Shown: piece after piece, positions 1 through 64,000 of the stretch
Layout: each line of letters starts with the position of its first letter
Position numbering within the stretch: position 1 is the first letter of the stretch
Source: Roseibacterium elongatum DSM 19469
GTDB lineage: Bacteria > Pseudomonadota > Alphaproteobacteria > Rhodobacterales > Rhodobacteraceae
Direction of reading: 5' to 3'
Assembly (NCBI RefSeq): GCF_000590925.1
Contig: NZ_CP004372.1
Coordinates: 2,213,001-2,277,000, forward strand
DNA length: 64,000 bases
Position numbers and translations under genes: made by a program
Notes under the pieces: generated by a model
Database searches by the model: none
Seen by the model: the letters and a program-made list of their open reading frames with translations, nothing else
Told to the model about the DNA's origin: nothing

Positions 1-122
1 CGGGCCGCGCTGGCGGCCGCAGGGCCAGATTGATGGATGTGATGCGGCGTCGTCCCTTACAGGACGGCGCCGTTGTCGTTTTCCGATCTCTTTGAGTCCA
101 ATCCTAGGGTGGGCGGCGCGGA
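1..122. other. Window edge, no gene seen
   Basis: I see no open frame with a start and ribosome site here, and no tRNA or clear terminator. The stretch lies beyond the stop of the leftmost minus-strand gene and could hold its 3' end signals or the flank of a gene outside the window. Confidence 0.4.
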
Positions 123-1157
123 TCACCGCAACCAGAGTTTTTCGCGTTTGAGGGTGTTGCGCAGGGCCTGTTCCCGGCGCGGCAGGTTCGCCTGATCGAA
201 AAGCGCCCGCGCCTTGGCGCCTTTCCCCTGATAAATCATGCGTTTCATCGGGTCGTAACCCTTGAGCACCTTTTTGACGCGGTTCGGCGCCGTCACGGTC
301 TCCAGAATGTCGATCACCCGCTGATCTTCGCGCGCATAGAGCAGCGGCAGCAGCCGGTAGTGACAACTGGTCTGTCCGTCCAGCCATCCCTCTTTCAGCG
401 CGTCACGTCCCCCGCCGAGGCTGTGAATCACGAGGGGCAGAGCCACCTGATCCAGCCACGGATCGAGGGACTGGCAAACCAGTTCTGCCGGCGGGTCGTC
501 GCGGATCGCCAGGGCATAGTCCAGAAACCGTGCGCCGAATTCGTGCGGGCAGCGGTAGTAGAAGAACCCGGCGTTGAAATAGAGATACCGCCGCCAGTAC
601 TCATCGGGCTGCGACAGGTCCAGCGATGTTTCGAAGTCGAGACCGAACTTGTCGTACAGCGATTTCCACGTCTCGGTGTAGCCGGGGCCATAAAGTTCGA
701 TCTGGGGCCATGTCCCCTCGACCCGACGACTGGCCGAGGGGCGGTCGAAATCGAAGGGCACCCGCGTCACATCGTCGAGGATCAGCGTATCACTGTCGAA
801 AAAGACGAAGGGCTCGCCTTTGGGCAGCGCCGACAACAGTTCGATCTTGTTGCCATAGGGATATCGCTCGCCGAAATGGCGCGCCTCGAACGGGATGATC
901 GACGCGCCGCACGCCTCGAGCAGGCCACGCACCCCGTCGTCGGACATGCGCGGTGATCGCGACCATGCGTCACTATCGTTGGGTTCCGCCACCAAAAGCT
1001 TGCCGGGAAAATCGGGGTTCGCCGCCCGAAAGGACACGGCGAACAGGGCCGCTTCGTATTGGAGCCGGCCCGATTGCCCAACGATGACCACGTTGAAAGG
1101 GTGCGTCCGGGGGGGCGCGGGGGACCCTTTTTGGGCAGGCTCCGGCATGCGGGACAT
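123..1157 (-). CDS. Putative GT-A-type glycosyltransferase-like protein
   Basis: The product is 344 residues. I see an N-terminal Rossmann-like strand (FNVVIVGQSG, residues 21-30) and an FFDSD segment with an acidic DSD triad at 121-123, like the metal/nucleotide-sugar binding DxD of GT-A enzymes. There is no signal peptide or membrane segment. The start at 1157 is chosen because a GGAGGT ribosome site lies just upstream; a longer frame up to 1310 would overlap the sugar transferase and lacks such a site. It lies 79 bases downstream of the sugar transferase gene on the same strand, so a shared role in surface polysaccharide synthesis is inferred. The family assignment rests on the DSD motif and context only. 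Confidence 0.55.
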   Translation of the reverse strand: MSRMPEPAQKGSPAPPRTHPFNVVIVGQSGRLQYEAALFAVSFRAANPDFPGKLLVAEPNDSDAWSRSPRMSDDGVRGLLEACGASIIPFEARHFGERYPYGNKIELLSALPKGEPFVFFDSDTLILDDVTRVPFDFDRPSASRRVEGTWPQIELYGPGYTETWKSLYDKFGLDFETSLDLSQPDEYWRRYLYFNAGFFYYRCPHEFGARFLDYALAIRDDPPAELVCQSLDPWLDQVALPLVIHSLGGGRDALKEGWLDGQTSCHYRLLPLLYAREDQRVIDILETVTAPNRVKKVLKGYDPMKRMIYQGKGAKARALFDQANLPRREQALRNTLKREKLWLR

Positions 1158-1236
1158 GGCTGCTCGACCTCCGCCGCGTTCTTGTTCGTATTGGCCCCGG
1201 TATAACGTCAAGGCCGACGCGTGGCCACGGGCTTGA

Positions 1237-1905
1237 TTACTCGCCGCGCATGTCGATGACGGCTCGGATGGTCTGCCACAGGATCCACGTGTCGAGCCGC
1301 AGACCCGCACTGCGGATATAATCCATGTCGGCCGCGGTTTTCAGGCGCGTCGCCTCGAGGCCCTGAGCATACCCGACTTCGATCTGGGCAAGGCCGCTGA
1401 TGCCCGGACGCACGGCGTGGCGGGCACGATACTCGGGAATGGCGCGGATGTAGCGATGGGCATGGATGAAATAATCGGGGCGCGGGCCGATCAGGCTCAT
1501 CTCGCCGCGATAGACATTCAGGATCTGCGGCAGTTCGTCAAAGCGGGACCGCCTGAGAAAGCCACCGATCTTCGTGATGCGATCCACTTCGAGCGGGGCG
1601 TTCAGCGGGCGGCAGCGGGCCGTGCCTGGCGCGGCTTGCCGCATGGTGCGGAACTTGTAGGCCCAGAACGGGCGGCAATTGCGCCCCATCCGTATTTGCC
1701 GAAAGAAGAGGGGGCCCGGGTTGAAAATCGGGTTCAGGATCAGCAGCGCCAGACCCACAACAACCATCGCCGGTAAAAGAACGATTGTCGAAAAGACCAG
1801 ATCGAAGGCCCGTTTGGAGATGCGGAACACGGCATCGGATGTCCGCGCGCGCAAGGTTCTGCTGCGCGACTCGGTGAAACCACTGACATCAGGTACCAGC
1901 GTCAC
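1237..1905 (-). CDS. Bacterial sugar transferase (undecaprenyl-phosphate glycosylphosphotransferase)
   Basis: This 222-residue protein has the hallmarks of the bacterial sugar transferase family: a hydrophobic segment at about 36-58, then KFRTM (84-88), DELPQ (123-127) and GPRP (140-143). Such enzymes transfer a sugar-1-phosphate from a nucleotide sugar to the polyprenyl phosphate carrier at the inner face of the membrane, the first step of exopolysaccharide or O-antigen units. It is the short single-helix form, without the N-terminal four-helix region of WbaP/WcaJ. It is first in a likely two-gene operon with the glycosyltransferase-like gene. A 7-bp inverted repeat 127 bases upstream of the start may be its operator. 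Confidence 0.88.
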   Translation of the reverse strand: MTLVPDVSGFTESRSRTLRARTSDAVFRISKRAFDLVFSTIVLLPAMVVVGLALLILNPIFNPGPLFFRQIRMGRNCRPFWAYKFRTMRQAAPGTARCRPLNAPLEVDRITKIGGFLRRSRFDELPQILNVYRGEMSLIGPRPDYFIHAHRYIRAIPEYRARHAVRPGISGLAQIEVGYAQGLEATRLKTAADMDYIRSAGLRLDTWILWQTIRAVIDMRGE

Positions 1906-2031
1906 GCGACACCTCCAAAATCCCCCGGTTTTCCGTCGCTCGGTGGCAGCCTGCGTCGGTCAGCCGCTTGTTCTGCATGGCATCCTAGACGGATTGCCGT
2001 CAATGTCGGGGCCGGTGATCGGGAAACTAAC

Positions 2032-2062
2032 CACAGGTGTCATAATAATGCCACAACCTGTG
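2032..2062. promoter_or_regulatory. Inverted repeat upstream of the sugar transferase gene
   Basis: CACAGGT (2032-2038) and ACCTGTG (2056-2062) form a perfect 7-bp inverted repeat around an AT-rich 17-base spacer that includes TCATAATAATG. It lies in the only intergenic region between the sugar transferase start (1905) and tRNA-Tyr. Symmetry and position suggest a repressor or activator site, but I cannot name the regulator. Confidence 0.4.
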
Positions 2063-2165
2063 AATTGCTCTCGCGGCAAAGGCTCAGGCATCTCGTCAAG
2101 GCCGGTGCCGCACCGAGGGCCGCAACGCAACCATCTCGGAGATGCACGACCCGGAAGCGGGGAAG

Positions 2166-2249
2166 TGGTGGGCGACCCTGGAATCGAACCAGGCATGGGT
2201 CTCCCCGGCGGAGTTACAGTCCGCTGCCGCACCTTGCAGCACGTCGCCC
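2166..2249 (-). tRNA. tRNA-Tyr (anticodon GTA)
   Basis: On the minus strand the acceptor arms GGGCGAC (2249-2243) and GTCGCCC (2176-2170) pair, followed by an encoded ACCA end. The anticodon loop CTGTAAC sits on a five-pair stem GCGGA/TCCGC. There is a long variable arm of the class II type and a T arm with GGTTCGATTCC. The length of 84 bases with CCA fits bacterial tRNA-Tyr. Confidence 0.95.
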
Positions 2250-2380
2250 GACGCGATGGGCTGGATAATGGGGCGTTGGGGGGGCGTCAACTGCAAATCG
2301 CGCGAATCCGCGCCTCGGGCTTGGCATTCCGTGTCGCGCCCCGTAACGCCAAGCTATCCGTCACGCAAAAGGATCGCGCC

Positions 2381-3170
2381 ATGGCCAGAAAACCCACCTG
2401 GGTCATCGAAAAGGAACGGGGCAAGCGGGCCGCCGCCGCCGAAACGGTCTGGCTGTTCGGTCTGCATGCCGTGCGGGATGCCTTGCTCAATCCGAAACGG
2501 GAAAAGCTGCGGCTGGTGGTGACGCGCAATGCCGAGGCCAAGCTGAGCGATGCCATCGCCCAGGGCGGCCTGAGCCCCGAATTGGCCGACGCCCGCAAGT
2601 TCCCGGTTCCACTGGATGCGGGGTCCGTGCACCAGGGTGCGGCGCTCGAGGTCAGGCCGCTGGATTGGGGGGCACTGGACGACCTGGTCACCGCCGGGAG
2701 CGGAGCGCCCTGTGTCGTTCTGCTCGACCGGGTCAGCGACCCGCACAATGTCGGGGCGATTCTGCGCTCGGCCGAGGTGTTCGGCGCCCGCGCCGTGATT
2801 GCCCCCGCCCGGCATTCCGCCCCCGAGACGGGCGCGCTGGCCAAGACGGCCTCGGGGGGCGCTGGAACGCCAACCTTATCTGCGGGTGGCGAATCTGGGA
2901 AACACGATGGAGCGTCTGCGCGACATGGGTTTTGTCCTTATCGGTCTCGATGGCGCCGGGGATGTCGACATCGGCGCGGCGGCGGCGCAGGCCGGAACGC
3001 GCCCCGTCGCGTTGGTGATGGGTGCCGAGGGGCCGGGTCTACGCGCCCGGACCCGTGATCTTTGCGATCTGTTGGCGCGAATCCCGGCGACGGGGGCTTT
3101 TGGCTCGCTCAACGTCTCGAATGCGGCGGCCGTGTCCCTATATGCCATGACACGGGAGTTTTCGGAGTAA
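2381..3170 (+). CDS. rlmB: 23S rRNA Gm2251 2'-O-methyltransferase RlmB (one-base frameshift)
   Basis: RlmB methylates the 2'-O of G2251 in 23S rRNA using SAM. The first frame from ATG 2381 has the N-terminal substrate-binding part and SPOUT motif 1 (LDRVSDPHNVGAILRSAEVF, about 115-134). The frame is lost at a run of six G (2854-2859). Removing one G restores ALAKTASGALE and joins a second frame carrying VMGAEGPGLR and the LNVSNAAAVSLY motif, ending at 3170. Total length is 790 bases, one more than a multiple of three, as expected for a single insertion. Whether the extra G is real or a sequencing error cannot be told here; error is more likely. Confidence 0.9.
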
Positions 3171-3173
3171 TCG

Positions 3174-3482
3174 ATGCCGCATCAGACCAAGATCGCCACC
3201 TGTTCCTATTGTGGCCGTCGACAGACCCTGCGTCTGACGGCGCGGGACGGACATGAACTGGCCTGTGGGGCCTGCGGCGCCCCCCTGCACGAGATGAAGT
3301 GGCTGAAGCCGGCCGAAACGCGACAAGCCGCCAAGCGCAGCCCGGCCCAGCCCGCCCCCCATGGCAAGCCGCCCAAATCGGATCGGCCTGACCGGCGCAA
3401 GAAAAAACGGAAAAAGCGCAAGGGCCTGCTGCGCGAGGTGTTCGAGGAGGGGTTCGATTTCCTCGAGGACATTTTCGATTGA
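3174..3482 (+). CDS. Small zinc-ribbon protein with lysine-rich tail
   Basis: This is a 102-residue soluble protein. Residues 10-34 hold two CxxC pairs (C10/C13 and C31/C34), the layout of a zinc ribbon. The middle is Pro/Lys-rich with a block of basic residues around 76-83 (RKKKRKKRK type), then an acidic, aromatic end (EVFEEGFDFLEDIFD). It starts three bases after the rlmB stop and its end touches the next coding region, so it is co-oriented with rlmB. The basic tract suggests nucleic-acid or membrane contact, but I know no function. Confidence 0.75.
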   Translation: MPHQTKIATCSYCGRRQTLRLTARDGHELACGACGAPLHEMKWLKPAETRQAAKRSPAQPAPHGKPPKSDRPDRRKKKRKKRKGLLREVFEEGFDFLEDIFD

Positions 3483-3526
3483 CGTCTGTCTGCCCCGCAC
3501 CAGGCAGATCGCACAGGAGGCCGCCC

Positions 3527-4003
3527 TTGTCCCAGTCAGCTGACCGATACGACCGCCGCCGCGCATTGGGGGTCATCGCCGCCGGATCTGCGATTGCGCT
3601 TGTGGTGGCCCGGCCCGCGGACGCGGCCGAACCGCCGGTCTTTCAGCAGGGCGGGTTTGCCCTCGGGGGGACGGACCCCGTGGCCTACTTCACGCAGGCA
3701 CAGCCGCTTGCCGGCGATCCGTCGCTGGTCCACGACTGGCAGGGCGCGCGATGGGCGTTTGCCGAGGCGGATCACAGGGATCGTTTCGCGGCCGCGCCCG
3801 AAAGCTTCGCGCCTGCATTCGGCGGGTATTGCGCCTTTGCCGCGGCGCGGGGGTATCTGGCCCCCACCATTCCCGAGGCATGGCATATCCATGACGGGCG
3901 GTTGTTCCTGAATGCGTCGATGCGGGTCTTGCGCCGTTGGCGGGCGGAATTGCCCGATGTCATCGCGCAAGGCGACGCGAACTGGCCGGGGATTCTGGGC
4001 TGA
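3527..4003 (+). CDS. Exported YHS-domain protein
   Basis: The product is about 158 residues from a TTG start, chosen because AGGAGG (3515-3520) sits six bases before it and because it gives a compact signal peptide with an arginine cluster (YDRRRALG), a hydrophobic core and an ADA cleavage site. The mature part is a YHS domain: GTDPVAYF, then W-x-F, H-x-D-x-F and GGYCAFA. YHS proteins are thought to bind metals, mostly copper or nickel; this one would act in the periplasm. The gene overlaps no neighbour and could share the rlmB transcript. No partner transporter is nearby. Confidence 0.8.
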   Translation: MSQSADRYDRRRALGVIAAGSAIALVVARPADAAEPPVFQQGGFALGGTDPVAYFTQAQPLAGDPSLVHDWQGARWAFAEADHRDRFAAAPESFAPAFGGYCAFAAARGYLAPTIPEAWHIHDGRLFLNASMRVLRRWRAELPDVIAQGDANWPGILG

Positions 4004-4099
4004 ACAGACCATTTGGGAAGCGCAGAACCGCCATGTGGCGTGATCACGAAATTGTGCCACCCCTTCAATTCCCGCAATCTTGCCCCATCTGTTTCATAG

Positions 4100-4190
4100 G
4101 TGCGGCGGTACGGAACACCGCGCACCCATCACTGTCCCTCGTTCCGTGACTTGCGCCCGCCGGATTTCCGCTGCGGGCGCTTTTTTGTCG
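4100..4190 (+). ncRNA. Possible small RNA ending in an intrinsic terminator
   Basis: Between the YHS gene and the CoA-binding gene lies a 7-bp stem ACGGAAC (4110-4116) / GTTCCGT (4141-4147), followed five bases later by a strong GC stem and six T. No convincing open frame fits. Two hairpins in series, the last a terminator, is the layout of many small RNAs, but no promoter could be identified, so a long 3' leader of the YHS transcript is the alternative. Confidence 0.3.
4153..4186 (+). terminator. Rho-independent terminator
   Basis: GCGCCCGC (4153-4160) pairs with GCGGGCGC (4173-4180) around a 12-base loop and is followed by TTTTTT (4181-4186). It would end transcription coming from the rlmB/YHS side or from the possible small RNA. 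Confidence 0.85.
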
Positions 4191-4205
4191 TGATATGCAG
4201 CGGGC

Positions 4206-4679
4206 ATGACGACACAGCCTTCAGATGACCTTTTGCGGCGCGTGCTGCGCCAGTCAAAAAGCTTTGCCTGCGTGGGGGTCAGCCCCAATCCCGTCCGGCC
4301 CAGCCATTACGTCGCGCGCTATCTGCGGCTGAAAGGGTATCGCGTGGTGCCGGTCAATCCGGGGCAGGCGGGCCAACAGATGTTCGGCGCGACCTGTGTG
4401 GCCGATCTGTCCGAGATCGCGGGCGGTGTGGACGTGGTCGACATTTTCCGCCGCCCCGAGGCCGTGCCCGCCATCGTCGAGGCCGCCTTGCAGATGCAGC
4501 CGCGCCCAAAGGTGATCTGGATGCAGATCGGCGTCGAGCACCCCGAGGCCGCCGCCGAGGCCGAGGCCGCGGGCCTGATTGTCATCCAGAATCGCTGTCC
4601 CAAAATCGAGTATCAGCGCCTGTTCGGCGAGTTGCGCATGGGCGGGTTCGCAACGGGCATCATCAGCTCGAAACTGTGA
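4206..4679 (+). CDS. CoA-binding (Rossmann) domain protein, YccU-like
   Basis: The 157-residue protein is a single CoA-binding domain like that of succinyl-CoA synthetase alpha: an N-terminal strand with VGVSPNP (about 24-30), VPVNPG, a VDVVDIFRRPE segment and the C-terminal QNRCPKIEY, all typical of the YccU/YneT group. Members bind CoA in vitro but their physiological role is unknown. It stands alone after a terminator and converges with hisE, leaving only seven bases between the two stops. Confidence 0.85.
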   Translation: MTTQPSDDLLRRVLRQSKSFACVGVSPNPVRPSHYVARYLRLKGYRVVPVNPGQAGQQMFGATCVADLSEIAGGVDVVDIFRRPEAVPAIVEAALQMQPRPKVIWMQIGVEHPEAAAEAEAAGLIVIQNRCPKIEYQRLFGELRMGGFATGIISSKL

Positions 4680-4686
4680 CGATAAT

Positions 4687-4995
4687 CTAGCGGCTGGCCT
4701 TTTCCTCGATGCCCGAGGTGCCCTCGCGCCGTTCGAGCTCGGCATAGACATCGGCCAGCGCCACGTCGCGCGAGGCCAGCATGACGAGGAAATGATACAG
4801 CACGTCGGCCGCTTCGGCAGTCAGCTTTTCGCGGTCCCCGCGCGCGGCCTCGATGATCGCCTCGATGGCCTCTTCGCCGAATTTCTCGGCGGCTTTCTTG
4901 GGGCCGCGCGCCAACAGCTTGGCGGTCCAGGACGATTTCGGGTCGGCGCCCTTGCGCGCCTCGATCGTGGCGGCCAGCCGTTCCAGCGTGCTCAT
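4687..4995 (-). CDS. hisE: Phosphoribosyl-ATP pyrophosphohydrolase
   Basis: The 102-residue protein is a stand-alone HisE, which hydrolyses phosphoribosyl-ATP to phosphoribosyl-AMP, step 2 of histidine synthesis. The MazG-like helices with K-x2[10 protein letters not shown] and [13 protein letters not shown] carry the metal-binding acidic residues. The ATG overlaps the hisF stop (ATGA), so it is translationally coupled as the last gene of hisB-H-A-F-E. Confidence 0.95.
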
Positions 4996-5753
4996 GTCAG
5001 CCTCATGGGGATGCCCGCCGCGGCCATATGGGCCTTGGCCTCGGCGATGGTGTAGGTTCCGAAGTGAAAGATCGACGCGGCCAGCACCGCGCTGGCATGG
5101 CCCTCGGTCACGCCCTCGACAAGGTGGTCGAGCGTGCCGACCCCGCCCGACGCGATCACCGGGACGGGCACGGCATCGGCGATGGCGCGGGTCAGCGGGA
5201 TGTTGAACCCCTGTTTCGTGCCGTCGCGATCCATCGAGGTCAGCAGGATTTCGCCCGCACCCTTGGCCACGACGGTTTTCGCGAATTCGACGGCGTCGAT
5301 GCCCGTGGGTTTGCGCCCGCCATGGGTGAAGATCTCCCATTTTCCGGGGGCGACCGTCTTGGCGTCGATGGCGCAGACGATGCATTGACTGCCGAACTTG
5401 TCGGCGGCGCGGGCCACCACGTCGGGGTCGGCCACGGCGGCGGAGTTGAACGACACCTTGTCGGCCCCGGCCAACAGCAGGTTGCGCACATCCTCGACCG
5501 TGCGCACACCGCCGCCAATGGTCAACGGCATGAAACAATGCTCGGCCGTGCGCGTGGCCAGATCATACATCGTGCCACGATTCTCATGGGTGGCGTGGAT
5601 ATCGAGAAAGCACAGCTCGTCGGCGCCGGCGGCGTCATAGGCCTGCGCCTGTTCCACCGGGTCGCCGGCATCGATCAGATCGACGAAGTTCACGCCTTTG
5701 ACGACGCGCCCGTCGGCGACGTCAAGGCAGGGGATGATCCGGGTCTTGAGCAT
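4992..5753 (-). CDS. hisF: Imidazole glycerol phosphate synthase cyclase subunit HisF
   Basis: The product is 253 residues, full length for HisF. The (beta-alpha)8 barrel carries both catalytic aspartates, D11 (IPCLDVADG) and D130 (CAIDAK), and the two phosphate-binding halves TIGGGVRT and ASGGVGTL. With HisH it turns PRFAR and ammonia into IGP and AICAR. It lies 56 bases after hisA and overlaps hisE by four bases. Confidence 0.97.
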
Positions 5754-5809
5754 GGGGACGCTCTACGCCATCGCAGCCGAGGGGGGAAGCGTGTTCACGC
5801 GCGGCGGCC

Positions 5810-6527
5810 TCATGCCAGGGCGGCCAGCGCCGCCGTGAGGTCCAGCGCCCCGTCATAGAGCGCGCGGCCCGAAATCGCCCCCGAGATCACGCCGGTATCG
5901 CGCAGCGCCTCGAGATCGGCCAGCGACGCAACGCCACCCGAGGCGATGACGGGGATCCTGGTCGCCCGCGCCAGATCGGCCGTGGCCGACACGTTCGGCC
6001 CGCCCATCGCCCCGTCACGGTCGATATCGGTGTAGATGATCGCGGCCACGCCGGCATCCTCGTAGCTGCGGGCCAGATCGGTCGCCATGACGTCGGTCTC
6101 CTCGGCCCAGCCCTTGGTCGCCACGCGGCCCTTGCGGGCGTCGATGCCGACCGCGACCTGACCGGGGAACGAGGCGGCGGCCTGCCACACAAGGTCGGGG
6201 TCCTCGACCGCGACGGTTCCCAGGATCACGCGGGCGATGCCCTTGTTCAGCCACATCTCGATCGTGTCGAGATCGCGGATCCCGCCCCCCACGTTGCGCG
6301 GGCACGTCCGTTGCCTCGAGGATTGCCTCGACAGCGGCACCGTTGACCGGCGCGCCGGCAAAGGCGCCGTTCAGGTCGACGAGGTGCAGCCATTGGCAGC
6401 CCGCGTCCTGAAACGCGCGGGCCTGTGCGGCGGGGTCGGTGTTGAACACGGTGGCCTTGTCCATCTCGCCGCGCAGCAGGCGCACGGCGGCCCCATCCTT
6501 GAGGTCGATGGCTGGGTAAAGGATCAT
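5810..6527 (-). CDS. hisA: ProFAR isomerase HisA (one-base frameshift)
   Basis: HisA isomerises ProFAR to PRFAR in histidine synthesis. From ATG 6527 the frame starts MILYPAIDL with catalytic D8 and runs to ATDVPAQ; a second frame continues [32 protein letters not shown] and ASGGVASL to the stop at 5810. The break is at or beside a run of six C on the plus strand (6285-6290). The span of 718 bases is one more than a multiple of three, so a single extra base explains it. The corrected protein would be about 238 residues, normal for HisA. The other his genes are intact, which speaks for sequence error. Confidence 0.93.
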
Positions 6528-6700
6528 GACGCGGCCCCCGGTATCGGATGAAAAACTCCGTGTGCTTTTGCACCGCGTCCGTGGCGGGGGCAAGGGTGTG
6601 CCGCCGCCCCGACGCCGCCCCGACGCCCCCACGTCAACCTTGCCAGTGGCCGCGATTTGCCCGCACCCTGATGCTCAGGGAGTTTTGGGAGGACACCTTG

Positions 6701-7087
6701 ATGAAGAAACTGGCTGTTGGCCTTGCCCTTGTGATGGGGCTTGCCGGACCCGCATCCGCCGACATCGCCGAAGGGATCTGACAGACCGAGCCGGATGACG
6801 GATCCTTTGCCATGGTCCGCATGACGACCTGTGGCAATGCCGTATGCGGCACGATCATTCGCACCTTCGACGAAACCGGCGAATACCAGTCCGAGAATAT
6901 CGGCCGGCAGATCGTGATCGATATGGTTCCGCAAGGCGATGGGCGCTACGAGGGATCGGTCTATCGCCCATCGAACGACCGCATCTATATCGGCCGGATG
7001 GAGGTCGACGGCGATCGCCTGTCGCTACGGGGCTGTGTGGCGGGCGGGTTGCTCTGTGCCCGGCAGAACTGGGTGCGCCTGCAGTAG
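6701..7087 (+). CDS. Exported DUF2147 protein with an in-frame TGA
   Basis: ATG 6701 follows a GGGAGGA ribosome site. A signal peptide (KKLAVGLALVMGLAGPASA) leads to DIAEGI, then TGA at 6779-6781, after which the same frame continues QTEPDDGSFAMV... to 7087. DUF2147 proteins normally have Trp at that point (EGxW), so TGG has become TGA. The rest looks intact: GNAVCGTI, the RYEGSVYRP turn and a C-terminal CVAGGLLC pair of cysteines. The gene sits opposite to his transcription between hisH and hisA. Read as written it is broken; a sequencing error is possible. Confidence 0.75.
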
Positions 7088-7114
7088 CGCCGCATCGTAT
7101 CGGCCTCTCCGGGA

Positions 7115-7136
7115 AAGAGCGCCGCGTGGCGCTCTT
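7115..7136. terminator. Bidirectional terminator between DUF2147 and hisH
   Basis: AAGAGCGCC (7115-7123) and GGCGCTCTT (7128-7136) form a perfect nine-pair stem with a GCGT loop between two convergent genes. T-rich bases follow on the plus strand. Confidence 0.7.
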
Positions 7137-7145
7137 CTTGATGCC

Positions 7146-7173
7146 GGTCAGGGGCGCCAGGTCAGGGGCGCCA
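7146..7173. repeat. 14-bp tandem duplication over the hisH stop
   Basis: GGTCAGGGGCGCCA occurs at 7146-7159 and again at 7160-7173, with six more bases of a third copy. The unit holds the last codons and stop of hisH (LTWRP-stop) on the minus strand, so the second copy lies after the stop and leaves the protein unchanged. Confidence 0.85.
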
Positions 7174-7800
7174 GGTCAGAAAATTGGCGATCAGGCGCAG
7201 GCCCGCGCGCTGGCTTTTCTCGGGGTGGAACTGCGTGCCGACCACGGTGTCGCGTGCGACGATCGCCGTGACCGGCCCGCCGTAATCGGCGTGCGCCAGC
7301 AGCGTGTCGGGTTCTGCGACGCGCATCGCGAAGGAATGCACGAAATAGGCGTGATCGCCCGTTTCCAAGCCATCGAGCACCGGGTGCTGGCGGTCGATCA
7401 CCAGATCGTTCCAGCCCATATGCGGCACTTTCAGCGACGCGTCATCGGGTTCGATCCGGACAACCTCGCCGGGGATCCAGCCAAAGCCCGCGACATCCTC
7501 GTACTCGCGGCCCCACGTGGCCAGCATCTGCATGCCCACGCAGATCCCCAGGAACGGCACACCGCGCGTCTCGACCGCTTCGATCAGGGCCTGTTCCAGC
7601 CCCTCGAACCCTTGCAGCCCGCGGCGGCAGGCGGGGAAGGCCCCGTCGCCCGGCAGCACGACGCGGTCGGCGCGGGCCACCTGCTCGGGGTCGGATGTGA
7701 CAATCACGCGGCCGGCATCGACCTCGCGGGCCATGCGTTGAAAGGCCTTTTCCGCGGAATGCAGATTGCCCGAGTCATAATCGATCAGGACGGTGGTCAT
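7162..7800 (-). CDS. hisH: Imidazole glycerol phosphate synthase glutaminase subunit HisH
   Basis: The 212-residue class I glutamine amidotransferase supplies ammonia to HisF. The nucleophile is C87 in [10 protein letters not shown]; the His/Glu of the triad are in QFHPEKS near the C-terminus; the N-terminal YDSGNLHS is typical. It lies four bases after hisB. The DUF2147 gene on the other strand separates it from hisA. Confidence 0.96.
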
Positions 7801-7804
7801 CGGG

Positions 7805-8392
7805 TCACAAACTGCCCTTCGTCGACGGGATCGCGTCGGATTTGCGCGGGTCGGAGTCCAGCGCATCGCGCAGCGCCCGTGCCACCGCCTTGAAGGCGGC
7901 CTCGGCGATGTGGTGGCTGTTCAGACCGTGCAGCGCATCGACATGCAGCGTAAGGCCGCCATGGGTCGACAGGGCCTGAAAGAACTCGCGCACCAGCTCG
8001 ACATCGAACGTGCCGATCTTTTGCGTCGGAAACGCGACGTTCCATACAAGGTAAGGCCGCCCCGACAGGTCCAGCGCCGCGCGCACCAGCGCATCGTCCA
8101 TCGGCAGCAGGCAGGCGCCATAGCGGCGGATGCCCCGCTTGTCGCCCATCGCCTGTGTCAGCGCCTGGCCCAGCGTGATGCCCACATCCTCGACCGTGTG
8201 GTGATCGTCGATATGCAGATCCCCCTCGGCCGAAATGGTCATGTCGATCAGGGCGTGTCGGGCCAACTGGTCCAGCATGTGATCGAAAAAGCCCACGCCG
8301 GTCCGGTTGTCGTACCGGCCGCTGCCATCGAGGTCGATCTCGACCGTGATATCGGTTTCCGCGGTCTTGCGGGTGATCTGAGCGCTGCGCAT
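7805..8392 (-). CDS. hisB: Imidazoleglycerol-phosphate dehydratase
   Basis: The 195-residue protein is the monofunctional HisB dehydratase, without the phosphatase domain of enterobacteria. The repeated metal-binding motifs [10 protein letters not shown] and [11 protein letters not shown] are present. A GGAGAAA ribosome site precedes ATG 8392. It is the first gene of the his cluster here, so the his promoter should lie between it and the glycosyltransferase stop at 8451, or further upstream. Confidence 0.96.
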
Positions 8393-8450
8393 CGGGTTTC
8401 TCCGTCGTCTTGTGGGCGCTTATAGGCGCGTGCGGGGGGCAGGGAAAGCC

Positions 8451-9560
8451 TCAGAGACCCAGCAGGTCGAAATAGGCTGCGGCAACCTCGTCCCAGCGGT
8501 AGCGGCGGTTGGCGATCTCGGCCAGTGCGGTGCCGATCTGCCGCGCCAACGGCGTGTCGCAAAGGTCGGGATAGAGGCGGGCCAACCCCTCGGCATCACG
8601 GAACCTTGCGGCCCGATCCTCGGTGGTTTCCAGATTGTAGGCGCAGTCAAAGACCGCGACGGGAATGCCGAAATGCATCATCTCGACCAACGACGGGTTC
8701 GTGCCGCCCGCCGTGTGGCCATGGATATACAGATGCGCCCGGTCGCGGATGGCCCGCAGGCGCGCGGGATCGTGTTCCGCATCGAGCAGGTGAAGATGGG
8801 ACGCGCCGCGATAGGTCGCCTTCAGCGCGCGGCCCTGCGCGGTGTCCTGCCAGTTCGAGACCAGCACCAGCGGCCGGTCGGGATAGGGCGCAAAAGCGTC
8901 GAGGATGAGGTCGAGACTGTTTTCGGGTTCCGCCCGCGCGATCCCGAGCGCATAGCGTTCCGGCAGGTTCAGGTCCGCGATATCGGCCGGGGCGGGCCTC
9001 AGGGCGTGATCCCCGCCATAGGCGATGATGCGCGGCGCGCGGCCATAGCGGGCCTCGATCTCGTCGGCGATCACCCTGTTGTCGGCGATGACCGCATGGG
9101 CGGCGCGCACCGCGCCTGCTTCGGACCGGCGCAGGAAACCGCGGGCCGCCTTGCCCCATTTCTTGCGGCCCCATTCACGCCCGTCGATATTCACGATCAG
9201 GCGGCTGCGGCCGGTCCAGCGGAACAGCGGCAGGGCCGCCGTGCCCGACGTGCCGAGGACCAGCACCGTGGTCGCCGGGTCCTTCCCCCAGCATTCCCGC
9301 GCCATGGAGGCGATATCGTAGGGGATCGACTGCACGCCATTCGCCCGCAGGGGCAGGCTGCGCAGCCGGGCCCCCAGCCACCGCTGCGGCGGCGGCGGGG
9401 TGCCGCGCGGGGCAGGGCACCACACCGTGAACCGGTCTGACACCCCCTCGAGGGCCGCGGCGCGGATCAGTTGCTCGGCCAAGGTCTCGAACCCGCCATA
9501 GCGGGCCGGCACGCCATTCGTACCGACTATGGCAATGCGCGGCCCGTCCCGTCCGGGCAT
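8451..9560 (-). CDS. DUF1972-type glycosyltransferase (rhamnosyltransferase-like)
   Basis: The 369-residue GT-B glycosyltransferase opens with IVGTNGVPARYGGFETLAEQ (11-30), the signature of the DUF1972 group, which includes rhamnosyltransferases, and has GGTNPSLVEMMHFG in the C-terminal donor half. It is cytoplasmic and likely adds a sugar to a surface polysaccharide. GGGGAGA precedes ATG 9560. It is isolated from the yjb-like genes upstream by a terminator. Confidence 0.8.
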   Translation of the reverse strand: MPGRDGPRIAIVGTNGVPARYGGFETLAEQLIRAAALEGVSDRFTVWCPAPRGTPPPPQRWLGARLRSLPLRANGVQSIPYDIASMARECWGKDPATTVLVLGTSGTAALPLFRWTGRSRLIVNIDGREWGRKKWGKAARGFLRRSEAGAVRAAHAVIADNRVIADEIEARYGRAPRIIAYGGDHALRPAPADIADLNLPERYALGIARAEPENSLDLILDAFAPYPDRPLVLVSNWQDTAQGRALKATYRGASHLHLLDAEHDPARLRAIRDRAHLYIHGHTAGGTNPSLVEMMHFGIPVAVFDCAYNLETTEDRAARFRDAEGLARLYPDLCDTPLARQIGTALAEIANRRYRWDEVAAAYFDLLGL

Positions 9561-9578
9561 GCGGTGTCTCCCCGTCAG

Positions 9579-9620
9579 AAAAAAAGGGACCCGCAGCGGC
9601 GTTCCGCTGCAGGCCCCCTT
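9579..9620 (-). terminator. Terminator of the yjb-like operon
   Basis: Read on the minus strand, a GC-rich stem (about CCTGCAGCGG with CCGCTGCGGG) around 9586-9617 is followed by seven T (9585-9579). It ends the operon of the three minus-strand genes above it. Confidence 0.85.
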
Positions 9621-9636
9621 CTGTAATGTCCGTGGT

Positions 9637-9906
9637 TCAGGTGCCGTTGGTGCCCGAGGAGGACGAGAGACCAATTGCAACGGCCCCGATGAAGACGACA
9701 CCGCCCACGATGATGGCCCCGCTGGGGATGCTTCCGAGGATCGGAAGGGCGGCAACGCACTCGTCATATGCTTCTTGCGTGTTGAAGTCCGCCGGGTCGC
9801 ATTCATCCTGAGACGACGCGGTGGTGCTGAGCGGGCGAATGTCTTGGGCGATGACTGGGGTGGCCATCAACAGCGCCATCAAAGACGCGGACAGGATCTT
9901 GGGCAT
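9637..9906 (-). CDS. Small exported protein of the yjb-like operon
   Basis: The 89-residue protein has a signal peptide (MPKILSASLMALLMATPVIA), a short acidic segment with two cysteines (DECDPADF, YDEC) and a C-terminal hydrophobic glycine-rich stretch ending in SSSSGTNGT. The start at 9906 is chosen for signal peptide length; seven codons upstream also read open. Its place below YjbF- and YjbH-like genes matches YjbE/GfcA of the Escherichia coli exopolysaccharide operons, which are also tiny exported proteins with Ser/Thr/Gly tails. Sequence similarity to those is too weak to name it. Confidence 0.65.
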   Translation of the reverse strand: MPKILSASLMALLMATPVIAQDIRPLSTTASSQDECDPADFNTQEAYDECVAALPILGSIPSGAIIVGGVVFIGAVAIGLSSSSGTNGT

Positions 9907-10082
9907 GGTTGGCCTCCAAATTGGCAATTCGGGTTGGTTGTACGTGAGCTATTTGCATCGATCAACGGTTTCCGGCCGGATCGAAGAAAAACGACCGCAA
10001 GGGGTCACTGGCAGATCAACTATTCAGCAAAGTCCTCCATTCTTGCCAACGGGATGAACGCGGACCGACGGGCGTGCCACGA

Positions 10083-10796
10083 TCAATTCAACCTTTCGAT
10101 CAGCAAATGGCCGACTTCGGGAGAGACCCATTGTTCTGATCGCCGGACCGTTCCGTTCGCTTCGACCCAGTACTGGTTATCGTAGCTGCCAGCCGGCGTT
10201 TCGCATGTCTCGACCAGTCGCGTGACCGTGTAGTGAATGTCGTAAATGTCGATCGTTTCCCGTCCCGTGGCGCGCACGGAACAGACATGCAGGCTTTGCG
10301 ACCGGGATTGTTCGCGCAACTCGCCATCGAGATGGACCATGATGCGGTTGTACGAGCCCGCCCGCTGCCCCGACCAGGTGGCCACCAGCGCGGTCGCCTC
10401 GGACGCCATGAGATCGGCGCCGTAGCCGCGCGTCGACCGCAGGACGCCGTCCGACGTCAAGGCCAGACCTCGGTCCTCGGGGCTGCGCCATGTTTCGACA
10501 CCGCCGTTCTCGCCGACAAGCGAAAAGAGCTCGGCCCCGTCAACGGTCGGCCATTCCACGAGCAGAAGCGGCCGGTTGATCCGTTCGATACGGTCGCGGG
10601 TCAGCATGGCACGCGCCTCGGAGGCCGTGGTCGTCTCGGCCTCGCCCCCCGGCAGGATCGCAGAGGTCAGGTTGCGCGCGACCGACAGGGCCGGGGTGTT
10701 ACCCGCATCGCCACAGGCGGCAAGGCCAAGAACCAGCACGGCCAGTACGGATGTCACATGCCGGCTGCGCTTGTGGGTCAGTCGGGTCAGCGCCAC
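10083..10796 (-). CDS. YjbF-family outer membrane lipoprotein
   Basis: The 237-residue protein starts with a lipoprotein signal (LVLGLAAC, lipid-carrying C28). The body contains VEWPTVDGAELFSLVGENGGVETWRS-like strands and CSVRATG/TCETPAGSYDNQYWVE, as in YjbF/GfcB proteins. These act with YjbH in exopolysaccharide secretion at the outer membrane. The gene overlaps the upstream yjbH-like gene by ten bases, so they are coupled. Confidence 0.8.
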   Translation of the reverse strand: MALTRLTHKRSRHVTSVLAVLVLGLAACGDAGNTPALSVARNLTSAILPGGEAETTTASEARAMLTRDRIERINRPLLLVEWPTVDGAELFSLVGENGGVETWRSPEDRGLALTSDGVLRSTRGYGADLMASEATALVATWSGQRAGSYNRIMVHLDGELREQSRSQSLHVCSVRATGRETIDIYDIHYTVTRLVETCETPAGSYDNQYWVEANGTVRRSEQWVSPEVGHLLIERLN

Positions 10797-12943
10797 AGCA
10801 TGCCCTCCGTCTCCTCGAGGTTGGGACGATGGTAATCGGTGATCAGATCGTGCAGGCGTCCCTCCACCTGCAGGCGCGCGCCGCCGTCACGCTGGATGGG
10901 GCGCAGGACCGTCGTGACCGTATTGCGCGTCGAGGTGCCGAAGAACCACGTGGTCGGGATCGTCAGCTCGATTCCCTTGTCGAACGACCCCTCGCCGAAT
11001 TCTTCGAAGCTGACATCGGTGAAGGTGGCAAAGGCGCCGACGCTCCAGCCGTTCGCGAAATCGCGATCGACCCGGAAGGTGGCGCCGTAATCCCCGGCCA
11101 GATACCGGCCGACGTCGACCTGTCCGCTGAAATCGTCCATGATCGGGAAGTAGGCCGAGACATGGCCGGACGTGACCGAATAATCCTGCACGCCGAACAG
11201 TCCGTCGAAATCGCGCCGCCAGACATGGTTCAATTCCACGCCGAGGCCCAGGGGGCTGTCGGCGCGTTGCCACAGGATCTCGCCCGAGGCGCCGGCGAAC
11301 ATGCGTTCGAGATATCCAAAGCTCAGCCGCGTGTAGAAGTCGCTGCCGATCTGGCCGTAATGCGACAGGGTCAGGCGCGGAATGTGAAGCTCGCTCTCTT
11401 GGTGGTAGAGCGCCCCTTCGGACCGGACGGGGAAGGGGCCACCGGGTTCGATGCCATCGACGATGCGCGCCTCGCTGAGGTTGCCGACAAGCGGCAGCCG
11501 CACGACACCCTCGGCCACGAAGCCGTCGCCGAATTCATATCGGGCCTCGGCCTCGATGCCCAGATCGGCGCGAAACGGGGTTTCCGGATCGAAGAGCGCG
11601 GTTTCCACATAGGGGCCCACGCCCCAGGTCAGACGGTTCGGCGCGCTGCCGGGAATGGAAATCGTGGCCGGATCGCGCACCTGCCCGGCGCCCTCGACCT
11701 CGGCGCCGGCAAGCAACCGCGATGGGCCGTTCACGTCATGCTCCAACGCCTCGACGTCGCGGCGGTTGACCCGCACGCGGCTGGCATCGGCGCCGTTGAC
11801 CGTGAAGATGACTTCGAACACCTCGACCGAATGCGGCATGGTCACGCTCATCACGCGCAGGACACGGCCAAGTGCCTGTGCCTCCTGCGGATAGACGATG
11901 TTGCGCACGCGCAGGGTCGCGCGCCCCGGATCCAAGGCCAGCGACACCAGTTCCAGGCCGCCATCTTCCTCGAACAGACGCTCGACATTGTCGCGCAGGA
12001 TGGGTGGGCCGTCGGCCTGGGCGACCCAGGCCGTGGAATAGCCGTTGTCGGCCCGTGGGCGCGGCAGCACCGGCTCGGGGGCGCGGTCGAAAGACCCCGC
12101 CACCACCCCGCGGCGCGGGCTGGTCGCAATCGAGTAGGTTAGCCCGACGGTCGTGCCGTACAGGTAATGCGCCCCGATCTGTCCCCAATCGCCCAGATCG
12201 TAGGTCGCCCCTACATTGATCGGGCTTTCGATGGTAATGACGCCATCGGCGACCTCTTCGCGATAGAGATCCGAGGAATACTCGAGTTGCAGCCTCAGCC
12301 GGTCGGTGGCCTGGTATTCGATGCCCCCGAAAAAGGCCGCGTCGCCCCGGAAGAACTGATCGACATTGACCGTGCCGCCTTCGCCGACGTCGCGCGCCGG
12401 TCGATCGCCCAGGCCGAACGGGTTGTCGAAGGCGTCGCGCCCGCCCAGACGACCAAAGCCCAGGCCCGCCGTCACGGCCAGTTGATCGCGCGCCCCGAAA
12501 TGGCGGGTCGCCACGATATATTCGCCGCCATAGATCCCGGTTCCCGCGATATCGCGGATGCCCACGGCCAGAGACGGCCACCAGCTTTCTTCCTCGATCA
12601 CTTGCCAGTGCAGGTCGAAACTGCGGTCCAGAAAGTAGGGTTCCGAAATGGCGCTGCTACCCGGCTGAAAATCGGGCGTGCCCGCGTAGCGAAAGGTCGC
12701 CGTCAGGCTGGGCAGCACCTGGAAGGCCAGCGTGCCGCGCACAGTCCCGTCGATATAGGATCCGGTGAACGCAAGATCGGCATCCGGCAAGACGTTGGCG
12801 CTGGGCATGTCGACCAGCCCCGGCAAGCCGTAATAATTCAAGGTCGGCATGCTCGACAGGGTATCGGCCGCCCCATCCGTGGCGATGGCCACATGGGCGA
12901 GGCACCCAAGACTCACACATCCGACGAGGCGAAGGCTGGTCAT
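10787..12943 (-). CDS. YjbH-family exopolysaccharide outer membrane protein
   Basis: The 718-residue exported protein has a short signal peptide then the YjbH/WbbH opening LNYYGLPGLVDMPSANVLPDADLAFT (in parts at about 35-60), and long runs of alternating strands with aromatic girdles typical of outer-membrane beta barrels, ending WR. YjbH-like proteins are thought to form the export channel for exopolysaccharide together with YjbF. It is the first gene of the three-gene operon; the promoter should be in 12944-13176, where no further gene is seen. Confidence 0.85.
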   Translation of the reverse strand: MTSLRLVGCVSLGCLAHVAIATDGAADTLSSMPTLNYYGLPGLVDMPSANVLPDADLAFTGSYIDGTVRGTLAFQVLPSLTATFRYAGTPDFQPGSSAISEPYFLDRSFDLHWQVIEEESWWPSLAVGIRDIAGTGIYGGEYIVATRHFGARDQLAVTAGLGFGRLGGRDAFDNPFGLGDRPARDVGEGGTVNVDQFFRGDAAFFGGIEYQATDRLRLQLEYSSDLYREEVADGVITIESPINVGATYDLGDWGQIGAHYLYGTTVGLTYSIATSPRRGVVAGSFDRAPEPVLPRPRADNGYSTAWVAQADGPPILRDNVERLFEEDGGLELVSLALDPGRATLRVRNIVYPQEAQALGRVLRVMSVTMPHSVEVFEVIFTVNGADASRVRVNRRDVEALEHDVNGPSRLLAGAEVEGAGQVRDPATISIPGSAPNRLTWGVGPYVETALFDPETPFRADLGIEAEARYEFGDGFVAEGVVRLPLVGNLSEARIVDGIEPGGPFPVRSEGALYHQESELHIPRLTLSHYGQIGSDFYTRLSFGYLERMFAGASGEILWQRADSPLGLGVELNHVWRRDFDGLFGVQDYSVTSGHVSAYFPIMDDFSGQVDVGRYLAGDYGATFRVDRDFANGWSVGAFATFTDVSFEEFGEGSFDKGIELTIPTTWFFGTSTRNTVTTVLRPIQRDGGARLQVEGRLHDLITDYHRPNLEETEGMLWR

Positions 12944-13176
12944 TCAGTGGCGGTTCCGGGTCTTGTGATCCAACGACGGCGGCGCAGCACGGGCGGCACA
13001 TACGCGCATGCTACAGTGTGGCATCTCGCTACGATCTATGGGGGCCAAAAGACAGGCAGGACCGCAGGCCGCACGGCGATCGCAGCAATTCTGCAACACC
13101 GCACGCACGTCAGAGAAGCGTGCTTTGTGCGTTGACGGCTTTGAGTGAACGGCTCTCCGGTGGGTTGTCGGAGAAA

Positions 13177-13251
13177 TGGAGCGGGTGATGAGATTCGAAC
13201 TCACGACCCTTACCTTGGCAAGGTAATGCTCTACCCCTGAGCTACACCCGC
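13177..13251 (-). tRNA. tRNA-Gly (anticodon GCC)
   Basis: On the minus strand GCGGGTG (13251-13245) pairs with CACCCGC (13187-13181), followed by TCCA. The D arm is TAGCTCAGGGGTAGAGCA, the anticodon loop holds GCC in CTTGCCAAG, and the T arm is GAGTTCGAATCTC. The length of 75 bases with CCA fits. Confidence 0.96.
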
Positions 13252-13318
13252 TCTGTGAGGGCGGTGTTTAGTCCGAGGTTTCGGGGGCCGCAAGAGGAAA
13301 ATTCCATCTTTTTTCCGA

Positions 13319-14077
13319 TCACGGCGTTTCGGTGGAAATCACCTGAATATTGTCGATTCCCAGCGACTCGTCGGTGTGGGAGCTGTTCAGGGTGGTGCCG
13401 AACCCAAGCTCGATTTCCGAGGCGCCGCCGGTTTCGATCACAAGGGTCACGGGCTGGGTATAATCGACGTAATGGCCCGCATGGCCGGCGTCGAAATACC
13501 CGCCCTGCGTCGCCACCGGGTCGCCGAAGGTCACCGTCACGCCGCCAAGCTCGGTCATTGCGGGCGGCACATCGCCTGTCCCGAACTGCGGATGGTCGAG
13601 ATGGGTGAATGTGCCCAGCGCCACCGCCGTGCCGTTGATGTAGACATAGGCGTTTTCGTTGTCCCAGCTGTCGACAAAGGCGAGATCGAAGGTGATTTCC
13701 GCATAGGCGGCATTGGGGTCGAGCGCGATCGTCGCGTAGGTGCCGATGCCGCCGGCGTTGTCCTGGCCATCCAGCACCAGCATGTTGCCGAAGCCGGGCA
13801 CATCCAGCACGACCCCGCCCAGCCATGTCCCGATGCCGGTCTCGAAATCGAAGGCGGCCAGGACCGATTCCGTGACCTCCATGACCGCGCTGAGCCCGGT
13901 CGAGATGTCGCCCGACAACGAGTTCAGGCCGCTGCTGGTTGCCGAGATGACGGCCAGCCCGACCCCCAGCGTCGCCGCGCTGAGCACGGCCCAGTCCACC
14001 GCCGTCGCGCCGCTTTCGTCAAAAGCGAACGCACGTGGTGTTGCCGTGTGCATGTGTCGGACAGGGTCGCGATCCAT
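13319..14077 (-). CDS. Flp-pilin-like N-terminus fused to a jelly-roll-like exported domain
   Basis: In this 252-residue protein the start resembles a Flp/TadE class III signal: a polar leader, then DESGATAVDWAVLSA (20-34) leading into one hydrophobic helix to about 46. The usual processing site G|xxxxEY is here G23 followed by ATAVDW, so E-Y is replaced by D-W. Residues about 70-250 are beta-rich (GTYATIALDPNAAYAEITFDL, YVYINGTAV, VTLVIETGG, SLGIDNIQV), like a carbohydrate-binding or LamG-like jelly roll, with few charges and no cysteines. No other tad genes are in the window. AGAGGT supports the 14077 start. The domain call is by appearance only. Confidence 0.55.
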   Translation of the reverse strand: MDRDPVRHMHTATPRAFAFDESGATAVDWAVLSAATLGVGLAVISATSSGLNSLSGDISTGLSAVMEVTESVLAAFDFETGIGTWLGGVVLDVPGFGNMLVLDGQDNAGGIGTYATIALDPNAAYAEITFDLAFVDSWDNENAYVYINGTAVALGTFTHLDHPQFGTGDVPPAMTELGGVTVTFGDPVATQGGYFDAGHAGHYVDYTQPVTLVIETGGASEIELGFGTTLNSSHTDESLGIDNIQVISTETP

Positions 14078-14169
14078 GGTGACCTCTTGAACATGTCGCG
14101 TTGGACCCTACCGGTAAAAAACGGCTGAATTTGGATGAAAATTTGCCGAATTCGCTGCACTTGGCCGCG

Positions 14170-15357
14170 TCATGCATGGCGCTTCAGGGCATCGCCCAGG
14201 GCGGCGATCCCGGCGACGATGCGATCTTCGGGCTGCGCCGAGTAGTTGAAGCGCGCGTGGTTGGGGCGTGGGTCAACCGGGAAAAAGCTGCCGCCGGGCA
14301 CGTAGGCGACGCGCGCCCGGGGCAGGGCGACATCGCGCATGAAGACGGTGGCGTCGAATCCCTCGGGAAAGGTCGCCCAGGTGAACAACCCGCCCTCGGG
14401 GTCGGTCACCGTCACATCCTGCGGGAAATGCCGACGGATCGCGTCCAGCATGACCTCTTTCTTGCGGCCATAGGCATGCCGCAGATCGGCGATATGCGCG
14501 TCGAGATCGTGGCGGTCCAGAAACAGGCTGGTCGCCGCCATGTTCAGGGTCGAGGTCTGGGTATCGGCGGCGGTCTTGAGCAGTTTGAGCTTGTCGAGAT
14601 ACGGCGCCGCGGCCAGCGCCCATCCGACGCGCAAACCGGGGACGAGGACCTTGGAAAACGACCCCAGGTGGATCACGCGCCCTTGCGTGTCGAGCGATTT
14701 CAAACTCGGCAGGGGGTTACCCGCAAAGCGGATCTGCCGATAGGGCGAATCCTCGAGCACGACAACGTCATGGCGGTTCGCCAGGTCGATCAGGCGCTGG
14801 CGACGTGCCAGCGACAGGGTGACCCCGGTGGGGTTCTGAAATTCGGGGATCGTGTAGATCATCCGCACCTTCGGCGTGGTGGTCAGCACCTCTTCCAGCC
14901 TGTCCATGCGCATCCCGTCGGCATCGACGGGGATGGCCGCATAGCGCGGTCGTGCCGTGTCAAAGGCGATCCTGGCCCCCAGAAAGGTTGGGTCCTCGGT
15001 CACGATCACGTCGCCGGGGTCCACCAGCATCCGCGCGGCAAAGTCCAGCCCCTGCTGGCTGCCTTGCAGGATCAGCACCTCCTCGGCGCGGCAGGGCGTG
15101 CCGTCGCGCTGCATCAGGTCGGCCACCTGTTCGCGTAGCCGCGGCAGGCCGTCCGAGGGCGCATATTGCATGGCCAGACCGCCCGGCGCGCGGATCACCT
15201 CGGAAAACACCGCCTCCAACGCGGCAACGGGAAAAAGCGTGGGGTCCGGGTAGCCGCCCCCGAAGGAGATGATCGACGGGTCGGCGCCAAGGGCCAGCAA
15301 CTCTCCGATGGCGTTGGGGGTGACACGCGCCATTCGGGCGGCGAAATGTGGGGTCAT
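14170..15357 (-). CDS. PLP-dependent aminotransferase, class I/II (2-aminoadipate/aromatic type)
   Basis: The 395-residue protein has the fold-type I aminotransferase layout: SFGGGYPDPTLFP near residue 30, YAPSDGLPRLREQVA, the IPEFQNPTG loop, and the PLP lysine in GSFSKVLVPGLRVGWA. This pattern fits the LysN / MocR-core group (2-aminoadipate, aromatic or branched-chain amino acids) without the MocR DNA-binding domain. It stands alone, divergent from the cytochrome gene, and its substrate cannot be told from sequence. Confidence 0.85.
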   Translation of the reverse strand: MTPHFAARMARVTPNAIGELLALGADPSIISFGGGYPDPTLFPVAALEAVFSEVIRAPGGLAMQYAPSDGLPRLREQVADLMQRDGTPCRAEEVLILQGSQQGLDFAARMLVDPGDVIVTEDPTFLGARIAFDTARPRYAAIPVDADGMRMDRLEEVLTTTPKVRMIYTIPEFQNPTGVTLSLARRQRLIDLANRHDVVVLEDSPYRQIRFAGNPLPSLKSLDTQGRVIHLGSFSKVLVPGLRVGWALAAAPYLDKLKLLKTAADTQTSTLNMAATSLFLDRHDLDAHIADLRHAYGRKKEVMLDAIRRHFPQDVTVTDPEGGLFTWATFPEGFDATVFMRDVALPRARVAYVPGGSFFPVDPRPNHARFNYSAQPEDRIVAGIAALGDALKRHA

Positions 15358-15482
15358 GGCGATGCCTGAGAACGCGGTTTCCCCCAAGGGACACGCAACG
15401 GCGATCCGACGCAAGGGGGCTGTTCCGGCATGACCCCGATCAAGGCGGGGCACGCGCGGCACGCCGTAAACTGATCGCACAC

Positions 15483-15507
15483 GAGGCCGCCCGCGACAGG
15501 CGGCCTC
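15483..15507. promoter_or_regulatory. Strong hairpin in the leader of the cytochrome c gene
   Basis: GAGGCCGCC (15483-15491) and GGCGGCCTC (15499-15507) pair perfectly around a 7-base loop, 36 bases before the ATG at 15544. There is no T run, so it is not a standard terminator. It may protect the 5' end of the message or be a leftover terminator of the divergent region. Confidence 0.4.
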
Positions 15508-15543
15508 GGATCGGGCAGACGCAACTGAGGGGAGGATCGGATC

Positions 15544-15939
15544 ATGCGTTACGGGATCGGGCTGGGCGGCGTCGCGCTGGCGCTGGCGCTGGCGGGCTGC
15601 ATGGAGGCCGAAGAGCCGCCGACCGGCGCAGAGGATTTCGTGGCCCTTTGCGCCACCTGCCATGGCGGCGCCGGGGCGGGGGACGGGCCGGCCGCGATCG
15701 GGGTGACCCCGCGCCCCGCCGACCTGACGCTGCTGGCGGCGCGCAACGGCGGCACGTTTCCGATGCTCGAGGTCATGGCGCGGATCGACGGCTATACCAG
15801 CGATACGGGCACCATGCCCGAGTTCGGCCTGCTCTTCGAAGGCGAGCTTGTACCGTTCGAGACCGAGCCGGGCGTCATGACGCCCACGCCGCCCCGGCTG
15901 ATCGCGCTGGCCGAATATATCGGCACCCTGCAGCGCTGA
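15544..15939 (+). CDS. Small c-type cytochrome lipoprotein
   Basis: The product is 131 residues with a lipobox (ALAGC, C19), one haem-binding CATCH (36-40) and a likely Met ligand in TMPEFG (M91). It is the size of a class I mono-haem cytochrome anchored to the membrane and facing the periplasm. GAGGGGAGG precedes the start. It is monocistronic; no partner dehydrogenase is adjacent (eutB follows after 132 bases and is a B12 enzyme without electron transfer). Confidence 0.85.
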   Translation: MRYGIGLGGVALALALAGCMEAEEPPTGAEDFVALCATCHGGAGAGDGPAAIGVTPRPADLTLLAARNGGTFPMLEVMARIDGYTSDTGTMPEFGLLFEGELVPFETEPGVMTPTPPRLIALAEYIGTLQR

Positions 15940-16071
15940 GGGCTGTGGCGGCTGCCTGCGATTTGGCTGCCGCGCGCAGGATATGCCGTGCGTTTGGGCA
16001 ACAGGCGGCTGTGTGGCGCGATGGCCCGGTGGGGGCTTGTCGCAGGGCGTTCCGCGTGATCCTCTGATGCC

Positions 16072-17448
16072 ATGGGGTATCGCACGGATATCAACGGGAC
16101 ACGCTTCGGCTTTGCCTCGCTCAAGGGGCTTCTGGCCAAGGCAACCCCCGAACGCAGCGGCGACGCCCTGGCCGGGATCGCCGCCGAAGGGCCGGTCGAG
16201 CGTATCGCGGCGCAGGTCTGTCTGGCCGATGTGCCGTTGCGCGATTTCCTCGACGACGTGCTTGAACAGGATGGCGATGCGGTCACCGCGCTGATTTTCG
16301 AGCAACATGACATGGCGCGTTTCGCGCCTGTCGCGGCCTTTACCGTGGGGCAGTTTCGCGACTGGCTGCTGGACCCCGCCACCACCGGTGCGCAGATCGC
16401 CGCGATTGCCTGGGGCCTGACGCCGGAAATGGTGGCGGCCGTCAGCAAGATCATGCGCGCCCAGGACCTGATCGCGGTCGCCGCCAAGCTTGAGGTCGTG
16501 ACCCGCTTTCGCTCGACCATCGGGCTGCGCGGGCGGATGTCGACGCGCAATCAGCCCAACCACCCCACCGATGACAGCCGGGGCATTGCGCTGGCCGCGC
16601 TGGACGGGGTGCTGATGGGGGCGGGCGACGCGGTGATCGGCGTGAACCCCGCCACCGACAGCTTGCCCGACTTTATCCGCATCTGCGAGGTGCTCGAGGC
16701 CATCCGCACCCAGCTCGACATTCCCACCCAGCATTGCTGCCTCGGCCATGTCACCACCGCCATCGCCGCGATCGAGGCCGGCGCCCCCGTCGATCTGGTC
16801 TTTCAGTCCGTCGCAGGCTCGGAAAAGGCGAACGCGGGCTTTGGCGTGACGCTGCCCCTATTGGACGAGGCTTATGATGCCGCCACCGCGCTGGGCCGCG
16901 CGCCCACGGGGGCGAACGTTATGTATTTCGAGACGGGGCAGGGCGCGGCCCTGTCGGCCGAGGCCCATCACGGCATGGACCAGCAGACCATCGAGGCGCG
17001 CGCCTATGCCGTCGCCCGGCGCTATCGGCCCCTTCTGGTGAACACGGTCGTGGGGTTCATCGGGCCGGAATACCTGGCCGATGGGAAACAGATCATCCGC
17101 GCGGGGCTGGAGGATCATTTCTGCGGCAAGCTCCTCGGCCTGCCGATGGGGGTGGATATCTGTTACACCAACCATTCCTATGCCGATCAGGAGGATATGG
17201 ATATCCTGCTGACAACGCTGGCCGCGGCTGGGGTGAATTTCGTCATCACCGTTCCCGGCGCCGATGACATCATGCTGAATTACCAAAGCCTTGCGTTCCA
17301 CGACGCGCAGTTCATCCGCGACACGCTGGGCCGCCCGCCGGCACCCGAGTTTGCCGGGTGGATGGCGGCCAACGGCATCGGCACGCCCGAGGTGACCCTG
17401 CCGACGCTCGAGGCGGCGCTGGGCCAGCTGCGCCTGCCCGCAGCATGA
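16072..17448 (+). CDS. eutB: Ethanolamine ammonia-lyase large subunit
   Basis: The 458-residue full-length EutB has LKGLLAKATPERSGD near the start, the QPNHPTDD segment, CCLGHVTTAIAAIEAGAPVDL and the MYFETGQG and MGVDICYTNH stretches of the barrel active site. With EutC and adenosylcobalamin it splits ethanolamine to acetaldehyde and ammonia in the cytoplasm. The stop overlaps the eutC start (ATGA). No eutA reactivase, microcompartment or transporter genes are near, so this is the simple non-compartment type. Confidence 0.96.
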   Translation: MGYRTDINGTRFGFASLKGLLAKATPERSGDALAGIAAEGPVERIAAQVCLADVPLRDFLDDVLEQDGDAVTALIFEQHDMARFAPVAAFTVGQFRDWLLDPATTGAQIAAIAWGLTPEMVAAVSKIMRAQDLIAVAAKLEVVTRFRSTIGLRGRMSTRNQPNHPTDDSRGIALAALDGVLMGAGDAVIGVNPATDSLPDFIRICEVLEAIRTQLDIPTQHCCLGHVTTAIAAIEAGAPVDLVFQSVAGSEKANAGFGVTLPLLDEAYDAATALGRAPTGANVMYFETGQGAALSAEAHHGMDQQTIEARAYAVARRYRPLLVNTVVGFIGPEYLADGKQIIRAGLEDHFCGKLLGLPMGVDICYTNHSYADQEDMDILLTTLAAAGVNFVITVPGADDIMLNYQSLAFHDAQFIRDTLGRPPAPEFAGWMAANGIGTPEVTLPTLEAALGQLRLPAA

Positions 17449-18196
17449 GTGACCGGCCCACCATATCGCGCGACGACATCCGCGCGCTCACGCAGGCGCG
17501 ATTGACCTTTGGCGCGCGGGGGCGGCGCTGAGCACCGGCAGCACCCTGGATTTCGCGCTGGATCATGCGCGGGCGCGCGCTGCGGTTCTGGCCGATCTGG
17601 ATGTTGCCCGGCTTGGCGCGGCGCTGAACCGGGCAGGGCTCGGGCATCTCGCCGTGGTCAGCCGGGCCGACACGCGCGACACCTTCATCCGCCGCCCCGA
17701 TCTGGGTCGCGGCCTGCCTGATGATGCGGCGTTGGGGGGGCTTGGCCCCATCGACGTGGCACTGGTCCTGGGCGACGGGTTGTCGGCGACGGCGGTACAT
17801 CTGAACGGGGTGGCGTTCATTGCGGCGCTGGCCGACCGTCTGGCCGGGATCGGGTTACACACGGGGCCGGTCGTGCTGGCGCGGCAGGCCCGCGTGGCGC
17901 TGGGCGACAAGATCGCCGGCGCCTTGGGGGCCGAAACCGTGGTGATGGCGCTCGGCGAACGCCCCGGCCTTTCGGCGGCGGACAGCCTTGGGGTCTATAT
18001 CACCCATCGGCCGCGGCCCGAGACACCCGACAGCGCGCGCAACTGCATCTCGAACATCCGGGATGCGGGGCTGGGCGTCGACGCGGCGGCAGACCAAACC
18101 GCCCGGCTGATCGAGGCGATGCGCGCGACAGGCAAAAGCGGTGTGGCCCTGACCCGGGCGCTGTCCGGGGCGGCGGCGCTGCCGCCCGAGGGCTGA
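17445..18196 (+). CDS. eutC: Ethanolamine ammonia-lyase small subunit (one-base frameshift)
   Basis: From ATG 17445 the frame reads the expected helical N-terminus to ARLTFGARG and then hits a stop at 17529-17531. Adding one G to the five-G run at 17518-17522 gives ARGAALSTGSTLDFALDHARAR and a continuous EutC to 18196, with HTGPVVLARQARVALGD, GERPGLSAADSLG and RNCISNIRDAGL, the conserved cobalamin-side motifs. The span is 752 bases, one short of a multiple of three. The corrected protein is about 250 residues. Sequencing error is the likely cause. Confidence 0.92.
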
Positions 18197-18204
18197 GGGC
18201 CGCC

Positions 18205-19452
18205 TCAGCCGCGCAGGAAACCGCGCGTGGACCGGTAAGGGCGAAGCGGCATGTTCGGGTGCCGCCCCTCGGCCAGATCCGCGATCAGGCGCCCCGTGAT
18301 CCCGCCCAGTGTCAGGCCCAGATGCTGATGGCCAAAGGCATGCAGAATGCGCCCCGATTGCACGCTCGGGCCGATCACCGGCAGGCTGTCGGGCAGGGTC
18401 GGGCGATAGCCCAGCCAGCTGGATGCCGGTTTCGGCAACGGGCCCAGCATCTCGTGCCCACGGCGGTCAAGATAGGCCAATCGGCGGGCATTGACCGGGG
18501 CGTCAAGGCCGCTGATTTCGACTGTACCGGCCAGCCTCAAACCCCGCCCCATGGGTGTGGCATAGAACCCGCCCTCGGCCCAGCCGACGGGGCGGGTCAG
18601 CCTCTGCGCCTCGCCGGGGAACAGCAGGTGATAGCCGCGCTCGGTCCCAAGGGGCAGGTGCTCGGCCCCCGATCCGGCGATGCGGCGGGAAAAGGCCCCG
18701 GCGGCGATCACGACATGCCCGGCCTCGATCCGCTGGTCGCCCGCGACCACACGAACGGCATCGGGGCCCGCACGCGTGGCCGACACCGCCGCGACCAGCG
18801 TTTCTCCGCCAAGCGCGGTGAAGCGGGCGTGAAACCTTTGCACCAGCGCCTCGGGGTCTGTGACATGGCGTGCCTCGGGGTAATGGACGGCCCGCCGGAT
18901 CGGCAGGGCCAGTCCCGGCTCCATGGCGGCGGCGGTTTCGGGCGAGACCTCGGTCAGCGCAACGCCCAGATCGCGACGCAGGGAAAGGCCGGCCTCGGCG
19001 GCGCGTGCGGCGCGCGCGGTGGACCAGACGGTCACCTGCCCGCGGGCAACCACCAGGTCCTCGGCCCCCGCCTCGGCGATCAAGGGGTTCACCCCGGCAT
19101 CGGCATGGGCCAACAGACCCGCCAGATGCCCCGCGATCGCGCGCGACCGCGCCCCCCGGCAATTGGCCAGAAAGGCCAGCATCCAACCGGGATGGCGCAG
19201 CGCATGACGGTACGAGATCGACACCGGGCTGTCGCCCCCGAAGATCAGGCGCGGCAGGTCGCGCAGCACCGAAGGGTCGTTGACCGGCAGGCAGCCATAG
19301 GTCGCCAGCGTGCAGGCATTGCCCGCACTGGTACCCGACCCCGGCGGCGCCGGATCGATCAGCACCACGCGATGCCCGCGCATCCGCGCCCAGAGCGCGC
19401 AACTGGTGCCCACGATCCCCGCGCCGACAATCGCGATATCGACATCCGTCAT
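18205..19452 (-). CDS. D-amino-acid dehydrogenase-like FAD oxidoreductase
   Basis: The 415-residue protein has the dinucleotide motif IAIVGAGIVGTSCALWA (6-22), a GTSAGNAC flavin loop and the C-terminal GYRPTLPDSLPVIGPS and HAFGHQHLGLTLGGITGRLIADL of the DadA/glycine-oxidase family. It should oxidise a D-amino acid or similar amine to the imino acid, passing electrons to the respiratory chain. It is convergent with eutC (eight bases between stops) and divergent from the aspartate dehydrogenase operon. The substrate is not known. Confidence 0.82.
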   Translation of the reverse strand: MTDVDIAIVGAGIVGTSCALWARMRGHRVVLIDPAPPGSGTSAGNACTLATYGCLPVNDPSVLRDLPRLIFGGDSPVSISYRHALRHPGWMLAFLANCRGARSRAIAGHLAGLLAHADAGVNPLIAEAGAEDLVVARGQVTVWSTARAARAAEAGLSLRRDLGVALTEVSPETAAAMEPGLALPIRRAVHYPEARHVTDPEALVQRFHARFTALGGETLVAAVSATRAGPDAVRVVAGDQRIEAGHVVIAAGAFSRRIAGSGAEHLPLGTERGYHLLFPGEAQRLTRPVGWAEGGFYATPMGRGLRLAGTVEISGLDAPVNARRLAYLDRRGHEMLGPLPKPASSWLGYRPTLPDSLPVIGPSVQSGRILHAFGHQHLGLTLGGITGRLIADLAEGRHPNMPLRPYRSTRGFLRG

Positions 19453-19661
19453 GCTGCCCCGCCCGATCCCGATGCCACCTTGGCCATGTGGCGAACCCTC
19501 GGGCAGGGTGGCGGCGATTTCAATGCGAAACCTGTGGCCCGAGGCGCGGCGCAGCATGAAACGCCCACCTGGCGAGGTCGAAACCGGTTGCCAGATCGGG
19601 GCCACCCATGATGCTATCCGGCCCGGGCAGCCAGGGCATGTGCGGGGGCGCGGGACGGCGA

Positions 19662-20472
19662 ATGCATCTTGGACTCATCGGATACGGCAATATCGCGTGG
19701 GGTCTGACCGATCTCCTGGCGGAGGAGCCGCTGGATCGTCTGACCGTGCTGGTGCGGCCCGGCACAGTTGTACGGACACGGCAGGCCCTTGCAGGCTGTC
19801 GCGCCGCGGAACGGTGTCAGGTGACCGGCGATCTGTCGGATCTTTTGTCTGACGCGCCCGATCTGGTCGCGGAATGCGCGGGCCATGGCGCTGTCTCGGG
19901 CCCGGTGCCGCAGGTCCTGCAGGCGGGTGTGCCGGTGATCGTGGTCTCGGTCGGGGCGCTGGCCGACGACGCCCCTGGCCCGGTCCCTTCACCAGGCCGC
20001 CGAGGCGGGCGGCGCGCCCCTGATCCTGCCTGCGGGGGCGATCGGGGGCATCGACCTGCTGTCGGCACTTGCGCCGGCGGGTGATCTGTCGGTGCGCTAC
20101 CAAGGGGTCAAACCGCCCGCCGCCTGGCTGGGCACGGCGGCCGAGGCAAGCCTCGATCTGGATCGGCTGGATGCGCCCACGGCCTTTTTCAACGGCTCGG
20201 CGCGCGAGGCCGCGTTGACGTACCCCAAGAACGCCAATGTTGCGGCGACCTTGGCGCTGGCGGGGGCGGGGTTGGATGCAACCCGGGTCGAACTGATCGC
20301 GGACCCCGCCGCGACCGGCAACCGCCACAGCTACGAGGTGACCTCGCCCGTGGCGCGGTTCCGGGTGCAGATCGACAACGCGGCGTCGGGCGGCAATGCC
20401 AAGACATCCATGGCCACGATCTACAGCCTGCTGCGCGAGATCAACCGCCGCCGCAGACCGGTGGTGATCTGA
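19662..20472 (+). CDS. NAD(P)-dependent L-aspartate dehydrogenase family (DUF108), one-base frameshift
   Basis: From ATG 19662 the Rossmann start MHLGLIGYGNIAWG is clear. The frame fails after VSVGALADDA; removing one C from CCCC at 19972-19975 gives ALADDALARSLHQAAEAGG and joins the second half, which has LPAGAIGGIDLL (catalytic region), GVKPPAAW, YPKNANVAATLALAG and NRHSYEV, all typical of aspartate dehydrogenase. The span is 811 bases, one more than a multiple of three; corrected length is about 269 residues. These enzymes interconvert aspartate with oxaloacetate/iminoaspartate. It leads an operon with dipeptidase, the 552-residue protein and DUF3726, suggesting catabolism of an aspartate-like compound. 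Confidence 0.85.
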
Positions 20473-20574
20473 GCGTGCACGCCCCCCGCGGTGTGCGGCC
20501 CCGTCCAGAAAACCGTTGCCAACCGCCCCGTGAGGGGGCGAGGCTGCATCGGGGACGATCAGGAAACGGGGCTC

Positions 20575-21561
20575 ATGGCCGCACCGCATGTCATCGACGG
20601 GCTGCAATACGCCAACTGGTCGGAAAAGGTGTTCCGCCAGATGCGGGCGGGCGGCGTCGATGCCGTGCATGTCACCATCGCCTATCACGAGATGTTCCGC
20701 GAGACGGTCCTGAACATCGAGGCGTGGAACCGCCGTTTCGAAAGGTTCCCGGACCTGATCTGCCAGGCCTTCACGGCCGACGACATCCGCGCGGCCAAGG
20801 CGGCGGGTCGCACCGCCATCGCCTTTGGCGCGCAGACGCCCGCCCCGATCGAAGATGATATCGGGCTGGTCGAGATCCTGCACCGCCTGGGCCTGCGCTT
20901 CATGCAACTGACCTATAACAACCAGTCCCTGCTCGCGACCGGCTGCTACGAGGATCGCGACGCGGGCCTGACCCGGATGGGCTGCGAGGTGGTGGCCGAG
21001 ATGAACCGCGTCGGCATGGTCGTCGACATGAGCCATTCCGCCGAGCGCTCGACGCTCGAGGCGATCGAACACAGCCGCCGCCCCATCGCCATCACCCATG
21101 CCAATCCCGCGCGCTGGCACCCCGCCCGGCGCAACAAATCCGACACGGTTCTGCGCGCCCTGGCCGAGACGGGCGGCATGTTGGGGGTCTCCCTCTATCC
21201 GCATCACCTGCGCGGCGGCTCGCGGTGCACGCTGGACGATTTCTGCGCAATGGTGGCCGACACAGCCGACCTCATGGGGGTCGCGCGGATCGGGATCGGC
21301 AGCGATCTGTGTCAGGACCAGCCCGACAGCGTCGTGGAATGGATGCGCGTCGGCCGCTGGACCAAGAAGATCGACTATGGCGAAGGGTCCGCGGATGCGC
21401 CAGGCTTTCCGACGATGCCCGATTTCTTCGCCGACAACCGCGATTTTCCGCGCCTTGCCGCCGGGCTGCACGCCAAGGGGTTTTCAGATGCCGAGGTGGC
21501 GGCGATCATGGGCGAGAACTGGCTACGGTTTTTCGACGACAGCTTCGGGCCCGCCGCATGA
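20575..21561 (+). CDS. M19 family (renal-type) dipeptidase
   Basis: The 328-residue protein is a peptidase M19 barrel: VDMSHSAERSTLEAIEHSRRPIAITHANPARW carries the two zinc-site histidines of the family, with IGIGSDLCQD at the C-terminal strand and MGENWLRFF at the end. M19 enzymes cleave dipeptides, including those with a D-residue at the C-terminus, and related amides. No signal peptide is seen, so it is cytoplasmic. Start 20575 is chosen from family length and the preceding GGAAACGGGG. The usual early zinc HxD motif is weak here (VIDGLQYANW), which may mean altered metal binding. The stop overlaps the next gene's likely start. Confidence 0.83.
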   Translation: MAAPHVIDGLQYANWSEKVFRQMRAGGVDAVHVTIAYHEMFRETVLNIEAWNRRFERFPDLICQAFTADDIRAAKAAGRTAIAFGAQTPAPIEDDIGLVEILHRLGLRFMQLTYNNQSLLATGCYEDRDAGLTRMGCEVVAEMNRVGMVVDMSHSAERSTLEAIEHSRRPIAITHANPARWHPARRNKSDTVLRALAETGGMLGVSLYPHHLRGGSRCTLDDFCAMVADTADLMGVARIGIGSDLCQDQPDSVVEWMRVGRWTKKIDYGEGSADAPGFPTMPDFFADNRDFPRLAAGLHAKGFSDAEVAAIMGENWLRFFDDSFGPAA

Positions 21562-23247
21562 CCCAGATGCCGCCCCCCCGATCAGGTCATGGGACTGCCG
21601 CGGCTGGGGGCGGCGCATCAGACACGGCTCAGCTTCATGCGGGTGCTGCTGCGCGGCCTGCGGCGACAGGGCTGGCAGGTGGATCGCCCCCTGTGGGAGA
21701 TCGACGCGCGTGGCGTCGGGCGGGCCGTCTACCGGGCGAATGGGCCGGATGGGGCCTTTTCGCTCGTGGCCTTCGCCCATGACCTGCCGGAGAAAATGCG
21801 CTCGGACCGCGTGATCGCCGAGGCGTGGGACGCCACCTTTGCCCTGGTCGACGGCACGCCCGGCACGGCCGATCTGGACCGGCTGGCCGCCAATGTCCCG
21901 CTGCAGGAGGCAGGGCGCGTCAGCGACCGTGAACTCGTCCTGTCGCGGGCCAATCGCTCGGTCCGCCTGTGGGATCATGTCGTCAGCCGCCTTGCCGCCG
22001 GGCGCCAGCCCGACCCCGACCGGATCGATGCGGTGGGCTACCTCATGCGGACCACGGCGGTGTATGGCTCGGGCAAGTTCGGGGCGGCCGATTTCGGCGC
22101 CTTGCGCGGGCGCGGATTGCTCGACGGCCCGTTTCGGGCCGAAATGCTGACGGTCTGGCTGATCCGGGCCTTTGTCATGGACCTGGTCGAGCATCTGGCC
22201 GCCGCGCAGGGCGGGGCGGGGGCCGCGCGGCTGGATCCGGCCCTGCGCCGCCGGTTCGGGATCGGCAATTCCACCGGCCTGGGCATGGCGCCGTTCCTGG
22301 TCAATCATCCTGCTCTTCTGGATGCGTGGATCACGGCGCGCGAGACCGCCCTGTCGCGTGTGCGCGCCTTGCCCGAGGCCGATGAAGGGACACGCGCCGC
22401 TTTCGAGGGCGCGGTTCGGCGGGTGCGCGGCACACTCGATCAGTGGCCTTCGGCGCATCCGGTGCAGCGGGGCAAGATCGACGATCTGCGCCGCGATCTT
22501 GCGCGGTTGACGGCGCATCTGGCCGCCGGGTGCCTGGTGTCGCCACATCCATGGGAGGCGCTTTGGCGGTGGGCCGAGGGGGGGCTGAGCCTCGAGGGGC
22601 AGGAACTGGTCGTGGCCCTGATGATCGAGCCCCATGGCGCGGTGGTCGACGATCTGGCCGAGACCATGGGCGCGGACGAGATGGCGGGTTTTCCCATCGA
22701 CGGGGCCGAGACGGTAGGGGCGTTGTCGCGCCTGCTGCGGGCGCAATACGGATGGGCGCTCGATGCCAACCCTGCGCGGCCCGAGGCCCGCGCGCGGTTC
22801 TGGTATGTCTCCGCAGCCAAGCGCGAACCGCGTCTGGGCGAGCGGGCACGCGACGCCGGCGCCGCCCTGCAAGACCCGATGGACATGGCCCACCGCGCCG
22901 TTGCGCTGGCCGCCGCGCTGGACAGTGTCGCGCCCGAGATGTCGGTGGGCGACTTCCTTGCCACCCGGCCGCAGCACCGCCGCATCCTGCGTCGCGTCCA
23001 GATGGCCCGCGCGGCCCCCTATGCCGAGATCCGGGGCAACCTGCTGGCGGCCGACATGGTGCCCATCGACATGCTGCGGTTGAAGCTGGCGTTTTTCGGG
23101 GCGACACGGTTTGACCCGCGCTCGGATCGCTGGGTGCGGATCACAATGTATCAAAACGCCCCGTTCCCCGACGAGTTGCATGACCTGCCCGAGGATGACT
23201 GGGCCTATCCGCCGATCCGGCAGGCCGTTTCGGACCCCGTGTCATGA
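21558..23247 (+). CDS. Unrecognised 552-560 residue protein, conserved-operon type (start frameshift suspected)
   Basis: An uninterrupted frame runs from ATG 21589 to 23247 (552 residues). The ATG at 21558 overlaps the dipeptidase stop (ATGA) but is in another frame until a seven-C run at 21573-21579; with six C it would read MTQMPPPDQVMGLPRLG and join perfectly. I recognise no catalytic motif. Visible points are a hydrophobic helix near 185-200, many Arg/Asp pairs, an all-helical look, WHxHPWEALW-like WEALWRWAEGG near 315 and an aromatic C-terminus (MYQNAPFPDELHDLPEDDWAYPP). It is soluble. Overlap with dipeptidase and DUF3726 genes shows tight coupling. Confidence 0.7.
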
Positions 23248-23858
23248 CCGACATCAGCCGCACCCTGTCCGAGATCCGCGCCACGGCCACACGGGCCGCG
23301 CGCGGCGCAGGCTGTGCCTGGGGCATGGCCGAAGAGGCCGGTCTGGCCGTGCATGTCCTGGAACGCCACGGGATGCCGGGTGTGGCGGTGCTCGCCGCGC
23401 TGTTTGATACCCCGCGCGCCTGCGCCTGTTTCGGTCTGGACGCGCCGGTGCCCCTGCCGGCCTGCGGTCTGTCGGCGATGGTGGCCCTGTCCGACCATTT
23501 GCCGTCGCTGACCGTGCCAACGGGGCAGGTGGCCGCGCCGCTGCTGCTGGCAGCCCCCTTGCTCTTGCGGGGTGCAAACGGGGGCGGGGCCTATCGGCTG
23601 GCCTGGGCCGGTGCCTCGGTCATCTGCGCGCCGGGCGGGGCCGTGGCGACGGGCGACCTTGCGGCCCCGATGGCCAGCGAGGTCAGGCTGACAATGACGC
23701 AGCCCCCCGATCGCGTCACGCCGCCCGATTGGCGCGCGCGCCCTGTCGGGGCGGAGGACTGGGCGCGCCTGGAGGCCTTGACCGCGCGGACCTACGTGCC
23801 CGACAGCGCGACCTCGCGCGCGGCCGGGGCCGGTCCGGACGCGGGCGATACCGACTGA
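23244..23858 (+). CDS. DUF3726 domain protein
   Basis: The 204-residue protein opens with LSEIRATATRAARGAGCAWGMAEEAG, the DUF3726 signature, followed by a small alpha/beta body rich in Ala/Gly with a cysteine cluster (ACACFG). No function is known for the family. Its ATG overlaps the stop of the 552-residue gene, and it ends the operon facing the ABC permease gene 44 bases away. Confidence 0.8.
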   Translation: MTDISRTLSEIRATATRAARGAGCAWGMAEEAGLAVHVLERHGMPGVAVLAALFDTPRACACFGLDAPVPLPACGLSAMVALSDHLPSLTVPTGQVAAPLLLAAPLLLRGANGGGAYRLAWAGASVICAPGGAVATGDLAAPMASEVRLTMTQPPDRVTPPDWRARPVGAEDWARLEALTARTYVPDSATSRAAGAGPDAGDTD

Positions 23859-23902
23859 CCGCGACGCTGACACTCCGGCCCGTGCGGTGCCTTTCCCGAC
23901 CC

Positions 23903-24844
23903 TCAGCGCTCGCCCCGGCGATAGGGGGTCATCAGCGCCTCGGGCACCTCGGCCCGACGGGCCACCAGCACCAGCGCGACGATGGACAGCACGTAGGGCG
24001 CCATCAGGAACAACTGGTAGGGCACGCCCTCGACCACCGTTTGCAGGCGCAACTGGTAGGCGTCGAAAAACGCGAACAAGAGGGCGCCGATCAGCGCCTT
24101 GCCCGGCCGCCAACTGGCGAACACCACCAGCGCGATGCAGATCCAGCCGCGCCCCTGCACCATCTCGGGAAAGAACGAGTTGAACGCCGCCGTGGTCAGG
24201 AAGGCCCCGCCCAGCCCCATCAGGGCCGAGCCCGCCATCACCGCGCCGATGCGGATGCGGATCGGGTTCAGCCCCTGGGCCTCGACCGCGTGGGGGTTTT
24301 CGCCAGTCATGCGGATGGCCAGACCCAGCGGCGTGCGCGTCAGCACATAGGCCATGACCCCCACCGCCAGCAGCGCCAGATAGGTCGGGGCCGTCTGCCC
24401 GAAGAGGACCGGCCCGATGCCGGGGATGTCCGACAGGCCGGGAATGTCCAGTGGCTGGAACGGCGTGATCGTGGGCGGCGTCTCGCCCACCGTGACGATC
24501 AGGCGATAGAGGTAATAGGCCAGCGCCGAGGCGAACAGCGTGATGCCCAGGCCCGAGACATGCTGCGACAGACCCAAGGGCACGGTCAGCGTCGCGTGCA
24601 GCAGGCCCATCACCGCGCCCGCCGTCGCCGCCACGGCCAGCCCCATCCACAGATCGCCGCCCAGATAGACCGTCAGCCAGCCCACCATCGCGCCCATTGT
24701 CATGATCCCCTCGATCCCGAGGTTCAGCACGCCCGCGCGTTCGCACAAGAGCGCGCCCAGAACGCCAAAGATCAGCGGCGTGGCGATGCGCAGCACGGCA
24801 GCCCAGAGAGAGGTGTTCAGCAAGAGCTCCAGCGCTTCGGTCAT
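23903..24844 (-). CDS. BMP/nucleoside-type ABC transporter permease 2
   Basis: The 313-residue integral membrane protein has about eight hydrophobic segments and the BPD_transp_2 features GVLNLGIEGIMTMGA (near 39-53) and RMTGENPHAVEAQGLNP (the coupling helix). This family imports nucleosides or related heterocycles with a BMP lipoprotein or periplasmic binding protein. The start overlaps the previous permease stop (ATGA). It is the last gene of the six-gene operon. Confidence 0.92.
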   Translation of the reverse strand: MTEALELLLNTSLWAAVLRIATPLIFGVLGALLCERAGVLNLGIEGIMTMGAMVGWLTVYLGGDLWMGLAVAATAGAVMGLLHATLTVPLGLSQHVSGLGITLFASALAYYLYRLIVTVGETPPTITPFQPLDIPGLSDIPGIGPVLFGQTAPTYLALLAVGVMAYVLTRTPLGLAIRMTGENPHAVEAQGLNPIRIRIGAVMAGSALMGLGGAFLTTAAFNSFFPEMVQGRGWICIALVVFASWRPGKALIGALLFAFFDAYQLRLQTVVEGVPYQLFLMAPYVLSIVALVLVARRAEVPEALMTPYRRGER

Positions 24845-25884
24845 CGGCGGATCCTGTATGTGGTGAACAGCAGCGCAACCAGCATGGTTAACAGCGACAG
24901 CGCCACGATCACGTCGGCGATGAAGCTGGGCACGCCGGTCGCGCGGCTCATGGCGTCGGCGCCGACGAACACGGTGGCGACAAAGATCGCCGCCGCCACA
25001 ACGCCCGCGGGGTGCAGCGCGGCCAGCATCGCCACCACGATCCCCGCATAGCCGAAGCCCGGCGACATGGTGGTGGTCACGCCGCCGGTGACGCCCATCA
25101 CCTCGACCGACCCCGCCAGCCCCGCCAGCGCCCCCGACAGCAGTGCCACTCCCATGATCGTGCGCGGCAAGGATATCCCGGCAAAGGCGGCGGCGCGCGC
25201 GTTCAGGCCGGCCGCGCGCGTCTCGACGCCAAAGACGGTGCGCGACAGCACCAGCCAGACGATCCCGGCGGCGGCAATGGCGAAAAGCAACCCGATATGC
25301 AGCCGCGTGCGCGCGATCAGGTCGGGCAGGCGGTAATCGCCATCCACCGGCACCGATTGCGGCCAGCCAAAGGCCAGCGGGTCGCGCAACGGCCCCTCGA
25401 TCATCAGGCCGACGAACAGGATCACGATGAAGTTCAGCAAGAGCGTCGTCACCACCTCGTCCACGCCGAAGCGCAGCCGCAAAAACGCAGGCCCTGCCAG
25501 CAGCAGCGCGCCCGCCACCATGCCGCAGACCATCAGAACGGCCACGCCGATCGGCCCGGGCAGGTTCAGCGAATGGCCGATCCATGCCGTCACCAGCGCC
25601 CCGATGAAGAACTGCCCCTCGCCGCCGATATTCCAAAGCCGGGCGCGAAACGCGACGGCGGCGGCCAGCCCGGTCAGGATCAGGGGCGTGGCGCGCGTCA
25701 ACATCTCGGTCACCGACAGGCGCGAGCCGAGCGCGCCGCGCAGCATCTCGCCGTAGGCGGTCAACGGGTTCACCCCTGCCGCAAGGATCAACCCCGCCGC
25801 CAGCGCCAGCGCGGCGAAAACGGCGGCCAGCGGCGCCCCGGCGACCAGCGCCAGGGGCACGGTTTCGCGTCTTTCAAGCCGCAT
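24841..25884 (-). CDS. BMP/nucleoside-type ABC transporter permease 1
   Basis: The 347-residue protein carries an N-terminal membrane helix followed by the permease core with about nine hydrophobic segments; LWNIGGEGQFFIGAL and AGLNARAAAFAGIS are the conserved family stretches. It is the paired permease of the transporter, overlapping both the ATPase gene upstream and the second permease downstream. Confidence 0.92.
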   Translation of the reverse strand: MRLERRETVPLALVAGAPLAAVFAALALAAGLILAAGVNPLTAYGEMLRGALGSRLSVTEMLTRATPLILTGLAAAVAFRARLWNIGGEGQFFIGALVTAWIGHSLNLPGPIGVAVLMVCGMVAGALLLAGPAFLRLRFGVDEVVTTLLLNFIVILFVGLMIEGPLRDPLAFGWPQSVPVDGDYRLPDLIARTRLHIGLLFAIAAAGIVWLVLSRTVFGVETRAAGLNARAAAFAGISLPRTIMGVALLSGALAGLAGSVEVMGVTGGVTTTMSPGFGYAGIVVAMLAALHPAGVVAAAIFVATVFVGADAMSRATGVPSFIADVIVALSLLTMLVALLFTTYRIRR

Positions 25885-27391
25885 CGGTTTCCTCCCACAC
25901 GCCGGCCATCATCAGGCCGAGGCGCCGCGCATCCGCCTTGTCCGAGGGGATGGGTTTTGACAACCGCCCCTTCACGATGGCCTGGATGCGATCCGACAGG
26001 GCCACGGCCTCTTCCAGCTCTTCCGAGATCAGCAGGATCGCCGCGCCCTCGGCGCGGGCGGCCAGCAATTCCTCATGCACCGCGGCGATGGCCCCTTCGT
26101 CCAGGCCGCGCGTTGGCTGGTTGGCCAGGATGAACTTCGGCCCCGTCGCAAGGCATCGGCCCAGGATCAGCTTTTGCATGTTCCCGCCCGAGAGCAGGCG
26201 GATGCGCGTGTCGGGCGTGGCCCCACGAACGTCGAAGCGCCGGATCAGGTCGCTGGCATGGGCGCGGGCGGCGGCCTGCCTGACGAAGCCGCGAGAGGAA
26301 AAATCCGCCGTGCGCAGCCGTTCCAGAACGGCGTTCTCCCAGACGCTCATCTCGCCCACCGCGCCCTCGGCATGGCGATCCTCGGGGACGCGGGCGGCCC
26401 CGGCCCGGATCAGGCCGCGCGGCCCCAGATGCCCCACATCCGCGCCGTCAAGCGACAGCCGCCCCGCGGCCGGATGCGCCAGCCCCGACAGAAGCGCGCC
26501 GAGCGCACCCTGCCCATTGCCGGACACACCCACGATGCCGAGGATCTCGCCGGCATGGACGGTGAAATCGACCGTATCCAACCGCGTTTCGCCCTCGTCG
26601 ACAACACTGACACCCTCGGCGCGCAACACCGGCGCGCCGATGCCGTGATCGTGACGCACGGGGCGTTCGACCTTGCGGCCCACCATCAACTCGGCCAGTT
26701 CCGCCGGGTTGGTACGGGCGGTCTGGCGCTCGGCCACCATGCGGCCCCCGCGCAGCACCGCCACCCGGTCCGAAGCGGCCATCACCTCGTGCAGCTTGTG
26801 GCTGATGAAGATGATCGACAGCCCGCCCTCGGTCATGCCGCGCAGGGTTTCGAACAGGCGCTGCGCCTCGGGGCGGGCCAGAACGGCTGTCGGCTCGTCC
26901 AGGATCAGGATGCGCGCGTCGCGATAGAGCGCCTTGAGGATTTCGACGCGCTGACGCTCGCCCACCGACAGGCGCGCCACCTTGGCCTCGGGCACCACCG
27001 GCAGGCCGAAGCGCTCGGAAATCGCCATCAGTTTCGCCCGCGCCGCCGCACGGCCCGACCGCAGGCGCGACAGCGGTTCCGACCCCAGCATGACGTTCTC
27101 CAGAACGCTCAGGTTGCCGGCAAGTGTGAAATGCTGGTGGACCATGCCGACACCGGCCTCGATCGCCGCGCGGGGCTTGCCGGGGGGGAGCGCTTCTCCA
27201 AAGACACGCACGTCGCCCGCGTCTGCCGCGTAATGGCCGAAAAGGATGTTCATCAGCGTCGTCTTGCCCGCGCCGTTTTCCCCCAACAGGGCAAGGATCT
27301 CACCCTTGGCCAATGACAGCGACACTTCGTCATTGGCGGTCAGCGCGCCAAAGCGCTTGGTGATGTGGTCGAGGTCCAGAACAGGGGTCAT
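25874..27391 (-). CDS. BMP/nucleoside-type ABC transporter ATPase (two nucleotide-binding domains)
   Basis: The 505-residue protein has two ABC cassettes: Walker A GENGAGKTTL at 37-46, ARLSVGERQRVEI as signature and ILDEPTAVL as Walker B in the first half; GVSGNGQGALG as the degenerate Walker A and LLSGGNMQKLILGRC as signature in the second. This RbsA/XylG-like layout is standard for nucleoside (NupA/YufO) transporters. It overlaps the amidase stop by four bases and the permease start by eleven. Confidence 0.94.
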   Translation of the reverse strand: MTPVLDLDHITKRFGALTANDEVSLSLAKGEILALLGENGAGKTTLMNILFGHYAADAGDVRVFGEALPPGKPRAAIEAGVGMVHQHFTLAGNLSVLENVMLGSEPLSRLRSGRAAARAKLMAISERFGLPVVPEAKVARLSVGERQRVEILKALYRDARILILDEPTAVLARPEAQRLFETLRGMTEGGLSIIFISHKLHEVMAASDRVAVLRGGRMVAERQTARTNPAELAELMVGRKVERPVRHDHGIGAPVLRAEGVSVVDEGETRLDTVDFTVHAGEILGIVGVSGNGQGALGALLSGLAHPAAGRLSLDGADVGHLGPRGLIRAGAARVPEDRHAEGAVGEMSVWENAVLERLRTADFSSRGFVRQAAARAHASDLIRRFDVRGATPDTRIRLLSGGNMQKLILGRCLATGPKFILANQPTRGLDEGAIAAVHEELLAARAEGAAILLISEELEEAVALSDRIQAIVKGRLSKPIPSDKADARRLGLMMAGVWEETDAA

Positions 27392-28746
27392 TGCGGCATC
27401 CCGGCGATGGGGGCGGGGTAGGGGATTGGCGGCAGGGCGTCAACGATCCGCGCGGCGAGCCTCTGCAGCGCCGCATCGGACCCCATCGGCCCCATCAGTT
27501 GCACGCCGACGGGCAAGCCATCGGCCATCCCGGCTGGAATTGCCAGCGCGGGCAGGCCGCAGACATTGGCGATGGCGGCGTTCGGGGCCATGGCTTCCAT
27601 CGCGGCCAGATGGGCATCGACATCTGTCGCGGTGAAGTCGAAATGCCCGATCTCGGGCGGCGGGCCGGACAGGATGGGCATGAGGATCGCGTCGCAGCGG
27701 TCGAACAGCGCCCATCCGAAATGGGACAGCTGCGCCACCTCTCGCGTCATGGCAAAGGCTTGCGTGCCGGTGATTGCCACGCCGCGCGCGCGGCATGCGG
27801 CGATGAGGGGCGAAACCTCGGCGTCGGGCACGCCGAGGGTGTCGAGCCACTCGGCCTGGCTGAGCGACAGGATGCGGCCCGCAAGCGCATGGCATTTCGC
27901 GCCGAGCGCATCGGGGGCGTTGATTTCCATCACTTCGCAGCCGGTTGCGGCGAACAGCTCGGCGGTGGCGCGGGCGGCGTCCTGGTCGGCGGTGCTGCAT
28001 CGTTGGGCCAGGGCAAGGGCGATGCGCGGGCGCCTGGGCAGTGGAAGTTCTGCGGCGTCGGCCGACACACCGCGCGCCTCGCTCGCGGTCAATTCATAGG
28101 CCGTGGCCACGTCGCGCAAGGAGCGCGCCAGCACGCCGTCGCCTGCTACGCCCATGAGGTTGTTGAAGAACCCCGGCCCCTGCGGCAGCGCCCCGCGCGA
28201 GGGTTTCAACCCCCACAGCCCGCAACAGGCGGCAGGCACGCGGATTGATCCCGCCGCGTCGGTGGCATGGGCCAGCGCGACGATGCCGCCCGCGACCGCC
28301 GCCGCCGCGCCGCCAGACGATCCGCCGGGTGTGCGGGTGGGGTCGAACGGGTTGCGCGCGGGCAGCACCTCGGGCGGTTCCGCCGACAGGGCAAAGCCGA
28401 ATTCCGGCACGGTGCTAAGGCCAAAGGGCAGGGCGCCCGCTGCGCGCAGGCGGGCGAAAAACGGGCTGTCCTCGTCCGGGTCGCTTAAACGCGACCGCAA
28501 GGCGGGCGACCCGGCGCAAGCCACAAGACCCTGCGTCGCCGCGCCCAGATCCTTGCCCAGCATGGGCACGCCGCAAAACGGGCCGGGCGCGGCGGCCATG
28601 CCCAACGCCACCTCGCGCGGCAGCAGGCGTGCGACAGAGCCGAGGCCCGATTGGGCCTCGGCGGCGTCATGGCTCGACGCCATGGCAGACCGGGCGGTAA
28701 TCCGCCCGGCCGCGATATGTCCGGCCAAAGCCGTGGCGTCGCTCAT
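27388..28746 (-). CDS. Amidase-signature family hydrolase
   Basis: The 452-residue protein has the full Ser-cisSer-Lys triad of the family: K65 (MLGKDLG), the Ser of GGSSGG (141-146) and S167 (AAGSIRVPA). It hydrolyses an amide in the cytoplasm. It is encoded between the periplasmic binding protein and the ATPase, so it probably acts on the transported compound or on a product of the cytosine-deaminase-like enzyme. Substrate unknown. Confidence 0.88.
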   Translation of the reverse strand: MSDATALAGHIAAGRITARSAMASSHDAAEAQSGLGSVARLLPREVALGMAAAPGPFCGVPMLGKDLGAATQGLVACAGSPALRSRLSDPDEDSPFFARLRAAGALPFGLSTVPEFGFALSAEPPEVLPARNPFDPTRTPGGSSGGAAAAVAGGIVALAHATDAAGSIRVPAACCGLWGLKPSRGALPQGPGFFNNLMGVAGDGVLARSLRDVATAYELTASEARGVSADAAELPLPRRPRIALALAQRCSTADQDAARATAELFAATGCEVMEINAPDALGAKCHALAGRILSLSQAEWLDTLGVPDAEVSPLIAACRARGVAITGTQAFAMTREVAQLSHFGWALFDRCDAILMPILSGPPPEIGHFDFTATDVDAHLAAMEAMAPNAAIANVCGLPALAIPAGMADGLPVGVQLMGPMGSDAALQRLAARIVDALPPIPYPAPIAGMPQ

Positions 28747-28756
28747 CGGGGGCTGG

Positions 28757-29740
28757 TCAGGCCGGTTCGCTGGCGTCGATCGGCACCTCGAATTCGCCCG
28801 ACTGGATCATGGCCTGCTTGGCCTCCATCGCCGGGACGGCCTCGGCCGGGACCATGTCGGCGACATAGATCAACTCGTTCCCGCCATATTGCATGAAGGA
28901 ATACTCGGTATAGTCGCGGCCGACCGGGTTGCCCGCCTGGATATCGGCGACGATGGCCTCGATGGTGGGGCCATAGTTCCAGATCGCGTTGGCAAAGACC
29001 GTTTCGGGGTAGCGCGGGGTATAGTCGATCAGGCTGCCGATGGCCTTGACGCCACGCGCCTGCGCGCCGTCGGCGGTGCCGATGCGTTCGCCGAACAGCA
29101 CATCCGCGCCCTGGTCGATCTGGGCGATGGCCATTTCCTGCGCGCGCGCCGGGTCGAACCACGCGCCGATGAAGCCGTTGAGGAACGTGGCATCGGGGTT
29201 CACCTCGGTCACACCCATGCGGAAGGCGTTGATCAGCAGGTTCACCTCGGGGATCGGGTAGCCCCCGACGGACCCGAAGGTGCCGGTTTCCGACATCGCG
29301 CCCGCCAGCATGCCGGCCAGATAGGCGGCCTCGTGGTTGCGGGTGCCGAAGACGCCGAAATTCTCGCCCTCCGCCGCCCCGGACGAGCCCATGAGGAAGG
29401 CCGTTTCCGGGTAGTCGGCGGCCACTTCGCGCGCCTCGCGCTCGACGGCATAGGCCTCGCCCCAGACCAGTTGCGCGCCACTTTCGGCATATTCGCGCAT
29501 CGCGCGGGGGTAGTCGGTGGCGGCGACCCCTTCGGAAAACTCGTACTCGATCAGGCCCGAGGCGGCGGCCTCTTGCATGGCCAGATGGATGCGGCTGTTC
29601 CACGCGTTTTCCACGGGGCTGGCATGCACGCCCGCAACGCGGATCGTGGTTTGCGCATTCGTGCGGCGGATATAGGCGGGCAGCGCCAGCGTGGCGGCGG
29701 CCCCCATCATCAGCGTGCGGCGGGTGGTTCTCAGGGACAT
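28757..29740 (-). CDS. BMP family periplasmic substrate-binding protein
   Basis: The 327-residue protein has a Tat-like signal (TTRRTLMMGAAATLALPAYI) followed by the PnrA/BMP fold: VAGVHASPVENAWNSRIH, the ADVLFGERIG strand and the hinge segments. It lacks a lipobox Cys, so it is a soluble periplasmic protein. PnrA-type proteins bind nucleosides; the residues that would fix the ligand cannot be judged from sequence alone. Confidence 0.9.
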   Translation of the reverse strand: MSLRTTRRTLMMGAAATLALPAYIRRTNAQTTIRVAGVHASPVENAWNSRIHLAMQEAAASGLIEYEFSEGVAATDYPRAMREYAESGAQLVWGEAYAVEREAREVAADYPETAFLMGSSGAAEGENFGVFGTRNHEAAYLAGMLAGAMSETGTFGSVGGYPIPEVNLLINAFRMGVTEVNPDATFLNGFIGAWFDPARAQEMAIAQIDQGADVLFGERIGTADGAQARGVKAIGSLIDYTPRYPETVFANAIWNYGPTIEAIVADIQAGNPVGRDYTEYSFMQYGGNELIYVADMVPAEAVPAMEAKQAMIQSGEFEVPIDASEPA

Positions 29741-29771
29741 GGCAGCATCCTTTCCTGTTGGGTTTGCTTGG

Positions 29772-31064
29772 TTATTTCTGTTCGGGCGGCGCGTAGTCGG
29801 CAGGGTCGAGCCGCATCGGGCGGTCGGGCAGCGACAGCGCGGCCACGCGCGGCGCGGTGCGGGCAAGGATGCGCCCGTGCTTGATGACGGCAAGGCGCGT
29901 GGCCTTGAGGCGCACGGCCTCGATCTTGTCGCGGGCCTGCAGCACGACCATGTTCGCCGGGCCGCCCACGCGCAGGGTCGGGTCGGGCAGGCCCATGGCC
30001 GCAGCGCCCCCAAGCGTGACGCTGTCGAACGCCCATCCCATCGCCTCGCGCGAGGTCATGGGCGCGGCATGGATGCCCATATGCGCGACCTCCAGCATGT
30101 CGGCCGAGCCCAGCGGATACCACGGGTCCATGGTGCAATCCTGCCCGAAGGCGACATTGACGCCCGCTGCGCGCAACTCGGCCACGCGGGTCAGGCCGCG
30201 CCGACGGGGGTAGGTGTCGGATCGGCCCTGCAGCGTGATGTTGATCAACGGGTTCGGCACCACGTTCATGCCTGATTCCGCGATCAGGGGGATCAGCTTG
30301 GACGCATAGTAATTGTCGTAGGAATGCATCGCGGTGACATGGCTGGCCACCACGCGATCCCCCAGCCCCAGGCGCGTCGCCTCGGCGGCCAAGGTTTCCA
30401 CGTGGCGCGACATCGGATCGTCGCTTTCGTCGCAATGCAGATCGATGCGCAAATCACGCTCGGCCGCGATCTGGCACAGGCGTTTCACCGACCGCGCGCC
30501 ATCCTCCATCGTGCGCTCGAAATGGGGGATGCCGCCCACCACGTCAACGCCCATGTCCAGCGCGCGCAACAGGTTCTCTTCGGCGCCCTCGGCGCGGAAC
30601 AAGCCGTCTTGCGGAAAAGCCACCAGTTGCAGGTCGATGTAGGGGGCGACCTGTTTGCGGACCTCCAGCAGGGCCTCGACGCCCACCAGCGGCGCGGTCG
30701 AGACATCGACATGGGACCGGATGGAAAGGAGCCCCTGCGCCACGGCCAGATCGCAGTATTTCAACGCGCGCGCGATCACGGCCTCGGGCGTCAGCAGCGG
30801 CTTCAACTCGCCCCAGAGCGCGATGCCTTCCAACAAGGTGCCCGAGACGTTCAGGCGAGGCAGCCCAAGGCTGAGCGTGGCATCCATGTGGAAATGCGGG
30901 TCGACAAAGGGCGGGGCCACAAGCCGCCCGCCCGCGTCGATCACCTCGGGGGCCTCGGCCGCGATATGCGGGGCGATATCGGCGATTCGATCGCCCTTGA
31001 TCCCGATATCGACCGTGCCCGCCCGGTCGGGCAGGCGGGCGCCCGTGATGATCAGATCCAGCAT
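29772..31064 (-). CDS. Cytosine deaminase-like amidohydrolase (CodA family)
   Basis: The 430-residue amidohydrolase has the metal HxH at 57-59 (DPHFHMD), LHCDESDD, SHVTAMHSYDNYYASKL and FGQDCTMDPWYPLG, the last two very like CodA. It would deaminate cytosine, creatinine or a related ring in the cytoplasm, giving uracil-type products and ammonia. It is first in the operon with the BMP transporter and amidase and is preceded by a RutR-like operator, which favours a pyrimidine substrate. Related enzymes act on isoguanine or other rings, so the exact substrate stays open. Confidence 0.82.
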   Translation of the reverse strand: MLDLIITGARLPDRAGTVDIGIKGDRIADIAPHIAAEAPEVIDAGGRLVAPPFVDPHFHMDATLSLGLPRLNVSGTLLEGIALWGELKPLLTPEAVIARALKYCDLAVAQGLLSIRSHVDVSTAPLVGVEALLEVRKQVAPYIDLQLVAFPQDGLFRAEGAEENLLRALDMGVDVVGGIPHFERTMEDGARSVKRLCQIAAERDLRIDLHCDESDDPMSRHVETLAAEATRLGLGDRVVASHVTAMHSYDNYYASKLIPLIAESGMNVVPNPLINITLQGRSDTYPRRRGLTRVAELRAAGVNVAFGQDCTMDPWYPLGSADMLEVAHMGIHAAPMTSREAMGWAFDSVTLGGAAAMGLPDPTLRVGGPANMVVLQARDKIEAVRLKATRLAVIKHGRILARTAPRVAALSLPDRPMRLDPADYAPPEQK

Positions 31065-31422
31065 ATCCCCCGGTCCCCTGTTTTTTGACCATACGGTAAA
31101 CTCAGCGTGAGCGGACCCCAAGCAAAATCGTGCCGGCGGCGGCCCGGCGCCGTCTTGACCGTTTTTTGTCACCGCCCGCCATGGGGCCTGCCGCTTTGCT
31201 ACGCAGATCGCGCATCGGCTGTCGGGCAGGCGGCCCGAAAAATCCACTCCGGCGGCGACGGAAACGGCAGGTGCCATCGTGAAAGGGGTTCATGCGGGGC
31301 GACGGGTCGCGTTTCGGGACCCGTGGATACGGCGTACCCGTCCGGGGAACGACCACCCCAGAGACAGACCCCGTCCGGACCGGGCGGGGCAAGACGATGT
31401 GGACTGGTTGAAAGGAAAGATC
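31065..31422. other. Divergent intergenic region, promoters only
   Basis: These 358 bases separate the codA-like operon (minus) from cytochrome b561 (plus). I see the RutR-like operator and promoter on the minus side, no credible gene, and a GAAAGGAAAG-type ribosome site ahead of 31423. Confidence 0.5.
31085..31125 (-). promoter_or_regulatory. RutR-like operator over a sigma-70-type promoter of the codA-like operon
   Basis: TTGACCATACGGTAAA (31085-31100) matches 12 of the 14 fixed positions of the RutR consensus TTGACCA-NN-TGGTCAA. On the minus strand a -35-like TTGCTT (31125-31120), a 17-base spacer and a -10-like AGTTTA (31102-31097) overlap it, with the start codon at 31064. RutR is the TetR-type regulator that senses uracil or thymine. 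The promoter assignment is by eye; no rutR gene is in the window. Confidence 0.5.
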
Positions 31423-31992
31423 ATGAGTTTCAAGGACACGCCCGCGCGGCTGAGCCACATGACCGTGGCGCTGCATTGGATTATCGCCATCGCTTTCATG
31501 GCGATGCTGGCCTTTGGCCTTTATCTCGAGGGGCTGCCGCGCGGGCCTGAAAAGGGCGCGTTGATGGGGCTGCACAAGTCGGTGGGCCTGATCATCCTGG
31601 GGCTGGCGGCGCTGCGCATTCTCTGGCGCTTGGCCAATGGCATGCCGCGCCCCGTGGGCCATGAGGGCAAGGGCGCGCGCCTGGTTGCGGGGGCGGTACA
31701 TGTCCTGCTGCTGATCGGGACGGTGATGATGCCGGTCTCGGGCATCCTGATGGCCGTGGCCAGCGGGTCGGGCCTGGATATCTTCGGCTGGGAACTAGTG
31801 GCGGCCACCCGCGGCACCGAGGGCTTTGTCGCGAACGAGGCCCTGGCCGCGCGCGCCGGCGGGATGCACGCGCTTGGCGGCTGGGTGATGATTGGCGCGG
31901 TCGGTCTGCATATCGCCGCGGCGATCAAGCACCACGCGGTATCGCGCGACGGCACCTTGCGCCGGATGATGGGCCGCACGGTCGGGGCCTGA
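31423..31992 (+). CDS. Cytochrome b561
   Basis: The 189-residue protein has four hydrophobic segments with the di-haem histidines in SHMTVALHWI (about 12-19), GLHKSVGL, the AVHVLLL segment and GLHIAAAIKHH. This is the bacterial b561 family, a membrane electron carrier between quinone and periplasmic acceptors or superoxide. ATG 31423 follows AAAGGAAAG; the open frame extends further upstream but only from here is the length normal. Confidence 0.9.
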   Translation: MSFKDTPARLSHMTVALHWIIAIAFMAMLAFGLYLEGLPRGPEKGALMGLHKSVGLIILGLAALRILWRLANGMPRPVGHEGKGARLVAGAVHVLLLIGTVMMPVSGILMAVASGSGLDIFGWELVAATRGTEGFVANEALAARAGGMHALGGWVMIGAVGLHIAAAIKHHAVSRDGTLRRMMGRTVGA

Positions 31993-32018
31993 CCCTCGGG
32001 TGCGGCCGAAACAGGGCA

Positions 32019-32042
32019 GGGCGGCTACCCGGCCGCCCTTTT
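32019..32042 (+). terminator. Terminator after cytochrome b561
   Basis: GGGCGGC (32019-32025) and GCCGCCC (32032-32038) pair, followed by TTTT. The T run is short, so this is a moderate terminator between two convergent genes. Confidence 0.6.
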
Positions 32043-32073
32043 GCCTGTGTGGTCACGGGTCCCGCTCAGGGCA

Positions 32074-32525
32074 TCATGCCGCGACCCAGTCGGGGTCCTT
32101 GGCGACGAGTTCGACGGTATTGCCGTCCGGATCGAAGGTGAACACCCCGCGCCAGCCGATCCAGTCGAAGGTTTCGACCGTGTAGTCGCGGCCGAGATGC
32201 TCGTACCAGGCGATGACGGCCTGCTGTTCCGACCACGGCACGGTCAGCGCGATATGATGCAGCGAGGATCCCGCGCCGGTCGCAGGCGGGGCCGCGCCCC
32301 CGCGCGTGCGTCCCGCGCCCTCGATATCGTGGCGAAACAGCGCCAGAACCGCCGTATGCCCGCCAACCCTTCGGCGATGCGGAAAAAGACGATCGGCTGC
32401 CCCTCGGGCTCGCGGATCGGCTCCAGCCCGACCACGTCGCGGTAGAATGCGACCATGGCCGGCATGTCGCGGCAGCGAATGGCGATCTCGCCCAGGGCGC
32501 GTACCTTGAAATTCCGTTTTGCCAT
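32074..32525 (-). CDS. VOC (glyoxalase/dioxygenase) family protein, one-base frameshift
   Basis: From ATG 32525 the frame reads LGEIAIRCRDMPAMVAFYRDVVGLEPI, a VOC start, to FFRIAEGLAG. A base is missing near 32358 (plus strand ATGCCC, expected ATGGCCC); restoring it gives GLAGHTAVLALFRHDIEGAG and a second half with LHHIALTVPWSE, FDWIGWRGVFTFDPDGNTVELVA to the stop at 32074. The span of 452 bases is one short of a multiple of three. The fold binds a divalent metal; the reaction is unknown. It shares a promoter side with the RND genes but not an obvious operon. Confidence 0.82.
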
Positions 32526-32553
32526 GTCGGTCCTCCGCCGTTGTCGTGACGGC

Positions 32554-35500
32554 TCAGGCCGCTGACGCCGTCCCTTCGGACGCGCGCGCCTTGCGTTCCG
32601 AGCGCGAGAAGAAGATGTCATAAAACACCGGGGCTGCAACCAGCGTCAGGATCGAGGCGAAGGCCAGGCCGCCCATGATCGTGACCGCCATCGAGACGAA
32701 GAACGCATCCCCCAACAGCGGCGCCATCCCCAGGATGGTCGTGCCCGCAGCCAGCAGGACCGGCCGCAAACGCGAGACCGACGCGCTGACGATGGCCTCG
32801 CGCAGGGGTTTGCCCGTGGCCCGTGTCAGGTCGATCTCCTCGACCAGGACGATGCCGTTCTTGATCAGCATCCCCGACAGGCTGAGCAGACCCAGAAGCG
32901 CGGTGAAGGAAAACGGCAAGCCCGTGCCCAGCAGGCCGATGGCCACGCCGTTGACCGCCATCGGCACCAGCAGCCAGATGATCAGCGGCTGGCGGATCGC
33001 GTTGAACAGCAGGACCGAGATCAGCACCATGATCAGCGCGGTGATCGGCAGTTGCGCGCCCAGACTGGCATTGGCGTCAGACGAGGCCTCGAACTCGCCG
33101 CCCCATTCCATCCGGTAGCCAAAGGGCAGCTCCATCGCCTCGACGGCGTCGCGGATCTGGGAATGCACCTCGGCGGCCGTGCGCTCGGGCGGGATCGAGG
33201 CGCCGACCGTGATGGTGGGCAGGCGATCCTGCCGGCGGATCAGGGTGTTCTGAGCCTCCACGCGGAACCCGTCCACGACCTGTTCCAGCGGCAAGAGCGT
33301 CTCTCCGTCCTGCGCGACGACGGTCTGGTCCAGCACGCCGACCCCGGCCTCGGGCGCGACGCGCAGGATGATCGGGATGGATCGTTCGCCCTCGCGATAG
33401 GTGCCCGCGGGCACGCCATCGGTGGCAAAGCGCACGATCTGGGCCACGTCATCGCGGCTGACACCGGCGGCCTGCGCGCGGTCGGTGGCATAGTTGGGGC
33501 GCAGCACCAGCTCCTGTTCGCGCCAGTCCACGCGCGGGGCCAGGATATCGTCCGAGGCGTTCTCCATCACCGAGATGGCCTGATCCGCCAGGTCGCGCAG
33601 CACTTGCGGGTCGCTGCCGGAAAACCGCACCTCGATCGGGCTGCTGCCGCCGGGGCCGAAGACCAGCCGCTCGGTCCGGAACTCGCCATCCGACAGGTTT
33701 TCCGCCGCGAAGGCCTCGAGCGCCGCGCGCAGGGGCGGGATCTGGTCCAGCGTCTGGGTGCGCACGATCAGATGGCCATAGGCCGGGTTGGGCCGTTCCG
33801 CGCTGTAGGTCAGCAGGAACCGCGTCGCGCCCTGACCGACGAAACTCGAAACATCGACCACCTCGTCGCGCTCGGCCAGAAAGCCTTCGACCATGGCCAT
33901 GCGCTCGGACGTCACGTCGATCGGGGTGCCCTGCCGCATCGTGTAATGCACGAAGAAGAGCGGCGTGTTCGAGTTGGGAAAGAACTGCTGCTTGACCTGG
34001 CCGAAGCCCACGTAACAGGCCGCCGTCACCGCGATCAGTGCGACAACCACCAGCCAGCGCACCCGCAAGGCCCCGCGCAACAACGCGCCATAGGCCCGGA
34101 ACACCATGCCGCCATAGGCGTCATCGGCATTCTCCTCGCCCTGCTTGAAGAAATAGTGCCCCAGAAGCGGCGTGACCGTGATGGCCAGAATCCACGACAG
34201 CAGCAGCGAGATGCCGATCACCGCAAACAGCGAGAACAGGAATTCGCCGGTCGAGTCGGGGCTGAGGCCGATCCCGGCGAAGGCCATGATGCCGATGACG
34301 GTCGCCCCCAGCAGGGGGATCTGCGTCTTGCCGGTGGCCTCGTCGGCGGCCTGGCGCGAGGTTCGGCCATGCGCCATGGCCACCTGCATCCCCTCGGCCA
34401 CGACGATGGCATTGTCCACCAGCATGCCCATCGCGATGATCAGCGCACCAAGCGAGATGCGCTCCATCTCGATGCTGAACAGCGCCATGAACAGAAGCGT
34501 GCCCACCACCGTCAGCAGCAGGGTCGTGCCGACAACGATCGCGGCGCGCGGCCCCATGAAGACGCCCAGAACCAGCACGACGATGCCCACCGACATGGCC
34601 AGGTTGATCAGGAACCCGGTCGAGGCCTCGTCCACCACCACATGTTGCTGGTAGATCGGCTGCAACTCCACGCCATAGGGGATTTCAGGGGCCAGTTCGG
34701 CCAGGCGCGCATCGACGCGGTTGCCCACATCGACGATGTTTTCATTGTCCAGCCCCGCCACCCCGAGGGTGAAGGCCTCGCTGCCGTTGAAACGCACGAT
34801 CAGGTCGGGGTTGTCCTGCCGCCCGCGACCGACCTGGGCGATGTCGAACAGGTTCAGCACCTCGCCGGCCACGCCGATGGACAGGCCGGCGATTTCGCTG
34901 ACACTGTCCGATCCCTCGGGCCGCTGGATCGTGGTGCGCGCGGTCTCGCCATCTATGGCGCCCGCATCGGCGACCGAATCCGCCTCGGCCAGCGCCTGGG
35001 CGATGATCTGCGGATCGACGCCCAGATGGGCGCTGATGGTCAGGTCCGGTTCGACGAAGATCGCCTCGTCGGGCAGCCCCGCCACCGCGACATCGGCCAC
35101 CCCGTCCACCACCAGCAGTTCGCGGCGCAGGAAGGTGGCCAGTTCGTGCCGCTCGGCATCGGTGAACCCGTCCGCGGTCACGGCGTAGAAAATGCCGTAC
35201 ACATCGCCGAACCCGTCATCGACCACCGGCGTGCCGGCCCCCTCGGGCAGGGCGCCCGAAACATTCTCGATCTCTTGCCGCAGGGCGGTCCAGATCTGTG
35301 GCAACTCCTCGCCCCGGATCGTGTCGTCCACTTCGACATCGATGCGCGACACGCCGGGCCGGTTGATCGAGGTGATCTGGCTGACCTCGCCCATGCTCTG
35401 GATCGCCGCCTCGAGCGTTTCGGACACCTCTTCGGCGACTTCCTCGGCGCTGGCGCCGGGGTATTGGGTTACGACGACCGCCTGTTTGATGGTAAAGGCG

Positions 35501-35613
35501 GGGTCTTCCAGCCGCCCCAGCGAGAGAAAGCCCCAGATTCCCCCGAACAGGCAAATCAGGATCACGATCCAGGTCAGGATCGGCTTGTCTATGGACGCGC
35601 GCGCGATGGTCAT
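32554..35613 (-). CDS. RND efflux pump inner membrane transporter
   Basis: The 1019-residue protein has the AcrB/HAE1 layout: a TM1 segment near 12-30, a large periplasmic loop, a TM block with GMLVDNAIVVAEGMQ (TM4, with the proton-relay Asp), a second loop and a second TM block ending in GGLAFASILTLVAAPVFYDIFF. It exports drugs, lipids or other amphiphiles with the adaptor encoded just upstream (12 bases). No outer membrane channel gene is nearby, so a shared TolC is likely. Confidence 0.94.
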   Translation of the reverse strand: MTIARASIDKPILTWIVILICLFGGIWGFLSLGRLEDPAFTIKQAVVVTQYPGASAEEVAEEVSETLEAAIQSMGEVSQITSINRPGVSRIDVEVDDTIRGEELPQIWTALRQEIENVSGALPEGAGTPVVDDGFGDVYGIFYAVTADGFTDAERHELATFLRRELLVVDGVADVAVAGLPDEAIFVEPDLTISAHLGVDPQIIAQALAEADSVADAGAIDGETARTTIQRPEGSDSVSEIAGLSIGVAGEVLNLFDIAQVGRGRQDNPDLIVRFNGSEAFTLGVAGLDNENIVDVGNRVDARLAELAPEIPYGVELQPIYQQHVVVDEASTGFLINLAMSVGIVVLVLGVFMGPRAAIVVGTTLLLTVVGTLLFMALFSIEMERISLGALIIAMGMLVDNAIVVAEGMQVAMAHGRTSRQAADEATGKTQIPLLGATVIGIMAFAGIGLSPDSTGEFLFSLFAVIGISLLLSWILAITVTPLLGHYFFKQGEENADDAYGGMVFRAYGALLRGALRVRWLVVVALIAVTAACYVGFGQVKQQFFPNSNTPLFFVHYTMRQGTPIDVTSERMAMVEGFLAERDEVVDVSSFVGQGATRFLLTYSAERPNPAYGHLIVRTQTLDQIPPLRAALEAFAAENLSDGEFRTERLVFGPGGSSPIEVRFSGSDPQVLRDLADQAISVMENASDDILAPRVDWREQELVLRPNYATDRAQAAGVSRDDVAQIVRFATDGVPAGTYREGERSIPIILRVAPEAGVGVLDQTVVAQDGETLLPLEQVVDGFRVEAQNTLIRRQDRLPTITVGASIPPERTAAEVHSQIRDAVEAMELPFGYRMEWGGEFEASSDANASLGAQLPITALIMVLISVLLFNAIRQPLIIWLLVPMAVNGVAIGLLGTGLPFSFTALLGLLSLSGMLIKNGIVLVEEIDLTRATGKPLREAIVSASVSRLRPVLLAAGTTILGMAPLLGDAFFVSMAVTIMGGLAFASILTLVAAPVFYDIFFSRSERKARASEGTASAA

Positions 35614-35624
35614 GGGCCCGCCCC

Positions 35625-36686
35625 TCAGTTCGCAAAGCCGGCAAAGCGGCGCACGGTTTCGCCATCACGCACCGCATGTGCGCCCGTGCTGACGATTTCG
35701 CTGCCCGCCTCGATCCCCGACAGGATTGCAAAGGCCCCGTCGCGCATCGGGGCGATCTCGACCTCGACCTGCCGGACGGTGCCCAGATCGGCCCCGGTGG
35801 GGGTGAATTGCATGACATAGGTGCGCCCGTCATTGCCGATGCGGATGGCGGCCGCGGGAACGATCAGTTGGCGCTCGGCCAAGGGCAGACGCGCCAGAAC
35901 GGTAACCGAGCCGCCCGGCAGCACCACGAGATCGTCGGGCCGCGGCATGCCCAGTGTCAGGCGATAGGTCTGGCCGACAGCCGATGCCTCGGCGTTGAAC
36001 TCGCGCAACCCCAGCGGATAGGTCCTGTCGCTGGCGGGAAAGCGGGCCATCAGCATCACGTTCTCGGCCTGCCCGGCGCGCTGAAACAGCACCTCGGGCA
36101 CGTCGATCTCGACGCGGATCTCGGACATGTCATGCAGGCGCACGACGGGTGTTCCGGCGCTGACGGTGGTGAAATTGGCGACGTTGCGGCTGGCCACCAG
36201 CGCATCGAACGGGGCGTGCAGCGTGGCGTTTTCCAGCGAATACTCGGCGTTGCGCAGGGCCACGCGGGCCAGGCCAAGCGCGGTCTCGGCATCCTCGCGC
36301 GCGACCTGCGACACCGAGCTGGTCAACTGTTCCAGGCGGGCAAGCTCGCGTTGGGCCTGATCGTAGTTCAGTTGCGCCTGCTCGAGGGCCAGTTCGAACG
36401 GTTCCAGATCGAGCTGCGCGATCATCGCGCCCTCGGCGATCTCGGCCCCTTCCTCGGCATCGAAGATCTCGATCTGCCCCGCGACCTGAAAGGCCAGATC
36501 GACCGTCTGGCGTGCGACCACCTGGCCGAAGAACTGTCGCGTGATCCCGTCGGCCCCGTCGCCGACCGTCATCAGGCGCACGGGCCGGATCGTGTCACCG
36601 GGCGCGTCGTCTTGCGCAGCCGCGGGACCCGAGATGGCGAGGGCCGAGATGAGACACATAAACAGGGAACGGCGGCGCAACGACAT
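35625..36686 (-). CDS. RND efflux periplasmic adaptor (membrane fusion protein)
   Basis: The 353-residue protein has a signal peptide (FMCLISALAISGPAAA), a lipoyl half-motif (GQVVARQTVDLAFQVAGQIE), an alpha hairpin of about 100-170 with heptad-like Leu/Gln/Ala, and the second lipoyl half (NATLHAPFDALVASRNV). It links the RND transporter to an outer membrane channel. GAGGAG precedes ATG 36686. It is first in the two-gene operon; a perfect inverted repeat at 36758-36779 is a likely operator. Confidence 0.92.
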   Translation of the reverse strand: MSLRRRSLFMCLISALAISGPAAAQDDAPGDTIRPVRLMTVGDGADGITRQFFGQVVARQTVDLAFQVAGQIEIFDAEEGAEIAEGAMIAQLDLEPFELALEQAQLNYDQAQRELARLEQLTSSVSQVAREDAETALGLARVALRNAEYSLENATLHAPFDALVASRNVANFTTVSAGTPVVRLHDMSEIRVEIDVPEVLFQRAGQAENVMLMARFPASDRTYPLGLREFNAEASAVGQTYRLTLGMPRPDDLVVLPGGSVTVLARLPLAERQLIVPAAAIRIGNDGRTYVMQFTPTGADLGTVRQVEVEIAPMRDGAFAILSGIEAGSEIVSTGAHAVRDGETVRRFAGFAN

Positions 36687-37016
36687 GGGCGACTCCTCGG
36701 GGCGATGATCACGGAAGCCATGCACATAAGCGGCACCGTGCGTTTTGTGTAGCGCTTGATGTGAAACAGAAATCACATCGCCGCGCCTGCGGCATCCGCC
36801 CGTCCCGCACGCGCGCCATCCGGTGCCGGTGCCCCGCCACGCCGGAAAAACCCATTGCGCGCGGTCCCCCGCCGGGGCCAGAAACACGCCAAGGCCAACT
36901 GGGCGGCACAACCCAACGGGGCGACCCATGTCACATACCATCGGCAAAAGACGTGCAAGACGGGTCCCCATGCGCGGTGGTCCCACCCTTGGGCATGACC
37001 GGCCGGACCCGGGCGG
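36687..37016. other. Divergent intergenic region
   Basis: These 330 bases lie between the RND adaptor (minus) and the ModE-like gene (plus). Apart from the inverted repeat at 36758-36779 I see no gene; 36780-37016 holds GC-rich sequence with no clear promoter or hairpin. Confidence 0.45.
36758..36779. promoter_or_regulatory. Perfect inverted repeat upstream of the RND operon
   Basis: GATGTGA (36758-36764) and TCACATC (36773-36779) flank an A-rich 8-base spacer. It lies 72 bases before the adaptor start. The half-sites resemble CRP sites (TGTGA/TCACA), but the spacing is eight rather than six, which fits a TetR- or MarR-type repressor better. Confidence 0.5.
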
Positions 37017-37382
37017 ATGAGCCGGGCTCCGAACCCGCGCTTGCGGCTGCGTCTCGTGATCGGGGCGGCCCGTTTCGGCCCCGGCAAGGCCGACCTGCTC
37101 GAGGCGATCCGGGACACCGGGTCGATCGCCGCGGCCGGGCGGCGCCTTGGCATGAGCTACAAACGCGCCTGGAGCCTGGTCGAAGAGATGAACGACGCCT
37201 GGCGCGCGCCCCTGGTGGCATGCGTGCGCGGCGGCGCGCAGGGCGGCGGCGCGGCCCTGACAGGGCAGGGCGCACAGGTGCTCTCCCTCTATCGACGGCT
37301 TGAACACCGCGCCGCCCTGGCCGGCGCCGACGAGATCGCGGCCCTTGCCGATCTGTTGGGCGATATGTCCGATGGAAAATAA
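37017..37382 (+). CDS. ModE-like winged-helix regulator (LysR-type N-terminal domain only)
   Basis: The 121-residue protein is a single DNA-binding domain: LLEAIRDTGSIAAAGRRLGMSYKRAWSLVEEMN (about 28-60) is the ModE/LysR-like helix-turn-helix, followed by GGGAALTGQGAQVL. There is no Mop (molybdate-binding) domain. It is 57 bases upstream of modA on the same strand, so it most likely controls molybdate uptake, perhaps with another molybdate sensor. Confidence 0.85.
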   Translation: MSRAPNPRLRLRLVIGAARFGPGKADLLEAIRDTGSIAAAGRRLGMSYKRAWSLVEEMNDAWRAPLVACVRGGAQGGGAALTGQGAQVLSLYRRLEHRAALAGADEIAALADLLGDMSDGK

Positions 37383-37439
37383 CGCTTGCCCGCGATTGCC
37401 GCGCCAAGATACCCGTGATGGCACGCGTCCGAGGGTGCC

Positions 37440-38210
37440 ATGCGCTGCTTGATTGTCGGTTTTCTGCTCTGTGCCTGTCTCGGCCTGCCGCGCGCTGCGG
37501 CCGCCGACGCGGTGACCGTTTTCGCAGCCGCCTCGATGACCGAGGCGCTGTCGGAGATCGCCGATGGCTATACCGCGGCGACGGGGCAATCCCTGCGTCT
37601 GTCCTTTGCCGGGTCCTCGGCTCTGGCGCGGCAGATCGAACAGGGCGCGCCGGCCGATATCTTCGTGTCGGCCAATGCGGCCTGGATGGATCACCTTGAG
37701 GCGCGCGGACATGTCGTGCCCGGCAGCCGTTTCGATCTGACCTCGAACGGGTTGGTCCTGATCGCGCACGGGGCCACGGCGCCCGAAACCGAGATCCAGA
37801 TCACGCCGACGCTGGATCTGTCCGGGCTCTTGGCGGGCGGGCGGCTTGCCATGGCCCTGACCGAGGCGGTGCCCGCCGGCATCTACGGGCGCGCGGCGCT
37901 GGCGCATCTGGGCCGGTGGGACGAGGTCGCCGGGCAGGTGGCCGAAACCGACAATGTGCGCGCGGCGCTGATGCTTGTGGCCAGCGGTGCCGCGCCGCTG
38001 GGCATCGTCTACCATTCGGACGCGATGGCCGAGCCGCGCGTGCGCATCCTGGGTGTCTTTCCCGAAGACAGCCACCCGCCCATCACCTATCCCGTGGCGC
38101 TGATGGACGGCGGTGACGCGCCGGCCGCGCGGGCATTCCTGTCTTATCTGCAAGCCTCGCCAGCGGCCGCCATCCTGGCGGCGCACGGGTTCCGGGCGCC
38201 GGGGGGCTAG
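37440..38210 (+). CDS. modA: Molybdate ABC transporter periplasmic binding protein
   Basis: The 256-residue protein has a signal peptide (CLIVGFLLCACLGLPRAAAA), then VTVFAAASMTEALSEIADGY, FAGSSALARQIEQGAPADIFVSAN and GIVYHSDA, the oxyanion-binding segments of ModA, with the usual serines (AAS and GSS). It delivers molybdate or tungstate to ModB. First of modABC. Confidence 0.95.
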   Translation: MRCLIVGFLLCACLGLPRAAAADAVTVFAAASMTEALSEIADGYTAATGQSLRLSFAGSSALARQIEQGAPADIFVSANAAWMDHLEARGHVVPGSRFDLTSNGLVLIAHGATAPETEIQITPTLDLSGLLAGGRLAMALTEAVPAGIYGRAALAHLGRWDEVAGQVAETDNVRAALMLVASGAAPLGIVYHSDAMAEPRVRILGVFPEDSHPPITYPVALMDGGDAPAARAFLSYLQASPAAAILAAHGFRAPGG

Positions 38211-38211
38211 G

Positions 38212-38907
38212 ATGGGCGACTGGCTGGGCCCGGCGGAATGGGAAGCGGTGCGGCTGTCCTTGCGCGTTGCGGCGGTCGCTGTGGCGGCCAGTCTGCCCTT
38301 TGGCATCGCGGTGGCCTATGCGCTGGCGCGCGGGCGCTTTCCGGGCCATGGGCTGTTGAACGGGCTTGTGCATCTGCCCTTGATCCTGCCGCCGGTGGTC
38401 ACGGGCTACCTGCTTCTGCTCAGCCTCGGTCCGCAGACCGCCCTTGGCGGCCTTTTGTCGACCCTCGGCATGCCCGTGGCCTTTCGCTGGACGGGGGCGG
38501 CGCTGGCAGCGGCAGTCATGGCCTTTCCGCTGATGGTGCGGGCGATCCGCCTGTCGATCGAGGCGGTCGATGCCAAGCTGGAACAGGCGGCCCAGACCCT
38601 CGGCGCATCGCGGCTATGGGTGTTCGTGACCGTGACCTTGCCGCTGATCCTGCCGGGGATCATCACCGGGGCGATCCTGGCTTTCGCCAAGGCGATGGGC
38701 GAGTTCGGGGCAACGATCACCTTCGTCTCGAACATCCCCGGCGAAACCCGCACCGTTCCGTCGGCGATCTATGCCTTCCTGCAAATTCCCGGCGGCGAGG
38801 ATGCCGCGCTGCGCCTCGTTCTGGTGTCGGTCGGCGTGGCCATGGGCGCCTTGCTGCTGTCCGAATGGCTGGGCCGCGTGGTGGCCCGGCGGATCGGTGG
38901 CGCATGA
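38212..38907 (+). CDS. modB: Molybdate ABC transporter permease
   Basis: The 231-residue protein has five to six hydrophobic segments and the coupling motif EAVDAKLEQAAQTLGASRLWVFVTVTLPL (EAA loop), followed by GEFGATITFVSNIPGETRT, typical of ModB. The start at 38212 directly follows the modA stop (TAG then GATG), and its stop overlaps the modC start (ATGA). Confidence 0.95.
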   Translation: MGDWLGPAEWEAVRLSLRVAAVAVAASLPFGIAVAYALARGRFPGHGLLNGLVHLPLILPPVVTGYLLLLSLGPQTALGGLLSTLGMPVAFRWTGAALAAAVMAFPLMVRAIRLSIEAVDAKLEQAAQTLGASRLWVFVTVTLPLILPGIITGAILAFAKAMGEFGATITFVSNIPGETRTVPSAIYAFLQIPGGEDAALRLVLVSVGVAMGALLLSEWLGRVVARRIGGA

Positions 38908-39986
38908 CCCTGGATGTGAAAATAAATCATCGATTCAATGGCTTGACGGTCGATGTTCAGTTTTCCGCGCCACCGGGCGTCACGGCGCTATTCGGTCCAT
39001 CGGGATCTGGAAAAACAACGGTTATCAATGCCGTAGCGGGCATTTTTCACCCTGATGCGGGGCGCGTCGCCATGGGGGACACGGTGCTCCTCGATACTGC
39101 GCGGCGCCTGTGCCTGCCGCCGCAGCGGCGGCAGATGGGCTACGTGTTTCAGGAGGCGCGGCTGTTCCCCCATCTGACGGTCCGTCAGAACCTGCTTTTC
39201 GGTCGGTGGTTTTCCAAACAGCCCGCGCCGGAACCCGAGGTGGCGCGCGTGATCGAGATGCTGGGGCTGGGAGCGCTGCTGTCGCGGCGGCCGCGGGATC
39301 TGTCGGGCGGCGAGAAAAGCCGCGTCGCCCTTGGCCGCGCGCTGCTGTCCTCGCCCCGCCTGATTCTGGCTGACGAGCCGCTGGCCGCGCTGGACGAGGC
39401 GCGCAAGGCCGAGATCCTGCCCTATTTCGAGCGCCTGCGTGACGAGGGCGAGGTCTCGATCCTCTATGTCAGTCATTCCCCGGCCGAGGTCGCGCGTCTC
39501 GCCACGACCGTCGTGGTGCTGGAACGCGGGCGCGTCGTCGCGCAGGGCACGGCGGCCGAGGTGCTGGGCGATCCCGGCATCACGCCCCTGGGCGCGCGCG
39601 AGGCCGGGGCGATGATCGTCGCAACCGTCCGCGCGCACCATCCCGACGGGTTGAGCGAGGTCGCGGCGGGCGGTGTGCCCCTGTTTCTGCCGCATGTCAG
39701 GGCCGCCCCCGGTCAGGAGCTGCGGCTGCGGATTGCGGCGCGCGACGTGATCCTGTCGCGTCACCGCCCCGAGGGGCTGTCGGCGCTGAACGTGATATCG
39801 GGTCGCATCGCCGAGATCCGCACCGGCCAGGGGCCGGGCGCGCTGGTGGCGCTGGAAACGCCCGCGGGCCGAATACTGGCGCGGATCACGCAGCGGTCGG
39901 TGGCCGCGCTTGGGCTGGCCGCGGGCGGCGATGTGCATGCCATCGTCAAGACCGTCTCCATCGCGCCCGGTGATGTGGGCGGCTGA
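38904..39986 (+). CDS. modC: Molybdate ABC transporter ATPase with Mop domain
   Basis: The 360-residue protein has Walker A GPSGSGKTT (31-39), signature LSGGEKSRVALGRAL, Walker B LILADEPLAAL, then a C-terminal Mop domain (SALNVISGRIAEIRTG, RITQRSVAALGLAAGGDVHAIVKTVSI) that binds molybdate and gives feedback control. The first ten codons use A/T-rich codons unlike the rest of the gene, which may ease initiation. Confidence 0.95.
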   Translation: MTLDVKINHRFNGLTVDVQFSAPPGVTALFGPSGSGKTTVINAVAGIFHPDAGRVAMGDTVLLDTARRLCLPPQRRQMGYVFQEARLFPHLTVRQNLLFGRWFSKQPAPEPEVARVIEMLGLGALLSRRPRDLSGGEKSRVALGRALLSSPRLILADEPLAALDEARKAEILPYFERLRDEGEVSILYVSHSPAEVARLATTVVVLERGRVVAQGTAAEVLGDPGITPLGAREAGAMIVATVRAHHPDGLSEVAAGGVPLFLPHVRAAPGQELRLRIAARDVILSRHRPEGLSALNVISGRIAEIRTGQGPGALVALETPAGRILARITQRSVAALGLAAGGDVHAIVKTVSIAPGDVGG

Positions 39987-40004
39987 GCCGGCCTCGCCCG
40001 TGGT

Positions 40005-40601
40005 TCAGGCCCCTTTGGCGGTGGTTTCCGGCGTCTGGTCGTCGGGGGGCGTGGTCTCGGCATCCTGCGGGGCCGGGTTCACCGGTTCCTTTCCGAGGTT
40101 CTTCTGCACATCGCGGGCATAGGCCGCGCCGCCCGACACCATCAGCGTCTCGGTCAGCATCGGGCGCAGACCCGGCGCCTCGGGATGCGCCTCGATCGCC
40201 ATCACGAGAATCGCCTTGGCCGCTTCGACATCCCCGTCATGAAAGGCGATTCTGGCGCGCGCGGCGGCAATGTCTGCCCCGCCGATCTGCCCCTCGGACA
40301 TGGCTCGGGCGACGATGGCGCGCGCGTCGCCGCTGCGGTCGTCGGTCAGGGCCGTGTCGATCAGCAGGCTCAGCGTATCGGAATCGAGATGATCCTCGGC
40401 CAGCTTTTCCTCGGTGCTGCGCGCCGCGCCCTTGTCTTGAACGCGCAATTGCGCGCGCAGCAGCAGGCGCAGCAGGGCGCGATCCTCGGGATGGCGTTTC
40501 AGTCCGGCCTCGGCCATCTTGCGCGCCAGCCCCGCATCGCCGGAGTCGAATGCCGCTTGCGCAACGTCGCTTTGTGAGTCCGCCTTGGCTCGTTCAGTCA
40601 T
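40005..40601 (-). CDS. Tetratricopeptide-like helical repeat protein
   Basis: The 198-residue soluble protein consists of helix pairs with TPR-like spacing: QAAFDSGDAGLARKMAEAGLKRHPEDRALLRLL, then AAARARIAFHDGDVEAAKAILVMAIEAHPEAPGL, and a charged Pro/Thr-rich tail. The start at 40601 has AAGGGGG ahead; an upstream ATG at 40700 has none. It converges with modC. Such proteins are scaffolds; no partner is indicated. Confidence 0.65.
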   Translation of the reverse strand: MTERAKADSQSDVAQAAFDSGDAGLARKMAEAGLKRHPEDRALLRLLLRAQLRVQDKGAARSTEEKLAEDHLDSDTLSLLIDTALTDDRSGDARAIVARAMSEGQIGGADIAAARARIAFHDGDVEAAKAILVMAIEAHPEAPGLRPMLTETLMVSGGAAYARDVQKNLGKEPVNPAPQDAETTPPDDQTPETTAKGA

Positions 40602-40934
40602 CGGTGCCCCCTTGTCCGATAAAGATGTCGTGTCGTGGCCGTGCCAGACGCCCCCCGGCTCGGACGACAGGATGTCGACCGATTCCGCGTCACTCGTCAT
40701 GTAGGGGACGCAGGACCAATCCTAATCCGTCCCGCAGTTAAAACTTCGTTAACCGCAGAGCTGACCCGGTGCCACAGCCTCTGTCCCAGGTCCACGAAAT
40801 AGGCGGAATTGATCGCACCGATGGCCTGCGCGCCGTTGCGTCACGCGGACAAGTATTGCAACACTCCCTGTCAGGTATTTTCCGAACCGGCCGACCAGAC
40901 CCAGGCCGCCATTTTGCAAGCATGGAGCGTTTCC
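40602..40934. other. Intergenic region, no gene seen
   Basis: These 333 bases separate the TPR-like gene (minus) from the exported glycosidase-like gene (plus). It contains a TTAA-rich patch at about 40737-40752. I see no tRNA or terminator and no credible gene. Confidence 0.4.
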
Positions 40935-42698
40935 TTGTCCAAAGCTGCCCCGTCCTGTCCGCGACCAGTTTCCAGTTCTGCATTGCGCGGCTGCGCCCTC
41001 GGGCTTGGTGTCGCGATCGGTCTTTCGGCGCCGATGGCGGCGGCCCAGGGGATTGCCCCGCCCGATGGCGCAACCATCGCCGAGCGCATGGCGCGGCTGG
41101 GGGCGGATGTGCCCGGATCGATCTGGGCGATGCAGCCCTTTCTCAACACCGACGAGGTGACGGCCGAGGATGGCACGGTCTTTCGTCTGAACTCGATGAA
41201 CCCTTACGTGAACGCGTGGTTCGTTCTGGAAATCGCGCCGCCGGGCGGATCGAGCCGCTACTACCATCTCGAGAACGCCGATCGTGCCGAATGGCAGGTG
41301 TCGCTGGTGCAGGACGGCGGCACCCCGGCGATCCGTGTTTCGGGCACCGAGGACGAAGAGGGCGAAGAGATCCTCTGCGCCCCTTGGGAAAATGACGGCC
41401 TGGCCGAGGCGCGCAACACGGGCCTGCCCTTTGCGCCGCTTTGCGAGTGGGCGCTGTTTCTGCGCAACCCTGTGACCGGAAATCGCACCACGCGCGAGGC
41501 CGTGGCCGAGTTTCTGCGCGACAATGTCATGTTCGGCGACTCGATCGTGAACCTGATCAAGGGCACCTTTTTCGAGGATGCCTTCATGGTCTCGTCCGAG
41601 GGACTCGAGATCGAGGAAGAGGTCGATGGCGTGGCCCTGCTGGGCGAGGCGCTGCTCGATCGAGCGCCCCTGATGCGGCCCTATATGGGGTTTGACCTGG
41701 TCGATGCCGATGGCGGCATGCAGGCGGGCAGCTGGTACGAGGTCGATGGCGCCGAAGGCATCTATGCCAGCGTCATGCAACCGGGCATGATCGCGAACGA
41801 GGTGTTCCAGGTGCGCGGCGCCAACCGGCTGGACGGGGTGGAAAGCCGCGCCGATGTCTACCTGGTCGCCTTCGACATGGCCGAGTTCACGCTGGGCTAC
41901 GAGCCTGGAACGGATCATCCGCGGCTTGGCTGGTCGTCGCGCCCCAGCCATCGCCATTACGAGGGGCGCGGCCCCGACGGGTTCGAACGGGCCGATCCGC
42001 TGGTGCGGACGGGTACGCTGAACCCGACCTTCGCGGAATCGGTGGCGGCGATCTTCACCGGCGGGTTCAAGCGCGACCACGGCGCCTGGCGCTTTGGCGA
42101 TTATGCGACCTTCAACTATGGCAACCATTACGGGTTCATGGTCGATGGCGTGATCCTGTCGCGGCTGTGGGAAAACCTCTCGACCCTCTACATGACCCAT
42201 GACGGCGAGGTCGTGATGCGCACCTGGACCGAGGCGGACAATTCCCCCGAGGTCCTGTCAACGCTGCAATTCGCGCGCCAGAACGGCGTGCCGATCATCG
42301 AGAATGGCGTTCCGGGGTCGCGCGTGACCTCTTGGGGCGGCGGCAACTGGTCCGGTTCGGCCAATGCCGATCTGCGCACCCTGCGCGCCGGGGCCTGCAC
42401 GCGCACGGTCGAGGGGCGGCAATTCCTGATCTACGCCTATTTCTCGACGGCGACGCCCTCGGCCATGGCGCGCACCTTTCAGGCCTATCAATGCGATTAT
42501 GCCATGCTTCTGGACATGAACAGCCAGGAGCACACCTACATGGCGCTCTACCAGCGCGCGGAAGAAGAGCTCGAGGCCCAGCACCTCGTGACCGGCATGG
42601 CCGAAGTGGACGCGCGCGGGTCGAACGGACAGCGCATTCCGCGGTTCGTCAGTGCGCCCGACAACCGCGATTTTTTCTACCTGATCCGGAGGGAGTGA
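40935..42698 (+). CDS. Exported protein with a diverged phosphodiester-glycosidase-like domain
   Basis: The product is 587 residues from a TTG start, chosen because GGAG lies seven bases before it and it gives a clean signal peptide (ALGLGVAIGLSAPMAAAQ). The C-terminal third resembles NAGPA/DUF2233 phosphodiester glycosidases: FGDYATFNYGNHYGFMVDGVI, the RTLRAGACTRTVEGRQFLIYAY stretch and, near 527-536, DMNSQEHTY where that family has a Gly-rich D-G-G-G-S loop. The N-terminal 250 residues are unfamiliar and acidic (EDEEGEE). The glycosidase relation is an inference from fold pattern. The next gene starts four bases after its stop, so the two are coupled. Confidence 0.55.
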   Translation: MSKAAPSCPRPVSSSALRGCALGLGVAIGLSAPMAAAQGIAPPDGATIAERMARLGADVPGSIWAMQPFLNTDEVTAEDGTVFRLNSMNPYVNAWFVLEIAPPGGSSRYYHLENADRAEWQVSLVQDGGTPAIRVSGTEDEEGEEILCAPWENDGLAEARNTGLPFAPLCEWALFLRNPVTGNRTTREAVAEFLRDNVMFGDSIVNLIKGTFFEDAFMVSSEGLEIEEEVDGVALLGEALLDRAPLMRPYMGFDLVDADGGMQAGSWYEVDGAEGIYASVMQPGMIANEVFQVRGANRLDGVESRADVYLVAFDMAEFTLGYEPGTDHPRLGWSSRPSHRHYEGRGPDGFERADPLVRTGTLNPTFAESVAAIFTGGFKRDHGAWRFGDYATFNYGNHYGFMVDGVILSRLWENLSTLYMTHDGEVVMRTWTEADNSPEVLSTLQFARQNGVPIIENGVPGSRVTSWGGGNWSGSANADLRTLRAGACTRTVEGRQFLIYAYFSTATPSAMARTFQAYQCDYAMLLDMNSQEHTYMALYQRAEEELEAQHLVTGMAEVDARGSNGQRIPRFVSAPDNRDFFYLIRRE

Positions 42699-42702
42699 CG
42701 TG

Positions 42703-43724
42703 ATGCGATTGGGAACGACCCTGAAAACCACCCTCGGCGCGGCCCTGGCGGCGCTGACCCTGTCGGGAGCCGCATCGGGCCAGACCCTGGCCGAAAACAA
42801 CGCGCTGATGTTCCAGCAGATGCGCGAGATCCGCGGCGTGTCGGGCAGCGAGATGCGTCGCATCCAGGAAATCTTTGCCGCCGCGCCATGGATGGGGCAG
42901 GGCAACCCGTCGGTCACACGCCACCCGATGACGCCGGAACAGGCGGCCGCGCGGTTGGGCGGATCGGTCGAGCAGGTGCGCGACAGCTACCGCAATCGTG
43001 CCTTCGAACGCATCTGCGGCGAACCCTTCATGGTGCCGCTTTATGACCCCGAAACCCAAAGCCCGTCGGATGCAACCGTCTGCGCGGACATGTTCGAATA
43101 CCCCAACATTCCGCTGGCCTACCCGGTGACCTGGGTGCGCGCCAACGAGGCGGCGATGTTGTGCGCGGCCGAAGGCAAGCGCATGGGCGACGCCCATGAG
43201 TGGGAGGGGGCCGCGGCCGGTCAGCTTTTGCCGCCGGACTACCCGTTCGACATGGTGCGCGGCATGGGCATGTCGGCCGCCGTGAACACGATGCGCAGCT
43301 GGCACAACAACCGCTACGCTTCGACGCGCAACCTCTATTCCATCGGTCAATGGCGCTCGGGCGTCTGCGCCACGGGCTCGTCGAAATCGCCGGGCTGCAA
43401 TGGCGGCAGCTTCACGGGCTGTGCTCGAACACCTATCCGGCGGGCTCTTTCCCCGAATGCCGGTCGCCCCTGGGCGTTTATGATATCGATGGCAACGCCG
43501 CCGAGCACATGAACCTGCCCCTGTCCGAGGATCAGATGGCCAGCCGCGGCTCGACCACGCTGGGTGTGACCGAGATGAAAGGCTCGTGGTTCATCTGGGA
43601 CACGATCCGGGCGCATGAGCACTGGGCCCGCTGGCGCGCGCCCTTCTGGCATGGCAGCCGCGTAATGTCGCCGTCGAGCCACCATAACTACCACCTCGGG
43701 TTCCGCTGTTTCCGCGATATCTGA
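42703..43724 (+). CDS. Exported SUMF1/FGE-like protein (one-base frameshift)
   Basis: From ATG 42703 (GGAGGGAG ahead) a signal peptide (LGAALAALTLSGAASG) leads into a SUMF1-type fold: YPVTWVRANEAAMLCAAEGKRMGDAHEWE. The frame breaks near 43423 (TGTGCTCG, expected TGTGGCTCG); one added G gives CGSNTYPAGSFPECRSPLGVYDIDGNAAEHMNLP and continues to LGFRCFRDI at 43724. The span of 1022 bases is one short of a multiple of three. The usual GNVWEW is replaced by GNAAEH, so it is not a classical formylglycine-generating enzyme. Several cysteines remain. It probably works in the periplasm with the preceding protein. Confidence 0.72.
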
Positions 43725-43764
43725 GGGGGCGAGCGGTCCGTAACGGGCCGGAACACCTGACACG

Positions 43765-43797
43765 AAAGGGCCCGCGTCATTCATGGCGCGGGCCTTT
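43765..43797 (+). terminator. Terminator after the SUMF1-like gene
   Basis: CCCGCG (43771-43776) pairs with CGCGGG (43787-43792), extended by GG/CC and AAA/TTT with one bulged G; TTTCC follows. Ends the two-gene operon. Confidence 0.75.
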
Positions 43798-43919
43798 CCT
43801 ATACCGATGGGATGTCACGATGATGCTGGTCTGCAGACACCAATGTCCACCGGCACAATTCATGTCCGACGCAGTCACTTAACTTTTTCGGGAGGTTGGG
43901 GCGCGGCCGACCAGGGGCC

Positions 43920-43951
43920 AAAAGCAGAAGGGGCCCGGCGTTCCGGACCCC
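43920..43951 (-). terminator. Terminator of the 57-residue membrane protein gene
   Basis: On the minus strand GGGGTCCGG (43951-43943) pairs with CCGGGCCCC (43938-43930) with one U-G pair and a 4-base loop, then CTGCTTTT. The wobble pair works only in the minus-strand RNA, which fixes the direction. Confidence 0.8.
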
Positions 43952-43957
43952 TGATTT

Positions 43958-44131
43958 TTACTTCACGGCAACGCGTGCCTGCTGAAGCCGCTCTTCGATG
44001 CCGTCCTTCGACAGGGCCGATTTGGGCGGATTGGACTTGCGGTATTTTTCGGTCGCGCGGGCCGAGATGTAGGCAAAGGCTACAACAAAACCCAGCGTGC
44101 CGAAATTCAGAATAAGGCCACCGATTTCCAT
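43958..44131 (-). CDS. Small single-pass membrane protein
   Basis: The 57-residue product has one hydrophobic helix (GGLILNFGTLGFVVAFAYIS, about 4-23), then a basic juxtamembrane part and an amphipathic tail (GIEERLQQARVAV). ATG 44131 is chosen since GAGGA lies six bases ahead; an ATG six bases further upstream has no room for a ribosome site. It has its own terminator. Function unknown. Confidence 0.6.
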   Translation of the reverse strand: MEIGGLILNFGTLGFVVAFAYISARATEKYRKSNPPKSALSKDGIEERLQQARVAVK

Positions 44132-44281
44132 GGTCATTCCTCGTGATTGGTTGCTGTGGTCGTCTGTGCAGCTTGAGTTAGAGCCATGCCAAAAACCGGC
44201 AATGGCCCCCGCGAAAAAAAATAGCTGCAACGCACCAATCAAGGTGACGTGGATCAATTGAGGCGACGGGGGCGCTGTGGG

Positions 44282-44536
44282 TCAGCCGACGATCACGACG
44301 ACGGCCCCGAGGAACAGGGCAAACCCGAGCAGCCCGAACTGGGCGGCGAACAGGCTGCACCCGAGGAGGAGCGCCAGCGTCAAACCCACGATCACCGCCT
44401 GCCCGCGCAAGGGCAGGTCGTCGACGCGGCTTTCCAAGGTGCTGAACCCGGTCTTGCGGGCAAAACCTGCGATCAGTGCCAAGGCCACGGTCCGTGAGGA
44501 TTCCCAGGCAGGCGTCAGAATATCGCTGGCCGTCAT
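44282..44536 (-). CDS. Small two-helix membrane protein
   Basis: The 84-residue protein has an N-terminal soluble part (MTASDILTPAWESSRTVAL... KTGFSTLESRVDDLPLRG) and two adjacent hydrophobic helices to the C-terminus (AVIVGLTLALLLGCSLFAAQ and FGLLGFALFLGAVVVIVG). GAGGAG precedes ATG 44536. It lies 150 bases upstream of the other small membrane gene on the same strand. I do not recognise a family. Confidence 0.6.
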   Translation of the reverse strand: MTASDILTPAWESSRTVALALIAGFARKTGFSTLESRVDDLPLRGQAVIVGLTLALLLGCSLFAAQFGLLGFALFLGAVVVIVG

Positions 44537-44820
44537 TGCATCTACTCCTCGCTCACACAAAGCATGCAATAGCATACCAGAACCTTCGCGTCCACCGAAT
44601 CCGCCCCCCGTTGCCCGCGTTTAGGGGCCTTGTTAGGGCGTATCGGCCGGTTTTTGGCGGTGGCGTGCGGGTCTATGGCGGGCACGAGCGTCCGGGGCCG
44701 CGAATCGACGCGAATCGGCCATCGGTCTTCGATTTGCCATTGGAGTGCGGCGCGCGGATGCGCTAGGCAGTAATCGGCCAAGACGTATCGACCCCCAACC
44801 GCACAAGAGGGCGCCATCAC
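44537..44820. other. Divergent region ahead of the LOV gene
   Basis: These 284 bases lie between the two-helix membrane gene (minus) and the LOV gene (plus). No gene is seen. The only notable element is a small AGCATGCAATAGCAT patch near 44561-44575. Confidence 0.35.
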
Positions 44821-45198
44821 ATGGAAAATCGGAACGAAGACAAGGCTTTCCTCAAGTCGTTGCTGGAAGAGGACGAGGTCGAGATGAGCGTGGTGTTTTC
44901 GGACCCGTCGCTGCCGGACAACCCGATGATCTATGTCAGCGACGAGTTCGAGGCCCAGACGGGCTATTCCCCCGAAGAGGCGGTCGGCCAGAACTGCCGC
45001 TTTCTGCAAGGGCCCGACACGAATCCGCATGCGATCGAGGCCATTCGCCACGGGCTGCGGGCCGAGACGCGGTTCACCATCGACATCCTGAACTACCGCA
45101 AGGACGGCACGCCCTTCGTCAACCGCCTGAGGATCCGCCCGATCTATGACGGTGACGGGCGTCTGATCTACTTCGCCGGGGCGCAAAACCCCGTCTGA
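44821..45198 (+). CDS. Short LOV blue-light photoreceptor protein
   Basis: The 125-residue protein is a single LOV (PAS-type) domain. GQNCRFLQG at 56-64 is the LOV signature, with C59 the residue that forms the flavin-cysteinyl adduct in blue light. N91 and N101 (NYRKDG, VNRLRI) and Q122 (FAGAQ) are at the FMN contacts, Q122 being the residue that flips on activation. There is no effector domain, only a short N-terminal cap, as in the short LOV proteins of Pseudomonas and Dinoroseobacter. It is monocistronic, with its own terminator. The output partner is unknown. Confidence 0.93.
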   Translation: MENRNEDKAFLKSLLEEDEVEMSVVFSDPSLPDNPMIYVSDEFEAQTGYSPEEAVGQNCRFLQGPDTNPHAIEAIRHGLRAETRFTIDILNYRKDGTPFVNRLRIRPIYDGDGRLIYFAGAQNPV

Positions 45199-45211
45199 AC
45201 GGCCCATCCGC

Positions 45212-45250
45212 AAAAAAAGGCCCGCCCCGGTTTGCCGGTGGCGGGCCTTT
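45212..45250. terminator. Bidirectional terminator between LOV and the DYSHG gene
   Basis: GGCCCGCC (45219-45226) pairs with GGCGGGCC (45240-45247). Seven A precede and three T follow, so it can end transcription from both convergent genes. Confidence 0.9.
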
Positions 45251-45287
45251 CTCTCTTCCGCGTCCCTCGTCTTGCGACTTGCGGTGG

Positions 45288-46885
45288 TTATTGCAGGGCG
45301 GCCAGGCGCACGGTGGCCGAATTGAGCGGCCCATCGCTGTTGAGCAGGCTGGCATATTGCCCATCGGTCAGCAGGCTGCGCAGGTCGATGGCGCGCCCGT
45401 CGATATAGGCCGTGCGGCTGACCAGACGGATGCCATGGCTGTAATCGGCATAGTATTCGCCATGCACGGTCGACAGCGGCTGGATCGGGTTGCCGTTGCT
45501 GCGGTGCCAGCCGTAGATCGCCACGCGACCGGGCGCGCGGCTGAGGCGGTTGGCGATCACCAGATCCTTCTTGTGACCGGCGACCAAAATGCCGCCGCGG
45601 CCGCCGGCGCGGGCGAACTGGCCGTCCACGGTGGCGTCATGGCGCAGGAAATAATCCGTCGACGACATCTGCGGCCCCGGCGTCATGGGCGAGGGCGACA
45701 GGCGCAGGTCGGCCTGCGCATAGATCGCATCGACCATGCGCGTCGTCGGCAGCATCATGTCGAACCCGTCAGCCACCCGCAGCGCGGCCGGCAAGCCGAG
45801 GGGCACTCGCACGTGATCTTCGTCCGAGCCGATGGCAAGGTAATCGGGTGTCACGCAGATCGTGATCTCGGTCTGGCGGCCCCCGGCGATGCCGGTGAAG
45901 CTGACTGGCTGCAGATCGCGCAGGAAATCCGGGACGTTGCCGGCCAGCGCCTGATCGGCGATGGCATTGTCACGTCCCGTACCGGACCCGTTGCCCAGGC
46001 TGGCCATCACCGCCGCGCCACCCGGCGCGCTGCCACGGCGGCGCGGGATCTCGGCCAGACGGGGCGAGCAGGGGTTGGCGCCGCTGCGGGGCCGCAGCAG
46101 CCGGGGGGCGGCGGGTTCCTCGTAACGGGCGAGGGTGATCTCGTCCTCGGGGTCGGCAGCGCGGGCGACCTGAACCGCAGGCTCGGCGCGGCCCGGTGTG
46201 GCGCGCACGGGGAAGCGTTCGGCCAGACCCTCGGGGCGCAGCGCCGGGCGCGGGCTGACGGCTGCCAACAGGACCGAGGGCGTCGCGCCGTCGGGCACGG
46301 CATCAGCGGGCGATTGCGGGGCGCTTAGCGGCGCGGCGCGCGCCACGATCGCCTCGGGGCGGATCGCGGGCGTCGGCAATTCCAGCGCGCGGGCCGGCGT
46401 CATGTTGCGCGCCACCTGCACCAGTTCCACCCCGATTTCGGGTCGCGGCAGGGCCTCGACCGGGGGGCGGCCCAGCATTACCGGCACGGACACCGGCGCG
46501 GCATCGGGGCGGTCGCCCCGCGGGCTGGCCAGGGCCAGGCGCGGCGCGCGCTGGGGGTGAGCAGCGGCGCATGGCGCACGGCCGCGATGTCATCGTCGAA
46601 TTCGCCAAGCGTCAGCGCCCCCGATGCCTCGGCTTCGGGGTAACGGCGAGCCTCGGCCGTGCGGGGGCGCGGCGCGGGCCGCAGGCTGGCTGTCTCTTCG
46701 ATGGCGGTTGCGCCCCGAGACCCGATACGGGCGTCGGACACGTTGGAAAGCACGACGAAACTGCAGATCGCGGCGATACAGGTCGAAGCGACCGAGGTCG
46801 CCAGAACGATATCACTCCGGTCCAGTAGCCTGGATGAACTGCCCCTACGTCGCGCCACGTTGAGCGCGAAAACTGTCCCTTTCAT
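45288..46885 (-). CDS. Membrane-anchored protein with C-terminal DYSHG domain (one-base frameshift)
   Basis: From ATG 46885 the product has one membrane helix (DIVLATSVASTCIAAICSFVVLS, in parts at about 26-48), then a long Pro/Ala/Arg-rich linker. The frame breaks at a run of five G on the plus strand (46553-46557); six would give LLTPQRAPRLALASPRGD and continue to 45288. The last 200 residues form a folded domain (ITICVTPDYLAIG, HKKDLVIANRL, IYGWHRSNG, STVHGEYYADYSHGIRLVS). The H-x7-DYSHG cluster could be catalytic. The likely arrangement is a cytoplasmic stub with the domain in the periplasm. I do not know the family's function. Confidence 0.6.
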
Positions 46886-46964
46886 GGGCACCGGGGTACG
46901 CCCAAAGTGTTAAAATCGCAACAATGCCCAACCCGGTTTTTCCACAGCTGTTGCAGCTTGGGCA

Positions 46965-47001
46965 GAATCCCGCCGTTCTGGCGGTTTGGTGCGCGGGATT
47001 C
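46965..47001 (-). terminator. Possible terminator after the DprE2-like gene
   Basis: GAATCCCGC (46965-46973) and GCGGGATTC (46993-47001) form a nine-pair stem 17 bases after the SDR stop. No T run follows on the minus strand, so termination is uncertain. Confidence 0.4.
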
Positions 47002-47017
47002 GGCCCGCCCGATCGGC

Positions 47018-47755
47018 TCAAATGTCCGTTTTCTTGAAGATCGGCTCGGGGATGGCGCGGATCACCAGCATGATCAGCCGCCAGATCGGCCGCACGTAGA
47101 TCACGTTTTTCTGCGACTGCACAGCGCTGCGAATCGCATTGGCCACTTCGACAGGCTGCGCGGTCAGCTTTTCGGGCAGATCCATCCCCTCGGTCATGGC
47201 GGTCGCCACGAACCCGGGTTTCACCGTCACGACATGGACGCCCTTGTGCGCCAGCCGGTTGCGCAGCCCCGACAAAAAGGCCGTGAACCCCGCCTTGGCC
47301 GCGCCATAGACGTAATTCGAGGCCCGCCCGCGGTCGCCCGCGACCGACGAAATGCCCACCAGCGTTCCCGATCCGCGGGTTTCCATCGCGTTGGCCAGAT
47401 GCCCCAGGATCGAGGCCGGGCCTTCGAAATTGGCCCGCATGACCTGCGCCCCGGCCTTGGGATCGTTGATGTTTTCCTCGTGCTGGCCCATCGCGCCCAC
47501 CGCGCAGACCGCGATGGCGGGCAGGGCGGGCAGCCCATCGACGAATGCCTTGTGCGCGTCGAGGTCAAACGCGTCGAATTCGTGCAGGGTGACCGCGATG
47601 CCGTGGCGGGTTTCGAGATCGGCCTTGTCATCGGCCAGGCGCCCCACATTGCGCGCCGCCAGCTGGATGGGATGCCCGGCGGCGGCAAAGGTGCGGGCGA
47701 TCTCGCGCGCCATGCCCGAGGTCGCGCCGAGGATCAGGACCGGCCCGCCGCTCAT
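47018..47755 (-). CDS. SDR family oxidoreductase, DprE2-like
   Basis: The 245-residue protein has the SDR cofactor loop LILGATSGMAREIA, the NAG-equivalent CAVGAMG, SS of GISSVAGDRGR and the catalytic YVYGAAK. The C-terminus has a membrane-leaning segment (PIWRLIMLVIRAI). Its coupling (ATGA) to a DprE1-like oxidase and nearby UbiA/GtrA genes matches the decaprenylphosphoryl-ribose 2'-epimerase system of actinobacteria, where DprE2 reduces the keto intermediate to the arabinose form. Naming rests on context as well as family. Confidence 0.8.
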   Translation of the reverse strand: MSGGPVLILGATSGMAREIARTFAAAGHPIQLAARNVGRLADDKADLETRHGIAVTLHEFDAFDLDAHKAFVDGLPALPAIAVCAVGAMGQHEENINDPKAGAQVMRANFEGPASILGHLANAMETRGSGTLVGISSVAGDRGRASNYVYGAAKAGFTAFLSGLRNRLAHKGVHVVTVKPGFVATAMTEGMDLPEKLTAQPVEVANAIRSAVQSQKNVIYVRPIWRLIMLVIRAIPEPIFKKTDI

Positions 47756-49077
47756 AGCCCCAACCTTTGCGATTGCAGCGAGGCAAAGGCCGCGTCCAGC
47801 CCGGTTTCCCGCCGCATCGCAGCAAAAGCCTCGGTGCGCGGATCGGCCTCGGCGAACACCTCGGAGGGCATGCGCGAATCCTTGGCGAGGTAGAACCGCC
47901 CGCCATGGTCGAGAGTGATGCGGTCGAGCGTCTTCATCAAAGCCAGGCTCCTGTCATTGGCGGGAAAGTCGAGGGCCAGCGTATAGCCGGCCTGCGGAAA
48001 GGAAAACCGGCTGTCCTGCGCGCCAAAGCGCTTGAGCACGGACAGAAAGCTGCCTTGCCCCGAGGCGGCGATGCATTGCACCAACTGGTGCAGGCCCGTG
48101 CGCGCGCTGTCGGTGGGCAGGACGCATTGAAACTGGAAGAACCCGCGCTTGCCGTAAATGCGGTTCCAATCGCGGATCGCGTCGAGCGGGTAGAAATAGC
48201 TATCCCAATCGACAAGGGTGCGGCCGGCCTTCCACGCACCCAGATGGTAGTAGAGCGTATTGAAGGCATGGACCGTATAGCGGTTCAGGGCAAATCCCGG
48301 CAGATCGATGGGCATCGTCAGGCTGCGTTTGCGTTTCACCTGAAACGGGGCGGAGCGCCGCGCCTCGGGCAGGTCCTCGGGCGTTGCGTGACGGCCCAGC
48401 ATTGCGATCGAGCGTCCCAGATGCGCGCCTTGGGCCGCGCAATCGATCCAGGCCACGGAATAGAGCCAGTCGAGGTGATCCTCGAAAACGTCGATGGCCT
48501 CCTCGAGGGTCCGGGTGGCGTAGCTGTCTTGCACGATCCAGCCGCTTTGCACCGCGCGCAGCCGGATCTGGGCGCGCAGGATCACCCCGGTCAGGCCCAT
48601 CCCCCCCAGCGTGTAGCCGAACAACTCGGGCTGATGGTCGCGCGACACGCGGGTGATGCGGCCATCGGGGCCCATCAGGTCGATCCAGTCCACGAAACTG
48701 CCGAAAGCGCCGTCGACATGGTGGTTCTTGCCATGCACGTCCGCCGCGATCGCCCCGCCCAGGCTGACGAACTTGGTGCCGGGGGTGACGCCGGGAAACC
48801 ACCCGCGCGGCAGGAAGGCCGCGATGATGTCGGCCAGCAGCACGCCGGCTTCGGCAACCAGCACACCCGTTTCGGCATCGAAGGACAGCATCCGGTCCAT
48901 CCCGCGCATATCGAGCGTCAGGTCCGGGTTCAGGGCGCTGTCGCCATAGGCGCGGCCGTTGCCGCGCGCGATCAGCGGCCCCTGCGACAGCGCCCGGGCC
49001 ACGTCGGTCTGGGTGCGGGCCCGGATCACCCGGCACTCGGCCACGGGGAACCGTCCCCAACCTGACAGGTTCGTCAC
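47752..49077 (-). CDS. FAD-binding oxidoreductase, DprE1-like
   Basis: The 441-residue protein has the VAO-type FAD domain: ARGNGRAYGDSALN, GVTPGTKFVSLGGAIAADVHGKNHHVDGAFGSFVDW, then a C-terminal substrate domain. This is the DprE1/ALO group that oxidises the 2'-OH of a polyprenylphosphoryl ribose. Start is GTG 49077 with GAGGGAG ahead; GTGA overlaps the GtrA stop. It overlaps the DprE2-like gene by four bases, so the two steps are made together. Confidence 0.85.
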   Translation of the reverse strand: MTNLSGWGRFPVAECRVIRARTQTDVARALSQGPLIARGNGRAYGDSALNPDLTLDMRGMDRMLSFDAETGVLVAEAGVLLADIIAAFLPRGWFPGVTPGTKFVSLGGAIAADVHGKNHHVDGAFGSFVDWIDLMGPDGRITRVSRDHQPELFGYTLGGMGLTGVILRAQIRLRAVQSGWIVQDSYATRTLEEAIDVFEDHLDWLYSVAWIDCAAQGAHLGRSIAMLGRHATPEDLPEARRSAPFQVKRKRSLTMPIDLPGFALNRYTVHAFNTLYYHLGAWKAGRTLVDWDSYFYPLDAIRDWNRIYGKRGFFQFQCVLPTDSARTGLHQLVQCIAASGQGSFLSVLKRFGAQDSRFSFPQAGYTLALDFPANDRSLALMKTLDRITLDHGGRFYLAKDSRMPSEVFAEADPRTEAFAAMRRETGLDAAFASLQSQRLGL

Positions 49078-49502
49078 GCCATCTCCCTCGCGTCTCGAAA
49101 GACGTAGCGCCGGTCGAGCAGGTATTTCGTGACATACCCCACGCTCAGGCCCAGCACCGCGCCCACCTCCCGCGCCAGATCCGTCCCCCAGATCAGCCAG
49201 GCGGCGGTTTCGCTCACCCAGAAGATCGCCGTCGTCACCACCCCCATCAGCGCATAAAGCAGGAACTGCGCCCCCTGGGCGCGTGCGCCTGTGGTCTGGT
49301 CGTAAAAGATCCACCGCTTGTCCAGCACGTATTTCACCACGAGGCCCACCAGCGTGCCAGCGGCAATCGCCGCGGCAAAACGCAGCCCTCCCACGGGGTC
49401 GGCGCCGGCCAGAACCAGGCGCTGCGCCGCCAGATTGGCCAGCACCGCTATCACCGCAAAGGCGGTGTAGCGCAGCACCAGGGTGCGCCCCGTCACAGCC
49501 AT
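49074..49502 (-). CDS. GtrA family membrane protein
   Basis: The 142-residue protein has four hydrophobic helices and the GtrA repeats VVKYVLDKRWIFYD and VTKYLLDRRYVFRD. GtrA proteins are proposed to flip polyprenyl-linked sugars across the membrane. Here it would move the arabinosyl-type lipid made by the neighbours to the periplasm. It overlaps the UbiA gene by ten bases and the DprE1-like gene by four. Confidence 0.88.
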   Translation of the reverse strand: MAVTGRTLVLRYTAFAVIAVLANLAAQRLVLAGADPVGGLRFAAAIAAGTLVGLVVKYVLDKRWIFYDQTTGARAQGAQFLLYALMGVVTTAIFWVSETAAWLIWGTDLAREVGAVLGLSVGYVTKYLLDRRYVFRDAREMA

Positions 49503-51000
49503 AGCGCACCGGCGATCATCGCGGCGATGATGGCCACCACCAACCGGCTGGTGCGGTTTTCCAGCGTCCAGACCAGCGGGTCGTCATCCATTTCGCCGCG
49601 TCCGGCCACCAGCACCATGCGGCTGATCCAGAAGATCAGCATCGGGCAGACCCCCCAGAGCAGCCAGGGCGCCGGGAACTTGTCCTGCACGTCGGGCTGG
49701 TCGACATAGAGCGCCAGCACCAGCACCGCGAGATACCCCGAGGCGATGGCCATCTGGCTGAGGATGCCGCGATCCTCGGCCCGGTAGCCGCGGCGCGTGA
49801 CCTCGCGCCCGGCGGCGCCGGCCTCGCTCATCTCGCCCAGGCGTTTGACCGCGGCCAGGGAAAAGAAGATGAACATCGAAAAGGCCAGCAGCCAGACCGA
49901 CAGGCTGCTGCCGATGGCGGCGCCCCCGGCGATGACCCGCAAGGTGAACAGAAAGGCGAGCATGCAGATATCGACGATGGCATGGCGCTTGAGCTTGACC
50001 GAATAGGCGGTGGTGGCCACGAAATAGAGCGCCACAAGCCCCAGCAGCGCCGGTGACACCGCCAGGGCCACGGCCAGCCCCGTCAGCAGCAGCACCGGCA
50101 TCAAGAGCGTGCCCGTCGCCGCCGACAAGGCCCCCGCCGCAAAGGGGCGTCTGCGCTTGCGCGGGTGGCTGCGGTCGTCGGCCAGATCGAGCAGGTCGTT
50201 GAGCACATATCCCGCCGAGGCGCAGAGGCTGAGCGCCACGAAGGCGCCCAAGATCCCGAACGCCGCGCCTTCGCCATGCAGGGGGTCGGCGATGACCGGG
50301 ACCAGAACCAGCAGGTTCTTCAGCCACTGATGCGGTCTGAGCGCCTTGACCAAGGCGCGCGCGCCGCCGTGACCGCGCTCCAGATGTTCGGCGGGCGGGC
50401 CGTCTGCGGCCAACCGGCCCGCGTGCGCGCGCTGGCCCCGACCGTGATCGCGCCCGCAGCGGCCCGCCAGACGGGCAGATCCGCCGCGCTGTCACCGGCG
50501 TAGACGAAATTGCCATGCCCGAAGCGCTCGGTCAGAAACGCCGCCTTGGCCTCGCCCTTGAGGTTGCGGCTGCCGTCCGAGCCATGCACCTCGTCGAACA
50601 GGCCTAGATGACCGGCGATCTGCTGGGCCAGGCGGATATCCGTCGCCGTCACCAGGGCGGTCCGCCCGCCGGCCGCCCGCCATGCGTCGATCCGCGCGAT
50701 CATCTGGGCGTTATAGGGCAGGTCGGCGGGGTGGATCTGTGCCCGCGTCGCCAGTTCGGCCTTGAGGGTCGCGCGGCCTCGGCCGAGCCAGTGCAGGGCG
50801 CGGGCCGGAACCCGCCAGTCATTGCCGGCCGCCGACCAGAAGCTTTCGTGCAGCATGTCGGTGCGGATCAACGTCCCGTCGAGATCGACCACCAGAACAT
50901 GCCCCGCGGCGGCCAGATCGGCTGCGGGCGCATCTGACCGGTCGTCCGGATCGGGCAGGGCGGGGGCGTCGGAGCGGGCCAGCGTGAAATTCCCTTGCAT
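49493..51000 (-). CDS. HAD phosphatase-UbiA prenyltransferase fusion (one-base frameshift)
   Basis: From ATG 51000 a HAD domain is read: VVDLDGTLIRTDM (D39, D41), VTATDIRLAQQI and YAGDSAADLPVW. The frame breaks near 50412-50413 (plus strand CAACC, expected CAAACC); one more base gives RTRAGLAADGPPAEHL and joins ALVKALRPHQWLKNLLVLVPV and the UbiA core with LNDLLDLADDRSHPRK and a second acidic loop, with about eight helices. The span of 1508 bases is one short of a multiple of three; corrected length is about 502 residues. The fused enzyme would attach phosphoribose to a polyprenyl phosphate and remove the 5-phosphate, feeding the DprE1/E2-like pair. Confidence 0.82.
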
Positions 51001-51146
51001 TTCAAACGGGCGTGAAGGTGCACCAAGGGCGCGGGCTTGGCCAGTGGTTTCTGCCGTCCGCCGCCATCTTCGCCCTATCGACAGGGGCGGTGGCCACGGC
51101 TATCGTCCTGCGCGACCCTGTCCCGCGCTGCCAAGGATGATCGCCC

Positions 51147-52682
51147 GTGTCGCTGCCCAAGTCCTGTCGCCCTGCTCCTGCACTGCTCGTTTCGGCCCTC
51201 GCGCTTTGCGCGGCCGCGCCGGCCTTGTCCCAGACCGAAGCGGGCCTGTCGGCCGCCGGTGAGACCCTGCGCGAGGTGATGACCGGCCCCGCGCCCTATG
51301 TCGCGGTCGAGGGCGCGGATGCCGCGGCGGAGATGGCCGATGCCGCCGCCACCCCCGAGGCGCTGCCGGGGGCCGAGGCGGCGGCCGCCGCCGTGCGCGA
51401 GGCCATGACCGGCCCCGTTGAAACCTTGACGCCGGCGGACGACACCGAGGCGATGGCCGAGGCCGCCCGCCTTGCGGCCGAGGAAGAAGCAGCGCGGCTT
51501 GCGGCCGAGGAAGAAGCGGCGCGGCTTGCGGCCGAGGAAGAGGCGGCACGTCTTGCGGCCGAGGAAGAGGCGGCACGTCTTGCGGCCGAGGAAGAAGCGG
51601 CGCGGCTTGCGGCCGAGGAAGAAGCAGCGCGCCTTGCGGCGGAGGAAGAGGCGGCGCGGCTTGCGGCCGAGGAAGAGGCGGCGCGGCTTGCGGCGGCGCA
51701 GGCGCGCCTTGCGGCCTGCATGGCGACCGCCGGAGAGCCTTCGGCCGAGATCGCCGAAACCGAGGTTGCACAACGCGAGATCTTTCAGGCGCTGGCCGCC
51801 GCGCAACGCGATTGCATCGCCGCCGCCGAGGCCTTGCCAGAGGAAGGGGGGCCGTTGTTCCATCTGGCCACCATTGCCCAGGTCACCGGCGAACAGCGCC
51901 AGGCCGTGCGCCTGTACGAGCGGGCCGCCGAGGCCGGGGTGGGGGCGGCCTATTCCCGGCTGGGCGATTACTATCTGCTGGGGATTCGGCCCGTCGACGA
52001 AGACGTGGAGCAGGCCATCGCCTATTACCGCCAGGCCATCGCGTTGGGTGACACCGAGGCGATGGTGACGCTGGCGCAGATGCATCGTCTGGGTCGCGGC
52101 GTGCCGCGTGACGGCGACGAGATGCTGCGCCTTCTGGAGATGGCGACCGAGGCGGGCTATCACCGCGCGCGCTCGACCCTGCTGGAGCTGTACCTGACGG
52201 GCGACGACGTGCCGCCCGGCACCAGCGTGCAGTTGCCCGATGCCAGCCGCGCGGTGCCGATCCTGACCGAACTGGCGCGCGATGGCGATGTCGCGGCCGC
52301 GCTGCGCCTGGCCCAGCTTTATGACCGAGGCGCACCGGGCATCGCGCCGGACCCGCGGCGGCGCTATGGCTGGGTCGGTTTCGCCGCCGAAAACGGCTCG
52401 CCAGAGGCGATCGCGACCCGCGCCTTCTTTCTCGAGCAGGGGATCGGCACCGAGCGCGACCCCGCGCGGGCGGCCGCCGAATATGTTCGTGCGCTGGAAA
52501 CCGGCGAGGTGGACCCCGCCAGCATGCGCGGCACGGTCAACGGCCGCACGCCACCCTGGGACCGCGAAACCGCGCTGGAATTCCAGCGCATCCTGCAAGA
52601 GCGCGGCCTTTATGACGGCGCGCTGGACGCGATGGTCGGCCCCGGCACGCTGGCCGGGGCGCGGGCGCTGGCCGGCGAGTGA
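51147..52682 (+). CDS. Exported Sel1-repeat protein with a TolA-like helical repeat
   Basis: The product is 511 residues from a GTG start. A signal peptide (LLVSALALCAAAPALS) is followed by an Ala-rich part and eight nearly identical 9-residue units (EEEAARLAA, about 112-183), which should form a long charged single helix or coiled coil as in TolA. Residues 230-430 are Sel1-like repeats (AVRLYERAAEAGVGAAYSRLGDYYLLG; QAIAYYRQAIALGDTEAMVTLAQMHRLGRGV). The C-terminus (LEFQRILQERGLYDGALDAMVGPGTLAGARAL) is a peptidoglycan-binding-like motif. It likely sits in the periplasm and spans to the cell wall. The gene is divergent from HAD-UbiA. Confidence 0.85.
   Translation: MSLPKSCRPAPALLVSALALCAAAPALSQTEAGLSAAGETLREVMTGPAPYVAVEGADAAAEMADAAATPEALPGAEAAAAAVREAMTGPVETLTPADDTEAMAEAARLAAEEEAARLAAEEEAARLAAEEEAARLAAEEEAARLAAEEEAARLAAEEEAARLAAEEEAARLAAEEEAARLAAAQARLAACMATAGEPSAEIAETEVAQREIFQALAAAQRDCIAAAEALPEEGGPLFHLATIAQVTGEQRQAVRLYERAAEAGVGAAYSRLGDYYLLGIRPVDEDVEQAIAYYRQAIALGDTEAMVTLAQMHRLGRGVPRDGDEMLRLLEMATEAGYHRARSTLLELYLTGDDVPPGTSVQLPDASRAVPILTELARDGDVAAALRLAQLYDRGAPGIAPDPRRRYGWVGFAAENGSPEAIATRAFFLEQGIGTERDPARAAAEYVRALETGEVDPASMRGTVNGRTPPWDRETALEFQRILQERGLYDGALDAMVGPGTLAGARALAGE
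51462..51695 (+). repeat. 27-bp in-frame tandem repeat (eight units)
   Basis: The unit encodes EEEAARLAA; the GAGGAAGA(A/G) core recurs every 27 bases from 51480 to 51669. Units differ only at a few third positions (GAA/GAG, CGG/CGC/CGT, GCA/GCG), so expansion is recent. Copy number could vary between strains. Confidence 0.95.
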
Positions 52683-52694
52683 CCCGAGCCGCGC

Positions 52695-53270
52695 CTAGCC
52701 GCGATCCATCGCGTGATATTCCGCGTTCGGCATCATGTCGGAGGCGATGGCAAAGCGGTTGGACATGTTGAAGAACCCGATTACATCGGCGAGGTCGAAA
52801 ATGTCGGCCTGGCTGAGGCCCGCATCGCGCAACGCCTGACGGTCGGGCTCGTCCACCTCCCACGGGGCGGTCGTCAGCTTCCACGCGAAATCGAGCATCG
52901 CGCGTTGCCGGGCGTCCAGGGTCGCGACCCGGTAGTTGATCACCAGCATCTCGCCCAGATGCGGATCGCCCGAGAGCGCGCGCACCGCCTGCCCATGCGC
53001 GACAAGGCAGTAGAAGCAGCGATTGGCCGAGGACACCACCACGGCCACCATCTCGCGCTCCAGCTTGCTCAACCCCGAGGGGGCCAGCATCAGCGTGTTG
53101 TAATAGGCGGCGAAGTTGCGCAGCTTTTCCTGGTTGAAGGAAAAGGTGCGCAGCACGTTGGGCACAAGGCCCAGTTTCTCGGCGCAGATCTCGAAATAGC
53201 GCTGCATGTCCTCGTCCATCTCGGACGGGTCGGGCAGGTCGTAGATCGAAACGTGATCGGGTTGCGGCAT
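52695..53270 (-). CDS. AhpD-like / carboxymuconolactone decarboxylase family peroxidase-related protein
   Basis: The 191-residue protein is all-helical, with the CxxC redox pair in SSANRCFYCLVAHGQAV, the AhpD core with the downstream histidine three residues after the second Cys (C-L-V-A-H). It matches the group annotated as peroxidase-related enzyme, which reduces hydroperoxides through a dithiol. GAGGAGAGG precedes ATG 53270. It lies below the SulP gene, separated by the double palindrome. Confidence 0.87.
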   Translation of the reverse strand: MPQPDHVSIYDLPDPSEMDEDMQRYFEICAEKLGLVPNVLRTFSFNQEKLRNFAAYYNTLMLAPSGLSKLEREMVAVVVSSANRCFYCLVAHGQAVRALSGDPHLGEMLVINYRVATLDARQRAMLDFAWKLTTAPWEVDEPDRQALRDAGLSQADIFDLADVIGFFNMSNRFAIASDMMPNAEYHAMDRG

Positions 53271-53342
53271 GGTCCTCTCCTCCCTGAGATCCGGGTGAGA
53301 GTGCCCGCGCGCCCGTCGCAACGCAAGCGGCCGGGCGGGGGC

Positions 53343-53383
53343 GGAAAACTCGAGTTTTCCGTGCCGTTTTCCTCGAGGAAAAC
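53343..53383. repeat. Two adjacent perfect 18-bp palindromes with swapped arms
   Basis: GGAAAACTCGAGTTTTCC (53343-53360) and GTTTTCCTCGAGGAAAAC (53366-53383) are both perfect palindromes, five bases apart. Each consists of GGAAAAC and GTTTTCC arms around TCGA but in opposite order, so arms can also pair across the two elements. They sit between the sulP stop (53391) and the AhpD-like start (53270). Confidence 0.9.
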
Positions 53384-53390
53384 GCGCCGC

Positions 53391-55132
53391 TCACTGAGCG
53401 GCGGTCACCTCCGGGTGGGGACCTGTCAGTGCGGCCCAGGCGTCATATTGCGACAGGAACACGCGCCCCGTCATCTCGTCGAGGAAATGCGACCGCTTCA
53501 GACGGTCGGTGACGGGGCCCTTCACCTCGGACATGTGCAGTTGCACATCCATCGAGCGCAGGCGCTCGTTGATCGCCTCGAGGCTTTCCAGCGCCGACAT
53601 GTCGATCTCGTTCACCGCCGAGCACATCAGAACCACGTGTTTCACCGGGCAATCCTCGGTCACGCGGTCCTGGATCAGGTCCTCGAGAAAGCGGGCATTG
53701 GCGAAATAGAGCGACTCGTCGATGCGCAAGGTGACGACATGCGGGTCGGTCAGCACCTCGTGGCGGTGGATGTTGCGGAAATGCTGGGTGCCCGGCACCA
53801 GCCCCACCTCGGCCACATGCGGCTTGGACGTCTTGTAGAGATGCAGGCCGATGGACAGGATCACGCCTGCCGAGACGCCCGTTTCCACACCAAACCCGAG
53901 CGTCAGCAGGATGGTCGCGGCGACGGCCACGAAATCGGCCTTGGAATAGGTCCAGGTCTTTTTCAGGATCGAGAAATCGACGAGGCTGAGGACGGCGACG
54001 ATGATGGTGGCCGCCAGCGTCGCCTTGGGCAGGAAAAAGACGAGCGGCGTCAGCGCCAGCGCGGCGATGGCCAGGCCAACGGCGGTATAGGCGCCAGCGG
54101 CAGGCGTTTCGGCGCCGGCGTCGAAATTCACCACCGAGCGCGCGAAGCCACCCGTGACCGGGTAGCCGCCCGAAAACCCTGCCGCGACATTGGCCGCGCC
54201 CAGGCCGATGAGCTCCTGATCGGGGTCGATGCGCTGGCGTTTCTTGGCGGCAAGCGTCTGCGCGACCGAGATCGACTCGACAAAGCCGATGATCGAGATC
54301 AGAAGCGCGGGGATGAACAGTGCCGAGACAAGGTCGAGCGACAGATCCGGCATGGTGAAGGGCGGCAGCGATTGCGGCACCTCGCCCACGATCGACACGC
54401 CCGCCCAGTTCGACAGTCCGAAGACCCAGACCGCCAGCGTGGTGACCACGACCGCGCCCACCGGCCCGGCCTTTTGCGCGATATCGGCCATCCGCGGGTT
54501 CACGCCCTTGGCAATCAGCAGCGGCTTCAGCCCCTTGCGGACCCAGAACAGGAGGCCGTGGCCGCCACCCCGATGATCAGCGTGATGACATTCGTCTCGG
54601 GCAGATGCGCGACCAGCGACACCACCAGTTCGAACAGGTTGTGGCCGCTCGCATCCACGCCAAGGATATGCTTGAGCTGGCTGGCCGCGATGATGACGCC
54701 CGAGGCGGTAATGAACCCCGCGATCACCGGGTGGCTGAGGAAATTCGCCAGGAATCCCAGCCGGAACACCCCCATCGCCAGCAGGATGCCGCCCGACAGC
54801 AGCGCCAGCGTCAGCGCGGCGATGGCATATCCCGCCGTACCCTGTTCGGCGACCTGGCCCACCGCGGCGGCGGTCATCAGCGAGACCACGGCGACCGGGC
54901 CGACGGCCAGCGCGCGGCTGGTGCCGAAAATGGCATACAGGATGATCGGCAGGATCGAGGCGTAGAGACCGGCCTCGGGCGGCAGACCCGCCAACAGCGC
55001 GTAGGCCAGCGATTGCGGGATCAGCATGATCGTGACGATCACCGCCGCGATCAGGTCGTTTTGCAGCGCGTCGCGGTCATAGCGGCGCCCCCAATCCAGC
55101 ACAGGAACATACTTGCGAAGAGAAGAAAACAT
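53391..55132 (-). CDS. SulP family anion transporter with STAS domain (one-base frameshift)
   Basis: From ATG 55132: LQNDLIAAVIVTIMLIPQSLAYALLAGLPPEAGLYAS is the SulP N-terminal signature. The frame fails near 54553 (plus strand GGAGG, expected GGAAGG); one more base gives NVITLIIGVAATAFLFWVRKGL and joins the second half with the remaining helices and a C-terminal STAS domain (ESLYFANARFLEDLI, VVLMCSAVNEIDMSALESLEAI). The span of 1742 bases is one short of a multiple of three; corrected length is about 580 residues. It is probably a sulfate or bicarbonate transporter. Its place beside sulfide-oxidation genes favours sulfate. Confidence 0.88.
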
Positions 55133-55227
55133 GGGTCTGGGCCGTCTTTGTCGTGTCGGTGCGGGTGGGCTGGGGCGGGGGTGTCGGGTGCAGGGGTATC
55201 AGGCGCGGGGGCGCAAACGGGGCGCAA

Positions 55228-55262
55228 GGGGGCGGCGCGGCGTTTCCTGATGCGCCGCCCCC
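55228..55262 (-). terminator. GC-rich hairpin after the SQR fusion gene
   Basis: GGGGGCGGCGC (55228-55238) and GCGCCGCCCCC (55252-55262) form an 11-pair stem ten bases past the stop at 55272. It has no T run, so it may act as RNA stabiliser or a Rho-assisted terminator between the SQR fusion and sulP. Confidence 0.55.
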
Positions 55263-55271
55263 GACAGGGGC

Positions 55272-56945
55272 TCAGCTCGACGAGACCTTTTCGGGTTTCA
55301 CCATCCATTCCTTCCCGCGCAGCATCGCCTTCCAGTAGAAGGGCGGCAGGATCTGCTCTTTCAGCAGCCACGCCGCGCGGGTCGGTTTGGTGCCGTCGAT
55401 CACCCATTTCGGAAAGCTGGGCAACAGCGCACCGCCATAGCCGAACTCGGCCAGAACGATCTTGCCTCTTTCCACCGTCAGCGGGCAGGAGCCATAGCCA
55501 TCGTAAAGTGCGGTGGGCGACTTGCCCTCGATATCGTCAGCCAGATTTTCGGCCACGATGGGCGCCTGCACGCGGGCTGCGGCGGCGGTCTTGGCGTTGG
55601 GGGCGTTCATCACGTCGCCGAGCGACCAGATGTTTTCATAGGTCTTGTGGCGCAAGGTCGCCTGGTCGACATCGACCCAGCCCGCCGCATCGGCCAGGGG
55701 CGAGACACGGATGAAATCGGGCGCGGCCTGGGGCGGCACGACATGGATCATGTCGAACTCGGCCTCGACGGTGCGCACCTCCTGATCGGGTTCCTTGACC
55801 TCGAACCACGCCTTTTTCGCCGCGCCGTCGATGGCGGTGAGGTTGTGGAAGTAGTTCAGATCGGCCTTGTAGCGGTTCATGTACCCTTGCAGGGCCGGGA
55901 CGTAATCCTTGACGCCGAAGAGCACGCCGCCGGCATTCATGAACTGGATGTCGATCCTGTCGAGCACGCCCGTGCGGTGCCAGTGATCGCCGGATAGGTA
56001 CAGCGCCTTTTGCGGGGCCCCGGCGCATTTGATCGGCATCGGCGGTTGGGTGAACAGCGCGCGGCCCGATTTCAGGCCGCTGACAAGCTCCCATGTATAG
56101 GGGGCAAGGTCGTAGCGGTAATTCGATGTGACGCCGTTCTGGCCGAGGGTTTCGACCAGCCCGTCGATCTTGTGCCAGTCGAGCTTGAGGCCCGGGCACA
56201 CAACGAGGCGCTTGTATTTCACCACGCGGCAGCCATCCAGAACCACCACGTCCTTCTCGGGTTCGAAGGCGGCGACCGCCGACTTGATCCAATGCACGCC
56301 TTGGGGGATCAGGCTGCCCAGCGTCTTGGCGGTCTTTGGCGCGCCGAAGATGCCGCCGCCCACCATGGTCCAGCCGGGCTGGTAGTAGTGGATATCGGCC
56401 GGGTCGATGATGGCGATGGTCTGGCCCGGTTTTCGGGATTTCAGGCTGGAGGCGACCGAGATCCCGGCCGCACCGGCCCCCACGATAACGACATCGTATT
56501 CGGCATCGGCGCGGTCGGTCGGGGTCTTGCCCCCATTGACGATGCGGCGCACCACGCCGGCCATGTCGTAGCCGGCCGATTTGGTCGCGGCCAGGATATC
56601 GGCGACCGACAGACGCTCGGCCTCGCTGAGCGACCAGAGCGTGGCCGAACGGGTGCCTGATCGGCAATAGGCCAGCACCGGGCCCGGCAACTCGGTCAGC
56701 AGATCGCCAAAGGCCTTTGCATCGGCGTCCGTGACCTTGCCTTGCGTGATCGGCAGGTAGCGGGCCTCGAGCCCGAGGGCATGGGCGCGGGCTTCGATCT
56801 CCTCGAAATTGGGCTGATCCATGCCTTCGCCGTCGGGGCGGTTGCAGATGATCGCGCGAAAGCCGTGATCCCTGGCGGTGTCGACGTCATGGGCGGTGAT
56901 CTGCGGGGCGACCGACAGATTGGCGGAAATGGCCTTGGTGTCCAT
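55272..56945 (-). CDS. DSP phosphatase-like / sulfide:quinone oxidoreductase fusion
   Basis: The 557-residue protein has two parts. Residues 1-110 are a dual-specificity-phosphatase-like (Blh) domain with the P-loop YCRSGTRSATLW (93-104). Residues about 145-557 are an SQR-type flavoprotein: VVIVGAGAAGISVASSL (FAD), YYQPGWTMVGGG, CPGLKLDWHKI, QPPMPIKCAGAPQKAL (active-site cysteine) and IWSLGDVMNAPNAKTAAA. It oxidises sulfide to polysulfide or persulfide and passes electrons to quinone. The fused phosphatase fold's role is unknown. It follows the MBL gene in the same operon. Confidence 0.92.
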   Translation of the reverse strand: MDTKAISANLSVAPQITAHDVDTARDHGFRAIICNRPDGEGMDQPNFEEIEARAHALGLEARYLPITQGKVTDADAKAFGDLLTELPGPVLAYCRSGTRSATLWSLSEAERLSVADILAATKSAGYDMAGVVRRIVNGGKTPTDRADAEYDVVIVGAGAAGISVASSLKSRKPGQTIAIIDPADIHYYQPGWTMVGGGIFGAPKTAKTLGSLIPQGVHWIKSAVAAFEPEKDVVVLDGCRVVKYKRLVVCPGLKLDWHKIDGLVETLGQNGVTSNYRYDLAPYTWELVSGLKSGRALFTQPPMPIKCAGAPQKALYLSGDHWHRTGVLDRIDIQFMNAGGVLFGVKDYVPALQGYMNRYKADLNYFHNLTAIDGAAKKAWFEVKEPDQEVRTVEAEFDMIHVVPPQAAPDFIRVSPLADAAGWVDVDQATLRHKTYENIWSLGDVMNAPNAKTAAAARVQAPIVAENLADDIEGKSPTALYDGYGSCPLTVERGKIVLAEFGYGGALLPSFPKWVIDGTKPTRAAWLLKEQILPPFYWKAMLRGKEWMVKPEKVSSS

Positions 56946-57002
56946 GGGGGATGCTCCTCCTGAAATCCCGGTCGGGTGGTCGTTCGCACCCTGGTCAGAA
57001 AA

Positions 57003-57056
57003 CGGCCCGCCCCATCGGCCCCCAATCGGGACATGGGCCTTGGCGGGGGCGGGCCG
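57003..57056. promoter_or_regulatory. Long-loop hairpin between MBL and SQR genes
   Basis: CGGCCCGCCCC (57003-57013) is perfectly complementary to GGGGCGGGCCG (57046-57056) across a 32-base loop, within the 122-base gap. It could uncouple expression of the two genes (partial terminator or processing site). Confidence 0.45.
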
Positions 57057-57067
57057 GATCGGTGTGG

Positions 57068-57952
57068 TTACAGCGCGTTGATCGGCACCTTGAGCATCGG
57101 GTTGCCGTCCTTGTCGGTCGGCACCTCGCCCGCGCGCATGTTCACCTGCAGCGAGGGGATGATCAGCCTGGGCATGTCGAGTTGCGCGTCACGCTCGGTC
57201 CGGAACTTGACGAAATCCTCTTTCGACTTGCCGCCGCCGACATGGATGTTGAATTCCTTTTCCTCGGCGACGGTGGTCTCCCACTTGATGTCGCGGCCGT
57301 TCGGGCCGTAATCGTGGCACATGAACAGGCGCGTGTTGTCGGGCAGGGCCAGCACCTTGTGGATCGACTCGTACAGCGTTTCGGCCGAGCCGCCGGGGAA
57401 ATCGCAACGCGCCGAGCCGCCGTCGGGCATGAACAGCGTGTCGCCGACAAAAGCCGCATCGCCCATCACGTGCGTCATGCAGGCCGGCGTGTGACCGGGC
57501 GTGTAGATCGCAAAGGCGCGCATGCCGCCGATCTCGTAGGTGTCGCCATCCTGAAACAGGGCGTCGAATTGCGACCCGTCGCGCTGGAACTCGGTCCCTT
57601 CGTTGAACACCTTGCCGAAGACGTTCTGCACGGTGACGATGTTCTCGCCGATGCCGATCTTGCCGCCCAGTTTTTCCTGGATGTAGGGCGCGGCCGACAG
57701 GTGGTCGGCGTGGACATGCGTTTCGATCAGCCAGTCGACGGTCAGGCCCTTGTCCTTGACGAAGGCGATGATCGCGTCGGCATTGTCATAGCTGATGCGG
57801 CCGGCGGCATAGTCGATATCCATCACCGAGTCGACGATCGCGCAGCTGGTCGAGTTGGGGTCCTTCACCACGTAGGAAATCGTGTTGGTGGCGGGGTCGA
57901 AGAAGGGTTCGACCTCGGGGCGGACGTTCATGTTAACGGGATAGTCGGTCAT
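57068..57952 (-). CDS. MBL-fold hydrolase, persulfide dioxygenase-like (Blh/ETHE1)
   Basis: The 294-residue protein carries the beta-lactamase-fold metal motif THVHADHLSAAPYI, HTPACMTHV, and GDTLFMPDGGSARCDFPGGSA, the pattern of ETHE1/Blh persulfide dioxygenases. These oxidise glutathione persulfide to sulfite. This fits the SQR and YeeE neighbours: sulfide is oxidised by SQR, then the persulfide is handled here. It is the third gene of the operon. Confidence 0.9.
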   Translation of the reverse strand: MTDYPVNMNVRPEVEPFFDPATNTISYVVKDPNSTSCAIVDSVMDIDYAAGRISYDNADAIIAFVKDKGLTVDWLIETHVHADHLSAAPYIQEKLGGKIGIGENIVTVQNVFGKVFNEGTEFQRDGSQFDALFQDGDTYEIGGMRAFAIYTPGHTPACMTHVMGDAAFVGDTLFMPDGGSARCDFPGGSAETLYESIHKVLALPDNTRLFMCHDYGPNGRDIKWETTVAEEKEFNIHVGGGKSKEDFVKFRTERDAQLDMPRLIIPSLQVNMRAGEVPTDKDGNPMLKVPINAL

Positions 57953-57983
57953 GTGGGGTCTCCTCCGAAAGATGTCGGTCTCG

Positions 57984-58442
57984 TCATGCGCCGGTCGTGG
58001 CGGCAGACGAATTGCGGTTGCGCAGCCGGGCCTGCAGGCCCCTGGCCACGAAGATGCCCGCCAAGAGGGCTGCGGTGAACAGGATGACCTCGATACGGCC
58101 GGTCCCGAGGGCGGGCAGGGCGCCGCCGGGGCAGAAGCCCGCGATGCCCCAGCCGACCCCGAAGAGCGCCGAGCCGCCGATCAGCCGGGCGTCGAGCCTG
58201 GTCGCCGTGGGCAACTGGAACCGACCCTCGAAGATCGGGCGCGGGCGCGGCAGAACCAGGCGATAGCCGAAGAAGGCCACCGTCACGGCACCGCCCATCA
58301 CGAAGATCAGGCTGGGGTCCCAGATGCCGAAGAAGTCAAAGAAGTTCAGAACCTTGGCAGGGTTGGCCATGCCCGAGATCACGATCCCGATGCCAAAGAC
58401 AAGGCCGATCAGGTAGATCGAGAGAATACGCAGAAAGCCCAT
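57984..58442 (-). CDS. YeeE/YedE family membrane protein (DUF6691), second of pair
   Basis: The 152-residue protein has four hydrophobic helices with ISGMANPAKVLNFFDFFGIWDPSLIFVMGGAVTV and GIAGFCPGGALPALGTG, the cysteine in FCPGG being the sulfur-handling residue of the TsuA/YeeE family. With its partner it forms a full two-half transporter for thiosulfate or related sulfur. It lies five bases after the first half gene. Confidence 0.9.
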   Translation of the reverse strand: MGFLRILSIYLIGLVFGIGIVISGMANPAKVLNFFDFFGIWDPSLIFVMGGAVTVAFFGYRLVLPRPRPIFEGRFQLPTATRLDARLIGGSALFGVGWGIAGFCPGGALPALGTGRIEVILFTAALLAGIFVARGLQARLRNRNSSAATTGA

Positions 58443-58447
58443 GTCGC

Positions 58448-58882
58448 TTATCCTCCGAACACGTGACGAATGACATAGACGGTGGCCGCCGTGGTCACCA
58501 TGAAGCTGAGCGTCGCCACGATCGAGCGCTTGGACAGGCGCGCCATCCCGCAGACGCCGTGCCCGGACGTGCAGCCCGAGCCGAAGGTCACGCCGACGCC
58601 GACGATGAAGCCGCCGATCAGCAGCATCGGGGTCGAGACCGGCACTTCGATCGGGGGCATCTCGCCGGTGACGGCCAGATAGGCGACGGGGCCCGTGACC
58701 ATGCCGGCCAGAAGGGCCGCGCGCCAGCCGAAGTCATAGACCGAGGCCGGGGCCAGAAGGCCGGCCAGAATGCCGGTTGCGCCCATCACGCGGCCAAGGG
58801 TCCACATCAGCAAAACCGCGGCCAGCCCGATAAGGACGCCGCCGGCCAGCGATTGAAAGGGGGTGAATGCTGTTTCGATCAT
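58448..58882 (-). CDS. YeeE/YedE family membrane protein, first of pair
   Basis: The 144-residue protein has hydrophobic helices and the motif GVTFGSGCTSGHGVCGMARLS, the conserved Cys-containing loop of the sulfur transporter family. Start is at 58882, where AGGAAACGAGG precedes the ATG. It is first in the five-gene set (YeeE, YeeE, MBL, SQR fusion, SulP); dyads at 58915-58945 lie just upstream. Confidence 0.9.
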   Translation of the reverse strand: MIETAFTPFQSLAGGVLIGLAAVLLMWTLGRVMGATGILAGLLAPASVYDFGWRAALLAGMVTGPVAYLAVTGEMPPIEVPVSTPMLLIGGFIVGVGVTFGSGCTSGHGVCGMARLSKRSIVATLSFMVTTAATVYVIRHVFGG

Positions 58883-59234
58883 GCCTCGTTTCCTGAGTGA
58901 TTCTGCGTCATGCCTGCATTTTCCCAATGCAAGCAGTGTCTTGCAGAAAGGGTATCCTGTTCGCATTCCAAGGCATACCGAAACGGCGCGTGCGGTTCAG
59001 TGACGTAGTCACACTGGCCGCGCGAATGTCGCGATCGGGAGAAACGGCTGCCGATCCGTGGCAGGTCGACGGCATCGGGTGTGTCCCTTTCCTGGCGCCG
59101 GTCGCACGCCGTGCGCGGCCTTGTGACGAGAACGCGCCTTGTTGCGCGTGCAGGGGGCCGCTAGCGTCCGGTCAGGATTTCACGCCAGCCCGCCCGACCG
59201 GGCCGGTGGCCCCGCGCATGGGATAGTGACGCAG
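58883..59234. other. Divergent intergenic region of the sulfur operon and second RND pump
   Basis: These 352 bases contain the dyads near 58915-58945 and otherwise GC-rich sequence without a credible gene. The plus-side promoter for the adaptor at 59235 is not obvious. Confidence 0.45.
58915..58945. promoter_or_regulatory. Two overlapping inverted repeats ahead of the sulfur operon
   Basis: TGCATT-TTCCC-AATGCA (58915-58931) overlaps TGCAAG-CAGTGT-CTTGCA (58928-58945), sharing TGCA at 58928-58931. They lie 33-63 bases before the start at 58882, where the -35 region would be. A repressor of the ArsR type (such as SqrR/BigR, common for these genes) is a candidate, but the spacing does not match the ATTC-N8-GAAT site I know. 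Confidence 0.5.
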
Positions 59235-60377
59235 ATGAGTGATGATCGTGACCGCCTGACCTTCCGCGACGATCCAGGCGCCTCGCGCTCGGTCTGGGTG
59301 GCCGCCGCGCTGGTGGTGGTCATCGTGGCGTGGATGGGCAGTGGCATCGTGTTTCCCGCAACCGAGGAGAGCGCAGCAGCGCCGGTGGCCGGCCCCGCGC
59401 CTGTCGCCGTCACCGTCGAGACCGTGGTGCCCGAGCCTGTGACGCTGTTCTTCCAGGCCGAGGGGCAGGCCCTGCCGGATCGCGATACTGCCATCCGGGC
59501 CGAGGGCTCGGGCGATGTGGCCGAGGTTCTGGTGACCCGCGGGGCGTTCGTGGAGGGCGGCGCGGTGATCGCACGGCTGTCGGCGCGGCGGGCCGAGGCC
59601 GATCTGAACCGCGCGCGCGAGGAACTGGCGCGCGCGCAACGCGAATTCGACAACGCGACCGAGTTGCTGGAGCGCGGCGTGGGCACGGTGGACCGGGTCG
59701 CAGAGGCCCAGGCCGTGCTTGCCGCCGCGGCGGCGGCGGCGACCGCGGCCGAAGAGGCGATCGAGGCGCTGGACATCACCGCGCCCTTTGCCGGTCGGCT
59801 GGAAACCCTGTCGCTGGACGCGGGCGAATTCGTCCAGGCCGGGGCCGAGGTCGGGCGCGTTGTCGACAACCGCCCGCTAACCGTCGCCATCCAGGTCCCC
59901 CAGCAGCAGTTGCGCCGCATCCGGGACGGGCAGGTGGCGACGGTGCGCTTCATCACCGGCGAAGAGGTCGAGGGGCGGGTGACCTTTGTCGGCACGTCGG
60001 CCAATCCCGAGACGCGCACCTTCCTGGCCGAGATCGAGGTGCCGAACGAAGATGGCGCCATCCCCGCCGGTATTTCGGCCGAGGTTCGCATTCCGACCGG
60101 CACCCGGGAGGCGCATTTCATCCAGCCGTCCACCGTTTCGCTCAGCCCCGAGGGGCAGTTGGGCGTCAAGACGGTGGATGAAGCCGATCGCGTCGTGTTC
60201 CACCCCATCGAGATCGTGCGCGCCGAGATTGCCGGCGTCTACGTGGTCGGCCTGCCGCAGACCGCGCGGGTCATCACGATCGGGCAGGGCTATGTGCGCG
60301 ACGGCGATCCGGTCCGCGCCCTGCCGGCGTCGCCGGACACGGGGGCGACGGCGGGCGATGCCGGGGGCGATCGATGA
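59235..60377 (+). CDS. RND efflux periplasmic adaptor (second pump)
   Basis: The 380-residue protein has one N-terminal membrane anchor (VWVAAALVVVIVAWMGSGIVF, about 21-41), then lipoyl half EGQALPDRDTAIRAEGSGDV, an alpha hairpin with Ala-rich repeats (about 135-180), and the second half EALDITAPFAGRLETLSLD. No signal cleavage or lipobox. Its stop overlaps the transporter start (ATGA). The open frame continues upstream but MSDDRD at 59235 gives normal length. Confidence 0.9.
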   Translation: MSDDRDRLTFRDDPGASRSVWVAAALVVVIVAWMGSGIVFPATEESAAAPVAGPAPVAVTVETVVPEPVTLFFQAEGQALPDRDTAIRAEGSGDVAEVLVTRGAFVEGGAVIARLSARRAEADLNRAREELARAQREFDNATELLERGVGTVDRVAEAQAVLAAAAAAATAAEEAIEALDITAPFAGRLETLSLDAGEFVQAGAEVGRVVDNRPLTVAIQVPQQQLRRIRDGQVATVRFITGEEVEGRVTFVGTSANPETRTFLAEIEVPNEDGAIPAGISAEVRIPTGTREAHFIQPSTVSLSPEGQLGVKTVDEADRVVFHPIEIVRAEIAGVYVVGLPQTARVITIGQGYVRDGDPVRALPASPDTGATAGDAGGDR

Positions 60378-63300
60378 CCGCGGTGATCGACGCGGCCTTC
60401 TCGCGCACCAAGGTCGTGATGATGGCCCTGGTCATGATCCTGACGGTCGGCATCTATGCCTATTCCGCCATCCCCAAGGAGGCGACCCCCGAGGTGCCGC
60501 TGCCGCTGGTCTACGTGTCCACGGGCCTCGAAGGCATCAGCCCGGCCGATGCCGAACGCCTGCTGATCGAGCCGATGGAGACCGAGTTCGCCGGCATCGC
60601 CGATCTCGAGACCATGGAAAGCCACGCCTTCGAGGGGTTTGCCAGCGTCCAACTGGAATTCGCCGCGGGCGGCGACATCGACGAGGCACTCGACCGGGTG
60701 CGCGAGGCGGCCGAGAATGTCGAAGGCGAGTTGCCCGATGACGCCTATGACCTGACCGTGACCGAGATCAACACCGCGCTGTTCCCGATCCTGACGGTCG
60801 TCATCTCGGGGCCGATCCCGGAACGGACGCTGAACGATCTGGCGCGCGACGCGCAGGACCGGATCGAGGGTCTGGCCGGCGTGCTCGAGGTCGAGATCGG
60901 CGGCGCGCGCGACGAATTTCTCGAAGTGCTGATCGATCCGACAGTGTTTCAGACCTACAACCTGTCCTTTGACGAACTGATCTCGCAATTGCAGCGCAAC
61001 AACCGGCTGATCGCGGCGGGCGCGATCGAAACGGGCGGCGGCCGGATCGTGCTGACCGTGCCGGGCCTGATCGAGGATCTGGGCGATGTTCTGGACATCC
61101 CGGTGCGCGTACGCGACGGGACGGTCATCACCTTTCGCGACGTGGCCACCCTGCGCCGCAGCTTCGAGGACCCGACCGGATTTGCCCGCATCAATGGTCA
61201 GCCCGCCCTGGCGCTGGAGGTGACCAAACGCTCGGGCGCCAACATCATCGACACGGTGGCCGACACCCATGCGCTGCTGGAGGAGATCAGCGCCGACTGG
61301 CCCGACAGTGTCGAGATCACCTATCTGGGCGATCAGTCCGAGTATGTCGAAACCCTGTTGTCGGATCTCGAGGCCAATGTGATCGCCGCGGTGATCCTCG
61401 TGATGATCGTCATCGTCTTCGCCCTCGGGCTGCGCTCGGCGATCCTGGTGGGGCTGGCGATACCGGGGGCGTTCCTGGCCGGTGTCAGCACGCTTTGGGC
61501 GATGGATTACACGATGAACATCGTTGTGCTGTTCGCGCTGATCCTTGTGGTCGGCATGCTGGTCGACGGGGCCATCGTGACCGTGGAGCTGGCCGATCGC
61601 CGCCTGCAGGAGGGCGCCACCCCGCGCGAGGCCTATGCCGCGGCCGCCAAGCGCATGTCATGGCCGATCATCGCCTCGACCGCCACGACGCTGAGTGTTT
61701 TCTTCCCGCTGCTCTTCTGGGGCGGGCTTGTGGGCGAGTTCATGAAATTCCTGCCCATCACCGTGTTGTTGACGCTGTTCGCCTCGCTGTTCATGGCGTT
61801 GATCTTCATCCCCGTGCTGGGCGGGATCATCGGCAAGCGCCAGCCCAAGTCGGCCGCGGCCAAACGCAGTCTGCACGAGGCCGAACATGGCGATCCACGG
61901 CGCATCGGCGGGCTGACCGGCGCCTATGTGCGGGCGCTGGAATGGGCCATCCTGCGGCCGGGGGCGACGGTTCTGCTGGCCGTGGCGCTGCTGTTTGCCG
62001 GCGGCGGGCTTTATGCTGAGTTCGGCCGCGGCGTCAGTTTCTTTCCCACGGTCGAGCCCGAGGTCATGCAGGTCCAGCTGCGCACGCGCGACAATTTCTC
62101 GATCTACGAGCGCGACGACCTTGTGCGCCGCGTCGAGGATCGCCTTCTGGGCCACGATGAGGTCGAAACCATCTATGCCCGGTCCCTGATGCAGGCCGGG
62201 CAGGGCGACGAGGAAACGATCGGCACCCTGCAGCTGGACCTGATCGACTGGGACGAACGCCGCCCGGCCGCCGAGATCGGCGCCGAAATCCGCCGCGACA
62301 TGGCCGACATCGCCGGCATCGACCTGCAGGTGCAGACCGAAAGCGGCGGGCCGACGACCGGCAAGCCGGTCAACCTGCGCATCGCGGCGCAGGACCCGTC
62401 GGTGCAGGCGGCGGCGGTCGAGCAGGTGCTGGCGCTGATGGACGGGATCGGCGGCTTTACCGATGTGGCCGACACGCGCCCCATCCCCGGGGTCGAGGTC
62501 GCGATTCGTGTCGACCGCGCCGAGGCCGCGCGGTTTGGCGCCGATGTCAGCCTGCTGGGGCAGGCGGTTCAACTGCTGACCCTGGGGATCGCCGTCGCCG
62601 ATTACCGCCCCGACGACGCCGATGGCGAGTTGGATATCCGGGTGCGCTTTCCGGCCGAGGAGCGGTCGCTGTCCGAGCTGGTCAATCTGCGCGTGCCGAC
62701 ATCGGCGGGGCTGGTGCCGATCTCGAACTTCGTGTCCTTCGCGCCGGTGGCGCGCACCGGAACGATCACCCGGATCGATGAACGGCGCGTGGTCACGATC
62801 GAGGCGAATGTCGCCCCCGGCCTTCTGGTCAACGATCAGGTGACCGCCCTGCAGGCCGCGCTCGAGGCCGCCGACCTGCCCCCTACGGTCAGCTACAGTT
62901 TCGCCGGCGAAGCCGAGGATCAGGCCGAGGCCGCCGCCTTTCTGACCCGCGCCTTCCTCGCGGCGATCTTCCTCATGCTCGTGATCCTCGTGTTGCAGTT
63001 CAACAGCTTCTATCAGGCGCTGGTGATCATGAGCGCCATCGTCTTTTCCATCGCCGGGGTGCTGCTGGGGCTGCTTGTCACCGGGCGGCCCTTCGGGATC
63101 GTGATGGGCGGGATCGGCGTGATCGCGCTGGCGGGTATCGTGGTGAACAACAACATCGTCCTGATCGACACCTACAACGACCTGCGCCGCGCCGGCATGG
63201 CGGCCCGCGAGGCAGCGCTCAGGGCCGGGGCGCAGCGTTTGCGGCCGGTCCTGCTGACGGCGGTGACGACGGCGCTGGGGCTGATGCCGATGGTTCTTGG

Positions 63301-63514
63301 GGCGAAGCTCGACTTTTTCACGCGCGAGCTTGCCCTCGGCGCGCCATCGACGCAGTACTGGACCGAACTGTCCAGCGCCATCGTCGGCGGGCTGTCGGTG
63401 GCGACCCTTCTGACCCTGATCCTGACGCCGGCCATGCTGATGCTCAAGGACGGCCCCCGACCGAACCGGGCGGGGGTGAGGGCGGAAAGCGACGGGCCGC
63501 AGCCCGTTCCCTGA
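60374..63514 (+). CDS. RND efflux pump inner membrane transporter (second pump)
   Basis: The 1046-residue protein has the full HAE1 topology: TM1 near 16-30, TM4 with GMLVDGAIVTVELADRR (the relay Asp in VDGA), the long periplasmic loops, and a C-terminal TM block with GGIGVIALAGIVVNNNIVLIDTYND. It is coupled to the adaptor gene. It is only distantly similar to the first pump. A paaX-like regulator gene follows 97 bases downstream. Confidence 0.94.
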   Translation: MTAVIDAAFSRTKVVMMALVMILTVGIYAYSAIPKEATPEVPLPLVYVSTGLEGISPADAERLLIEPMETEFAGIADLETMESHAFEGFASVQLEFAAGGDIDEALDRVREAAENVEGELPDDAYDLTVTEINTALFPILTVVISGPIPERTLNDLARDAQDRIEGLAGVLEVEIGGARDEFLEVLIDPTVFQTYNLSFDELISQLQRNNRLIAAGAIETGGGRIVLTVPGLIEDLGDVLDIPVRVRDGTVITFRDVATLRRSFEDPTGFARINGQPALALEVTKRSGANIIDTVADTHALLEEISADWPDSVEITYLGDQSEYVETLLSDLEANVIAAVILVMIVIVFALGLRSAILVGLAIPGAFLAGVSTLWAMDYTMNIVVLFALILVVGMLVDGAIVTVELADRRLQEGATPREAYAAAAKRMSWPIIASTATTLSVFFPLLFWGGLVGEFMKFLPITVLLTLFASLFMALIFIPVLGGIIGKRQPKSAAAKRSLHEAEHGDPRRIGGLTGAYVRALEWAILRPGATVLLAVALLFAGGGLYAEFGRGVSFFPTVEPEVMQVQLRTRDNFSIYERDDLVRRVEDRLLGHDEVETIYARSLMQAGQGDEETIGTLQLDLIDWDERRPAAEIGAEIRRDMADIAGIDLQVQTESGGPTTGKPVNLRIAAQDPSVQAAAVEQVLALMDGIGGFTDVADTRPIPGVEVAIRVDRAEAARFGADVSLLGQAVQLLTLGIAVADYRPDDADGELDIRVRFPAEERSLSELVNLRVPTSAGLVPISNFVSFAPVARTGTITRIDERRVVTIEANVAPGLLVNDQVTALQAALEAADLPPTVSYSFAGEAEDQAEAAAFLTRAFLAAIFLMLVILVLQFNSFYQALVIMSAIVFSIAGVLLGLLVTGRPFGIVMGGIGVIALAGIVVNNNIVLIDTYNDLRRAGMAAREAALRAGAQRLRPVLLTAVTTALGLMPMVLGAKLDFFTRELALGAPSTQYWTELSSAIVGGLSVATLLTLILTPAMLMLKDGPRPNRAGVRAESDGPQPVP

Positions 63515-63611
63515 CGGCGCGGGAGCTGTCCCGGGACGCAGAGCTTTTTTGCATCGGGCATATGCCGGCCCTACCTTTCGACCACACCATCCAAGGGCGA
63601 ATTCGACAAGC

Positions 63612-64000
63612 ATGGCGTCAGACACATTCGACACGAGCGGCGCGGCGGCGACCTTGCTGTCCACCTGGGTCGCGCAGCCGCCGCGGGCGGCGCGGTTCAT
63701 CGTCACGATCTATGGCGATGTCGTCGTGCCGCGCGGCGGCATCCTGTGGATGGGCACCCTGATCGAGATCGCCAATGCCGCCGGGCTGAGCGAATCGCTG
63801 GTGCGCACGGCCGTGTCGCGGCTGGTGGCGGCGGGCCAGCTGATCGGCGAACGGGTGGGGCGGCGCAGCTACTACCGCCTGACCGACCGCGCCCGGATCG
63901 AGTTCGCGTCCGCCGAACGGGTGCTGTTCTCGGGGCAGGAGGAGGCCGCGGGCTGGGTGTTCTTCGTGCCGGAAAACCCCGAGACCCCCGCGCCCGAAGG
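63612..64000 (+). CDS. PaaX family transcriptional regulator, cut by the window end
   Basis: The first 129 codons are present and the frame is open at the end. After a short N-terminus the product reads STWVAQPPRAARFIVTIYGDVV, then ILWMGTLIEIANAAGLSESL and VRTAVSRLVAAGQLIGERVG, the winged-helix DNA-binding domain of PaaX, followed by RRSYYRLTDRARIEF. PaaX represses phenylacetate catabolism in response to phenylacetyl-CoA; members in this group also control other aromatic routes. The effector domain is outside the window. Confidence 0.88.
   Translation, partial: MASDTFDTSGAAATLLSTWVAQPPRAARFIVTIYGDVVVPRGGILWMGTLIEIANAAGLSESLVRTAVSRLVAAGQLIGERVGRRSYYRLTDRARIEFASAERVLFSGQEEAAGWVFFVPENPETPAPE

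Follow-up and report, generated by a model that had tools for sequence, protein, structure and literature searches.

Single-base breaks in nine genes of a Rhodobacteraceae assembly are very probably consensus errors

Introduction

Nine genes in one 64 kb stretch of a Rhodobacteraceae genome (64,000 nucleotides, hereafter the window) are each broken by a single base. Are these breaks mutations carried by the organism, or were they made when the genome, a single contig of 3,555,109 bases, was put together? The nine genes are listed below.

2381..3170, plus strand, rlmB (23S rRNA 2'-O-methyltransferase): one base too many at 2854-2859, in a run of six G
5810..6527, minus strand, hisA: one base too many at 6285-6292, in a run of six C
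17439..18196, plus strand, eutC (ethanolamine ammonia-lyase small subunit), start not fixed: one base missing, 17505-17526
19653..20472, plus strand, aspartate dehydrogenase: one base too many at 19969-19975, in a run of four C
32074..32525, minus strand, VOC/glyoxalase-family gene: one base missing at about 32355-32366
42700..43724, plus strand, SUMF1-like (FGE-sulfatase domain) gene: one base missing at about 43419-43423
45288..46891, minus strand, DYSHG-motif gene, start not fixed: one base missing at 46552-46557, in a run of five
49493..51000, minus strand, HAD-UbiA fusion gene: one base missing at 50412-50415
53391..55132, minus strand, sulP sulfate permease: one base missing at about 54550-54559

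Results

Location of the breaks

The breaks were located by frameshift-tolerant protein-to-DNA alignment of orthologues against the window. The aligner models one-base shifts only, so a called +1 may mean -2 and vice versa. The alignments placed +1 shifts at 2856 in rlmB, 6292 in hisA and 19969-19975 in the aspartate dehydrogenase gene. Shifts of -1 were placed at 32366 (VOC/glyoxalase gene), 43423 (SUMF1-like gene), 46552 (DYSHG gene), 50415 (HAD-UbiA) and 54553-54559 (sulP). Orthologues with a single open frame exist for each of the nine broken genes.

The original prediction, that nine genes are each off by one base, was recovered in full, with every break at most about 15 bases from where it had been put. 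The predicted direction was right in 9 of 9 genes, namely one extra base in rlmB, hisA and aspartate dehydrogenase and one missing base in the other six. Four or five breaks had been assigned to G/C runs of 4-6, and the count is 5 of 9 when the eutC break is placed at its run. The forecast of eighteen gene fragments stands as an upper estimate: the 5' piece of eutC has only about 26 codons and was not called by our coding model. Among the 36 window genes with an orthologue in G003, a relative from the same genus, 7 were broken, and all 7 had already been listed.

The rlmB reference was the G003 orthologue (locus L107), called RlmB by TIGR00186. Among the loci of 80 named relatives, 47 of 47 full rlmB orthologues and 71 of 71 full hisA orthologues were unbroken, so none of these relatives had a shift at the same site in these two genes. 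In each of the other seven genes, the site is spanned by a single open frame in at least one relative; references were chosen as open frames here, so relatives with the same shift would go uncounted. A family search of the genome for hisA returned the two hisA pieces, the neighbouring hisF and nothing else, so the sole hisA found is split.

For eutC, 11 orthologue places were listed and nine were tried; L296 and L298, which both match only from query residue 56, were left out. Eight of the nine gave -1 between 17505 and 17526. A run of five G lies at 17518-17522, and 5 of the 8 concordant orthologues set the break at 17505, upstream of the run. In the ninth (L289) the alignment begins at 17471 and a -1 was called at 18158 instead. 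Open frames of eutC are present in relatives.

In the aspartate dehydrogenase gene, the Pfam domains NAD_binding_3 and Asp_DH_C lie in two different frames. Nineteen loci were inspected, on the plus strand alone, and 13 of them had a correctly positioned ORF. Good alignments came from 7 of the 13, and the break was found at the stated site in 7 of 7. The other 6 ORFs were wrong ones (minus-strand matches), with scores of at most 91. The families of the VOC/glyoxalase, SUMF1-like and sulP genes were assigned from the orthologue. The HAD-UbiA orthologue in G003 has both domains in a single frame. The break in the DYSHG gene was placed with one relative, G003, whose orthologue matched no Pfam family at E 0.001.

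Frequency of breaks across the genome

The sample, about one third of the genome, was made up of the window and 53 stretches of 20 kb. In a reciprocal orthologue test with the same settings in both directions, 18 of the 163 comparable genes here carried 19 breaks in total, whereas the 176 genes tested in G003 carried 1 (p = 2e-5). A single one-base shift was carried by 17 of the 18 broken genes. Coding models trained on each genome called 37 shifts in 621.6 kb here and 3 in 771.8 kb of G003. A shared model was trained on 100 loci from other relatives and called 0 shifts in those loci (1,368.9 kb); it called 2 in G003 (776.0 kb) and 32 in the present genome (632.0 kb). Another 15 shifts were called in 347.8 kb from 20 further stretches of this genome that lay outside the training. 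The data indicate that one-base shifts are spread across the assembly and are absent or rare in the related assemblies compared.

NCBIfam was applied to 20 split pairs, a subset of the coding-model calls (the 37 and the other 15). In 11 pairs both sides belonged to the same family in the right profile order; ten of these adjoin, and the other, an RND permease, has a gap. Eight pairs were undecided: neither side had a family, just one side did, or the two sides had differing families.

The orthologue events at 3241 and 9398 in L282 are 18 and 21 residues away from an end of the alignment, where natural C-terminal divergence is possible; of the 19 events, 17 are left when these two are set aside. 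The sole control event (G003, L237, at 17402) is likewise close to the alignment end.

Several calls and approaches were discarded. Stop-to-stop ORFs used as references gave 49 events here and 43 in G003. By our reading, these were largely conserved sequence upstream of starts and shadow frames, and model-trimmed genes were used in their place. A seven-state model was adopted instead of a simple codon-usage gene finder, whose strands conflicted with homology. The L117/L207 shift, called in both genomes, reflects the overlap of a small gene with a gene of 470 codons that we take from its sequence, not from a family hit, to be terminase-like; the call was a false positive in both. The L118 shift (10849-11431) was called in the first training and was gone after retraining. 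The L303 shift near 15474 looks false, with methylmalonyl-CoA mutase nearly complete on one side (NCBIfam). Under the shared model, 'stop-overlap' borders showed no excess in this genome (140 in 632 kb vs 309 in 1,369 kb), and no hidden breaks are claimed from them.

In the first 34 stretches, break density was higher farther from dnaA (rho 0.46), a significant trend for which the origin was scanned after the fact. In 20 new stretches, mostly in the dnaA-near half, rho was -0.01. Because the trend failed to replicate, we claim no link with read depth.

Sequence context of the breaks

Runs of at least five bases lay within 4 bases of 9 of the 21 localised breaks, against a background of 3.2% (p = 8e-9). 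The eutC position was put at its run by hand; without it, 8 of 20 breaks were at such runs. Another 10 of the 21 had no run of at least four within 4 bases, so miscounted homopolymers are not a sufficient cause for every break. The localised breaks comprised 9 insertions and 12 deletions, a mix that by itself indicates no single platform. A run-length census of the assembly found no shortage of long runs in coding sequence.

Conservation and function of the broken genes

The 18 broken genes were compared with the 145 unbroken ones. Median identity to G003 was 0.875 and 0.881, respectively (p = 0.86), and the nonsynonymous/synonymous ratios were 0.47 and 0.50; on the two sides of the break the ratio was 0.50 and 0.45. 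Neither relaxed constraint nor a bias to less conserved genes was found in this comparison. In-frame stops were not in excess, with 1 in 163 genes here and 1 in 176 in the G003 control.

The sole fabD found (about 2312.4-2313.4 kb in the genome) carries a break; its product is essential to bacteria that use type II fatty-acid synthesis. The sole mutL found (about 801.5-803.4 kb) is also split, and the coding-model border lies inside a run of eight G. Other broken genes are zwf, prephenate dehydrogenase and gmd. The breaks are thus indifferent to gene function and include a gene whose essentiality is established knowledge.

Discussion

Because the same type of break occurs throughout the assembly, even in a needed gene, we firmly believe that the breaks are uncorrected sequencing errors, and it is very probable that all nine in the window are consensus errors of the assembly and not mutations of the organism. 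The original prediction had preferred sequencing error to decay. The genome-wide excess, the homopolymer bias, the lack of a stop excess, the disregard for conservation and the splitting of the sole copies found of fabD, hisA and mutL all bear it out. Each 100 kb of coding sequence would hold about 5 to 13 residual one-base indels, with a preference for runs of at least five. Over the whole genome, false frameshifts would number roughly 160 to 390, nine of them within this 64 kb, and the living cell presumably has the genes intact. The source would be a long-read assembly without accurate-read polishing. Long reads are the likely origin of the errors, and the single 3.56 Mb contig is suggestive of them. 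We expect that reads would fail to confirm the breaks.

The best biological rival is that the breaks are real and that the strain is a mismatch-repair mutator. In such a mutL-deficient lineage, one-base slips would have piled up genome-wide to some hundreds of recent frameshifts, housekeeping genes included, and essential functions, FabD among them, would be kept by slippage or by a mixture of strains. The split of the only mutL found, with its border in the eight-G run, agrees with this, as do the preference of the breaks for runs and the unaffected state of the compared relatives. However, that G run is easily miscounted, so mutL is likely a victim itself. A living cell should not tolerate the loss of its only fabD, nearly half of the localised breaks are beyond runs of at least four, and the broken genes are not less conserved. 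With so few in-frame stops, their number carries no weight against a mutator. We consider this explanation very unlikely.

Ordinary gene decay, in which a lineage shedding functions has acquired recent pseudogenes, is less probable still. Frameshifts are often the first step of decay. Moreover, the larger pieces of the aspartate dehydrogenase gene and eutC have matches at E 1e-20 in just 20 and 9, respectively, of the 119 other genomes of the family, so some of the nine genes are dispensable in the family. Decay does not account for 18 of 163 genes being broken, with just one one-base shift in 17 of the 18, while in-frame stops stay at the control level and the broken genes are constrained like the unbroken ones. 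Nor does it suit losses that include fabD, hisA, zwf, prephenate dehydrogenase and gmd.

The least credible explanation is that programmed frameshifting or transcriptional slippage restores whole proteins from the split frames; slippage could occur at the several breaks that lie at runs. Against it, the nine breaks vary in direction and context, every full hisA and rlmB orthologue found keeps one frame, and only 1 of the 3 G003 shifts is homologous to a call here, that one being a gene overlap.

Read as assembly errors, the breaks are no biological feature, and their value is as a warning. Although its completeness rating is 100% and its rated contamination 1.26%, the assembly has splits in 18 of 163 testable genes (11%). 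Pseudogene counts and gene-loss claims drawn from this record, such as a lack of FabD, HisA or MutL, would probably be wrong.

Similar errors have been described. The reports on Kastor (PMC12007338), Polypolish (PMC8812927) and nanopore single-contig genomes (PMC8103633) state that long-read-only assemblies retain residual indel errors that fragment genes. In the assemblies described there, as in this one, consensus indels, often homopolymeric, inflate the apparent number of pseudogenes in otherwise complete single-contig genomes. Unlike in those assemblies, about half of the localised breaks here are beyond runs of at least four. The GeneTack survey (PMC3711429) covered 1106 genomes and expects one category of its singletons to be sequencing errors. 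The breaks reported here resemble the survey's singletons in being frame transitions without a counterpart in homologues. In contrast to that survey's breadth, our study concerns one genome, tested against its relatives.

Frame Breaks in the Window

The window covers bases 2,213,001-2,277,000 of one contig of 3,555,109 bases, from an assembly rated 100% complete with 1.26% contamination. Orthologues from the same-genus relative G003 and from other relatives were compared with the window by an alignment that tolerates one-base frameshifts. The breaks in rlmB, hisA, the VOC gene, the SUMF1-like gene, the DYSHG gene, HAD-UbiA, and sulP (7 genes) were found again by this alignment. For aspartate dehydrogenase, 19 loci were examined, of which 13 offered a plus-strand ORF at the expected position; 6 of these 13 were wrong-strand ORFs with low scores, and 7 orthologues agreed on the break. 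The Pfam domains of this gene also fall in two frames. The eutC break was supported by 8 of the 9 orthologue places tried (11 were listed). The original prediction had assigned one extra base to rlmB, hisA, and aspartate dehydrogenase and one missing base to the other six genes, and had taken these shifts for uncorrected sequencing error. All nine one-base breaks were recovered by orthologue alignment, with additional Pfam support for aspartate dehydrogenase, and the direction of the shift matched in every gene. Among the 80 named loci, all full orthologues of hisA (71/71) and rlmB (47/47) were unbroken. At window 6701-7084, the alignment with a G003 gene contained an in-frame stop at 6780; this stop perhaps lies upstream of the gene start here, with coding called from 6812.

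Genome-Wide Frequency of Frame Breaks

A coding model allowing frame changes was trained separately for each genome. In 34 stretches of the genome under study, the window among them, 37 shifts were called in 621.6 kb of coding sequence, compared with 3 in 771.8 kb of G003, the one genome used as the same-genus control. For a shared model, the training set was 100 loci from other relatives (80 hisF neighbourhoods from named genomes and 20 stretches with homology to segments of the window). This model called 32 shifts in 632.0 kb and 2 in 776.0 kb, respectively, and 0 in 1,368.9 kb of the same 100 loci that trained it. Another 20 stretches of the genome under study, outside training, held 15 shifts in 347.8 kb. 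When the reciprocal orthologue test was run with identical settings, 18 of 163 genes were broken (19 breaks), compared with 1 break among 176 genes of G003 (p = 2e-5). The nine breaks in the window belong to a genome-wide pattern. The break rate was 12.6 per 100 kb (95% interval 7.6-19.7) by orthologues and 5.4 per 100 kb by the coding model. From both rates and a coding sequence of about 3.05 Mb, scaled from the sampled stretches, the total for the whole genome is estimated at roughly 160 to 390.

The dnaA gene is located at 1,290,760. Break density appeared lower near dnaA in the first 34 stretches, and this trend was not repeated in the 20 further stretches. One stretch, L267 (bases 1-20000 of contig C1), stood out by its G+C of 0.479 (about 0.63-0.69 elsewhere in the sample), and all its called coding was on one strand; it may be a foreign island or an integrated element. 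Both genomes carry a same-strand overlap between a terminase-like gene of 470 codons and a small gene whose ORF is about 150-170 codons long:

L117 (genome under study), 17967-19752
L207 (G003), 8116-9838

This overlap looks like a conserved frame transition, and the two may be the first two genes of a gene-transfer-agent cluster.

Character of the Breaks

The localised set contained 21 breaks: 19 from the reciprocal orthologue test, plus eutC and aspartate dehydrogenase, which were placed by hand, within their aligned intervals, at the originally proposed runs. Of the 21 breaks, 9 fell no more than 4 bases from a run of five or more (background at random coding positions 3.2%, p = 8e-9), and 10 were outside runs of four or more. 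No excess of in-frame stops was found by the reciprocal orthologue test (1 gene in each genome). Median identity was 0.875 in broken genes and 0.881 in unbroken genes (p = 0.86), and the nonsynonymous/synonymous ratios were 0.47 and 0.50. Within broken genes, the ratio was similar before (0.50) and after (0.45) the break. Broken genes thus equal unbroken ones in conservation, which agrees with the earlier proposal that genes were hit irrespective of importance. The pattern looks like error.

Split Genes and Alternative Explanations

Two split genes were located as follows:

fabD, L117 12438-13380, its two parts in different frames, close to a run of five G
mutL, L272:1509-3369 (about 801.5-803.4 kb of the genome), two frames, split at a run of eight G

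Outside the window, the same family was found on both sides of the break in:

choline dehydrogenase
glucose-6-phosphate dehydrogenase
biotin-dependent carboxylase
RND permease
GDP-mannose dehydratase
methylmalonyl-CoA mutase
LysR regulator
thiolase
prephenate dehydrogenase

Type II fatty-acid synthesis cannot proceed without FabD. A fabD family search of the whole genome matched the two parts alone, with no second fabD, and the split fabD is the strongest single point for error. The hisA search matched both pieces of hisA and the adjacent hisF. The mutL search matched the two mutL pieces and, elsewhere, two weak matches of about 20 bits.

Loss of mismatch repair is the one biological explanation able to produce run-linked frameshifts everywhere, and the split of mutL at a G run speaks for it. 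True loss of mutL would give a mutator; however, assembly error would split mutL in the same way and accounts for the break as well. About half of the breaks lie outside runs of four or more, and the explanation would require fabD to be dispensable. We therefore regard mismatch-repair loss as very improbable. Ordinary gene decay fails, contradicted by the stop-codon count, the constraint on broken genes, and the split fabD. Programmed frameshifting fails because the genes run straight through in frame in relatives.

Two reports describe indels that fragment genes in long-read assemblies (PMC12007338, PMC8812927). In another, most of the nanopore-only single-contig genomes studied had more pseudogenes than their representatives, and these were tied to uncorrected frameshift errors (PMC8103633). 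One category of singleton frame transitions is expected to be sequencing errors (PMC3711429), and 'many frameshifted proteins' have been given to illustrate problematic sequencing or assembly (PMC10228379).
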